This document shows, piece by piece, positions 1 through 35,907 of a DNA stretch of 35,907 bases (position 1 is its first letter; each line of letters begins with the position of its first letter). The notes under the pieces were generated by a model, which did not search any database, was not told where the DNA came from, and saw only the letters and a program-made list of their open reading frames with translations. Source of the DNA: a virus; the IMG/VR virus record IMGVR_UViG_3300024520_000253, positions 1 through 35,907 of that record, one strand, 5' to 3'. Position numbers and translations under genes: made by a program.

Positions 1-383
1 CCCCAGCCGATAGTGCCTTTAGCCTCGGTGAATCCCGCAACTGCATTTTCAGCATAGCGCGGATCAACCCCTGCCGGAAGCATGGTAGCAGTTGGCCAGT
101 GATTCATGAGCAAGATGCCGGGTGGCGCTGTGATGAGTTGTCCATCTAAGTTGCGGACCTGGGGCTGTAAAACTGCGGGGCCAGGTTTTACCTCTATCGT
201 ATCAATGCCCCACCATAATTGCCCTTCTGCAGCCCGATCATAGCCATACTCGAAGCGCATCCGGAATTTCCAATGAGTTTGTAGCCGATCATAATCGCCA
301 GGCATAAATCGCGGAATCGCAGATAATGACTGATGGCCCTCTGGCCTGGCGTCAAAGATTTTAGTCGGATATGGGTTTTGCAT
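1..383 (-). CDS. Partial phage protein, probably tail-associated (3' end outside window)
   Basis: This minus-strand reading frame starts at the ATG at 383-381 and stays open to the window edge (127 codons visible), so its C-terminus is missing. A GGTGAA stretch just before the ATG is a plausible ribosome site. The product is soluble and rich in Pro, Trp and aromatic residues, with a segment LLMNHWPTATMLPAGVDP. No signal peptide or membrane segment is visible. It is the most downstream gene of the tail run here, following two paralogous tail genes and the tape-measure gene, so a distal tail, baseplate or host-contact role is inferred from position. I do not recognise the family. Confidence 0.6.
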   Translation of the reverse strand, partial: MQNPYPTKIFDARPEGHQSLSAIPRFMPGDYDRLQTHWKFRMRFEYGYDRAAEGQLWWGIDTIEVKPGPAVLQPQVRNLDGQLITAPPGILLMNHWPTATMLPAGVDPRYAENAVAGFTEAKGTIGW

Positions 384-426
384 AGTTTCACCATTAATAA
401 TATTTGATATTTACATTATCGGGTTC

Positions 427-786
427 TTACACCCTCGCCACCGGAATAGCTGCCAAAATCAATGTCGGATTAACGGCCCATGCATCTCGATCTACATCAT
501 TGAACGAAAACCCGTAATTGGCAATAGCGACTCCGGTGAACGTTTGTAAGGACCCATCTTCAGGATGGGGGAGGACCGCTGTGTGTAGCCCCGTCTCAAG
601 GAATTTTCTCATAAAAAAGTCACTTTCGCCTATTGTGGCCAATGTACCGAACCGCATTTCGAATCGCCACAAATCAACAAAAACGCCCTCTCCTGGGCCA
701 CCTGTCGCGGCGCGTTCCCGTACCCATCGTTTGGTCAGCGGGTCCCTGGGGAAGAGTTCATTGTCTAGGCGAAACGTACCGCTCAT
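427..786 (-). CDS. Tail-associated protein, paralogue of the preceding gene
   Basis: The 119-aa product begins MSGTFRLDNELFPRDPLTKRW and closely parallels the 122-aa product of the adjacent upstream gene (MSGTYKLDGALFSRNPLTKPW). Both share the order MSGT-x-LD, PLTK-x-W, a middle FW or LW aromatic patch, HTA-x-LPHP, FTGV and a late F-N-D segment. The two genes abut: the upstream gene's stop ends one base before this start. Tandem paralogues directly after the tape-measure gene suggest a distal-tail or baseplate component, but no family is recognised. The compact size and lack of membrane segments fit a virion subunit. Confidence 0.7.
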   Translation of the reverse strand: MSGTFRLDNELFPRDPLTKRWVRERAATGGPGEGVFVDLWRFEMRFGTLATIGESDFFMRKFLETGLHTAVLPHPEDGSLQTFTGVAIANYGFSFNDVDRDAWAVNPTLILAAIPVARV

Positions 787-1155
787 CTAAACTGTCCCCG
801 TGGCCGACAGGCTGATATGCTCCAGCACCAATCTCGCCCCAACTGCGTATTTATTGCGCTCGTAGTCATTAAAATCATAGCTAAATTCTGAGATATAGAC
901 CCCGGTAAAGCCGGTTAGTTGACCTGTTTGGGGATGGGGTAGCTGTGCTGTGTGTTCGCCTCCATCCAAAAAAGCGTTCTCAAAAAAGTTCATTTCGCTG
1001 GCTGATGTTAACCAGCCAAAGGACATCTCCAGTTGCCAAAAGTCAGAAAATATCGGTTCATTGGTGCCATGAACACTTATTTGCTGTCTTTGCCACGGTT
1101 TGGTGAGCGGGTTTCGAGAGAATAACGCCCCGTCCAGTTTATACGTGCCGCTCAT
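787..1155 (-). CDS. Tail-associated protein, first of a tandem paralogous pair
   Basis: This 122-aa protein starts one base inside the tape-measure stop region, so it is translationally coupled to that gene. It shares its whole layout with the next 119-aa gene: the N-terminal MSGT-x-x-LD, PLTK-x-W, an aromatic centre, HTAQLPHP and FTGV. The resemblance over full length shows a gene duplication. By position, right after the tape-measure gene, it is inferred to be a distal tail or baseplate subunit. No catalytic motif, signal peptide or transmembrane helix is visible. Confidence 0.7.
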   Translation of the reverse strand: MSGTYKLDGALFSRNPLTKPWQRQQISVHGTNEPIFSDFWQLEMSFGWLTSASEMNFFENAFLDGGEHTAQLPHPQTGQLTGFTGVYISEFSYDFNDYERNKYAVGARLVLEHISLSATGTV

Positions 1156-3995
1156 TAGCTCAAAGCCCCTGTTTCCTGCAGGGCAGATAACAGCACTGCC
1201 GCAATTGCGTCTCGTTCTGATGTCCCAATTCCAGGAGGTGCGCTCCCCGTCAACTCGACTATCATTCGTTGCGGGTCAACTCCGCCCGGATTGCTCAGTT
1301 GGCTCATGGGAGTAAATTGAACGACTTCTGGCCCAGATTCCCCAAATAGGGCCAGGGTAGGTTTCTCCGCAACAAGCGTCCCCCCCTCGGCAAATTCTTG
1401 CACACCTCCCAGCCGTTTCCTTCCTCCAAACGCCCCCCCTGATGACGTGTCACTTGATAATGTCGGAAGCTCCTCTTTCTTGAAAGAGACCGAGATCTCA
1501 GCCCGGACTTTGCGCCTGCGGGCAAACCCCTCCATAATTTGATCAATATTCCCCCCGATACCAAAATACTCATTGAATGTTTCCAGTATCTCCCTGGCCC
1601 CCTCTTCAGTCACATCCTTTTCATCCGCCATACTTTTGGCTATGGCCTCTAGCTGTTTTTGCAGGGCTTCATCAAGGGCCGCTTGCCGATTCATGTAATT
1701 TTCGTCTTCTCGCTCCAACTTTTGGGCCAAATTCTCATTCAGCTTCTCGATTTCTTCTTGCCGTCGAATCTCGAGCTCGATTCGCTTTTCTTGCTCATGG
1801 AGTTTGATATCTTCCAGCGCCCGAGATTGCCCCTCAAGCAACTCGCGCCGTTTTCGGGACTCGTTCTCTTTTACCTTGTCCAGGCTACTATCAAAATCTT
1901 TTCCTTCCCGACCCTGCTTAACTTGGAAGTCTTCTTCCCTCTCCTTACTTTGGACCTGAAACTTGCGCTGAAGATCAACAATTGCCCCAGCGTCACGGGC
2001 TCTCACCGCGTCAGCCAGGTTAAGCAGGAATCCCTCCTCCAAGCGCCTCATCTCGCGCAGGTGATCCTCAGTCTCACGCAGCTCATCCCGATCAAATTCG
2101 CTCCGCCGTTGAGCTAATTCTCGGTCTGTGTTTTTAGCTAATTCCGCCAATTTTTGACGGGTATCTTCGATGACCTTGAGCCGCTTCTTTTCTCCATCTC
2201 CAGCCAATTTCGCTATAGACTTATTGAATTTATCCTCTATATCAAGTCGTTTCTCGTTCCCATCGGCTAAAATATCAGCTAATTTCTCGGCATGATTTTG
2301 TTCTAATTGCTCCAATCTTTCGTTTCTGCCTTCAGTAGCGTCTATAAGCTGATTGGTATATTTATCTGCTATTTCGGCGATTACATCAGAAGACGGCAGT
2401 TCCGGTTCTGGTATTTCAGCGGGAGGCGTGCCCTCTATTTCCTCTTTCATTTGTTCGGCCGGATTGGTCCATTTATCTATAGCAACAGCACTCTCGACCA
2501 AACTCTCTTCCATAGCTTTTATGCCGGCGTCAACGTCAAACAATCCCTCTTTTATCTGGTCCAGGGCCTCCCCTGCCAACTTCCCTGCTCTGGCAAAATC
2601 TCCTTTGGCCAGAGCCAAAATGGCTTGCCCTATTTTGGAGATAACAACACCAATGGGGGCCAGGGTTGCGAATAATCCCTTCCAGCCTGCGGCGCTTAAC
2701 GCTAAAACTTTAGCCCCAGTGACCAAAGCCTCATCAACTCGTTTTAATCCATCCCACAAAAACTTTAGCGTTTTTATAAGAGGATCAAAGGCTGCCCCTA
2801 AAATCCATTTTATAAGATTGCCAATAGGAGCAAGAGATTTGGTGAATTGACCCCCAACCGAAATCAGGGCTTGAAACCCCCGACTGATTCGCCCTAGCCA
2901 ATCAACGAATTTTTGAATCTGTTCCAGAATCGGCCGGACATTAAACCTGCCCAACCCCTCCCGGACAAAACGAATCACCCCGGCCGCAAGTTCTCCCACA
3001 CCTTTGGCTATATTGGTGATTACGTCTTCATTCTCATTTAGCATGTCCAAAAATGCTATCGCCGAGTCGCGAACCTCGTCAAAAAACGGTTCGCCACCAA
3101 CTCGAAGCAGGTTCCCTCGAAAATCCTCAAGGTTGGACATAACCCCTTGGAAGGTGGCCGACAGGCGCTCCATGTTTCCCGCGAATCGGCCACCCACACT
3201 CTCAGAGAATGCCTCAAAAATCGCCGCCCCATCTTCACCTGCTTTTTGCATCCGCTCCATTTGGCGGCGCGTGTCTCCAGTCAATGCACCCATCTCTTGA
3301 AGCCGGGCAGATGCCTCTCCAAAAGGTTGTCCGTTTTGCAAGGCATCAAACATCCTGCCGATCCAAAATGCCACGCTTTGGAATGGCTGATTGACCCCCG
3401 CAGCGATATCCCCAATCATCCTCAGATTATCACCCGTCGCCAGAACGGTGCCACCAAAGGTCTGGAGCGTCCTTGACGCCTCAACGATCTCTGGCAATTC
3501 AAAAGGTGTTTCTACCCCAAATTGCGCCAACTCTTCAAGTCGTTGTTGAGCTGCACTCCCTGAACCCAAAAGTGTCTCGAACTGAGTGGCAAACGTCTCG
3601 AATTGCGCATTCGCCCCCACCGCCTCTTTCCCTAAATTAGCAAAGAATTGCGGGATAGCAATCGCCAAACTCAGAACAATATCGAGCAATTTCCCGGCAG
3701 CACCTGCCGCCAGGCCAAACGCGACCCCAGCTATCCCCGCAGAGCCTTTTAGCCCTTGCCCGGCCTTTTTCCCAGAATCGTCTAAGTCTTCGAGCTTATC
3801 TTTTGTTTTATCGACTCCTTCGTCAGCAGCATCCAAGAGATTGCTAAAATCGCCCTCAATAGAGACATAGAGCGTTTCGATTGGATCTTGTGATGCATAA
3901 AAGAGTATTCGTGATAGCCAACGGAGGATGATAAAATAGAAGATAAATCTCATAAAAAAAGACCACAGATTGAATTTCCGCAGCCTTTCACTCAT
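1155..3995 (-). CDS. Tail tape-measure protein
   Basis: The 946-aa protein sets tail length and is ejected with DNA in siphoviruses. A typical tape-measure N-terminal region lies at about residues 120-260, including GVETPFELPEIVEASR. Hydrophobic stretches follow at about 330-480, then a long charged coiled coil at about 545-790 rich in Glu, Lys and Arg heptads. The C-terminus has the usual LFGESGPEVVQF signature. The first 40 residues are unusually hydrophobic (FFMRFIFYFIILRW), and family members often start near the later YVSIEGDF. The real start could therefore be the second ATG at 3953 or further in. No clear Shine-Dalgarno favours 3995, which sits only about 9 nt after the predicted start point of the extended -10 promoter. 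Confidence 0.9.
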   Translation of the reverse strand: MSERLRKFNLWSFFMRFIFYFIILRWLSRILFYASQDPIETLYVSIEGDFSNLLDAADEGVDKTKDKLEDLDDSGKKAGQGLKGSAGIAGVAFGLAAGAAGKLLDIVLSLAIAIPQFFANLGKEAVGANAQFETFATQFETLLGSGSAAQQRLEELAQFGVETPFELPEIVEASRTLQTFGGTVLATGDNLRMIGDIAAGVNQPFQSVAFWIGRMFDALQNGQPFGEASARLQEMGALTGDTRRQMERMQKAGEDGAAIFEAFSESVGGRFAGNMERLSATFQGVMSNLEDFRGNLLRVGGEPFFDEVRDSAIAFLDMLNENEDVITNIAKGVGELAAGVIRFVREGLGRFNVRPILEQIQKFVDWLGRISRGFQALISVGGQFTKSLAPIGNLIKWILGAAFDPLIKTLKFLWDGLKRVDEALVTGAKVLALSAAGWKGLFATLAPIGVVISKIGQAILALAKGDFARAGKLAGEALDQIKEGLFDVDAGIKAMEESLVESAVAIDKWTNPAEQMKEEIEGTPPAEIPEPELPSSDVIAEIADKYTNQLIDATEGRNERLEQLEQNHAEKLADILADGNEKRLDIEDKFNKSIAKLAGDGEKKRLKVIEDTRQKLAELAKNTDRELAQRRSEFDRDELRETEDHLREMRRLEEGFLLNLADAVRARDAGAIVDLQRKFQVQSKEREEDFQVKQGREGKDFDSSLDKVKENESRKRRELLEGQSRALEDIKLHEQEKRIELEIRRQEEIEKLNENLAQKLEREDENYMNRQAALDEALQKQLEAIAKSMADEKDVTEEGAREILETFNEYFGIGGNIDQIMEGFARRRKVRAEISVSFKKEELPTLSSDTSSGGAFGGRKRLGGVQEFAEGGTLVAEKPTLALFGESGPEVVQFTPMSQLSNPGGVDPQRMIVELTGSAPPGIGTSERDAIAAVLLSALQETGALS

Positions 3996-4010
3996 CAGTT
4001 TGTTGGTTAG

Positions 4011-4040
4011 ATTATATCATAATAAGCCAAGATTAGTTAA
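4011..4040 (-). promoter_or_regulatory. Promoter for the tape-measure gene (extended -10)
   Basis: On the minus strand TATAAT lies at 4016-4011, preceded by TG one base upstream (an extended -10). TTAACT at 4040-4035 is a 4/6 match to the -35, 18 bp away. Transcription would start near 4004, just before the tape-measure start. This lets the tape-measure run be expressed despite the opposite-strand cassette separating it from the other tail genes. It is a sequence match only. Confidence 0.5.
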
Positions 4041-4134
4041 TTATCAAAAGGTAGCTTTAACTGTATACCAAAACTTTGCTTTTGTTTGTCGCTCGATATA
4101 GGGCAAAAATAAAATTATTGGCCGATTTAGAAAG

Positions 4135-4190
4135 GGGAGCCTGTTCTCGCCATATTAGGGGTTGACATCAAGTGAGATGCGTGGTAACAT
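4135..4190 (+). promoter_or_regulatory. Element A promoter with operator-like site
   Basis: TTGACA (4162-4167) and TAACAT (4185-4190) are separated by exactly 17 bp, a strong sigma-70-type promoter. Upstream at 4135-4148 is a degenerate copy of the palindrome that is perfect in element B (GAGAACCTGTTCTC). The homology with element B begins at about 4104. The promoter faces the structured leader, the mini-CRISPR array and then the DUF5131 gene. Confidence 0.7.
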
Positions 4191-4204
4191 GCAAGGTGCC
4201 AAAA

Positions 4205-4295
4205 CGGGGCGGTAGGACTCGCGTCGTCTCGATATTAATGCCTGTGGAGGGCGACTCGCTAGAGGCCCTGCGAAACAGGAATCGCCGCTCTGTGG
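4205..4295 (+). ncRNA. Conserved structured leader RNA, copy A
   Basis: This 91-nt block is nearly identical in four places in the window. GGCGGT (4208-4213) can close with ATCGCC (4281-4286). Inside, CCTGT (4241-4245) pairs with ACAGG (4275-4279), and a hairpin GGGC-GA-CTC-GCTA-GAG-GCCC spans 4249-4268. The CTC/GAG stem is replaced by TGC/GCA in copy D, a compensatory change. The block ends about 25 nt before the first CRISPR-like repeat. No known RNA family is recognised. It may act as a CRISPR leader (DNA cruciform) or as a transcribed RNA domain. Confidence 0.75.
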
Positions 4296-4320
4296 AAGAC
4301 GGATAATTACAGAAGTCTGT

Positions 4321-4392
4321 GCCGACCCCATAGACGCGGAGAGCGAGGGCACGCCTATGCTTTGCCTCCCCCACAGATGTGGAGAGCGAGGG
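4321..4392 (+). CRISPR. Mini-CRISPR array A: two degenerate repeats, one 14-nt spacer
   Basis: Two 29-nt repeats lie at 4321-4349 and 4364-4392. They match the window consensus (starting GTCTACCCCACAGG and ending GAGCGAGGG in leader-to-array direction) with about six changes in the first. The spacer at 4350-4363 is only 14 nt, against 32-33 in array D. The array is leader-proximal and sits in the same order as in B, C and D. The short spacer and the lost GGGG half of the stem suggest a decayed or specially trimmed unit. Confidence 0.65.
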
Positions 4393-4460
4393 GCCGACGG
4401 GAGTTTGTATACTTGCGAGTGACTAATTGGAGATATTATCGAATGGGAGGGGAGAAACAC

Positions 4461-5276
4461 ATGCCTATAAAAAATAGCAAAATCCAATGGACCGGACCCA
4501 CCTTCAACCCATGGCAGGGTTGCGTTAAAAAGACCATCAGAATCGCCAGCCAAACTGTCCTCCGCGAGGAGTGCCGCAACTGCTACATGTATCGCGACAA
4601 AAAGCGATATGGTCAGAAGCCGCAAATTGTCGTCCGCTCCAAACCGCCAACCTTCAATAAGCCGCTCAAATGGCAGAAGGAAGCCGAATTGGGACTCCGG
4701 AGCGGAACAGACCGGTTGGTGTTCACCTGCTCCTGGTCAGACTTTTTCAACCCAGAAGCAGATGGCTGGAGAGACGAAGCCTGGGAGATCATCAGGCAGT
4801 GCCCTGATTTAATCTTCCAAATTCTCACAAAATTACCTGAACGGATAGGTGACCATCTGCCTGTCTTTTGGGACGAGATTAAAAGCCATATCTGGCTCGG
4901 CTATTCTTGTGGGATGCCTGGGACAGAGGGGGGAATCGAACACTTGATAAAGCACGATAGTGCTATCCGGTTCCTGTCCTGCGAGCCACTACTGGGTCGG
5001 ATTGATGTTGAGCGCTTTTTGTATCGACATCAATCCGCTCATCGTGTTGATTGGGTAATTGTTGGGGGCGAGAGTGGCCCAGAAGCCCGGTCCATGAACA
5101 TAGTCTGGCTGGACCTACTCATGAGGCAATGCCGAATGGCAAAGGTTCCGTTTTTCGTCAAGCAGATGGGGTCTGCTCAGGCCAAAGCGAACGGAGCGAG
5201 GGATACACATGGGGGGAATATGGATGACTGGTCAGAGGAATATAAAATCCGAGAATTCCCAAAGGAGAGGGTGTAA
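4461..5276 (+). CDS. DUF5131 / phage Gp37-Gp68 family protein (three-Cys motif)
   Basis: The start at 4461 is chosen because GGGAGGGGAG sits at ideal distance before it; an upstream in-frame ATG (4443) lies inside that site. The 271-aa product begins MPIKNSKIQWTGPTFNPWQG, the hallmark of the phage Gp37/Gp68 (DUF5131) family. An early Cys cluster (GC at about 22, then ECRNCY) is followed by conserved blocks SWSDFF, LTKLPERI, LSCEPLLG and VGGESGPEAR. The family is widespread in phages and mobile elements and is often paired with a TcmP partner, not visible here. The biochemical role is unsettled; the Cys residues suggest metal or Fe-S binding. It is the first gene after array A in a plus cassette. 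Confidence 0.88.
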   Translation: MPIKNSKIQWTGPTFNPWQGCVKKTIRIASQTVLREECRNCYMYRDKKRYGQKPQIVVRSKPPTFNKPLKWQKEAELGLRSGTDRLVFTCSWSDFFNPEADGWRDEAWEIIRQCPDLIFQILTKLPERIGDHLPVFWDEIKSHIWLGYSCGMPGTEGGIEHLIKHDSAIRFLSCEPLLGRIDVERFLYRHQSAHRVDWVIVGGESGPEARSMNIVWLDLLMRQCRMAKVPFFVKQMGSAQAKANGARDTHGGNMDDWSEEYKIREFPKERV

Positions 5277-5278
5277 AA

Positions 5279-5455
5279 ATGAAAAGTTATGTAGTGTGGA
5301 GTTTAGGGGTATTTATCATCACGGCGAATGTAGTCGCCGCGATTCTTGGCGGCCAATTTTGGGAGTTGGCGCTAATCGGGACTTCGGTTGGGATGGTCGG
5401 CCTTTTGTTTTTTGGGCTTGGCGTTTGGGTGGCTAATTCAGGGAGTAAAAAATGA
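5279..5455 (+). CDS. Small two-helix membrane protein (58 aa)
   Basis: A 58-codon gene with an excellent AAGGAGAGG site upstream starts 2 nt after the DUF5131 stop codon. Its stop overlaps the next start (ATGA at 5452-5455), so the three plus-strand genes form a coupled operon. The product has two hydrophobic helices, about residues 5-25 and 31-52, with a short loop and a basic C-terminal tail (SGSKK). That is the shape of small phage membrane proteins such as holins or superinfection-exclusion factors, but no family is recognised. A holin role is only a possibility, since no endolysin is adjacent. Confidence 0.75.
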   Translation: MKSYVVWSLGVFIITANVVAAILGGQFWELALIGTSVGMVGLLFFGLGVWVANSGSKK

Positions 5456-5874
5456 CCCGAAATCAAAAAACGATATTATTCATACTGGGAGTAATCGCGC
5501 TTGGCATGTGCGTCTTCCCGTTCCTCATCATCCCGACTATTGACTTCTCAGCCCTCCCCACATCAGTCCCGACAGTTCCCCCGTCGCCAACGATTCCTTC
5601 GCCTCCAACCCCGCTAAAATTCGAGTCTGTAATGGCTCAGATAAAATGTGAGCGGTTCATCAAAGCTACTCTAAGAGCTCCCTCAACCGCCAAATTCTCG
5701 GGGGCCAAAACCTACAGCGTAGATGGAGAACCGCTAAACTATCACGCCGTCACCGGCTATGTAGAGGCTCAAAATGCTTTTGGCGTGCCGCTCCGGTCTT
5801 GGTATCGGTGCTATGTTCATTATATTCCCGCTCGGTCGCACGAATGGGTTTTGGATAATTTGGAGATTGATTGA
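5452..5874 (+). CDS. Membrane-anchored protein with Pro-rich linker and exported domain
   Basis: The 140-aa product has an N-terminal transmembrane helix or signal anchor at about residues 8-28. A Pro/Ser/Thr linker follows at about 35-55 (PPSPTIPSPPTP), then a compact C-terminal domain with CERFIKATLRAPSTAKF and VTGYVEAQNAFG. This type of domain occurs in many small exported bacterial and phage proteins. Two Cys residues, in KCERF and RCYVH, could form a disulphide outside the cell. It overlaps the 58-aa membrane gene by 4 nt and ends 2 nt before a convergent minus-strand gene. A cell-envelope role such as surface modification or exclusion is inferred. Confidence 0.75.
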   Translation: MTRNQKTILFILGVIALGMCVFPFLIIPTIDFSALPTSVPTVPPSPTIPSPPTPLKFESVMAQIKCERFIKATLRAPSTAKFSGAKTYSVDGEPLNYHAVTGYVEAQNAFGVPLRSWYRCYVHYIPARSHEWVLDNLEID

Positions 5875-5876
5875 TT

Positions 5877-6281
5877 TTACTTAGCTACATCAAGGTAAAC
5901 GCGCCCCTCCTGTACGACCCGCCACAATCTCCTCAGATCATGCACCTTGTCCAGCACCGGCAAAGCCTCCACTATTTCCTGAGCCGTTGCTTTTTGGGCC
6001 ACCCAAATTGGATCAACGCCAGCCAACAACGATACTGCTTTTATAATGTCTCCAGGGGCCTTGCTCATCTTTTCCCGTAAAACAAAGAAGACTTCGGATA
6101 AAAGTGACCGATCTTTAGCTATCAGGGCCCGGTCAAGTCGAGGTAAATGCTCTTCGAGGATGGGCCAATAGGGGCTCATCAATAAAACGAGCTCCACCAC
6201 ATCAGATAGAGATAGCGGGCTCACCTCTATTCGCTCCCCCCCGATTCTGATATATAATTTTCGCTTTTTGAATGGCCACAT
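5877..6281 (-). CDS. Probable tail assembly protein (chaperone-like position)
   Basis: A 134-aa, mostly helical, charged protein begins MWPFKKRKLYIRIGG and has many Leu/Val/Glu helices with no membrane segment. It lies between the tail-tube gene and the tape-measure gene, the slot normally held by tail assembly chaperones. In standard siphovirus order the next gene would be the tape measure, but a plus-strand cassette (4104-5874) intervenes. I see no clear slippery site linking it to the upstream genes, so the classical programmed frameshift is not supported. The assignment rests mainly on position and helical character. Confidence 0.6.
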   Translation of the reverse strand: MWPFKKRKLYIRIGGERIEVSPLSLSDVVELVLLMSPYWPILEEHLPRLDRALIAKDRSLLSEVFFVLREKMSKAPGDIIKAVSLLAGVDPIWVAQKATAQEIVEALPVLDKVHDLRRLWRVVQEGRVYLDVAK

Positions 6282-6283
6282 AT

Positions 6284-6598
6284 CTATAATTTCATCTGGT
6301 TTATGGATATTATTTTGATAATCTCAAACGAATAGCAGTTTATTTCATCCAATATTCGCTTAATGGTCCGCCACCGCTTGTCATCGCGGATAAGTTCTAA
6401 TAATTCGCATCCTTCCCAGGTCAGACCACCGATGTACCAATGTGGTTCGTGGACCTTAAAAGCATCAATTAATTTGCAATCGGCCAGCAATTTTAAATGA
6501 TAATTGATCTCGGATTCCGTAAAATCCAAATTCGTCGGGTCAACCTCAGTGACGATTGCCACCAGAATAAACCGAATCAGATCAATATTACGTCTCAT
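6284..6598 (-). CDS. DUF2513-like winged-helix protein
   Basis: The 104-aa product has the layout of DUF2513 proteins: an N-terminal MRRNIDLIRFILVAI, a central EINYHLKLLADCKLI helix-turn-helix-like segment, and the diagnostic LTWEGCELLELIRDDKRW near residue 75. The family is common in phages and mobile elements and is predicted to bind DNA or act as a small regulator. The start overlaps the stop of the upstream 216-aa gene (TAATG), so the two are coupled. A regulator-like gene inside the tail assembly cluster is unusual and may be an accessory insertion. Confidence 0.75.
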   Translation of the reverse strand: MRRNIDLIRFILVAIVTEVDPTNLDFTESEINYHLKLLADCKLIDAFKVHEPHWYIGGLTWEGCELLELIRDDKRWRTIKRILDEINCYSFEIIKIISINQMKL

Positions 6599-7248
6599 TA
6601 ATTCTCCAGTTTAATCACATTCCCCACTGGGAGGGTCCTAATCAGGACCCTGATCGGCTCTGGGGGAGATTCATCGATCATCCAACTAAACATTGGCGCA
6701 GGAACAAAACGGCTTGATCTTGTGCTATTATCATATTTGTAAGATAGCTCAGAGAGAGCGCGTTGGTCTTCTCGCTCATAGTATTCAGATACCATAATTT
6801 CCTGAATATAAGCTGCTGCCTCCTCTGGATAGAGGCCCCAGATTGTTTCCAGCCCCCAACCGTAGCGCGAGGCGAGGCGATGAACCCAAACAGCCCACCG
6901 CCTGCCCTCATATTCGTAAACTTCAGGATCGGAAGGGGTGGTATTGGGTTTTGATAGCCAGGGCAATAACCACTGCCATGCATTCAATCTGCGCAAAGCA
7001 AAAAAAGCCTCAAGTAATTCATAGGCTGAGGCTTCTTTTAGTTGCTCATTCGTAATACCTCCCAAAGAGAGATATTTTATAATTTGGCCTGAGATTTCTA
7101 CAGGATGCCGATTCTCGCCAATTTTGACTTCGATCTGGCTTAGTTGCAAGTGACGCAATAACCGACAGCGAGGGACAAATACTGCTTGTCCCCCAATGAT
7201 AATATTGATTCCCTGCCGAGAATCAACCGCAGCCAAAAAGTCATCCAT
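6598..7248 (-). CDS. Phage protein downstream of tail tube (putative tail assembly chaperone)
   Basis: The 216-aa soluble protein starts one base after the tail-tube gene's stop. The first half is helical (LSQIEVKIGE, ITNEQLKEASAYELLEAFFALRRL). The middle is Trp-rich (NAWQWLLPWL, RRWAVWVHRLASRYGWGLETIWGLYPEEAAAYIQE), a pattern seen in gpG/gpT-like chaperones that link substrate tail proteins to the tape measure. The C-terminal 60 residues look less ordered. The location fits a tail assembly chaperone, but no frameshift signal is evident at its end, where a DUF2513 gene follows. Function is by position. Confidence 0.6.
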   Translation of the reverse strand: MDDFLAAVDSRQGINIIIGGQAVFVPRCRLLRHLQLSQIEVKIGENRHPVEISGQIIKYLSLGGITNEQLKEASAYELLEAFFALRRLNAWQWLLPWLSKPNTTPSDPEVYEYEGRRWAVWVHRLASRYGWGLETIWGLYPEEAAAYIQEIMVSEYYEREDQRALSELSYKYDNSTRSSRFVPAPMFSWMIDESPPEPIRVLIRTLPVGNVIKLEN

Positions 7249-7893
7249 TTATGTGGCGCTCGGGTCGGCTCTCAGAATAGAACCAAATGACTGTGCTGTG
7301 GGTTTGACTCCATCTGCAAACGCTGTCGCCTGAATCGAGACGGTTGCTGGTTGGCCATACGTAAACGACATCGCCCAGGCACTTGTAAATTGAGCATTGA
7401 ATAAAGTGACCGCCAAATAATCGCCGGTATTCGGGTCGTAGATGGATGGAAAGTAGATGTAATAGTATTTGGTGTTGTCAATTTGTCCGATGCCCGTTTT
7501 CTCATAAGCGCCGGCACTAGTTGTAACCGCCCCCAAATTCAACATGTGTCGGAGTTTGGTCAGCTTGAAGAATTCCTTCAATGAGAAGGTAACGGTCAGC
7601 TGGTTCCTTCGTTGGATGGCCCCTTTGTCCCCATCTGTGTCACAGCGAATCATGTTGATGTCGCGAACATCAGTAAAGACAAATGCTTCGTAACAACCCC
7701 CTTCGTAAACGGGATTCCCTGTTGTTCCAGATAGCCCCCAGTAGAATCCATCTCCATCTGGGTCATTTAGAAGCCCGACTGCAGCCCCTGCCCCGGTCTT
7801 GTTCTCCTGAAAATAGAACGTTGGCGGCACGTCAACATAAAGTGCTTGTGTGGCAATCAAATTGCCTTCAGGTGTACCTGTAAGTAATGCCAT
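7249..7893 (-). CDS. Major tail tube protein (putative)
   Basis: The 214-aa protein is beta-strand rich with few charged helices. Segments such as TDVRDINMIRCDTDGDKG and a C-terminal TYGQPATVSIQATAFADG fit tail-tube proteins. It follows the gp10, tail-terminator and small-protein genes and precedes the chaperone-like genes and, further on, the tape measure, matching the siphovirus order. No signal peptide or membrane segment is present. Upstream the 92-aa gene stops immediately before it. An alternative would be another abundant beta-sandwich virion protein. Confidence 0.7.
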   Translation of the reverse strand: MALLTGTPEGNLIATQALYVDVPPTFYFQENKTGAGAAVGLLNDPDGDGFYWGLSGTTGNPVYEGGCYEAFVFTDVRDINMIRCDTDGDKGAIQRRNQLTVTFSLKEFFKLTKLRHMLNLGAVTTSAGAYEKTGIGQIDNTKYYYIYFPSIYDPNTGDYLAVTLFNAQFTSAWAMSFTYGQPATVSIQATAFADGVKPTAQSFGSILRADPSAT

Positions 7894-8172
7894 TTAAAAT
7901 ACCTCTTCAAAATATTTTTGTGGCCTAACAGTTCCACCGCAGCAGCCAGATGGCTTGGTCTCAAGGCCCAATAAAATAAAGTAATCTCGCAAATCAACCG
8001 GTTTGACTTCCCCGGTGTTGAATTCGTACCGTCTCCCTGATGCTGTTTTGTCTTCCCCTACAATGAGCCGGCTCTCATATATACATCTAATCCGTACTTC
8101 TGCCGGAAGTTCAGCGGGCTTGATTTCGATGGGCGGATGAACAGTGATCGTTGGCTCACGGCTGCGGGGCAC
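7894..8172 (-). CDS. Small phage protein between tail terminator and tail tube
   Basis: The 92-aa product appears to start with GTG at 8172, preceded by GGGGGGATCTCA as a ribosome site and overlapping the upstream gene by 17 nt. It contains a proline-rich N-terminus, a beta-type middle (EVRIRCIYESRLIVGE) and SGCCGGTV near the C-terminus. The Cys pair is notable but isolated. Position in the tail-connection cluster suggests a minor tail or assembly protein; no family is recognised. Confidence 0.65.
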   Translation of the reverse strand: MPRSREPTITVHPPIEIKPAELPAEVRIRCIYESRLIVGEDKTASGRRYEFNTGEVKPVDLRDYFILLGLETKPSGCCGGTVRPQKYFEEVF

Positions 8173-8596
8173 TGAGATCCCCCCCGTATAAATTCGTCTG
8201 GTATTGTCCCAATCCTTGCCATATACGCTCTGCCGTCCTGGTTGGAGGGACGCCTCCCAGAGTGAGGATTAATCCGCTATTATATCCGGTGCCACTAAAT
8301 TTTTTGCGCAGTAAAGCCGTATCTAGCAAGCCCCCCAAAACGCCGCAATCTTTGCTGCTATCCCCTTCTGTGAAGGCAAATACACTAAATAAAACTTGTG
8401 AATAGCATGGAGGGTTGCCGGGTTCGGTTTGAGTTAGAAGATCCACTCGCACCGCAGGATAAACAAAAGTTACCCCTTGCCATTGGTTCTCTCTGATTTC
8501 GTTCTGGGCTGAAAATGTGGTTAGCCAGGCAATCAAGGCAGCGTCCGCTTTTAGATGAGTGATAATCCCGGCTTGGACGAGTTCATGGCTAATCAC
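8156..8596 (-). CDS. Tail terminator / tail completion protein (putative)
   Basis: The 146-aa protein has the usual tail-completion layout: an N-terminal helix with GIITHLKADAALIAWL, then strands (TFVYPAVRVDLLTQ), a FSVFAFTEG strand, and an L-rich helix with GGLLDTALLRKKF. It overlaps the gp10 gene by 4 nt and precedes a small gene and the tail tube gene. This gp10, terminator, tube order is conserved in many siphoviruses. Tail terminators cap the tube and join it to the head. The order argues strongly, but residue-level evidence is moderate. Confidence 0.72.
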   Translation of the reverse strand: MISHELVQAGIITHLKADAALIAWLTTFSAQNEIRENQWQGVTFVYPAVRVDLLTQTEPGNPPCYSQVLFSVFAFTEGDSSKDCGVLGGLLDTALLRKKFSGTGYNSGLILTLGGVPPTRTAERIWQGLGQYQTNLYGGDLSAPQP

Positions 8597-9075
8597 GATT
8601 GCATAGACCCCAAAATAGCTTTGCCAATAATAGTCTTGACATCAGATTGGCTTTCAGTAATAGCCGGTCTCAGGTACGGCTGCGCTTTGATAATAGAACC
8701 GGGATGATTAACAGATAGGAAGACAAATTTGCCGCCCTTGCCCGGCTTCATTCCGCTGGGGGCGTTGGCCCATTTGAAAGCCAGGGCACTTTTAACCCGA
8801 GGCCGGATGACATGAGGGGGAATTTTGCCACCGAATTCCTGGATTCTTGCATATTCCACATTGGTCCCCACATCAATTGCCCGGTTCCCCCCAGCCTTGG
8901 AATAGGGGCGACCTTGGATAATAGATCGTTTCAGCCGGCCTGTGTCTCTAGGTGCCCTTTTGGTGGCTCTCTGTGCAACCAATTGGCCCGACAGAATAAG
9001 CCCCCGATCAAGCCCGGCCAGCCCCTTATTTTTTAATTCTCCACTTGAAAGTTTGCCTTCCCTTGTTACCGGCAT
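8593..9075 (-). CDS. HK97 gp10-like head-tail joining protein
   Basis: The 160-aa protein shows the gp10-family pattern: APRDTGRLKRSI near residue 40, VGTNVEYARIQEFGG near 68, and AQPYLRPAI near 133. The family helps connect head and tail. It is the first gene of a minus-strand run down to 5877, with an extended -10 promoter and a hairpin-plus-T-tract upstream. In most siphoviruses it would directly follow the head-tail connector genes. Here those lie beyond a 3-kb plus-strand insertion, at 12.2-13.8 kb. Confidence 0.88.
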   Translation of the reverse strand: MPVTREGKLSSGELKNKGLAGLDRGLILSGQLVAQRATKRAPRDTGRLKRSIIQGRPYSKAGGNRAIDVGTNVEYARIQEFGGKIPPHVIRPRVKSALAFKWANAPSGMKPGKGGKFVFLSVNHPGSIIKAQPYLRPAITESQSDVKTIIGKAILGSMQS

Positions 9076-9083
9076 TTTTCCCC

Positions 9084-9114
9084 AAATAAAAAGCTGCGGA
9101 ATATTCCGCAGCTT
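9084..9114 (-). terminator. Perfect hairpin plus T-tract in leader of gp10 operon
   Basis: Positions 9091-9114 form a perfect 24-bp palindrome with 12-nt arms (AAGCTGCGGAAT). On the minus strand it is followed by TTTTTATTT, the form of an intrinsic terminator. It lies between a minus-strand extended -10 promoter (9136-9144) and the gp10 start (9075). It could stop opposite traffic from the insert, or act as an attenuator needing antitermination. Confidence 0.7.
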
Positions 9115-9135
9115 CCCAAATATCTATATCCAAAT

Positions 9136-9144
9136 ATTATAGCA
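9136..9144 (-). promoter_or_regulatory. Extended -10 promoter for gp10 run
   Basis: On the minus strand TATAAT (9141-9136) is preceded by TGC, giving an extended -10. A clear -35 is not seen. It resembles the tape-measure promoter near 4011, which also uses TG-n-TATAAT. The hairpin terminator lies about 20-45 nt downstream of it, inside the predicted leader. Confidence 0.45.
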
Positions 9145-9184
9145 TCAAATGGACAAAAATAAAATTATTGGCCTATTTAGAAAA

Positions 9185-9240
9185 GAGAACCTGTTCTCAC
9201 CATATTAGGGGTTGACATCAAGTGAGATACGTGGTAACAT
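9185..9240 (+). promoter_or_regulatory. Element B promoter and perfect palindromic operator
   Basis: TTGACA (9212-9217) and TAACAT (9235-9240) are separated by 17 bp. At 9185-9198 lies a perfect 14-bp palindrome GAGAACCTGTTCTC, placed where a repressor or activator would sit. Homology with element A starts at about 9154. The promoter is followed by the structured leader, array B and the 617-aa gene. Confidence 0.72.
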
Positions 9241-9254
9241 GTAAAGTGATAAAA

Positions 9255-9345
9255 CGGGGCGGTAGGACTCGCGTCGTCTCGATAATAATGCCTGTGAAGG
9301 GCGACTCACTAGAGGCCCTGCGAAACAGGAATCGCCGCTCTGTGG
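9255..9345 (+). ncRNA. Conserved structured leader RNA, copy B
   Basis: The 91-nt block matches copies A, C and D. The hairpin reads GGGC-GA-CTC-ACTA-GAG-GCCC, with outer CCTGT/ACAGG and closing GGCGGT/ATCGCC pairs as in copy A. Changes from A fall in the loop (GCTA to ACTA) and at unpaired sites. The usual in-frame TAA after the block is absent here (CAA instead), so the open reading frame through the block is not conserved. Confidence 0.75.
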
Positions 9346-9370
9346 GGGAGGGGCAAGCGCAGAAGTCAGT

Positions 9371-9524
9371 GTCTACCCCTCAGCCGCGGGGAACGAGGGG
9401 CCAACGCCCACGAAGCGTTGACCTTCAAAAAGTCGCCCCCACAGCCGCGGTGAGCGAGAGCTCGGGGACTGCGGCCTTCATTGGGACGGTCAATAGTCAA
9501 CCCCACAGGCGCGGTGAGCGAGGG
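9371..9524 (+). CRISPR. Mini-CRISPR array B: three repeats, two spacers (32 and 35 nt)
   Basis: The 29-nt repeats lie at 9371-9399, 9432-9460 and 9496-9524. Spacers are 9400-9431 (32 nt, the standard type I-E length) and 9461-9495 (35 nt). Repeat variation is moderate, mostly in the central CAGGC/CAGCC part and the GGGG arm. The first spacer contains a 6-bp inverted repeat, CAACGC (9403-9408) and GCGTTG (9415-9420). No cas gene is near; the next gene is the 617-aa TerD-like protein. Confidence 0.8.
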
Positions 9525-9627
9525 CGCTTACATCGTTTAATTATCTCTCGTCTTAAGAAAAGAGGCATAGGCGGTTCCTTTACAAAAACTGATAATTTTT
9601 TACCTCCCGCCTCTTAGGAGAAACATA

Positions 9628-11481
9628 ATGATAAAGGAAACACTAAGGCTATTCAATGCCATTCAGGTCGAACTGTGCGGTTCAACTGAAGCTATCAACC
9701 CTCCCCTCGAGAGAACAATCAAAAACGGGTATATACTTGATCCGGCTATCCAGCCAACTGAAGAATTGCTGGATATAATTGAGAGCGTCGTCGGCCTCTC
9801 TGGAGAGAAGGCCAACGCGGCCTTCCATAAATCCTGGCAGGTCGTGCAGGATACTCCTATGGAATTGCTGATGATTCAGCAAATCATCCATTACATTACA
9901 ACCTATGGATTTGAACGGTTAGGGATATATCGGCAAGATGCTGTCTATATCCCGAATGAGGTGCTAGAACTCCCCGGTATTCACGAGAATATTCCGCTTG
10001 TGGTCATCAAAACGATGACAAGCAAAGATATTCTCAAGAATATTATATCCCTGGGTTCAGGGATTGCCCTGGCTCAAGAAACGTTGGATGATATCATGTC
10101 TATCATCCAAAAGATTAGTTTCGACAGCGCCTTTGTCGATGAGATAGGTAACCGAGAATTGAAAGCGCTTCTCTATGACTTTTATGGTCTTGTGCCCTCT
10201 GACCCAATAGAATTCTTGCGTTATCTGGTTTACAAATTGACAGGGGAATCGTTGCTTATCAAAAACGAGGCCCTCATCCAAAAGATAAAAGAGTCTGATG
10301 GAGCGTTCTTGGATGTCTGGCTAAAGGACGCCCCGGACGATCTGGCTTCTATCTTCTTCCGCTTCAAACCACTGTTCCTGGCAATGAAGTCGATTTCCAG
10401 CAACAAGACCTTTTTCAATCGCTTACGGAAGCAAGCCGACAAGTTGCATATCCCAATGCCAGAGGACTTTTTGAATGGAGTCACGACTCAACTTAAGGCC
10501 GGCAAGTTTGACGTGGATGTGCTGGCTCACCGGCTGAAGACAGCGCCCATCTTCCGAAAAATTCGCCTGGCCTATGCGCTTAACCATCGGCTTCATCCTG
10601 GCGGCTCGATTGTTTATCGAGTGAGGAATGGACGCGGATGGGCGACAGAATTTGAATGGCCGGCAAATCTAAAGGTGAGCACCCAACAAGCCTTGGACGT
10701 TGTTTTTGCCTCGATTGTAGAGGATATTCGAAAAAATGTCGAGGGGAAAACTATCTACATTCCAGAGAATGTCCATTACGCATTGCCTGCAACTGAGAAA
10801 CAATTCACCGGCCATCTGCCAACTGGTAGTTACGTCTCCGTTCCAAAGGATATGATAGTTGGTATCCACTGGACGAACACTGAGAGCCGGGTAGATTTAG
10901 ACCTGTCGGTAATTGACGAAGAAGGTAAAATAGGATGGGACGACTATTATCGAACTGAAGAACTGGATGTCCTGTTCTCAGGTGATGTGACTGATGCGCC
11001 CCCCCCAGACGGGGCCTCTGAGTTATTCTATCTTAGAGAAGGAGTATCCCCCAGGGTGATGATGGTCAATTATTTCAATCATGAAGAGGGGGAAGAGTGT
11101 GAGGCGAAAATCTTGGTAGCGTCCGAAAACCTGGAAACCCTTGACAAAAACTACATGGTCGATGTCAGCAATATCGTTGCAGAAGCAACGATCAACATTA
11201 CCAAGAAGCAAGACATTCTGGGGCTGATCGTTAGTACAGACGACGAAAGTCGATTCTACTTTGCTAACGTCAACGTCGGCAATTCGATCACTTCTCGACG
11301 GGGCATTCAGTCCGAACACGCGAGAAAGTATTTGTTGAGTAGCTTGGTGGATTCGCTATACTTTAGGGATATCTTGAATGCGGCTGGGGCGAAGGTGGTC
11401 AGTAAAAAGCCCGACAGTGAGCACCTTGATCTGTCCCCAGAGGCTTTGGATAGGACGACGATCATTAACATGATTGTCTAA
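9628..11481 (+). CDS. Large protein with TerD-like C-terminal domain (617 aa)
   Basis: It starts after a good TAGGAGA site 8 nt upstream. The N-terminal 330 residues are helical and Leu/Ile-rich with no recognised fold. From about residue 415 the sequence (GIHWTNTESRVDLDLSVID, then IGWDDYYR, FSGDVTDAP, GASELFYL) resembles the TerD-like beta-sandwich found in tellurite-resistance and phage-defence-linked proteins, where Asp-rich DLDLS segments bind calcium. Further strands (AEATINITKKQDILGLIV) complete the domain at about 500-560. It is the first gene after array B, so the CRISPR-like element and this gene may share a transcript. A stress or anti-phage role is inferred. A 7-bp inverted repeat (9560-9566 with 9609-9615) sits just before its ribosome site. 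Confidence 0.7.
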   Translation: MIKETLRLFNAIQVELCGSTEAINPPLERTIKNGYILDPAIQPTEELLDIIESVVGLSGEKANAAFHKSWQVVQDTPMELLMIQQIIHYITTYGFERLGIYRQDAVYIPNEVLELPGIHENIPLVVIKTMTSKDILKNIISLGSGIALAQETLDDIMSIIQKISFDSAFVDEIGNRELKALLYDFYGLVPSDPIEFLRYLVYKLTGESLLIKNEALIQKIKESDGAFLDVWLKDAPDDLASIFFRFKPLFLAMKSISSNKTFFNRLRKQADKLHIPMPEDFLNGVTTQLKAGKFDVDVLAHRLKTAPIFRKIRLAYALNHRLHPGGSIVYRVRNGRGWATEFEWPANLKVSTQQALDVVFASIVEDIRKNVEGKTIYIPENVHYALPATEKQFTGHLPTGSYVSVPKDMIVGIHWTNTESRVDLDLSVIDEEGKIGWDDYYRTEELDVLFSGDVTDAPPPDGASELFYLREGVSPRVMMVNYFNHEEGEECEAKILVASENLETLDKNYMVDVSNIVAEATINITKKQDILGLIVSTDDESRFYFANVNVGNSITSRRGIQSEHARKYLLSSLVDSLYFRDILNAAGAKVVSKKPDSEHLDLSPEALDRTTIINMIV

Positions 11482-11515
11482 TTCCTAAATATTTACTTGA
11501 AAAAGGGATTAAAAA

Positions 11516-11713
11516 ATGACAAAAATGGGACGACCCCAAATTAATCCAGAAGACAAACGCATAAAACAAAATATTTACTTTGACCCCAAGACCAAACTTT
11601 TGGCTAATGCAATCGCCCGGAAACTCGGGCTCCCGGCTTGGGGGTATGCGGTGGACCGGGCCATTGAAAAGATGGCTGAGGAATTGGGGATAATAACCTT
11701 GGGGAGTGAATAG
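11516..11713 (+). CDS. Small ribbon-helix-helix-like protein
   Basis: The 65-aa product, preceded by AAAGGGA, begins MTKMGRPQINPEDKRIKQNI. A beta strand (KQNIYFD) and two helices (PKTKLLANAIARKLG and WGYAVDRAIEKMAEELG) follow, the shape of Arc/MetJ-type ribbon-helix-helix DNA-binding proteins. The initial GRP-x-INPEDKRIK is typical of phage and plasmid copies. It may repress the cassette promoter. Its last four codons and stop overlap the 5' end of the tmRNA-like gene at 11702. Confidence 0.7.
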   Translation: MTKMGRPQINPEDKRIKQNIYFDPKTKLLANAIARKLGLPAWGYAVDRAIEKMAEELGIITLGSE

Positions 11714-11826
11714 GATTCGACAGATCGTTGTCGGGATCGGTAGGCGAAAAGGCCCGTTGTTCTAAGCCAAAAATCTCAGCAATAGCAACGATCTGGACGC
11801 GGGTTCGATTCCCGCCACTTCCACCA
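11702..11826 (+). ncRNA. ssrA-like: Miniature tmRNA-like RNA (125 nt)
   Basis: The ends form a tmRNA tRNA-like domain. The acceptor stem GGGAGTG (11702-11708) pairs with CACTTCC (11816-11822), followed by A and encoded CCA. A D-like segment AGGATTCGACAG matches tmRNA, and a T-arm GCGGG-TTCGATT-CCCGC is at its expected place. A 10-bp P2 helix, CAGATCGTTG (11721-11730) with CAACGATCTG (11786-11795), encloses only 55 nt. Normal tmRNAs are over 200 nt with pseudoknots and a tag reading frame. One frame inside the loop runs from GCG at 11744 to TAG at 11783-11785. The tag is unproven; it could be degenerate or a specialised decoy. Confidence 0.75.
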
Positions 11827-11871
11827 TGATCGCCATCACTACCAACTATTTAATCTAAAGGAGTATTTGTA

Positions 11872-12156
11872 ATGTCAGAAGCAAATGATTTAATTGAGAG
11901 ACTGGAGAAAGAAACGGGACAGAGAATTGATGCCAATAATGGTGATAACCTGGCTATGGCCGGATTATTCGGAGCTATGTCCCGATTATTAGGGCAATCA
12001 CCACCTAGTTACAAAGCATGTGATGATGTGCCCGCAGGTGTACTCATTCAGCATCACATGACACCTGAATACTGTCAAGAGCAAGAAGACAAAGAAATCT
12101 TGGCCAAAATGTTGATGGCTGGGATGTCCCCAGATGATATAGCTGCTCTATTATAG
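11872..12156 (+). CDS. Small soluble protein, last gene of the element B cassette
   Basis: The 94-aa product starts after an AAGGAG site. It is acidic and helical (ANDLIERLEKETGQRID, KEILAKMLMAGMSPDDIAALL), with a central PPSYKACDDVPAGV and a His/Cys-containing HHMTPEYCQ. No membrane segment is seen. The C-terminal helix resembles protein-interaction motifs. It is followed within 25 nt by a bidirectional terminator. The family is not recognised; a regulatory or inhibitory role would fit its cassette position but is not shown. Confidence 0.65.
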   Translation: MSEANDLIERLEKETGQRIDANNGDNLAMAGLFGAMSRLLGQSPPSYKACDDVPAGVLIQHHMTPEYCQEQEDKEILAKMLMAGMSPDDIAALL

Positions 12157-12177
12157 CTATTCCCCCTCCATCAACTC

Positions 12178-12206
12178 AAAAAACCGCCCTAATCGGCGGT
12201 TTTTTG
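12178..12206. terminator. Bidirectional intrinsic terminator
   Basis: AAAACCGCC and GGCGGTTTT arms surround a 6-nt loop, with a T-tract on both strands (TTTTTTG on plus, TTTTTTGAG on minus). It lies between the convergent 94-aa plus gene and the minus run ending at 12225, closing both. Confidence 0.85.
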
Positions 12207-12224
12207 TCTTCTACGGGTCTTCTG

Positions 12225-12608
12225 CTATTGTCTAGCCCGACTTGACACAATCCGGCTGAGTGTACAGTGAAGTGGGGCGTAGCGTGCACGTCCTCTTCCC
12301 GGTTGGAATCCGGTCACTCGAAACCGTAGATTGTAGAGCGCATGATCAAGTGGCCATTTAACTAGAATCTCATCTCTCTCGTTGATCGTTATTCTAGTGT
12401 TATTGTAAGTAGCCGCGCATGTAAAATCGTAAATGGTATCAGTCTCAAGACCCGCTTCTAACATCTGTTGGCTTGGTCTTCGGGGAGTCAATACGGATGG
12501 CAGCAAACTATAGCGCGTAGTTCCGGTGATGATAGCTCCGCCTATATTATCATCAGCGCTATAGTTGATCTGTATAATATCGACCTTCATGTGTAATCCG
12601 GCTACCAC
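12225..12608 (-). CDS. Head-tail connection protein (putative)
   Basis: The 127-aa protein likely starts with GTG at 12608, with TTGGAG 8-10 nt upstream and overlap with the previous stop. An ATG at 12590 is the alternative. It contains SLLPSVLTPRRPSQQ, beta-type segments (DFTCAATYNNTRITI) and a basic C-terminus (GRGRARYAPL). It is the last minus gene before the plus-strand insertion; in standard order the gp10 gene would come next. A head-closure or stopper role is inferred from this order only. Confidence 0.55.
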   Translation of the reverse strand: MVAGLHMKVDIIQINYSADDNIGGAIITGTTRYSLLPSVLTPRRPSQQMLEAGLETDTIYDFTCAATYNNTRITINERDEILVKWPLDHALYNLRFRVTGFQPGRGRARYAPLHCTLSRIVSSRARQ

Positions 12609-12799
12609 GACTCAAGCTCCAATACCGACAGGGTTTCCCGAAAAACAATATTGCTATTGATAATCCAAGCTGCCAAAGCAATTAGCTGCCTGGCTATCCA
12701 ATATCGAAATCGGACCAAGCGAGATACTTTAAGGGAGAACTCGACTTCAATCGTCTGCTTTGATGTTGTCTTGGCCCAACTACAACTGATTTCAGCCAT
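12602..12799 (-). CDS. Small basic protein with one hydrophobic helix
   Basis: The 65-aa product overlaps both neighbours by 7-8 nt, so it is coupled in the run. It begins MAEISCSWAKTTSKQ, a beta strand, then has VSRLVRFRYWIARQLIALAA, an amphipathic or membrane helix with basic flanks. Similar short basic-aromatic helix proteins are frequent in phage connector clusters but are uncharacterised. No further function can be given. Confidence 0.6.
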   Translation of the reverse strand: MAEISCSWAKTTSKQTIEVEFSLKVSRLVRFRYWIARQLIALAAWIINSNIVFRETLSVLELESW

Positions 12800-13052
12800 T
12801 CGATTCCTCTTTATTCAGCACATCATACGCCGTCACAACCGCATTTGTTGCAATTATCATCCGATTGGTCTTTGCTTGCGCCAAAACCTTGCCCAAGATA
12901 TCGTTGGCTTGGGATTTGCTATATCCACAATCGTTGATGAGAACAACTAGCATGGCTGCGCTTAACTCCTTAGCTAACAAAGAAAGACGCTGATCCTCGG
13001 CTGTTTTATCGCGCTTTGAACGTGTTTTAAATTTATCTAGCATAGTATTCAA
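12792..13052 (-). CDS. Small helical phage protein
   Basis: The 86-aa product is helical, with a basic N-terminus (DKFKTRSKRDK) and hydrophobic helices (LAKELSAAMLVVLINDCG, ANDILGKVLAQAKTN). It lies between the gp6-like connector gene and the small basic protein. The shape suits a small assembly or DNA-interacting factor. No family is recognised; the gene is supported by its length, its start overlap with the following gene and consistent strand. Confidence 0.6.
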   Translation of the reverse strand: MNTMLDKFKTRSKRDKTAEDQRLSLLAKELSAAMLVVLINDCGYSKSQANDILGKVLAQAKTNRMIIATNAVVTAYDVLNKEESNG

Positions 13053-13061
13053 ATACTAAAA

Positions 13062-13775
13062 TCATAATTTGAGTGCCCGCTTGAATTTGAGCGGGGCCAT
13101 CATTCGGGCTGCATAATTAGCTCTGGGGCTACCTCCAAACGAGGTCATCACTAAAAATTGACGACTGGCAGAATACCCTGTATCTGAAAAGTTAGACAAG
13201 GATGGATCACCCGGCCCCCCTTCTGAGCCGCCTGGATCTATAATCTGCTCAAGCGCTAAATCAGCCGCAATTGTCAACCCCATCAAAATCGAGGCGTTAG
13301 CGGCCACGAGCCCGGCTTGAATCCCGGCTTCATAAACGATTTGATATTGTATTGGGTTGCCATTTGAAATATATGCACAACTACAAGCCACTGACTGGCC
13401 GCTGACCGTATCCCCACACTCCCTAAACTCAACAATACCGGCTTGATAATCAAGAATCCAAGCGCATCCTGACAACTCTACCTGATCATCAGAACAATCA
13501 CATCCGGCTTCGTGAAAAGCAGTCAAGGAAGACACAGACCGGATGTGCGTATGCGGCAATAGCAAGCGATCATCAACCGGCCAGGCAAACGTGCCGCTCA
13601 TAACGGTTGGCACGAGGAATGTCTGTATTTCCTGAATGGCAAATTGTTCGGCAATCTGATAAGCGACTGCTCGTTGCCCAACCGATGAGCTATCCAGATT
13701 CCCTCCATAGGTAGCAAAGATATTGTCGGTCAATACCGCCGTTCCGGTCACTAAATATGGAAAATAAGGCTGCAT
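13062..13775 (-). CDS. Head-tail connector / gp6-like adaptor (putative)
   Basis: The 237-aa protein fits head-tail adaptors of the gp6 type. An N-terminal helical segment (SSVGQRAVAYQIAEQFAIQE) leads to a strand-rich middle (RSVSSLTAFHEAGCD, CAWILDYQAGIVEF) and a helix-rich tail (GLTIAADLALEQIID, ANYAARMMAPLKFKRA). It contains about eight Cys residues, many in CDCSDD and CSCAY clusters, unusual for this family. Such connectors link the portal to the tail; portal and capsid genes are outside the window. Position upstream of the smaller connection genes supports the call. Confidence 0.65.
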   Translation of the reverse strand: MQPYFPYLVTGTAVLTDNIFATYGGNLDSSSVGQRAVAYQIAEQFAIQEIQTFLVPTVMSGTFAWPVDDRLLLPHTHIRSVSSLTAFHEAGCDCSDDQVELSGCAWILDYQAGIVEFRECGDTVSGQSVACSCAYISNGNPIQYQIVYEAGIQAGLVAANASILMGLTIAADLALEQIIDPGGSEGGPGDPSLSNFSDTGYSASRQFLVMTSFGGSPRANYAARMMAPLKFKRALKL

Positions 13776-13781
13776 ATCATG

Positions 13782-14057
13782 TCACTTATTCTGAATAAAA
13801 ATTGAAATAGTTTGATCGTTTTTCTGCCCGGCAGCTGTCACTATAGAATTTGTAACAGGATAAATCGTACCCACCGTTCCACTGGCCAAAAAAATATTTG
13901 CATCAAGGGTATCGTTGCTTTCGGACACATTGGTAATCCCAGCGGGAACCGTCCAGCTTGACGATGATATTGTATCGCTTCCAAGCCAGGCAGTCCAACG
14001 GATGGTATACTGAACTGTTGCGTGTGGGTCTTTCGTGAAATGCGAGATATTTGTCAT
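13782..14057 (-). CDS. Beta-rich small virion protein (putative)
   Basis: The 91-aa product overlaps its upstream neighbour by 4 nt. It is a strand-rich, Ser/Thr-rich protein (TVQYTIRWTAWLGSDTIS, SSSWTVPAGITNVSE, TIYPVTNSIVTAAGQ) with the look of a single immunoglobulin-like or capsid-decoration domain. No enzymatic motif is visible. It lies between the fibre gene and the connector gene and may decorate the neck or capsid. Function is uncertain. Confidence 0.6.
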   Translation of the reverse strand: MTNISHFTKDPHATVQYTIRWTAWLGSDTISSSSWTVPAGITNVSESNDTLDANIFLASGTVGTIYPVTNSIVTAAGQKNDQTISIFIQNK

Positions 14058-14248
14058 ACGCTCACCTCATATACCCGATCTTCCGCCAGAACCTCGAATA
14101 TGTTGTCTTCAGCCAGGACCTGATATATCTGGGAGGGAGTAACGATTGGGCTGACTATTGCCTCAGTTTTCCCTGAAAAGCTGCCATATGGTTGCCCCGG
14201 CAAGGCATTAGGTTTTAATCCGGTTTGTTGCGATCCACTAAAGGCCAT
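14054..14248 (-). CDS. Short linker-like phage protein with duplicated EVLAED motif
   Basis: The 64-aa product ends with two near-copies of the motif (YQVLAEDNIFEVLAEDRVYEVS). The N-terminal half is Gly/Ser/Pro-rich (SQQTGLKPNALPGQPYGS). It begins just after the fibre gene stop and overlaps the 91-aa gene by 4 nt. The repeated acidic segment could be a docking peptide. No family is recognised. Confidence 0.5.
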   Translation of the reverse strand: MAFSGSQQTGLKPNALPGQPYGSFSGKTEAIVSPIVTPSQIYQVLAEDNIFEVLAEDRVYEVSV

Positions 14249-14251
14249 AAG

Positions 14252-17200
14252 CTATACAATATTAAACGTGTCACCATTTGAGGGCGCTTCGGTTGTGGCC
14301 GTGTATGTCAACATTTTTGTGCCCCCATCATAATCAGTAATGTCGGAAGCCTGATCTTGCAAGACCCCGCTGGTCCAAATGATAATCCGGCCGATATAGT
14401 GATCATCTGTGATCTCGGTCAGGTTGGTGGTCATCTGGGTGATGCTCAACGTACCCGTAACCGCCGCCCCGGTAACAATAGTTTCCGCACTGGCCTCCAA
14501 CTTATCAGCGGCATCAGTTGAACCGCTTATTGCCACCGCATCACTAGACATCCGTCCGCTGACCAGGGCTGCAGGCAGCCGCGCCTGAATATCTTGGGTG
14601 TCGGTTTCTATAGCGTCTGCCGTAGTCTGTGAGCCCCGGGCATCCAGAATAAGATCAAGCCGCCCCCCATCTACCCAATCCCCCTGAAGTTCGTTTGTAT
14701 CGCCCAGTATCGCCGCGGCATCACCACCGCCCCCACTCTCAAGCAATAGGTCAAGGGAGCGCAAGCGCTCATTAATACTATCCGCTGCCGGTGATCCCGG
14801 TATAGCTGTGTCTAAGGCAGTGTCAACCTCAGCGTTAACCTGAGCTGCGCTTAGATCGTTCAATGCCCCGACCGTAGCCTCGAGGGCTGTCTTGTCCCCG
14901 AGGGCCTGTAGACTATCAGTTGCGTCATCATACGTCCCTCCTACATCAGAAGGAGTCGTCGCATCCGACCTCATTAATGCCTGGAAGAAGCCTAAAATAT
15001 TGTTAACGCCGCCTGTAGTGAATGCTCCGATTCGATCTAATATCGTGGTCTGGTTGGCTGATGTAGCCGCGGAAGCGTGCAAATTAGTGACATCTGTCAC
15101 CGTGGCTACTGTGTCAGCCGCCGGATCAAAATAGCTGGCGGCTACAAGAGTTCGGGCGTTAAATTCAGCCACGGTTGGAATATCAGCTATGTCGGTCGGA
15201 AGGTTGGCTGCGTCCAGCTCCGCTAACCGTGCTTCTGTGGCTACACTGGCTAAAGCCGCGCTATCGGTGCCACGCATGGTCTGTCTTATCTCCGTGTAGA
15301 AGATTCGCCCGGTAGCATCAGAAATCTCGTAATCGTTGGCAGCGACTGTGATCTTCTGACTATAGAAGGTTATCCGAATCGAGTCCGCTTCAGCATAGCC
15401 AGTTCCGCTATCAAATACCTCGTCATAATAGATGAGTCCAGCCGCTTCAGAACAGGCTGCTCCTGAAACAACACTCGCCCAGGATGTGCCACCAATCGCT
15501 TTGCGGTCAATGTCTATCGTGCCTGGCGTAATCTCAGCCGTCGAAGGAAGATCGTCCAATGCGTTGGTAAGCTGAAGCCCAAGTCTCCAGGTAGCCGTGT
15601 TGGCCAAATCAATATTTTCAGGGATAAGCGGAACTACATTTAGAATGTCCGTAATCCCACCTCCGCCCCCCGTGATCCAGGCTGAATCACCCCGGTCTCT
15701 TATCGCTTGTAAGCTATCGGTTGTCCGGTCAAAGCTGGCTGATCCATCATTGGCAATCTGGTCAAGATATGTTCCGGTAGGCATAGCCGGGATGCCTACC
15801 GATGTGCCTACTAAATGGTCAAGGTTAATATCGGTCAAAGCTGTATCAACCTCAGCGTTAACCTGAGCTGCGCTTAGATCGTTCAATGCCCCGACCGTAG
15901 CCTCGAGGGCTGTCTTGTCCCCGAGGGCCTGTAGACTATCAGTTGCGTCATCATACGTCCCTCCTACATCAGAAGGAGTCGTCGCATCCGACCTCATTAA
16001 TGCCTGGAAGAAGCCTAAAATATTGTTAACGCCGCCTGTAGTGAATGCTCCGATTCGATCTAATATCGTGGTCTGGTTGGCTGATGTAGCCGCGGAAGCG
16101 TGCAAATTAGTGACATCTGTCACCGTGGCTACTGTGTCAGCCGCTGGATCAAAGTAACTCGCGGCGACAAGAGTCCGGGCATTGAATTCAGCCACGGTTG
16201 GAATATCAGCTATGTCGGTCGGAAGGTTAGCCGCGTCAAGTTCCGCTAACCGCGCTTCAGTAGCTACGCTGGCCAAAGCCGCGCTATCGGTGCCTCGTTC
16301 TGTTTGTCTTATCTCTGTATAAAAGATTCGACCGGTAGCATCTGAGATTTCGTAATCATTAGCGGCGACTGTGATCTTCTGACTATAGAAGGTTATTCTA
16401 ATCGAGTCTGCTTCAGCATAGCCAGTTCCGCTATCGAACACCTCGTCATAATAGATAAGCCCGGCTGCTTCAGAACAGGCTGCTCCAGAGACGATGCTGG
16501 CCCAAGAGGTACCACCAATCGCTTTGCGGTCAATGTCTATCGTGCCTGGCGTGATCTCCGCTGTCGAAGGAAGATCATCAATCGCATTGGTAAGCTGAAG
16601 CCCAAGTCTCCAGGTAGCCGTGTTGGCCAAATCAATGCTCTCAGGGATAAGCGGCACCACATTTAGAATGTCGGTAATCCCACCCCCGCCACCCGTGATC
16701 CAAGCGGCATCTCCTCGATCTCGGATTGCCTGTAAGCTGTCGGTTGTCCGATCAAAGCTGGCTGACCCGTCATTCATCATTTGATCAATGTATGTCCCTG
16801 TCGGGATAGCAGGGATGCCAGTTGATATACCAACTAAATGGTCAAGGTTAACATCGGTCAAAGCTGTATCAACTTCAGCATTGACCTGAGCTGCGCTTAG
16901 ATCGTTGAGAGCCCCGACCGTAGCTTCGAGAGCTGTCTTGTCGCCAATAGCCTGCAAGCTGTCGGTGGCGTCGTCATATGAACCCCCCACGTCTGACGGC
17001 GTTGTCGCATCCGACCTCATTAATGCCTGGAAGAACCCTAAAATATTATTGACGCCGCCTGTAGTAAATGCTCCGATTCGATCTAATATCGTGGTCTGAT
17101 TCGCGCTTGTCGCAGCAGAAGCGTGTAAATTAGTGACATCCGTAACCGTGGCCACTGTGTCAGCCGCTGGATCAAAGTAGCTGGCGGCTACAAGGGTCCG

Positions 17201-17755
17201 GGCATTGAATTCGGCAACGGTTGGTATATCGGCTATGTCGGCCGACACACTAGCCCCTGCCGGACCTCCTAATCTGGCATAATTATCGCCCGTTTGAGCT
17301 GTATGTCCAGTTAATGTAGTTACAGTTCCCAAAGTCGAATTAGCCCGAACCAGGCCAGTGCCGTCATAGTCTAATTCAAGGTTATCGGCTGCAACAACAT
17401 CGTCTGAGATCTCTTTAATGTTGGCAACAATTGGAGTCAGATTGAATGACCCCATAAATCCTGTGGGATTCTGAGCATCAACGGTTAGAGTGCTAAATAC
17501 GCCATACGTGCTACCCGTAGCAAATCCGTTGCCTGTTGTGGCCGCAACCGAAATCTCGTAACACCCCAACGGATAATTAGCATGAGTAAGCAAGGTAGGA
17601 GTTGGGCTAAGTATAGGGGCGGCGCTTGCCGTATCCCCCGCCAATCGAACATCAGCCAGGGCCGCAGTCCCCGTTGCTCCAGACCCACTTGTATTATTGG
17701 AGCCGAACCAAAAATAAAGCGTATCGCCTATCGTGGCATGTTGATGTATGCTCAT
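14252..17755 (-). CDS. Long repetitive tail fibre / appendage protein
   Basis: The 1167-aa protein starts with a beta-rich domain (YFWFGSNNTSGSG, VRLAGDTASAAP) and a SFNLTPIVANIKEIS link at about residues 100-115. It then has about two and a third copies of a 341-aa unit, each with IADIPTVAEFN, helical LLD-type coils, an ITGGGGGITDIL hinge, and a beta segment with WRLGLQL and KITVAANDYEI. The C-terminal domain (IIWTSGVLQDQASD, LTYTATTEAPSNG) is separate. Such repeats fit an extended fibre whose length can vary by unit number. It lies in the appendage cluster and overlaps the LamG gene by 4 nt. Receptor binding or spacing is inferred. Confidence 0.78.
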   Translation of the reverse strand: MSIHQHATIGDTLYFWFGSNNTSGSGATGTAALADVRLAGDTASAAPILSPTPTLLTHANYPLGCYEISVAATTGNGFATGSTYGVFSTLTVDAQNPTGFMGSFNLTPIVANIKEISDDVVAADNLELDYDGTGLVRANSTLGTVTTLTGHTAQTGDNYARLGGPAGASVSADIADIPTVAEFNARTLVAASYFDPAADTVATVTDVTNLHASAATSANQTTILDRIGAFTTGGVNNILGFFQALMRSDATTPSDVGGSYDDATDSLQAIGDKTALEATVGALNDLSAAQVNAEVDTALTDVNLDHLVGISTGIPAIPTGTYIDQMMNDGSASFDRTTDSLQAIRDRGDAAWITGGGGGITDILNVVPLIPESIDLANTATWRLGLQLTNAIDDLPSTAEITPGTIDIDRKAIGGTSWASIVSGAACSEAAGLIYYDEVFDSGTGYAEADSIRITFYSQKITVAANDYEISDATGRIFYTEIRQTERGTDSAALASVATEARLAELDAANLPTDIADIPTVAEFNARTLVAASYFDPAADTVATVTDVTNLHASAATSANQTTILDRIGAFTTGGVNNILGFFQALMRSDATTPSDVGGTYDDATDSLQALGDKTALEATVGALNDLSAAQVNAEVDTALTDINLDHLVGTSVGIPAMPTGTYLDQIANDGSASFDRTTDSLQAIRDRGDSAWITGGGGGITDILNVVPLIPENIDLANTATWRLGLQLTNALDDLPSTAEITPGTIDIDRKAIGGTSWASVVSGAACSEAAGLIYYDEVFDSGTGYAEADSIRITFYSQKITVAANDYEISDATGRIFYTEIRQTMRGTDSAALASVATEARLAELDAANLPTDIADIPTVAEFNARTLVAASYFDPAADTVATVTDVTNLHASAATSANQTTILDRIGAFTTGGVNNILGFFQALMRSDATTPSDVGGTYDDATDSLQALGDKTALEATVGALNDLSAAQVNAEVDTALDTAIPGSPAADSINERLRSLDLLLESGGGGDAAAILGDTNELQGDWVDGGRLDLILDARGSQTTADAIETDTQDIQARLPAALVSGRMSSDAVAISGSTDAADKLEASAETIVTGAAVTGTLSITQMTTNLTEITDDHYIGRIIIWTSGVLQDQASDITDYDGGTKMLTYTATTEAPSNGDTFNIV
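14820..17230. repeat. Tandem 1023-bp repeat within the fibre gene
   Basis: The same sequence recurs at 1023-bp spacing (TATCAGCTAT at 15181 and 16204, TATCGGCTAT at 17227), which is 341 codons, so the frame is kept. Copies cover about 16208-17230, 15185-16207 and a truncated third at 14820-15184. The stretches 14823-15121 and 15846-16144 are identical over 299 bp, while the corresponding part of the first copy has many silent changes. This points to recent duplication or gene conversion. Confidence 0.9.
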
Positions 17756-18483
17756 AAGATTAAGGCTCCGTTAAACAAATCTGCCCCTAAATTGACATTT
17801 TGCATTTGGTTCATGATAGCCGCAGCAGGAGGAGCCCCTGCCACTATATATGGAGGTGATATAAAAGATGCTCCCAAGCCAACAGATGGAGGCCCTTCAT
17901 CTGTCACCGTTCCGGTTTCTGCAAAATTATTCTTTTGTCCACTATAATCCGACAACCGATCTCCCAAATAAATCGGCCAAAATCCTACTAAATTCGCGGA
18001 TCTTTGAGGAAGAATTGTGTCCTTTTCAGCCAGTAATTCAGCAGCCGTCAAGGTTGCATCCCAAGCCTTGGGATAAGCGATTACGCCATTTAGAGGTTCA
18101 CTTGATCCATCATTCCCTAACCTGATTTTGGTCCAAGTTCGGGAAGTTCCTGCATGTGTAATGTCCAGCACACCATTAATGTATGCTCTATGCGTCGATC
18201 CTGTTGGATCAGAAGTCAGAGCTAGATGGTACCATGTGCCAACCGTCAGGTTTGTTCCCGAAGCACCGCTGGCAGTCCAAATTAGAAGAGTTGTTCCATC
18301 TGAATCCGTTTGAAGAACCAACAAATCACCACCAGAAACATATCGGGTCTCGACAAAAGAAGACCATGTATCTCTATCCCCAGAGATTTTCGCCCAAAAG
18401 CAGATAGTCCCTGTATCTGCGGCAGAAAACGAGATGTTAACGGCTAAATCATCCCCCCCACTCCCATCGAATCGAACTGCCAT
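17752..18483 (-). CDS. LamG / concanavalin-like carbohydrate-binding virion protein
   Basis: The 243-aa product carries a LamG-like jelly-roll at about residues 1-170: GTICFWAKISGD, LTVGTWYHLALTSD, HRAYINGVLDI, IRLGNDGSS and AWDATLTAAELLAEK follow the family's strand order. The C-terminal 70 residues are linker-like with PPYIVAGAPPAAA, common in virion proteins of this phage type. LamG domains bind glycans, suiting a receptor-binding appendage. It is coupled by overlap to the fibre gene and to a short upstream LamG remnant. Confidence 0.85.
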   Translation of the reverse strand: MAVRFDGSGGDDLAVNISFSAADTGTICFWAKISGDRDTWSSFVETRYVSGGDLLVLQTDSDGTTLLIWTASGASGTNLTVGTWYHLALTSDPTGSTHRAYINGVLDITHAGTSRTWTKIRLGNDGSSEPLNGVIAYPKAWDATLTAAELLAEKDTILPQRSANLVGFWPIYLGDRLSDYSGQKNNFAETGTVTDEGPPSVGLGASFISPPYIVAGAPPAAAIMNQMQNVNLGADLFNGALIL

Positions 18484-18671
18484 TAGCCCTCTTTTTCAGG
18501 AGATTCCGAGATAGGATAAACCTTAACTAAATTAGAGCGATATGTTGGTAGTTCCTGCATCTCGGCCTTGATTTCATCAACGGTTAAAGTAACATCCCAA
18601 GTTTTCATGCGAAGGCTTCTTGTGTCTGGAAATTCGTTGATATTTTGCTCATTAATAAATATATCATCCAT
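18483..18671 (-). pseudogene. Short LamG C-terminal fragment (probable remnant)
   Basis: The 62-aa frame contains MKTWDVTLTVDEIKAEMQEL then YRSNLVKVYPI. This aligns with the complete LamG protein next door (AWDATLTAAELLAEKD, then RSANLVGFWPI). Everything N-terminal of the jelly-roll's last strands is missing. It overlaps the complete gene's start by one base. It looks like what is left of a duplicated LamG gene. Expression as a mini-protein is possible but not needed to explain it. Confidence 0.6.
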
Positions 18672-18677
18672 TATTGT

Positions 18678-19166
18678 TTAAGCCTCATCTATCAAATGCA
18701 ATGCCCAGTAACTGGCTTGAGCCAATGTCCACGACGCAGTTTCAAACCCCAATTGAATTACAATGAATTGGTCTACCGTTGGAGCAGTAGCCGCGTCAAG
18801 CGTAATTTCAGTTCTGATAAGGTCGCCCGAATCGCCGGCCCCCCAGGATAAAGTCTGAACCCCTTCTGCGCTTAAGCTCAGGGTATCAAAAACGGGTTGG
18901 GCTGCCGCAGCCCAAGATAAATCCAATCTGGCATTTCCGGTTGTAGCATCCGCAGATCGGGTGAGAACTGCCTTCATGCTATCAGTTAAGCCTGCTAATA
19001 GCTGAAAGATATACCAAACATCTTCGTCTGCGCCCAAAGATGCGACGATATTGAAATCAGGCATCCATCGACGAGCATTTGATCCCCCAGTATAAGGACC
19101 CACATAGACATTCCCGCCTACATCCATCATAGGGGACCCTATTCGTGTAAATGGAGATACAGCCAT
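18678..19166 (-). CDS. Virion appendage protein (unrecognised)
   Basis: The 162-aa protein is strand-rich, acidic and Ala/Ser-rich (ARLDLSWAAAAQPVFDTLSL, WGAGDSGDLIRTEITLDAA), with N-terminal SPFTRIGSPMMDVGG. Its C-terminus has aromatic clusters (FETASWTLAQASYWALH). No catalytic site or membrane segment is visible. It is embedded between the 99-aa helical gene and the LamG genes, so a structural role in the tail-fibre set is inferred. Confidence 0.6.
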   Translation of the reverse strand: MAVSPFTRIGSPMMDVGGNVYVGPYTGGSNARRWMPDFNIVASLGADEDVWYIFQLLAGLTDSMKAVLTRSADATTGNARLDLSWAAAAQPVFDTLSLSAEGVQTLSWGAGDSGDLIRTEITLDAATAPTVDQFIVIQLGFETASWTLAQASYWALHLIDEA

Positions 19167-19183
19167 AGGTTACTACCTCCTTA

Positions 19184-19483
19184 TCAGGATGATCCTTTAA
19201 TATCAAGCCGGGCTTTATTCATGGTCGATTTGTAATCTCCCTGAGTTACAGCAGAATTCCCCTGAAAATTATCAAGTTGTTGTAGGAGGGTAATAACGGC
19301 TAAGACTTCCACAGCCGTCATTCCAGTGGATGTAATATCGGCATCTATAATCGGGTCTGCCCCCCCACTTGGGAACCCTTTATCGTTGTAAAATTTATCC
19401 ATCGGCGCAGCTATTTCAGATATCTGTGCCAGGGCAGTCATTTTTTCTTGGAGATAGTGTACAAAATCGTTTTTCTCGCTCAT
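19184..19483 (-). CDS. Small helical phage protein in appendage cluster
   Basis: The 99-aa product has a helical N-terminus (FVHYLQEKMTALAQISEIA), a Gly-rich link with DPIIDADITSTGMTAVE, and a C-terminal helix (VLAVITLLQQLDNF). No transmembrane segment is convincing. Its size and place between the 422-aa virion gene and the 162-aa gene suggest a small structural or assembly part. No family is recognised. Confidence 0.6.
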   Translation of the reverse strand: MSEKNDFVHYLQEKMTALAQISEIAAPMDKFYNDKGFPSGGADPIIDADITSTGMTAVEVLAVITLLQQLDNFQGNSAVTQGDYKSTMNKARLDIKGSS

Positions 19484-19496
19484 GGTTTTTATTCCT

Positions 19497-20765
19497 TTAT
19501 CTAACTTCGTTCTCGTTTAGAGAGGCCAAAACTGAGGCCGTACCCGAAAGGGGCGTGCAAACAATAGAGAGGGGAATAGGATTAGCCCCATCAATATCTA
19601 GGGTTAAAGGAAGCCTCGATAATATTGGGCTGGTAATATCTCCTCGAGCATTATTGCCACTCCCATTAACAGGCACATAAAAGGCTTGCAAGGTATAGCC
19701 TCCGCTAATGACCGTAGCAGCTACGTTATATTCAGTAACACTTTCATCCGCAACACTAACAAATGCCCCCGTGCCGAATAAAAGCCCATTATAGACAATC
19801 TCAACAAAAACCGATTGGCTGGTTGTGAAAATGTTCACACCAAGGGGTGTGATTTGCCCCCTGTTTTCGATACTATTAAAAGTTGCCTTGGGTCTGATTG
19901 ATAATACCGGCACCCGAGCCCCGACTGAGGCAGCAACGTCCCCCCGACTGGCCGAAAATGGAACCCCTCTATCTTTCTCGAATCCTCCCTCAGAAAAAAC
20001 AGAAGAGCAAATAGCGCTTAACGTAGCCGCGCTCCCAGCCCCTGTGTTTTCAATCTCGTACCGCAAAGGAAGGGTGCCAGTTCTCATATATGGGGCAGCA
20101 GCCCCTATGTTCGCATTATTGATGTAGTGAGCATAAACTGTTTTCCCATCAATGTTAAATCCAAATCTGACACGACCAACCCCCAGCCATTCTATATCGG
20201 CATCTAAAATTTGTCTACGGGTTACATCAATTGTGATCCCGCTGGAGCCTGTTCCATCAAAAGGGTCTTGATTCCAATCAGATTGGGCGATCCGTGTATC
20301 AACTATCGCCCCAGAAGTCGAAGAACGAAGGACGAGAAATAGACCGGCGAATGTTTGTTCTAAAAATATGCCATCACTATCATCGAAATACCCTACTCTG
20401 CGGCGAATTCCGCCCGCTACTGTCCCCAAAACAAAGGTCATCAGGAATCTTTGGCTTTTCCCCTTCTGGTAGGGGAAATAGGAATAAGTTTGACCCTTCA
20501 CCAATCCAGTGCTGCCCCCGACTGAAAGTGTGGCCATTCGCGCATCACTATCGTGGGCAGCGCTGCCACTTCCAGTTGTTTTCATCTGCCAGAGTAAAGG
20601 CATTAAATCATACTCAAAAGAAGTGTCAAACAGACTCTCTGGATTTGCAACTCGCTGTCGCCCAAAGGCATCTAATGAAGCTGTATCCCCAAAACCAGTC
20701 ACCAATACGGTGCTTGTATTTGAAAATATCTCTCTTGAGTGCTGTTCAGGTGTTCGTTTAGGCAT
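19497..20765 (-). CDS. Large virion structural protein
   Basis: The 422-aa protein is preceded by TAGGAG. It has an N-terminal segment with AFGRQRVANPESLFD and later KGQTYSYFPYQKGKSQ, RRVGYFDDSDGIF, WNQDPFDGTGSSG and DIEWLGVGRVRFGF. I have the impression that the FGR-x-RV-x-NP and GYFD blocks recur in uncharacterised virion proteins of tailed phages, but I cannot name a family. The composition is beta-rich and soluble. It directly follows the glycosyltransferase pair on the minus strand and heads the appendage cluster. A tail, baseplate or capsid-associated role is inferred. Confidence 0.72.
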   Translation of the reverse strand: MPKRTPEQHSREIFSNTSTVLVTGFGDTASLDAFGRQRVANPESLFDTSFEYDLMPLLWQMKTTGSGSAAHDSDARMATLSVGGSTGLVKGQTYSYFPYQKGKSQRFLMTFVLGTVAGGIRRRVGYFDDSDGIFLEQTFAGLFLVLRSSTSGAIVDTRIAQSDWNQDPFDGTGSSGITIDVTRRQILDADIEWLGVGRVRFGFNIDGKTVYAHYINNANIGAAAPYMRTGTLPLRYEIENTGAGSAATLSAICSSVFSEGGFEKDRGVPFSASRGDVAASVGARVPVLSIRPKATFNSIENRGQITPLGVNIFTTSQSVFVEIVYNGLLFGTGAFVSVADESVTEYNVAATVISGGYTLQAFYVPVNGSGNNARGDITSPILSRLPLTLDIDGANPIPLSIVCTPLSGTASVLASLNENEVR

Positions 20766-20774
20766 AGTTAACTC

Positions 20775-21692
20775 CTACCAAAAAAGCCACTCATCCCAAA
20801 ATAGCAGATGGCCGCAACGAGCCATAAATATAGATTGATTCCGGCCAATCGGGTACCCGTCTCCGTCTCGCTTGAGGACCGAAGCCCCCACATGATGATA
20901 GCCAACCGCCATAGGCTCGTAAACTACTTTGTACCCGTTACCCCGCACGGCAAAGCAAAACTCGATATCCTCGTAAGTTCCCAGCCCATAAATTTCGTTA
21001 AACGCTCCGCCGGACGGGTCCCCTGATTGCTGGTAAGATCGGCTCACCTTCTCCCACACTTTTCGCCGTGTCATCAGGCAAGCCCCGGTGACCGCTTGCA
21101 TTGCCCTGGGTTGATCGAGTCGCGGGTTGTCAGGCTTCCACCCTAATTGAATATGAAATGGGCGACCCTGAGCATTGATAGCCAGCCCCGCATGTTGCAC
21201 GGTCCCTCTCGCTTCTGGTGGGATAGTGCCCGCATCTGGGAAGAGCAACTTGGGGGCAACCACCCCGGTCTTGGCGTCAGGAGATGGTGTAATAGGCCCC
21301 TTTGGCCCTTGATCTCCCCAAAGGGTATTTAACATGGTTCTTATCGCGCCCGGCTGCAAAGTCACATCCGAGTTTAGAACAAGAATCGAGGGGGAGACAC
21401 CCAGGGATACTCCCCGATTCGCCGTTGCTGGGAAGCCCTTATTGATCCTATTGTAAAGAATTCGAGTGTTACTGTTCATGCTGTTGTAAAGCAGCTTCAT
21501 TTCCGATTGATCCGGGCTGAGATCATCTACCAAAAATAATTGATAATCCACATCTAATCCGGCAATCTCGATTGACTGCAGGCATTCTCTCAGTAGATCA
21601 GGCCGACCATGAACCGGGATCACAATATCTAATTCGTGTTGCTCAGGCCGGTTCGAGTTCGAGCGCGAAGGGCGTCGTCTCCGTTTGCTCAT
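20775..21692 (-). CDS. Glycosyltransferase family 2 (GT-A)
   Basis: The 305-aa enzyme has the GT-A layout: LDIVIPVHGRPDLLRECLQS at about residue 22, LNSDVTLQPGAI (the DxD-like NSD at about 107), and GTYEDIEFCFAVRGNGYK at about 240, with YHHVGAS after it. GT2 enzymes transfer a nucleotide-activated sugar. The basic N-terminus (KRRRRPSR) is not part of the fold. It overlaps the upstream GT-B gene by 50 nt. Sitting directly above virion genes, it may modify a virion protein or a host surface glycan; the acceptor is unknown. Confidence 0.88.
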   Translation of the reverse strand: MSKRRRRPSRSNSNRPEQHELDIVIPVHGRPDLLRECLQSIEIAGLDVDYQLFLVDDLSPDQSEMKLLYNSMNSNTRILYNRINKGFPATANRGVSLGVSPSILVLNSDVTLQPGAIRTMLNTLWGDQGPKGPITPSPDAKTGVVAPKLLFPDAGTIPPEARGTVQHAGLAINAQGRPFHIQLGWKPDNPRLDQPRAMQAVTGACLMTRRKVWEKVSRSYQQSGDPSGGAFNEIYGLGTYEDIEFCFAVRGNGYKVVYEPMAVGYHHVGASVLKRDGDGYPIGRNQSIFMARCGHLLFWDEWLFW

Positions 21693-22878
21693 TTGTTATT
21701 TTAGTCCCTCTTTCTATGGTCACCCTATCAATAGTTTCGGCCAATATTTTGGCCGCATTATCCCAAGTCCTACTGTTCACATAGGCTTGGGCCGAATCGA
21801 GCCTGATCTCTTTTTGGACAGGGGGAGCATCTGCAATGCCGCCTAATATCTGAGCCCCTGCCTCCACAGAAATAAAATACCGTCGCCCATTCCCAAAAGG
21901 ATCGATGTACTCATATTCAACCGGTATCAGCCAGCCTCTCCTATCCGACAGGTGCTCATTAATAGCGCAGCAGTCAGTCCCCGCCGTTGGAATACGGCAG
22001 GCCATAGCTTCCAGGACAGGAATTGCTAAACCTTCAGCCTTAGAGGCAAGCAAAAAGCAATCAGCCGCTGCATAAAGAGCCCATAATTTATCGTCGGGCA
22101 TACCACGATTAAATAATGACACCCGATCCATTATTCCCAGTCTCATGCACAAATCTTGCAACTCCCAGCCGACCGGGCTATTTAAGCGACTGACCAGGTA
22201 CCATGCTACCTTGCGCTTCTCGGTTTTTTTTGCAACAAACCCATTAGGGAGATACCCCTCAATATCAATTGACAATGTTGATACGATTTCAGCCGCTTTA
22301 GAAAGGTTTTTGCGTTCCTGATTATCAGCCACCGTCAAAATAACAAACGTATTCTCATCTATTCCCAGTCCCTGGCGTATCATTGCTTTTTCGTCAGCGT
22401 GTGCTGGCCGCCAAATATCATCAGCCCCCAACGGAATAAATTCAGATGAGATGCCGGCTCTTTGTAATTCGTCTTTCCCAAATTGGCTCATAACTAACCG
22501 AGCATCCATCCGCAAAAGTTCAATGGCCCACGGTTGACAGAGAGGGTCCGATTCGAGGGGGAAAAGACCAATGTAGGGGATAGGGCCAGGCAATTCAAGT
22601 GCTTCGAGCAACCCGCGCTGCAAGGGGATATCCAGACCGACAAGGATCGCCTCTATGGGGGTATTGTAATTTTGCAATTGTTTGATCATTCCCGGCACAT
22701 TTGATAATGGTTCGGTTGGAATAATTGCAAAAGGATAATTATGCTCTTGCCCTTTATACCCCAAACCCATAGCTAAAATGTGCATATCGTAATCGATAGA
22801 TAGGCGAGTGCAAATCTGGGTCATGAGACGCTGATAACCTGAACCGTCAACTGAGAAATCAGAGACAACGACAATCAT
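21643..22878 (-). CDS. Glycosyltransferase family 4-like (GT-B)
   Basis: The start at 22878 is preferred over 22926 because AAAGGAATA lies just upstream and the fold begins MIVVVSDFSVDGSGYQRL. The 411-aa enzyme has a two-domain GT-B layout: a Gly-rich N-terminal loop, FVILTVADNQERKN in the linker to the C-terminal domain, and KAEGLAIPVLEAMACRIPT carrying the E-x7-E motif of GT4 enzymes. It is the first gene of the minus run, behind the TTGACG-N17-TAAAAT promoter. It likely works with the downstream GT2. Confidence 0.88.
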   Translation of the reverse strand: MIVVVSDFSVDGSGYQRLMTQICTRLSIDYDMHILAMGLGYKGQEHNYPFAIIPTEPLSNVPGMIKQLQNYNTPIEAILVGLDIPLQRGLLEALELPGPIPYIGLFPLESDPLCQPWAIELLRMDARLVMSQFGKDELQRAGISSEFIPLGADDIWRPAHADEKAMIRQGLGIDENTFVILTVADNQERKNLSKAAEIVSTLSIDIEGYLPNGFVAKKTEKRKVAWYLVSRLNSPVGWELQDLCMRLGIMDRVSLFNRGMPDDKLWALYAAADCFLLASKAEGLAIPVLEAMACRIPTAGTDCCAINEHLSDRRGWLIPVEYEYIDPFGNGRRYFISVEAGAQILGGIADAPPVQKEIRLDSAQAYVNSRTWDNAAKILAETIDRVTIERGTKITNEQTETTPFALELEPA

Positions 22879-22913
22879 TGATATTCCTTTATCCGCAGCT
22901 TTGAATTGATGGT

Positions 22914-22942
22914 ATTTTATCAGCAAGAATAGGAATCGTCAA
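22914..22942 (-). promoter_or_regulatory. Promoter of the minus run from 22878
   Basis: On the minus strand TTGACG (22942-22937) and TAAAAT (22919-22914) are 17 bp apart. Transcription would start near 22907, about 30 nt before the GT-B start. It diverges from the plus promoter at 22993, making this a compact control region. Confidence 0.75.
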
Positions 22943-22992
22943 TGTAGGAACGGACATGAGAAAACTCGGTCTCAAATCTGTCACTTTTGGGG

Positions 22993-23021
22993 TTGACATT
23001 AAGTACAGAGTGTGGTAACAT
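22993..23021 (+). promoter_or_regulatory. Promoter of the zinc-ribbon operon, same core as elements A and B
   Basis: TTGACA (22993-22998) and TAACAT (23016-23021) are 17 bp apart. The flanks match elements A and B (GGGGTTGACAT, GTGTGGTAACATG). Upstream at 22958-22973 a weaker inverted site, GAGA...TCTC, replaces their palindrome. It drives the plus genes from 23068. Confidence 0.78.
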
Positions 23022-23067
23022 GTCCTTAGATTTGAGAAGCGCTCACTAACGAAAGGGAAGCAAAGCA

Positions 23068-23523
23068 ATGACCAAGCAATACACGCTCAAAGGGATAAAC
23101 GAAGACCACGATACTTGCGAAGTGTGCGGGAAGACAGATCTACAAAAAGTTATGTGGCTCTCAGAAATAGACAGTGATGGAAACGAAAGTGGTGATCCAA
23201 TCGCAGCAGGAACGACCTGCGGCGCGAAGTTGTTGGGACTTCGCCTCCGTAGTCATAAGAAAATCCAGAGCGCTGTAAAAGATATAGCAATCCGCAAAAT
23301 CCGGAGGGCTATTAGGAGCCTGAAGACAAGTGATATGTTTTGTACAGTTTGGATCAATGGAAGTCGTTATAAGATGCCCAAATCCATTGCATATTATGCC
23401 AAGCGAAATAATATGCAACTTGCTGAAGCCTGCAAGATGCGCAAGGAAATGTATCCGATTTTGAGATTTGAAGACAAACCGATAACTTCTGAGACTATCA
23501 ATGAAGCCTTGGGGTATATCTAA
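23068..23523 (+). CDS. Small zinc-finger-like protein (CxxC, TTCGA)
   Basis: The 151-aa product has DTCEVCGKTDLQKVMWL near residue 15 and GTTCGAKLLG near 48. Three or four Cys would ligate one zinc, a layout I associate with small phage proteins. The rest is basic and helical (HKKIQSAVKDIAIRKIRRAIRSL), suggesting nucleic-acid contact. It heads the plus operon under the TTGACA/TAACAT promoter, and its TAATG stop/start overlap couples it to the next zinc-ribbon gene. A host-takeover or regulatory role is inferred. Confidence 0.75.
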   Translation: MTKQYTLKGINEDHDTCEVCGKTDLQKVMWLSEIDSDGNESGDPIAAGTTCGAKLLGLRLRSHKKIQSAVKDIAIRKIRRAIRSLKTSDMFCTVWINGSRYKMPKSIAYYAKRNNMQLAEACKMRKEMYPILRFEDKPITSETINEALGYI

Positions 23524-23756
23524 TGAGGTTGACCACACAAGAAATAGCATCAAAATTGAAATTGAATGGGCAGTGGGGGGATGGATGGGCTATCCCCCCT
23601 GCCCAATTCATTGTATACGGAGATGCTCCAAATTGTTGCCCAAATTGTTCTGGCAATTTGGAGCCATCTGAATCAACTGACTCGAATGCGGAGTCAGTTG
23701 AGCATTGGGTAAGTTGTGATGATTGTAACCTAATTTGGAGCGAGGGAACAGAGTAA
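23523..23756 (+). CDS. Zinc-ribbon mini-protein
   Basis: The 77-aa product carries NCCPNCSGNL and, 24 residues later, VSCDDCNLIW: two CxxC knuckles of one zinc ribbon. The N-terminal 30 residues (RLTTQEIASKLKLNGQWG) precede the ribbon. Both ends overlap neighbours by the TAATG arrangement, so translation is coupled. Phages often use such ribbons to bind RNA polymerase or single-stranded nucleic acid, but no partner is known. Confidence 0.75.
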   Translation: MRLTTQEIASKLKLNGQWGDGWAIPPAQFIVYGDAPNCCPNCSGNLEPSESTDSNAESVEHWVSCDDCNLIWSEGTE

Positions 23757-24226
23757 TGATTATATCAAGAGTAGAAAAAATACGGTGTATAGGATGTTCT
23801 ATAGACCGTATAAATAGGGTGAAAGTGTTTCAAAAGAAATTAATTTGCATATCTTGCCTGAGATATTTAAGATTCTCAGGCAGAAACAGACTGCAATTAA
23901 AAAGTTGGGAGATAGGATTATTGGATGAAGAATGGAAGGAATTAGAGGAGCTAGAATATGCTCCTCTTCCTGATAACATAATTGTTCATGAATTCATTCA
24001 AGAAGATGAAAATGGGGGAATAATTTTTTATGTTTCCGATTCTCCATTAGGCAAAGGAAAAAATCATGGCCCCGAAGAATTGCTTAAACATCGGCTTGAT
24101 ATTTCCGGAGATTATGAATATCGGGCAACTGGGGAATTTATCTCAGGGGACGAATTGCTTAAAAAATATAGCAATTGGCATTGCAATGTGTGCCATTCTT
24201 GGGATGAAGGCGGAAGCAATCTTTAA
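23756..24226 (+). CDS. Cys-rich protein with N-terminal zinc knuckle
   Basis: The start at 23756 is chosen because it overlaps the previous stop (TAATG) and GAGGGAAC sits upstream; an earlier frame at 23735 has no site. The 156-aa product has CIGCSIDR and then ICISCLRYLRF, forming a four-Cys knuckle. A central acidic region (EEWKELEELEYAP) follows, and a C-terminal CNVCHSW. Codon use is AT-rich compared with the structural genes. Family not recognised. Confidence 0.7.
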   Translation: MIISRVEKIRCIGCSIDRINRVKVFQKKLICISCLRYLRFSGRNRLQLKSWEIGLLDEEWKELEELEYAPLPDNIIVHEFIQEDENGGIIFYVSDSPLGKGKNHGPEELLKHRLDISGDYEYRATGEFISGDELLKKYSNWHCNVCHSWDEGGSNL

Positions 24227-24260
24227 TCAGAGATTTATTCATCTATAAGGAGATCAAAAA

Positions 24261-24524
24261 ATGAAAGTACACAAGGACGCAACCAACGCACTATGGGCGT
24301 TAAGGTTGGATGAGCAAGGTCTACATACAGATTTCACCTCTGAATTAATAATCAGAGCCTCGGAATCAAAGAAGTTGGTCCCAGGGGGATTGTACCCGTG
24401 CCCTCACTGCGGGATCAGAAATCTGGTAGTACGTGACGCCAAGGGCAACCTTTGCACCGACTGCCGGTGCGAATACCGCACGCCAGGCCCGGCTAAGTCT
24501 GGCAAAATCGGAGGAATATCATAA
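24261..24524 (+). CDS. Zinc-ribbon protein
   Basis: The 87-aa product is preceded by AAGGAG. It ends in a full ribbon: YPCPHCGIRNLVVRDAKGN, then LCTDCRCEYRTPG, with two CxxC pairs at typical spacing. The N-terminal half is helical (TNALWALRLDEQG, SELIIRASESKKL). It is the third ribbon-type gene in the plus operon. The likely partner is nucleic acid or polymerase, by analogy with other phage ribbons. Not further assignable. Confidence 0.72.
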   Translation: MKVHKDATNALWALRLDEQGLHTDFTSELIIRASESKKLVPGGLYPCPHCGIRNLVVRDAKGNLCTDCRCEYRTPGPAKSGKIGGIS

Positions 24525-24558
24525 CTAGTTGGACCTGACCACGTACTGGTCTAAACGC

Positions 24559-24597
24559 AAATATCCCTCTGGTATATCAGTTACCAGAGGGATATTT
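24559..24597. repeat. 16-bp perfect stem with 7-nt loop
   Basis: AAATATCCCTCTGGTA (24559-24574) is perfectly repeated in inverse at 24582-24597 around TATCAGT. It lies between the ribbon gene and the next start. A short T-run follows, so it may be an intrinsic terminator or a transcript-stabilising hairpin within the operon. Confidence 0.7.
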
Positions 24598-24667
24598 GAT
24601 GAAAGGAAGCACAGAAATGATTACCCCCCAGTCTACCCGAAATTCCCCCAAAAGTCAAGGAGACAAA

Positions 24668-24895
24668 ATGGAATGCGTAATGGGGCACAGAGTGACCGAG
24701 ATTTTGAGAGAAGCAGGCGATTATTTCGCAGTCTTGATTGAAATCGGAGCCGTCTGCGGGATGGTAGGCGGGTACATAATCTTGACCCCAAACAGGACAG
24801 ATGTCGAAGCCCTGGTTGAATCCTCGAAATTAGATGATATGGATTTCGAGGACGTTGTAGATAGGTTGATCCTTAAAAATTCCCCCAAAAGTTAA
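24668..24895 (+). CDS. Small membrane protein, last in the plus operon
   Basis: The start at 24668 is chosen because CAAGGAGA lies just upstream; the frame extends back to 24596, where no site exists. The 75-aa product has an amphipathic segment (MGHRVTEILREAGDYFAV) and a hydrophobic helix at about residues 18-40 (IEIGAVCGMVGGYIIL), then an acidic C-terminus (LDDMDFEDVVDRL). It converges with the glycosyltransferase gene ending at 24913. Function unknown; a membrane-targeted host-takeover factor is possible. Confidence 0.6.
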   Translation: MECVMGHRVTEILREAGDYFAVLIEIGAVCGMVGGYIILTPNRTDVEALVESSKLDDMDFEDVVDRLILKNSPKS

Positions 24896-24912
24896 GACAA
24901 AAGACAAAAAGA

Positions 24913-25983
24913 TTACCTTTCTTTTCCCCCCTCAATCGTCTTCCAGATAATATTTTCCCATTCATCACATATTCTTTCCCAAGCGAACCGGGTCCGCGCA
25001 GCTTTTATCGAGACCAATTGCAATTCTTTGAGTTTATCTTGATCTAAAATCATAGCTATCACGATATCAATATACCGTATTTGCCATGCCGGGTCTATAG
25101 CATCCCCTTCCAAGATAGTCCCCCATTGATTTGTCGTTTCTAGCGCCCCAATATCAGGCGTTATCGGATAAGCCCCCACAGATTGACATTCAGCTACAGA
25201 GATAGCAAAAAGCTCAGGATAGATACATGGATACAAATGGATTTGTGCTTGAGCCTGATGTTTAACCAACTCATGACGAGGGATAGCTCCCAGAAAAACA
25301 ATGCCATCAAGACTCAATAAGTCCAGCCGATATTTTTGGTTGTTTGGGCTATGACTGCCCCACAGTCGATGATCCGCAGTGATAACCAGGGTTGCGTCGG
25401 GCAGAGCCTCTTTGATATGAGGCCAGATATACCGCACAATCTCAAGCCCCCGTTCCGGCACACTGCAAAAAATAAACCGATTCTCTATTTTGTCGATTTC
25501 AAGAGGATAATCTTGCAATCTCACCCCCAGGTCAATGTAGGTAAGTTTTCCCTCCGGTGGATTATAGCGAGATTGATAATCTCTCATATGATAGGGGCTG
25601 ATGCAGATGATCTTATCTACATGTGGCACCAGGTCAGATGCGTAATTGCCAGCAGTAAATTGATCGGTGGACCAATGGATTTTAAGCCCAGATTTAATAG
25701 ATACAATATCTTGATTGAGGGGGGGGGAACGATACGCAATGAAGACATCTCGGTATGTTTTGGGTTCAAAAGCCTCTTGGGGAAGATATTCCACGCCATC
25801 ATATTCGCCCGCCCGGTCGGGATTATTATAAATTCTTACATGGTGACCGCGTTTGGCCATTGTCTCCGCCCAGGTCATCATTGATAATTCAGCCCCCCCT
25901 ACTCCGCGCCCATAGATAAATGGGGGCGTGATCCCCAAGGGGCTGCCATCATTAGCGTATAGATCAATCGTTAAATCAGCCAT
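24913..25983 (-). CDS. Glycosyltransferase, GT-B fold (family 4-like)
   Basis: The 356-aa enzyme has a Gly-rich start (YGRGVGGAELSMMTWAE) that anchors the GT-B N-domain. IHWSTDQFT follows, then CISPYHMRDY, FIFCSVPERGLEIV, and PELFAISVAECQSVGAYPI, the E-x7-type motif that holds nucleotide sugar. It is the most downstream gene of the minus sugar island; its N-terminus overlaps the 131-aa gene by 13 nt. The donor sugar cannot be told from sequence. Like its neighbours, it may modify a surface glycan. Confidence 0.88.
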   Translation of the reverse strand: MADLTIDLYANDGSPLGITPPFIYGRGVGGAELSMMTWAETMAKRGHHVRIYNNPDRAGEYDGVEYLPQEAFEPKTYRDVFIAYRSPPLNQDIVSIKSGLKIHWSTDQFTAGNYASDLVPHVDKIICISPYHMRDYQSRYNPPEGKLTYIDLGVRLQDYPLEIDKIENRFIFCSVPERGLEIVRYIWPHIKEALPDATLVITADHRLWGSHSPNNQKYRLDLLSLDGIVFLGAIPRHELVKHQAQAQIHLYPCIYPELFAISVAECQSVGAYPITPDIGALETTNQWGTILEGDAIDPAWQIRYIDIVIAMILDQDKLKELQLVSIKAARTRFAWERICDEWENIIWKTIEGGKER

Positions 25984-26366
25984 CTCTCTCCTTTTCCCCC
26001 TGTTCTCATCGGCATCATATTGAGATCTTTGTTCTCAAAATCCTTCTTGTTGATGACACCAGTTGAGTGATAGCCATAGGTAGCGTGAAAGAAGCAGACG
26101 AAAATCCGAGTCGCCGCATCTTCAGGTTTTGCCACAACTGCCGCTGCCCCACAGGTACACATATACTCTGATATTCCAACCCTTTTTCTAGCCTTGGGGA
26201 CTTCAAAAACAAAATGGTTGTCATAGGGCGCACAGCGTACAAGACCCCCCCATTCCTCGATAAATAGGCTTTCCTGACGAACAATAGGAACTCCTTCAAA
26301 CTCGGCTTTTTGGGGATCGCCCCGATAACGAATAATGTTAAATGGATTGGGGGTATCATCGCTCAT
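25971..26366 (-). CDS. Unknown protein with Cys/His cluster
   Basis: The 131-aa soluble protein contains EYMCTCGAAAVVAKP and, after it, IFVCFFHATYGYHST. Two Cys in CTC, one further Cys and nearby His could form a metal site. The N-terminal half has aromatic strands (EEWGGLVRCAPYDNHFVFEV). It overlaps the downstream glycosyltransferase by 13 nt, so they are likely co-translated. No family is recognised. Confidence 0.6.
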   Translation of the reverse strand: MSDDTPNPFNIIRYRGDPQKAEFEGVPIVRQESLFIEEWGGLVRCAPYDNHFVFEVPKARKRVGISEYMCTCGAAAVVAKPEDAATRIFVCFFHATYGYHSTGVINKKDFENKDLNMMPMRTGGKGERWLI

Positions 26367-26396
26367 TTTCCTGATTCCTCCATGAAAATATTCTTG

Positions 26397-26849
26397 TCAT
26401 TTTGCCTCAAGGGTTTTCAATTGATTGGCTAAATCCTCCAGGTTGTCTACAATATGAAGCTCAGGTCGCACAAGTGATGTTTGAATACTCACGTCTTGTT
26501 CACGCCAGAATCCAGGCTCTACACCTACCACGATAGGCTTGTCAGTCATAGACCAAGCTCCGAGTTCATACATCACAATAGGCCGGACTCCCTCTGCCGG
26601 AAACCAGAACGAAATAACATCTGCCTTTCGCAGATAGTTGAACTCCCAGCGTATTTGCAAGGGCGCTGCCTCGGGGTCATCTATTGGAAAGTTTTCGCGA
26701 CGAGGGTTGAATACAACATAATTGGTTTTTGCTAATAACTTGACCAGTTCCGATTGCCAGTCAGGGCAACCGGTTATGCCGCCGGCCAAAAACACTGCAG
26801 ATGTTGGGGACGAGTTAAGCCAATTTGTAGGTGCTTCTATATATTCCAT
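26397..26849 (-). CDS. Nucleoside 2-deoxyribosyltransferase-like protein
   Basis: The 150-aa product begins AVFLAGGITGCPDWQSELVK, the diagnostic AGGI-x-GC motif of the nucleoside 2-deoxyribosyltransferase-like superfamily. NPRRENFPIDDP follows, then RPIVMYELGAW, in which Glu sits at the usual catalytic place. These enzymes exchange bases on deoxynucleosides; homologues in phages may salvage or modify nucleotides. It lies inside the sugar island, where a role in nucleotide-sugar supply is also possible. An 8-bp hairpin is present just upstream of its start. Confidence 0.82.
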   Translation of the reverse strand: MEYIEAPTNWLNSSPTSAVFLAGGITGCPDWQSELVKLLAKTNYVVFNPRRENFPIDDPEAAPLQIRWEFNYLRKADVISFWFPAEGVRPIVMYELGAWSMTDKPIVVGVEPGFWREQDVSIQTSLVRPELHIVDNLEDLANQLKTLEAK

Positions 26850-26868
26850 TTTCGTAGCCTTTCTCCAA

Positions 26869-26891
26869 GCCCAAGGACTTTAGCCTTGGGC
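26869..26891. repeat. Hairpin upstream of deoxyribosyltransferase-like gene
   Basis: GCCCAAGG (26869-26876) and CCTTGGGC (26884-26891) flank a 7-nt loop. No T-tract follows on either strand, so a terminator is unlikely. It may protect or time translation of the next minus-strand gene. Confidence 0.5.
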
Positions 26892-26910
26892 AGTTGATAA
26901 AATGTAGCCA

Positions 26911-27516
26911 TTAAATATCCTCCGGTCGGCAGTGGATAATCACATCGCCCGACCACCGTAATTGTTGCCGCCAATCTGCCCCATATTTCTCAAGCGTTCC
27001 TCGAATGAATTCAAAGTCACTCCGATGTCCCGCTCCGTTTGCCCAGGTAGCCAGCCGGTCCCGATTGTTGGGGCAGCAAAACATTGAACCGCCGACATTG
27101 CCAGGTGTTACATCTCTGGTCTTCCAAAGAATTTCTCCATTCCCGTTAATCATCTTGAACATAATCGGGTTTGGGTAATAGAGAGCTATCTCGCGCTTGA
27201 TAATATCAATTGCATTGGGGGCAAATATATCATCATCGTCAAGAAAGATGAAGTAATCCTTCTTTGATAAACTCATTGCAGTATCTCTTAATAGATTCCC
27301 ATATTCGCCCTTTTGGACTCTTGTCCCAAGCCAGTGTAAATAAGGTCGATCTGCCTTCAATCTATTCCAAAGTTCGTGGACGTCTGGCTGATGACCGTCA
27401 GAGAGAAGGAGCCATTGATCGCCACCCGTTAATTGTCCGCTCTCAAGAGTTCTTTTTAGCGTTGGCCGGCCTATAGTTGGCGTAATCACACAAATTGTCG
27501 GCTGATAATGGCTCAT
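26911..27516 (-). CDS. Glycosyltransferase family 2 (GT-A)
   Basis: The start at 27516 is chosen because AAGGTGAAAAG is directly upstream and the start overlaps the methyltransferase stop (ATGA). The 201-aa enzyme begins SHYQPTICVITPTIGRPTLK and has DYFIFLDDDDIFAPNA, a four-Asp DxD site for metal-nucleotide binding. After that comes GNVGGSMFCCPN. GT2 enzymes use an activated sugar; the short length indicates only the catalytic core. It is coupled to the methyltransferase gene. Confidence 0.85.
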   Translation of the reverse strand: MSHYQPTICVITPTIGRPTLKRTLESGQLTGGDQWLLLSDGHQPDVHELWNRLKADRPYLHWLGTRVQKGEYGNLLRDTAMSLSKKDYFIFLDDDDIFAPNAIDIIKREIALYYPNPIMFKMINGNGEILWKTRDVTPGNVGGSMFCCPNNRDRLATWANGAGHRSDFEFIRGTLEKYGADWRQQLRWSGDVIIHCRPEDI

Positions 27517-28085
27517 CTTTTCACCTTCTCGCAAAATACTCTAATCTCTGTCGTTTCTTTATCGTCGCGCCAAATCGGGCGCCAGCCCGAGATATTGAGC
27601 AAATTGTCTATCTGCTCACGATTCAGAACATAATAATGATTTTTCCCGATATAGCCATAGTGAGCCGGATCAGGTAATATCAAAAAGAGCCATTGAATAG
27701 CTACCCTGTGCCATTCCATAAGCGCAAGTAAAGGCATGGGACTGTGCTCCAAAACGTGCCGGGCAAAAATCAGGGTGAACGTCTCGTCAAGGTGTGGTAG
27801 AAATGCCATGTCAGACGAAATAACCAAGTAACCCTTCCTGCCACATACCGCCGCATCGGTTCCCAGTGTCACGCCCTCCACTCTGGAGGCGTACTGCTGC
27901 AATACGGGGAAAGCCTGTCCCTGCCCACAACCAACATCAAGAATTGAATCGAGACCGCTTAGAATCGACAGCCACTTGTGCGCTATTGCCTCAATCATCG
28001 CCTGATGCCCAGCGTCTGGCGGTTGAGGATAAACATCTCCAAGAAGGCTATTTAGATACCGTTCTATATGTTGATAGTCTCTCAT
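27513..28085 (-). CDS. SAM-dependent class I methyltransferase
   Basis: The chosen start, 28085, follows the kinase-like gene's stop by 1 nt; an ATG at 28118 would overlap it. The 190-aa product has a clear motif I, ILDVGCGQGQAFPVL, then VEGVTLGTDAAV, DMAFLPHLDETF and IFARHVLEHSPMP, the usual class I methyltransferase order. The acceptor could be a sugar (as in O-methylated glycans) or a small molecule. It lies amid glycosyltransferases, so sugar O-methylation is inferred. Confidence 0.83.
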   Translation of the reverse strand: MRDYQHIERYLNSLLGDVYPQPPDAGHQAMIEAIAHKWLSILSGLDSILDVGCGQGQAFPVLQQYASRVEGVTLGTDAAVCGRKGYLVISSDMAFLPHLDETFTLIFARHVLEHSPMPLLALMEWHRVAIQWLFLILPDPAHYGYIGKNHYYVLNREQIDNLLNISGWRPIWRDDKETTEIRVFCEKVKR

Positions 28086-28086
28086 G

Positions 28087-29118
28087 CTATGGCCTATCCT
28101 CTTCACTTCGCCAAACAATCTTCCCCCCCGTTGCTATAATCTCCGGCGGCGTAAATAATTCGCTTCCATTATTCAACCACCCTCGATATTCATCCGCTGT
28201 GGGGAATCGTCCTTTATCCCTGATCCATTCCAAGCGTCGTCTCAACCCCAGGAATCGCCAGTCCAATGACATTAACGATATTCCCAAATTTAGACAAGAG
28301 TCGTCAAGATTTTGGCAAAATTGGGTCCAGCTAAAATTGGCTAACCTATCACGTAGCATTGGGGTTAGTCGTTTACCCGCGTAGCTAGTTGTAAAAATAC
28401 CTGAGATGAATTGCCATGGCTTTTTTTGCAGCAGAACGTCATCAATAACGCAACCGATTTTCCATCTATCACCGCTATGTGGATAGTCGTGGAACCAGGC
28501 CATCCCATTATCAATAGCATAAAATCGTTCTCCCATCTGAGTTAGCCAGTTTCGGGCACTTCGATCCTGATTAATGGTCAAAAAATCAAGTAGTGCTATT
28601 CGTTCAGCGTCTGGATGGCTTTCGATGACCCTTCGACAATAGCGGTCTGCCTCCCCTAAATCCTTTAATCTGCCATAAACTGCCCCGCGCCACTCGTCGC
28701 CGGGAACCCCCTCAAGATATTCGTGGACTACGTGACAGACCCTCAATCGACCGGGTTCCGTTGGCTTATCTCCCCAAACGACACGATAGTGATCCGTCAT
28801 CTGAAATTCCTCGGCATAGGTAAAGGGAACAATTCTTTGATCTCCAAGTCCTTCGTCGAGCCAGGCGCTGACCATTTCTGTTAGCGCTTTGCGTCTCTGA
28901 TGATACTTAGCAGAGCTTAACATTACCTTTTGCATAATACCGGAAATTGCGACTTTTTGAATGATGTCTCGATTCTTTAATCTCCACAATCCGATCTCAT
29001 TACTCAGATTCGTTCCATCATGTAGCCTGTTCCCCCCATCAGACATAATTCTGACGAATTTAAAGTTCCCTGAATCGAGATGGAATTTAATTTCATCTGC
29101 GAATCTACGATTCCCCAT
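28087..29118 (-). CDS. Kinase-fold protein (HipA/Fam20-like), paralogue 1
   Basis: The start at 29118 is preferred: GGGAGAT lies upstream and TAATG overlaps the preceding stop. Longer starts to 29184 would overlap 67 nt. The 343-aa product has IALLDFLTINQDRSARNWL at about residue 185, with D-R-x-x-x-N as a kinase catalytic loop, and FYAIDNGMAWFH, with ID-N as a DFG-like metal site. EIKFHLDSGNFKFVRI may be the N-lobe. HipA- and Fam20-type kinases phosphorylate proteins or sugars. It lies in tandem with a second copy, amid sugar genes. A phospho-sugar or surface kinase role is inferred. Confidence 0.7.
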   Translation of the reverse strand: MGNRRFADEIKFHLDSGNFKFVRIMSDGGNRLHDGTNLSNEIGLWRLKNRDIIQKVAISGIMQKVMLSSAKYHQRRKALTEMVSAWLDEGLGDQRIVPFTYAEEFQMTDHYRVVWGDKPTEPGRLRVCHVVHEYLEGVPGDEWRGAVYGRLKDLGEADRYCRRVIESHPDAERIALLDFLTINQDRSARNWLTQMGERFYAIDNGMAWFHDYPHSGDRWKIGCVIDDVLLQKKPWQFISGIFTTSYAGKRLTPMLRDRLANFSWTQFCQNLDDSCLNLGISLMSLDWRFLGLRRRLEWIRDKGRFPTADEYRGWLNNGSELFTPPEIIATGGKIVWRSEEDRP

Positions 29119-30026
29119 TATATCTCCCATTCTCTTTGCCATACCTCTGCCCCTTTCTGTGGCTTCCCAATAAGATCCCGCCACCCGTCATTATCTCTTC
29201 CCTTGCCGTTCGGGAAACAGCCCTTTCTCAGTAGCCATTTAACCCTGCTTTTGATTTGCGCAAATCTCCAATCTGCTATCAGGGCTTGAGAATACCCCAA
29301 AGGTTTACACCCTAATTGGCCTAAATCATCCAAATACTGAGGCCAATCAATTTGGCTTAACCAGGCCAGGAGGCTATCGGATATTTTCCTCCCTGCGTAA
29401 AGAGAGGAAAATATGCCGATTCTAAAACTAAATTTAGAATCAGTAGAAACTAATGCATTCATAGGGGGGCTAAGATGAGCAACCCGACCTGTTTCCATGG
29501 TGAGCTTATCTGCGAAACGTCCTTTATAGGGCCAAAACATCACGTTATCTATGGCATAAAAACCCTTATTAGATTTAAGCCAATTGTTGGCGCTACGGTC
29601 CTGGCACAAGAAAATAAAGTCTAGCAACGCTATTCTCTGAGCCGATTGACTCTTTAAAATGCAATCAATTATCATCAGATCTGCGGCCTCGAGTGCCCCC
29701 TCCCGTTCATACAGATGCCCGCGCCAGGTCTCTCCGGTCAGCCCCGGTATAAATTGCCGCCAAATTTCGGTGGGTGATGTAGCGTAAACATTAGGAGTAA
29801 CCCGATTCTCGGTATCTAAATACCAGTCAAAAAGAGCATAGGCTATTTCTCCCAAGGCTTTTATGCGAGGGACATAACAAACCTCTGGCCTGATAATTTT
29901 GAGCAAGACGGCTTCCCCGTCTTCAAGGATAATGACTTTTACCTTATTAGCGCTATCCAATTTTGCGCCAGGCAGGTCAACCGGGAGAACTTTTATCTTT
30001 TCGCACCACGCTTTGTATTCAGTCAT
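29118..30026 (-). CDS. Kinase-fold protein (HipA/Fam20-like), paralogue 2
   Basis: The 302-aa product has EAVLLKIIRPEV (candidate ATP-binding Lys), then EIAYALFDWYL, IALLDFIFLCQDRSANNWL (catalytic loop D-R-x-x-x-N) and GFYAIDNVMFWPY (ID-N). The same blocks with the same spacing occur in the adjacent gene, and both end with LYAGR/SYAGK-type KRISDSLL regions, so they are tandem paralogues. The remaining identity appears modest, so the duplication is old. Partners are the surrounding sugar-modifying enzymes. Whether it is an active kinase is unproven. Confidence 0.72.
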   Translation of the reverse strand: MTEYKAWCEKIKVLPVDLPGAKLDSANKVKVIILEDGEAVLLKIIRPEVCYVPRIKALGEIAYALFDWYLDTENRVTPNVYATSPTEIWRQFIPGLTGETWRGHLYEREGALEAADLMIIDCILKSQSAQRIALLDFIFLCQDRSANNWLKSNKGFYAIDNVMFWPYKGRFADKLTMETGRVAHLSPPMNALVSTDSKFSFRIGIFSSLYAGRKISDSLLAWLSQIDWPQYLDDLGQLGCKPLGYSQALIADWRFAQIKSRVKWLLRKGCFPNGKGRDNDGWRDLIGKPQKGAEVWQREWEI

Positions 30027-30082
30027 TTGGTTAATAATTATGGCAGTCTATCCCATCTTGAGGCCAAACTCTGCCCTTCCCC

Positions 30083-30196
30083 TTAGTTCTGAATAAGTTT
30101 GTTATATTTCGCAGCGCAGCCCATGGAACAAAATTTATGTTTAGGGTTGCCATGCCCAAATATTTCGCCGCAAAGACGGCAAATTCTTTGCACCAT
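30083..30196 (-). CDS. Short zinc-ribbon protein (37 aa)
   Basis: A 37-codon gene reads MVQRICRLCGEIF, then HKFCSMGCAAKY, with CxxC and a second C-x3-C knuckle, typical of very small zinc proteins. Its length and Cys spacing are convincing, though the ribosome site is weak. It lies between the GT2 gene and the kinase-like pair. Possible roles are nucleic-acid binding or assisting a neighbouring enzyme. No family name is warranted. Confidence 0.6.
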   Translation of the reverse strand: MVQRICRLCGEIFGHGNPKHKFCSMGCAAKYNKLIQN

Positions 30197-30224
30197 TATC
30201 AAGCAATTTGTTGTTACCCTTATA

Positions 30225-30920
30225 TTAAAAATTTGTCCCAATCGTCAACCCCCATTTCTTGCAAAATCGCTTTTGATTGGCCAGTGTTACTGCCAACCTC
30301 CCCCCCGGGAGAGATTGCGCTGACTTGCCGCTATCGTGCTTAAGAGGCAAATGGAGCTCTCTCAATTCTCCCTGCGATCTCAAGACCTGATAGCTCAAAT
30401 CGATATCTTCATAATCACAAGGTACAAAGCGCTCATCCCATCGGCAGAGAGATTCCCAATATTTCTTCTCTACAATCACACACCACCCGGCTACGTAAGG
30501 AATCGTCCCCACATCAAATGTGTTCCAGCCGGTATTGTGGCTAAAAATTTCAGGCCCAAAAAGTGCTGGCCCCGGGTCACGGCTCATCATTGCCTCGACC
30601 GGCGTAATATAATCTCCCGTCATCTGGACATCATTTGAGATAAATGCCAGAACGTCTCCTGTAGCTATCTCAGCTCCTCGATTGTTGCCCGGACCAAAGC
30701 CAGTATTTTCTTTGAGGGATATAACTTTAAGCCGCTCTCCCATCATATTCCGCAACCCCTCTAACACCTGAGCCGTATCGTCCGAGCTGCCATTATCAAT
30801 AATAACCCATTCAATATTTTGATAGTCGGAATACAAAACCCAATTTTGATAAAGAAATCGAATCGTCAAGTCGATTCGATTCCAGACCGGGGTGATGATA
30901 CTGATTTTCCTGTTTTTCAT
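30225..30920 (-). CDS. Glycosyltransferase family 2 (GT-A)
   Basis: The 231-aa enzyme has ISIITPVWNRIDLTI at its start, WVIIDNGSSDDTAQV (nucleotide loop), LKENTGFGPGNNRGAE, and AFISNDVQMTGD, where ND stands at the DxD position. DYEDIDLSYQVLRSQG is the usual acceptor-side E-D motif. The enzyme is complete for a GT2 core of this type. Array C lies directly upstream of its start on the same strand. It is part of the sugar island with kinase-like and methyltransferase genes. Confidence 0.87.
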   Translation of the reverse strand: MKNRKISIITPVWNRIDLTIRFLYQNWVLYSDYQNIEWVIIDNGSSDDTAQVLEGLRNMMGERLKVISLKENTGFGPGNNRGAEIATGDVLAFISNDVQMTGDYITPVEAMMSRDPGPALFGPEIFSHNTGWNTFDVGTIPYVAGWCVIVEKKYWESLCRWDERFVPCDYEDIDLSYQVLRSQGELRELHLPLKHDSGKSAQSLPGGRLAVTLANQKRFCKKWGLTIGTNF

Positions 30921-30952
30921 GGTTCAATATTTCCTGTAATTTGTCCGACTAC

Positions 30953-31094
30953 CCCTCGCTCCCCGTGCCTGTGGGGTAGACGTGTCTCCAATAGGCTCTC
31001 TAGCCCTCGCTCACCGCACCTGTGGGATCGACGTACGATTGCCGCCGTTGCTACTGCGTTAATCACCCTCGCTCTTCGCATCTGTGGGGTAGAC
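30953..31094 (-). CRISPR. Mini-CRISPR array C: three repeats, two spacers
   Basis: The 29-nt repeats lie at 31066-31094 (leader-proximal), 31004-31032 and 30953-30981. Spacers are 31033-31065 (33 nt) and 30982-31003 (22 nt, short). The leader-distal repeat is the closest to consensus, whereas the leader-proximal ones carry changes in the GGGG arm. In ordinary arrays the leader-distal repeat is usually the degenerate one. The array lies on the transcribed minus strand between the SH3-like and GT2 genes. Confidence 0.78.
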
Positions 31095-31119
31095 ACTGAC
31101 TTCCGCCATTATCCATCCC

Positions 31120-31210
31120 CTACAGAGCGGCGATTCCTGTTTCGCAGGGCCTCTAACGAGTCGCCCTTCGCAGGCATTATTATCGAGACGACGCGAGTCC
31201 TACCGCCCCG
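31120..31210 (-). ncRNA. Conserved structured leader RNA, copy C
   Basis: The 91-nt block matches A, B and D. The hairpin is GGGC-GA-CTC-GTTA-GAG-GCCC, with loop GTTA. The outer arm is CCTGC here, so one of its five pairs with ACAGG is lost. It lacks the TTGACA promoter of A and B; upstream it shares AAGCGTCTAAAATGCC with D instead. Transcription probably comes from the surrounding minus-strand run. Confidence 0.75.
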
Positions 31211-31257
31211 GATTGGCATTTTAGACGCTTGAAAGGGCCGCATATTCCATACCACTT

Positions 31258-31470
31258 TTATATTTTCGTAAAAATCACATCTCCCACCTTTTGGAATCGC
31301 CAAGTTTCAAGCCTGGTAAAAGCAATTGCTACAGGCACACTCCCATCATTTGATTTTGGAATAATTACATAGCCTTGTATTCCCCATATCTTGGGATCGC
31401 TAACAATAATCAGGGATGGAAACCAGCTATGTGTTTCGTCCGTAATCTGAACTATGTCACCTTTTTTCAT
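31258..31470 (-). CDS. Small SH3-like beta-barrel protein (putative)
   Basis: The start at 31470 (MKKGDIVQITDE) is preferred over 31479, which has too short a ribosome spacing (AAGGAGTT directly before). The 70-aa product looks like a small beta barrel: KGDIVQITDE, then SLIIVSDPKIWGIQGYVII, VPVAIAFTRL and KVGDVIF. Such proteins resemble SH3-type or CarD-type modules found in phages. Function unknown. It lies directly upstream of the leader and array C. Confidence 0.6.
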   Translation of the reverse strand: MKKGDIVQITDETHSWFPSLIIVSDPKIWGIQGYVIIPKSNDGSVPVAIAFTRLETWRFQKVGDVIFTKI

Positions 31471-31485
31471 TGTGCCCATAACTCC

Positions 31486-32706
31486 TTAAAATGGGATTTC
31501 GTGGGATATCAAAAACCTATCTAACACACCAATCATATATCCCATTTCCGCATCTGACATCCCCCAGGCAGGCAAAAATAGGGAATTATCACCTATCCAA
31601 TCGGCTACCTCGCTTGTCCCTGCCAAAATTTTGCGATTACCAGGCAAACGAACAAAAGCGGGATGGTCAAGGATGTTTCCAGTAAACAGGGGCCTGATTT
31701 CTATTTTGTTTTCTATTAAATAAGTTGCAAATTCTTTTCGGCTAAAAGGGGCGCCCGGTTTAATTGTCAGAGGGAAAGCAAACCAGGAGGGTTCGGCATC
31801 CCCCTCTGTATATGGCAAATAAAAGAACTCGTTGAATCTGGAAAAATACTGAGAAAGTTCATAAACTTTTTGACATCTTGTTACATTAGCTTGATCTAGT
31901 CTCTCCAATTGAGCGATTCCAAAAGCCGCTTGGAGTTCGGTCATCTGATAATCATAGCCCAGCGTTTCATACCAATACCGTTTGGCGAATTTTTCATAGG
32001 GATCAGCCAGCACCGAATAATCATCTCTCCCCCAATGAGCCATAGACCGAACTAATTCGTATATTTCCTCATTATGAGTAGCCAAGGCTCCGCCAACTCC
32101 GGCCGTGGTGATATGGTGGCTGCCATAGAACGAGAATGCCGCCACTTGGCCAAAATTCCCCACATGTAAACCGTCATAATATCCGCCCATAGTATCACAA
32201 CAGTCCTCAATCAGTAGGCGCCCATCCAGAATATCAAGCAAATCAACCATGCTGCAAATATTCCCCAGGAGGTGCGGAATGATCGCGCCCTTTATCCTGT
32301 CCCCATAATTTTTAATGGCTTCCCTTGCAGCATCCAAATCGATTTGATAGGTGTTTCTGTCCACATCAACAAAAACAGGAACCAGCCCCGCTTGGATGGC
32401 CGGCGCAATGGAAGTTGGGAAGGTTAGGAGGGGGTGGAGTATCCAGTCCCCCGGGTTCCAATGTCCTAACATTAACATTGCCTGAACTGCCAAAGTCAAA
32501 GCGGATGAACCAGAATTGACAGGCTGAACATGTGCAATATCAGTATAGTTGGCCAAAGCCAGGGCAAACTCCGAAACCTTTTGCCCTGGCCCAAACCAAT
32601 CGTTATCCAAAACAGACTGAATCTGATCAACTTCAGCTTGATCCCAAACTATCCGATTTATCAGAACCGGATCGCCCGGCTTCCACTTTTTCCATTGGCC
32701 TCTCAT
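31486..32706 (-). CDS. RfbH-like sugar 3-dehydratase (PLP-fold, His in place of Lys)
   Basis: The start at 32706 is preferred over 32790 because AAAAAGGAGC sits just upstream. The 406-aa enzyme belongs to the DegT/DnrJ family: VNSGSSALTLAVQAML at about residue 62, IEDCCDTMGGYYDG at about 165, and SFYGSHHITTAGVGG near 193. In aminotransferases Lys binds PLP there; here His-His replaces it, as in RfbH and ColD, which remove the 3-hydroxyl of a 4-keto-hexose. SWFAFPLTIK and IRPLFTGNILDHP also match RfbH. It likely makes a 3,6-dideoxysugar with the adjacent reductase. The RfbH Fe-S cysteines are not obvious, so a ColD-type reaction is possible. Confidence 0.8.
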   Translation of the reverse strand: MRGQWKKWKPGDPVLINRIVWDQAEVDQIQSVLDNDWFGPGQKVSEFALALANYTDIAHVQPVNSGSSALTLAVQAMLMLGHWNPGDWILHPLLTFPTSIAPAIQAGLVPVFVDVDRNTYQIDLDAAREAIKNYGDRIKGAIIPHLLGNICSMVDLLDILDGRLLIEDCCDTMGGYYDGLHVGNFGQVAAFSFYGSHHITTAGVGGALATHNEEIYELVRSMAHWGRDDYSVLADPYEKFAKRYWYETLGYDYQMTELQAAFGIAQLERLDQANVTRCQKVYELSQYFSRFNEFFYLPYTEGDAEPSWFAFPLTIKPGAPFSRKEFATYLIENKIEIRPLFTGNILDHPAFVRLPGNRKILAGTSEVADWIGDNSLFLPAWGMSDAEMGYMIGVLDRFLISHEIPF

Positions 32707-33508
32707 GAAATGCTCCTTTTTGTGTTGATAATTCGTACAATCCATCAATTGGGTCGTGACTATTAATCTGCTTATACCCTGTATGATCACAGATTAACCC
32801 CGCGTTTTTTGGCCTTCGCGCACCGGGGGGTGTCCCTTCAACGGGAGTTATCATGTCCAAATCATGGCCAAATATTTCCGCTATCATCGCAGCAAACGTC
32901 AATCGAGAGAGAACCCTCTTCCCTGCCACATGCGCCAGGCCCGTATATTCTTCTCGTGCCAACCGGATGATTTCAGATGCTAGTGAAGGCACATACGTCG
33001 GCGTGCCTGTTATATCAGGATTGTAAAGGACAACTTCTTTCCCCTCTGCTAATTGAGCCACAATTTTAGCTACGAAATTATTCTTAGTGCTGCTAAATAA
33101 TATGGTAGTGCGAACAATGAGAGATGGGCCTTTGTAGCGCCTCGCTATCAGCTCTCCCCCAAGTTTGGACCAGCCATAGACATTAATCGGATTCGGGTCG
33201 GCCCTGACCCAGTAAGGTCCGATCTGCCCATCAAATACATAATCTGTTGAAATATGGATGAGGTGACCGTTAAAATGAGTGTTCAAATATTCCACGCCCC
33301 CCATATTAACAGCAGCCGCCATCAACGGCTCCTTTTCACAACCATCCACGTCAGTCATAGCCGCACAATTGATAATGGTATCCGGCTTGATGGCCCTGAT
33401 ATTTGATGTCAGGTTTTCGGACATCAACCGGCCTTGAAGAGGAAGACAGCCTTGCTTTACCAGCTCTCGCCCCAGTTGTCCCGAGGCTCCGGTCACTGCT
33501 ATTTTCAT
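32633..33508 (-). CDS. RmlD-like dTDP-4-keto sugar reductase
   Basis: The 291-aa protein has an N-terminal MKIAVTGASGQLGRELVKQG (NAD(P)-binding Gly motif), TIINCAAMTDVDGCE, ISTDYVFDGQIGPYW, and YGWSKLGGE, the catalytic Tyr-Lys pair. The fold is the extended SDR of RmlD, which reduces a 4-keto-6-deoxy sugar nucleotide. The C-terminus reads past the usual end into ELSTQKGAFHERPME and overlaps the next gene by 74 nt, so a frameshift or lost stop may have extended it. It pairs naturally with the RfbH-like enzyme. Confidence 0.86.
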   Translation of the reverse strand: MKIAVTGASGQLGRELVKQGCLPLQGRLMSENLTSNIRAIKPDTIINCAAMTDVDGCEKEPLMAAAVNMGGVEYLNTHFNGHLIHISTDYVFDGQIGPYWVRADPNPINVYGWSKLGGELIARRYKGPSLIVRTTILFSSTKNNFVAKIVAQLAEGKEVVLYNPDITGTPTYVPSLASEIIRLAREEYTGLAHVAGKRVLSRLTFAAMIAEIFGHDLDMITPVEGTPPGARRPKNAGLICDHTGYKQINSHDPIDGLYELSTQKGAFHERPMEKVEAGRSGSDKSDSLGSS

Positions 33509-33712
33509 TTATCCCCCCTCCATCACCCGTGTTTGATCTGCTATCATTTTATTAAGGTCTTCTGCCATTCTGTCTAGGAATCTATCTATTTGATCCTCGG
33601 TTAAACATTCCATTAACCCTTCCCGAATATCTACCCTACACAATTCATGACCATAATCCTTATCACCAATTATGTATGAATCATCAGAAATATATCTGCA
33701 AGTATATGCCAT
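33509..33712 (-). CDS. Small hypothetical protein
   Basis: The 67-aa product has a strand-rich N-terminus (TCRYISDDSYIIGDKDY) and an acidic helical C-terminus (DQIDRFLDRMAEDLNKM). GAGGGGGG precedes the start. It lies between the RmlD-like gene and a short membrane gene with near-continuous spacing. No family recognised. Confidence 0.6.
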   Translation of the reverse strand: MAYTCRYISDDSYIIGDKDYGHELCRVDIREGLMECLTEDQIDRFLDRMAEDLNKMIADQTRVMEGG

Positions 33713-33715
33713 AAT

Positions 33716-33889
33716 TCATCCCCCCTCTATCATTGATAGAACCCACAGCCAAAATGGGATACTCAGTGCCACGACCCACAAAATCCAAGAGTTTGATTTG
33801 GGAGAAACGACTTTGGATTGCTCTTTTACTAATTGGCCATCAACATAGGTTTTGATAACCATGACCACCTGCTGCTTTTTCTTGGTCAT
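33716..33889 (-). CDS. Short membrane protein (57 aa)
   Basis: A 57-codon frame has a basic start (TKKKQQVVMVIKTYVDGQ), a KEQSKVVSPKSNS linker and a C-terminal hydrophobic helix (WILWVVALSIPFWLWVLSM). GGGAG precedes the start. Its stop lies 3 nt before the next start. The tail-anchored shape suggests membrane attachment for a neighbouring sugar enzyme, or an exclusion role. No family recognised. Confidence 0.65.
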   Translation of the reverse strand: MTKKKQQVVMVIKTYVDGQLVKEQSKVVSPKSNSWILWVVALSIPFWLWVLSMIEGG

Positions 33890-33901
33890 TTGGGAGTCTC
33901 C

Positions 33902-34153
33902 CTAAATTTCTATTGCTTCGATATCATTGTATTCATTGGTCTGTATTTTGTACAAAGGTAAGACTTCCCCCTCTTCTGCTTTTCTGAATAATGGACTACA
34001 AGCACAATATTCAAAACTCATACTAAAAAACTGGTGTTCGCAACGAATAACTAGCATCTTACTCATAACCTGCCCCCAAAAGGGGAGGTTCCCTACAGTT
34101 TGGCTTTCCTCTAATACAAATCTTCCACGCCGGTCAAGAATATCATCATTCAT
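33902..34153 (-). CDS. Small hypothetical protein
   Basis: The 83-aa soluble product contains FVLEESQTVGNLPFWGQ, then VIRCEHQFFSMSFEYCACSPLF, with three Cys and a His that might bind metal. Its start touches the stop of the glycosyltransferase gene (shared base at 34153). The C-terminus is acidic. No family is recognised; coupling suggests work with that enzyme. Confidence 0.6.
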   Translation of the reverse strand: MNDDILDRRGRFVLEESQTVGNLPFWGQVMSKMLVIRCEHQFFSMSFEYCACSPLFRKAEEGEVLPLYKIQTNEYNDIEAIEI

Positions 34154-35049
34154 TACAACCCCTCCAAAATTTGTTCCACTCGGGCATCCCAGGTATGGGG
34201 CTTTACCGTCTCGTGTCCCTGCCTGGCAATAGCCTCCATTTCGCCCTCGTTTTTCAGGTAGTACAGAACCTTTTCAACAGCTTCGTCGAGTGTATTAAAG
34301 GCTATCAAATCTTTGCCGTCCTCAAAGAATTTCGGCAGGTCCGGAACCCGATTAACGACAGCCAGCCGCTTCATTCCTAGCAGCTCGAAAACCCGCGCGG
34401 TCAGGTCCTCTTTGCTTGACCAATTGAGGCCAATGGGCGCTTGATTGTAGATCGTTCGCGCTTCATCAAAACTAGGCCCCAGATCATAGTAGACCTTTAC
34501 TCCGCTTTTCCTCAACTTATCGACCAACAAATTTCTATGGTGATAATGCAACCCCAGGAGGCAAACATCAAAAAGCCCTTCCTCTTTTTGGGGAGCATGC
34601 CATATAGGGTCGTAGGCATAGGGTAGATACTCATCCCCAGGCTGGGCATAACAGGCTTGCATACAGTAAAAAGTATCGGCCAACCCCCGTTGTTTGTCGT
34701 AATTCAATACGTGAGGATCAGTGGCCACTATTACATTTTTGCCACATGCCGGTTTGCCTTCAAAATGAAATCCGGCATCAATCTGTATCCACATATCTGC
34801 AGGTTGGGTTAACTGAGCCTCAACAAACGAAATTGGAACATACGGAGCCCCTTGAGGCAAAGTAATGTCCGGCGGAATCGCGTATTTAGCAGGCAGGGTC
34901 ATCCAATTGTTCCACGGGATCATAGTGCCCGTATATGGGCCTACTGTAATCAGGTTGAGGTTCTCTCTTCTTTTTAGGGCTGCTTCAAAATATCGCAAAA
35001 TAGCCATCGGGAAATATAAACCACTTAATACCACGGTTAGCTTATTCAT
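34153..35049 (-). CDS. Glycosyltransferase (GT-B, CgeB-like C-terminal domain)
   Basis: The 298-aa enzyme starts LTVVLSGLYFPMAILRYFEA and then has KNVIVATDPHVLNYDKQR, DVCLLGLHYHHRNLLVDKL and KEDLTARVFELLGMKRLAV. The R-x-FE-x-LG motif is typical of CgeB-like GT-B enzymes; FFEDGKDLIAF and the final TWDARVEQIL complete it. It is the first glycosyltransferase gene of the sugar island in transcription order. Its 5' end overlaps the zinc-finger-like gene by 8 nt. The donor sugar cannot be told from sequence. Confidence 0.82.
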   Translation of the reverse strand: MNKLTVVLSGLYFPMAILRYFEAALKRRENLNLITVGPYTGTMIPWNNWMTLPAKYAIPPDITLPQGAPYVPISFVEAQLTQPADMWIQIDAGFHFEGKPACGKNVIVATDPHVLNYDKQRGLADTFYCMQACYAQPGDEYLPYAYDPIWHAPQKEEGLFDVCLLGLHYHHRNLLVDKLRKSGVKVYYDLGPSFDEARTIYNQAPIGLNWSSKEDLTARVFELLGMKRLAVVNRVPDLPKFFEDGKDLIAFNTLDEAVEKVLYYLKNEGEMEAIARQGHETVKPHTWDARVEQILEGL

Positions 35050-35260
35050 TTCTTATAAATTCCACAATCCTAGCATAAATACAGTCATCAGCGTGGGTCA
35101 GGAGATATCCATTACAGAAAAAACATGCGGTTCTGCCATACTCATTATCAAAATAGGGGGTTATTCCTATTTTGTCTACTAGCTCCCTAAGAAGTTCAGC
35201 CCCCCTCGTTCCCCACGCCTGTGGGGTAGACGCACGATGGCTTGACCCAAATTTAGCCAA
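35042..35260 (-). CDS. Small zinc-finger-like protein fused into array D
   Basis: The C-terminal part, LLRELVDKIGITPYF then ACFFCNGYLLTHADDCIYAR, has the C-x2-C...H-x3-C pattern of common phage metal-binding mini-proteins. Between this part and array D there is no ATG, GTG or TTG in frame. The only start is TTG at 35260 inside spacer 4, so the frame must read through a CRISPR repeat. The array's distal end may have replaced the original 5' end, or the gene is broken. Overlap with the GT gene is 8 nt. Confidence 0.5.
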   Translation of the reverse strand: MAKFGSSHRASTPQAWGTRGAELLRELVDKIGITPYFDNEYGRTACFFCNGYLLTHADDCIYARIVEFIRNE

Positions 35261-35477
35261 ACTTCCCTCGCTCCCCGTGCCTGTGGGGTAGATTACCGCG
35301 CCATGAGAACCTCTTCAACTTTCGTCCCTCGCTCCCCGTGCCTGTGGGGTAGATGAGATTTGTGAATGGCGGCGAGGTGCATTGATCCCTCGTTCCCCGT
35401 GCCTGTGGGGTAGATGATTGAGGAAGCAGGGGCAGGCATAGGAACAGGCCCTCGTTCCCCGTGCCTGTGGGGTAGAT
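35203..35477 (-). CRISPR. Mini-CRISPR array D: five repeats, four spacers (intact)
   Basis: The 29-nt repeats lie at 35449-35477 (leader-proximal), 35387-35415, 35326-35354, 35265-35293 and 35203-35231. Spacers are 33, 32, 32 and 33 nt, the regular type I-E size. Repeats are nearly identical: C/T at one position (GAACG or GAGCG), a T/C at the first base, and one changed pair in the distal copy. The plus-strand form gives a CCCCGT-GCCT-GTGGGG hairpin with G.U pairs. The leader side argues for minus-strand transcription. No cas genes are visible. Confidence 0.92.
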
Positions 35478-35500
35478 ACTGGATTGCAATTACCCATCCC

Positions 35501-35591
35501 CCACGGTGCGGCGATTCCTGTTTCGCAGGGCTGCTAGTGCATAGCCCTCCACAGGCATTATTGTCGAGACGACGCGAGTCCTACCGCCCCG
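35501..35591 (-). ncRNA. Conserved structured leader RNA, copy D
   Basis: The block is 91 nt as in A-C but more diverged. Its hairpin reads GGGC-TA-TGC-ACTA-GCA-GCCC, so the CTC/GAG stem became TGC/GCA with two of three pairs changed on both sides. This is compensatory evidence for structure. CCTGT/ACAGG and the closing pairs persist. It lies 23 nt before the first repeat of array D. Confidence 0.78.
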
Positions 35592-35629
35592 TTTTGGCAT
35601 TTTAGACGCTTGCCAACCTTAACGCTTCT

Positions 35630-35881
35630 CTATCTGCTAAAATAAATGATGACTCCGGTCAAATAAATTAACGTTGTTACAAATAAGGCTATCGAGACCG
35701 TAAAAGTCAACCGAATAGCCTTTATCTCGCGTTCTAATAGACAAGAGTCGAGGAATGATGACTCCTCAAGACAGGACAACCGGGCTTCTATTAAGGCTAT
35801 TTTGGATTCAGTTGCAAAATGGGAATGATCAGTCGATAAGTCAACAAAATAGCTGTCATAAGTCCCAGAACCAGAAGACAT
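35630..35881 (-). CDS. Small membrane protein with helical N-domain
   Basis: The 83-aa product has an acidic N-terminus, a helical region (TESKIALIEARLSCLEESSFLD and further to residue 55) and one transmembrane helix near the C-terminus (FTVSIALFVTTLIYLTGVIIYF). It lies directly upstream of the leader of array D on the same strand. Such coiled-coil plus TM proteins resemble spanin, haemolysin-XhlA or anchor-like phage proteins. XhlA-type proteins have this size and layout, but no endolysin is visible to support it. Confidence 0.6.
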   Translation of the reverse strand: MSSGSGTYDSYFVDLSTDHSHFATESKIALIEARLSCLEESSFLDSCLLEREIKAIRLTFTVSIALFVTTLIYLTGVIIYFSR

Positions 35882-35907
35882 TACATTCGGTTTTGGACAG
35901 GGCTCGC

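Follow-up and report, generated by a model that had tools for sequence, protein, structure and literature searches.

A viral DNA stretch of 35,907 nt (IMG/VR record IMGVR_UViG_3300024520_000253; hereafter the window) carries four dispersed cassettes, each composed of a structured leader, a linker and 29-nt repeats, and the core of the leader (AATGCCTGTGGAG-stem-GAAACAGGAATC) is, by its sequence, of the omegaRNA scaffold type known from the 3′ ends of tnpB genes. TnpB is a transposon enzyme and the ancestor of CRISPR-Cas12. We put at about even the chance that the cassettes represent stand-alone tracrRNA/omegaRNA-like scaffolds joined to crRNA-like arrays, made for a TnpB-family effector supplied in trans.

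Results

Anatomy of the cassettes

The initial annotation had placed four cassettes (A–D) in the window, and their order of leader, linker and repeats proved correct in position and strand. The leader (~91 nt) occurs in four copies that are ~88–93% identical to copy B over 106–126 nt; because these similar leaders lie far apart and on both strands, they are not a product of chance. The features are as follows.

4162–4190, +, promoter of cassette A, TTGACA-17-TAACAT (same promoter at B and E)
4205–4392, +, cassette A, whole
4205–4295, +, leader of A (omegaRNA/tracrRNA-like scaffold)
4296–4320, +, linker of A
4321–4392, +, repeats of A (4321–4349, 4364–4392; spacer 14 nt)
9212–9240, +, promoter of cassette B, TTGACA-17-TAACAT, with TG ahead of the −10 box
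9255–9524, +, cassette B, whole
9255–9345, +, leader of B
9346–9370, +, linker of B
9371–9524, +, repeats of B (9371–9399, 9432–9460, 9496–9524; spacers 32 and 35 nt)
31218–31237, −, upstream element ..AAGCGTCTAAAAT, common to C, D and F; perhaps a promoter of a second kind
31210–30953, −, cassette C, whole
31120–31210, −, leader of C
31095–31119, −, linker of C
30953–31094, −, repeats of C (31094–31066, 31032–31004, 30981–30953; spacers 33 and 22 nt)
35596–35627, −, upstream element AAGCGTTAAGGTTGGCAAGCGTCTAAAATGCC, common to D and F
35591–35203, −, cassette D, whole
35501–35591, −, leader of D
35478–35500, −, linker of D (23 nt)
35203–35477, −, five repeats of D (35477–35449, 35415–35387, 35354–35326, 35293–35265, 35231–35203)
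35781–35907, no strand, identical over all 127 nt to the first bases of IMGVR_UViG_3300024520_007217, a contig of the same phage

Array D has the spacing of a regular repeat-spacer array (62, 61, 61 and 62 nt from repeat to repeat), and its four spacers (33, 32, 32 and 33 nt) are mutually unrelated. Only D is fully regular, so the earlier description of spacers as mostly 32–33 nt long suits D, while single spacers in A (14 nt), B (35 nt) and C (22 nt) deviate. The gap of ~25 nt noted earlier between leader and repeats is a linker of 25 nt in A–C, slightly shorter in D, with a sequence conserved in most copies. The repeats themselves are partly palindromic (CCCC...GGGG) and vary widely from copy to copy.

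Four further cassettes on a sister contig

The window ends with 127 nt that are also, without a mismatch, the first 127 nt of IMGVR_UViG_3300024520_007217, an IMG/VR contig of 52.5 kb; the relative G403 is colinear across this junction, which supports the join. This contig bears cassettes E–H, with one repeat apiece. The joined phage (~88.3 kb) thus has eight leaders and 17 repeats, every repeat lying downstream of a leader; the count of four given before is right for the window and too low for the phage. Elsewhere in IMG/VR the leader and repeat patterns are absent, the sister contig being the sole match, and the leader is likewise missing from the relatives L030, L031, G403 and G404, whose portal or capsid proteins are 64–76% identical. 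Cassette A arrived with a block of ~1.9 kb that G403 lacks.

The leader core resembles the omegaRNA of tnpB loci

A covariance model built from all eight leaders, over their core of 53 nt, was used to search Pfam-selected actinobacterial loci, where it detected tnpB 3′ ends just past the zinc ribbon (L043, E=0.003; L039, E=0.004; L036, E=0.09; L060, E=0.15). The model also matched a stand-alone copy inside a phage tRNA cluster (E=2e-5), and gave no match in 104 kb of other loci. Likewise, a fuzzy motif search marked 12 of 30 tnpB loci as against 1.6 in shuffles, and when a tnpB-like form of the motif was sought in viral contigs, 42 of its 50 matches lay directly 3′ of a tnpB ORF. In 396 actinobacterial genomes the core model found only weak matches (E about 0.001–0.006), to tnpB-type or stand-alone omegaRNAs, and an Rfam scan assigned the cassettes to no known RNA family.

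RNA-level conservation and pairing of leader and repeat

Several observations support selection on the leader at the RNA level. The 28 nt at its 5′ end are invariant, a compensatory change converts CTC/GAG to TGC/GCA, and its covariation score (0.192) exceeds all 500 shuffles (0.123) as well as slid controls. The scaffold is also much better conserved than the spacers.

The repeat is probably the counterpart of an omegaRNA's crRNA-like end, with a stem strand followed by a pseudoknot strand. Its invariant CGAGG, at −6 to −2 from the putative guide, can pair with UCUCG of the leader at five of five positions in 17/17 repeats, giving a predicted TnpB/Cas12-type pseudoknot, and the predicted stem strand just before CGAGG can form 6–7 of seven pairs, again in all 17. 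This predicted architecture is that of the ISDra2 omegaRNA, with its pseudoknot strand at −6 to −2 of the guide and the stem strand just before (PMC10097598). Among the first repeats these pseudoknot pairs do not vary, and so they provide no test of themselves. The 3′ half of the repeat may pair with the leader more widely: duplex energies were below the shuffle mean for 15/15 distinct repeats. Comparable energies arise by chance in windows elsewhere in the phage, yet leader windows are enriched. Leaders show no significant preference for the repeats of their own cassette (for first repeats, p about 0.07 by permutation). Given its homology to tnpB omegaRNA and its predicted ability to pair with the repeat, the leader resembles a tracrRNA of the TnpB/Cas12 lineage.

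Promoters and gene neighbourhood

A clear phage promoter precedes at least three cassettes. In A, B and E, TTGACA-17-TAACAT ends ~14 nt upstream of the leader, and it also precedes two protein genes; E has a clear promoter and G a weaker one. Overall, the upstream sequences fall into three types and have no common left end. Each cassette has a promoter or a gene upstream and is followed by a gene in the same orientation, whose start codon is often 20–100 nt away, which bears out the earlier remark that the cassettes follow local transcription. The genes behind have nothing in common (DUF5131, glycosyltransferases, portal, methyltransferase). Between cassette H and its gene lies a separate sequence that resembles a promoter and a hairpin, and the putative last guide of E, G and C extends into the gene start, like a plain 5′ UTR. 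Stand-alone omegaRNAs directly before gene starts were found at other loci, too (L063, L124).

Searches for effector, host and targets

The 88-kb phage encodes no recognisable TnpB, nor Cas12 or any other Cas protein, in agreement with the reported lack of cas genes, and thus an effector would come in trans. Nor did we find a tldR gene beside a guide RNA in the phage, or a transposase among the listed families. The 617-aa protein encoded behind B was considered as an effector and rejected, since a domain search returned neither a nuclease nor a Cas domain; it matches the MXAN_6230/SCO0854 family weakly.

The host and target searches proposed in the initial annotation gave no candidate. In 84,980 genomes, a 22-mer of the leader had zero matches and the repeat pattern had 14 single, chance-like ones, none an array; the host genome may be missing from this set. 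Spacers had no significant match in the phage itself, its relatives, or phage and plasmid collections, and spacer D3 as an exact 24-mer is absent from IMG/VR. We did not adopt the homing idea, in which the guide equals the native flank of an empty site: in relatives the 3′ flank of H is the region of the portal promoter, but the flank of A belongs to inserted cargo.

Discussion

We favour a model in which the cassettes are stand-alone guide-RNA genes whose ancestor was the omegaRNA of a TnpB of the IS200/IS605 type. In it, the leader would act as a tracrRNA-like scaffold and the repeat as the crRNA-like end, with a guide 3′ of every repeat. E–H, with one scaffold, one repeat and one guide, would retain the TnpB omegaRNA topology with an enlarged loop, while in A–D the crRNA-like part would have multiplied to an array, for whose later repeats the leader would have to act in trans, as a tracrRNA does for crRNAs. 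With an effector provided by the host, a co-resident element or an unassembled piece, the phage might use as many as 17 guides to direct it at rivals or at loci or defences of the host. Weighing against this model are the fruitless searches for an effector, a host and spacer targets, the uneven spacing of A–C and the repeat tail without a TCAA end.

The main rival of this trans-guide model is a decoy function, like that of RNA anti-CRISPRs, in which surplus scaffold and repeat RNA would unproductively occupy a TnpB-/Cas12-family effector of the host or another RNA-binding Cas protein. We regard it as rather unlikely, if serious. E–H are multi-copy, nuclease-free and single-repeat, and as solitary cas-less viral repeats behind promoters (clear at E, weaker at G) they are like those solitary repeat units known to function as Racrs (PMC10651486); missing spacer targets and a scaffold far better conserved than the spacers would also be expected if guides were irrelevant. 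However, a decoy would need neither the regular, unrelated 32–33-nt spacers of D nor eight dispersed copies of differing array length, and the genome set yielded no host system in which this repeat or this leader occurs. The spacers of D are equally unexplained if an exapted omegaRNA-like structure acts in cis as a 5′ UTR element on the stability, antitermination or translation of the gene behind, the extra repeats being accidental. Such a role is improbable in our view, even though the location before co-oriented start codons, a promoter that also serves ordinary genes and the stand-alone omegaRNAs before other genes fit it, as the downstream genes are so unalike and H is separated from its own.

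We give very little credence to two further readings. The initial annotation regarded the cassettes as type I-E mini-CRISPR arrays served by host Cascade, which may supply crRNAs or act as decoys. Repeat and spacer lengths and the partial palindrome look the part, and guide or decoy RNA remains the right functional neighbourhood; the type I-E setting is made improbable by a structured, tnpB-omegaRNA-homologous leader unlike those of type I-E, by repeats that vary widely, and by the lack of a matching host array or of spacer targets in the collections searched. It is just as improbable that non-autonomous IS200/IS605 elements, by transposing, left MITE-like pieces of tnpB 3′ ends across the genome that have no function for the phage. 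Scaffold plus terminal repeat does equal the right-end part of such elements, and cassette A did come in with a block missing from G403; strong conservation with compensatory change, invariable co-orientation with local genes, three upstream types in place of a common left end, and the failure to detect TnpB or a listed transposase speak against this.

TracrRNA and crRNA arrays were proposed to have arisen by a split of omegaRNA at the loop of the last stem and multiplication of the crRNA part (PMC10097598). The phage seems to display this split state in one genome, with arrays of one to five repeats and no effector gene, and with such a phage the omegaRNA-to-CRISPR transition becomes directly testable. 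That it is a living intermediate, whose omegaRNA split to a tracrRNA-like scaffold and a spacer-acquiring crRNA-like repeat and whose nuclease-free arrays programme a TnpB-family effector in trans, is a possible, if doubtful, extension. Phage exaptation of TnpB guide RNAs would be extended from protein-bearing (TldR) to guide-only cassettes. These offer a concrete candidate for RNAs that target enzymes of the TnpB/Cas12 family as decoys, or that act as guides in trans.

Comparison with known systems

Like the omegaRNA (reRNA) of IS200/IS605 and IS607 TnpBs, e.g. ISDra2 (PMC10097598), the cassettes have the conserved core CCTGTGGAG...GAARCAGGAA, a possible pseudoknot at −6 to −2 and a putative 3′-terminal guide. 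They differ in that tnpB is neither adjoining nor elsewhere in the 88 kb, the loop of the last stem is enlarged to ~40 nt, the repeats are multiplied, and the repeat tail is CGAGGG instead of the usual TCAA end. A predicted anti-repeat-like 3′ end of the scaffold, followed by a repeat array with putative 3′ guides, is shared with type V tracrRNA/crRNA arrays (Cas12f-like) and with the proposed split-omegaRNA intermediates; unlike type V, the phage has no Cas12 or cas1/cas2, its scaffold lies in cis before every array, and its repeats are 29 nt long.

TldR guide RNAs, among them that of Oscillibacter TldR, a dual guide split by RNase III (PMC13418256), are likewise exapted from TnpB guide RNA, are phage-borne in some clades, and have an enlarged stem-loop that could separate scaffold and guide; there, in contrast to the phage, the TldR protein is encoded beside the guide RNA. 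Finally, virus mini-CRISPR arrays and solitary repeat units or Racrs (PMC11656645, PMC10651486) are also Cas-less viral repeats behind promoters. They imitate a CRISPR repeat known from the host, whereas the phage repeat matches none found, and only the phage cassettes possess an omegaRNA-type scaffold.

Eight leader-repeat cassettes on a probable single phage

All four leader plus mini-CRISPR cassettes proposed in the initial annotation (A–D) were recovered at their positions in the window, and the set proved to be larger, with four more (E–H) on a second contig, IMGVR_UViG_3300024520_007217. In A–D, a leader of 91 nt is followed by a linker of 23–25 nt and then by 29-nt repeats; E–H carry one repeat each. 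All 17 repeats of the two contigs stand behind a leader and on its strand. The claimed regularity of the spacers (mostly 32–33 nt) holds for array D but not for A, B and C.

Cassettes in the window
4205-4392 (+), cassette A: two repeats; spacer of 14 nt
9255-9524 (+), cassette B: three repeats; spacers of 32 and 35 nt
31210-30953 (−), cassette C: three repeats; spacers of 33 and 22 nt
35591-35203 (−), cassette D: five repeats; spacers of 33, 32, 32 and 33 nt

A 25-mer of the leader has its sole other location in IMG/VR on IMGVR_UViG_3300024520_007217. Because the final 127 nt of the window (35781-35907) exactly match the first 127 nt of this contig, and because colinearity with the relative G403 (68.8 kb) continues over the junction, the two contigs appear, from their sequences, to be pieces of one phage of ∼88.3 kb. 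IMG/VR lists them as separate viruses.

The cassettes sit in variable regions. Cassette A and three cargo genes (a DUF5131 gene plus two small ones) form a ∼1.9-kb block (window 3996-5876). G403 lacks this block, its tape-measure gene coming straight after the next gene, and has no cassette at all. A TTGACA-17-TAACAT promoter ends ∼14 nt 5′ of the leader in A, B and E, and its TTGACAT-AAG...TAACAT form also precedes two protein genes (window 22993-23021 and G001 20498-20526 (−)). Cassette G carries a weaker form of this promoter and C, D and F share an upstream element of another type; H has neither. Separately, a hairpin (GCTGCGGA..TCCGCAGC) followed by a T-run lies just 5′ of late genes, near promoter-like sequence (window 9093-9112; G001 15213-15232 (−); also before the portal gene), and is conserved 5′ of the portal gene in relatives L030 and L031. 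It looks like a terminator or attenuator within the 5′ UTR.

The leader resembles an omegaRNA scaffold

Comparison of the eight units by sequence revealed an invariant 5′ block of 28 nt and a core, AATGCCTGTGGAG-stem-GAAACAGGAATC. At the level of sequence, this core is characteristic of tnpB 3′ ends, the region that yields omegaRNA on transcription, as supported by motif count, covariance model and IMG/VR scan. A fuzzy core motif occurred 12 times in 30 actinobacterial, Pfam-defined tnpB loci, versus 1.6 in shuffles. The covariance model, built from the eight leaders without any tnpB sequence, matched tnpB 3′ ends in the correct place and strand (L043, E = 0.003; L039, E = 0.004; L036, E = 0.09; L060, E = 0.15), gave a further weak match away from the tnpB 3′ end in L049 (E = 0.03), and had no match in 104 kb of unrelated loci. 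An IMG/VR scan with a tnpB-like form of the motif produced 50 hits. A tnpB ORF lies immediately 5′ of 42 of these; in three of the remaining eight, the sequence available on the 5′ side is shorter than 230 nt.

TnpB-type omegaRNAs that seem to stand alone, their examined flanks lacking tnpB, were seen in two actinobacterial genomes (L063, L064), a phage contig (L124) and a phage tRNA cluster (L032, 1054-1123); those of L063 and L124 lie directly 5′ of a gene start.

In the ISDra2 omegaRNA, a pseudoknot joins positions −6 to −2 before the guide with a strand ∼100 nt upstream; stem 4 precedes the pseudoknot strand, and its loop divides the tracrRNA-like from the crRNA-like part (PMC10097598). 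The phage unit may be built in a similar way, with a possible pseudoknot at −6 to −2 and a candidate stem strand just 5′ of it. Its repeats end in CGAGGG, placing CGAGG at −6 to −2 relative to the guide; this CGAGG is predicted to pair with an invariant leader UCUCG, and the seven bases directly 5′ of it with leader positions 84–90. Every one of the 17 repeats retains 5/5 predicted pseudoknot pairs and 6–7/7 predicted stem pairs. Scored for covariation as a whole, the structure exceeded all 500 shuffles and every slid version, the signal coming chiefly from the internal CTC/GAG-TGC/GCA stem. We do not claim leader–repeat pairing as proved, because it shows no specificity for the own cassette and chance duplexes of equal stability are present in the phage genome.

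A candidate guide RNA for an effector in trans

PADLOC, Pfam and a TnpB profile detected no TnpB, Cas12 or Cas protein among the 98 proteins and six-frame translation of both contigs; since the PADLOC and Pfam tallies show just the 25 most frequent families, it is the TnpB profile that gives the direct test. Some of the phage genome may be missing. A leader 22-mer had no match in 84,980 genomes. In these genomes the repeat gave only isolated, chance-like matches. Neither their own phage, nor the collections of phages and plasmids, nor the relatives held a significant match to the spacers. Spacer D3, the one tried as an exact 24-mer, was absent from IMG/VR.

The best-supported reading of the cassettes is a stand-alone, split-ready omegaRNA for a TnpB-family effector. 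Each unit would join a scaffold to a crRNA-like repeat, the repeats being followed on their 3′ side by guides, and the effector would be supplied in trans. TldR is a known case of phages exapting omegaRNA genes, and one TldR was seen to have a dual guide split by RNase III (PMC13418256). Since the loop between scaffold and repeat is enlarged, as with that dual guide, RNase III-type splitting would suit the phage unit. The main rival is a decoy acting like Racrs (PMC10651486); regulation in cis by the cassettes, or their being transposon remnants, is less likely.

Other features of the phage

Downstream (3′) of a 617-aa gene, window 11702-11826 (+) specifies a 125-nt RNA that aligns with the Rfam tmRNA model from one end to the other (70.6 bits, E = 1e-25), but a stretch of ∼304 nt in the model is reduced to 55 nt here. 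Its ends are tRNA-like, with CCA, and it has a long P2-type stem; the normal tag region is missing; ARAGORN made no call on it, and relatives G403 and G404 have none at the Rfam threshold. A mini-tmRNA or decoy is possible. A predicted tail gene (window 14252-17755 (−)) contains three direct repeats spaced 1023 nt apart (identities of 99% and 84%), corresponding to a ∼340-aa module in triplicate. The proteins encoded on the two contigs (alignment A4) include one with a match to the ADP-ribosyltransferase exoenzyme domain PF03496 (E = 8e-32), one to ThyX, and others to methyltransferases and several glycosyltransferases.

Comparison with known systems

In the literature, we found no report of an effector-less phage with multi-copy TnpB-type scaffolds, each heading its own crRNA-like array. 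Phage mini-arrays, Racrs, TldRs and stand-alone guide RNAs are kinds already known; for IscB, omegaRNAs that stand alone have been described, as have, in cellular genomes, TnpB-Cas12 intermediates whose guides are split.
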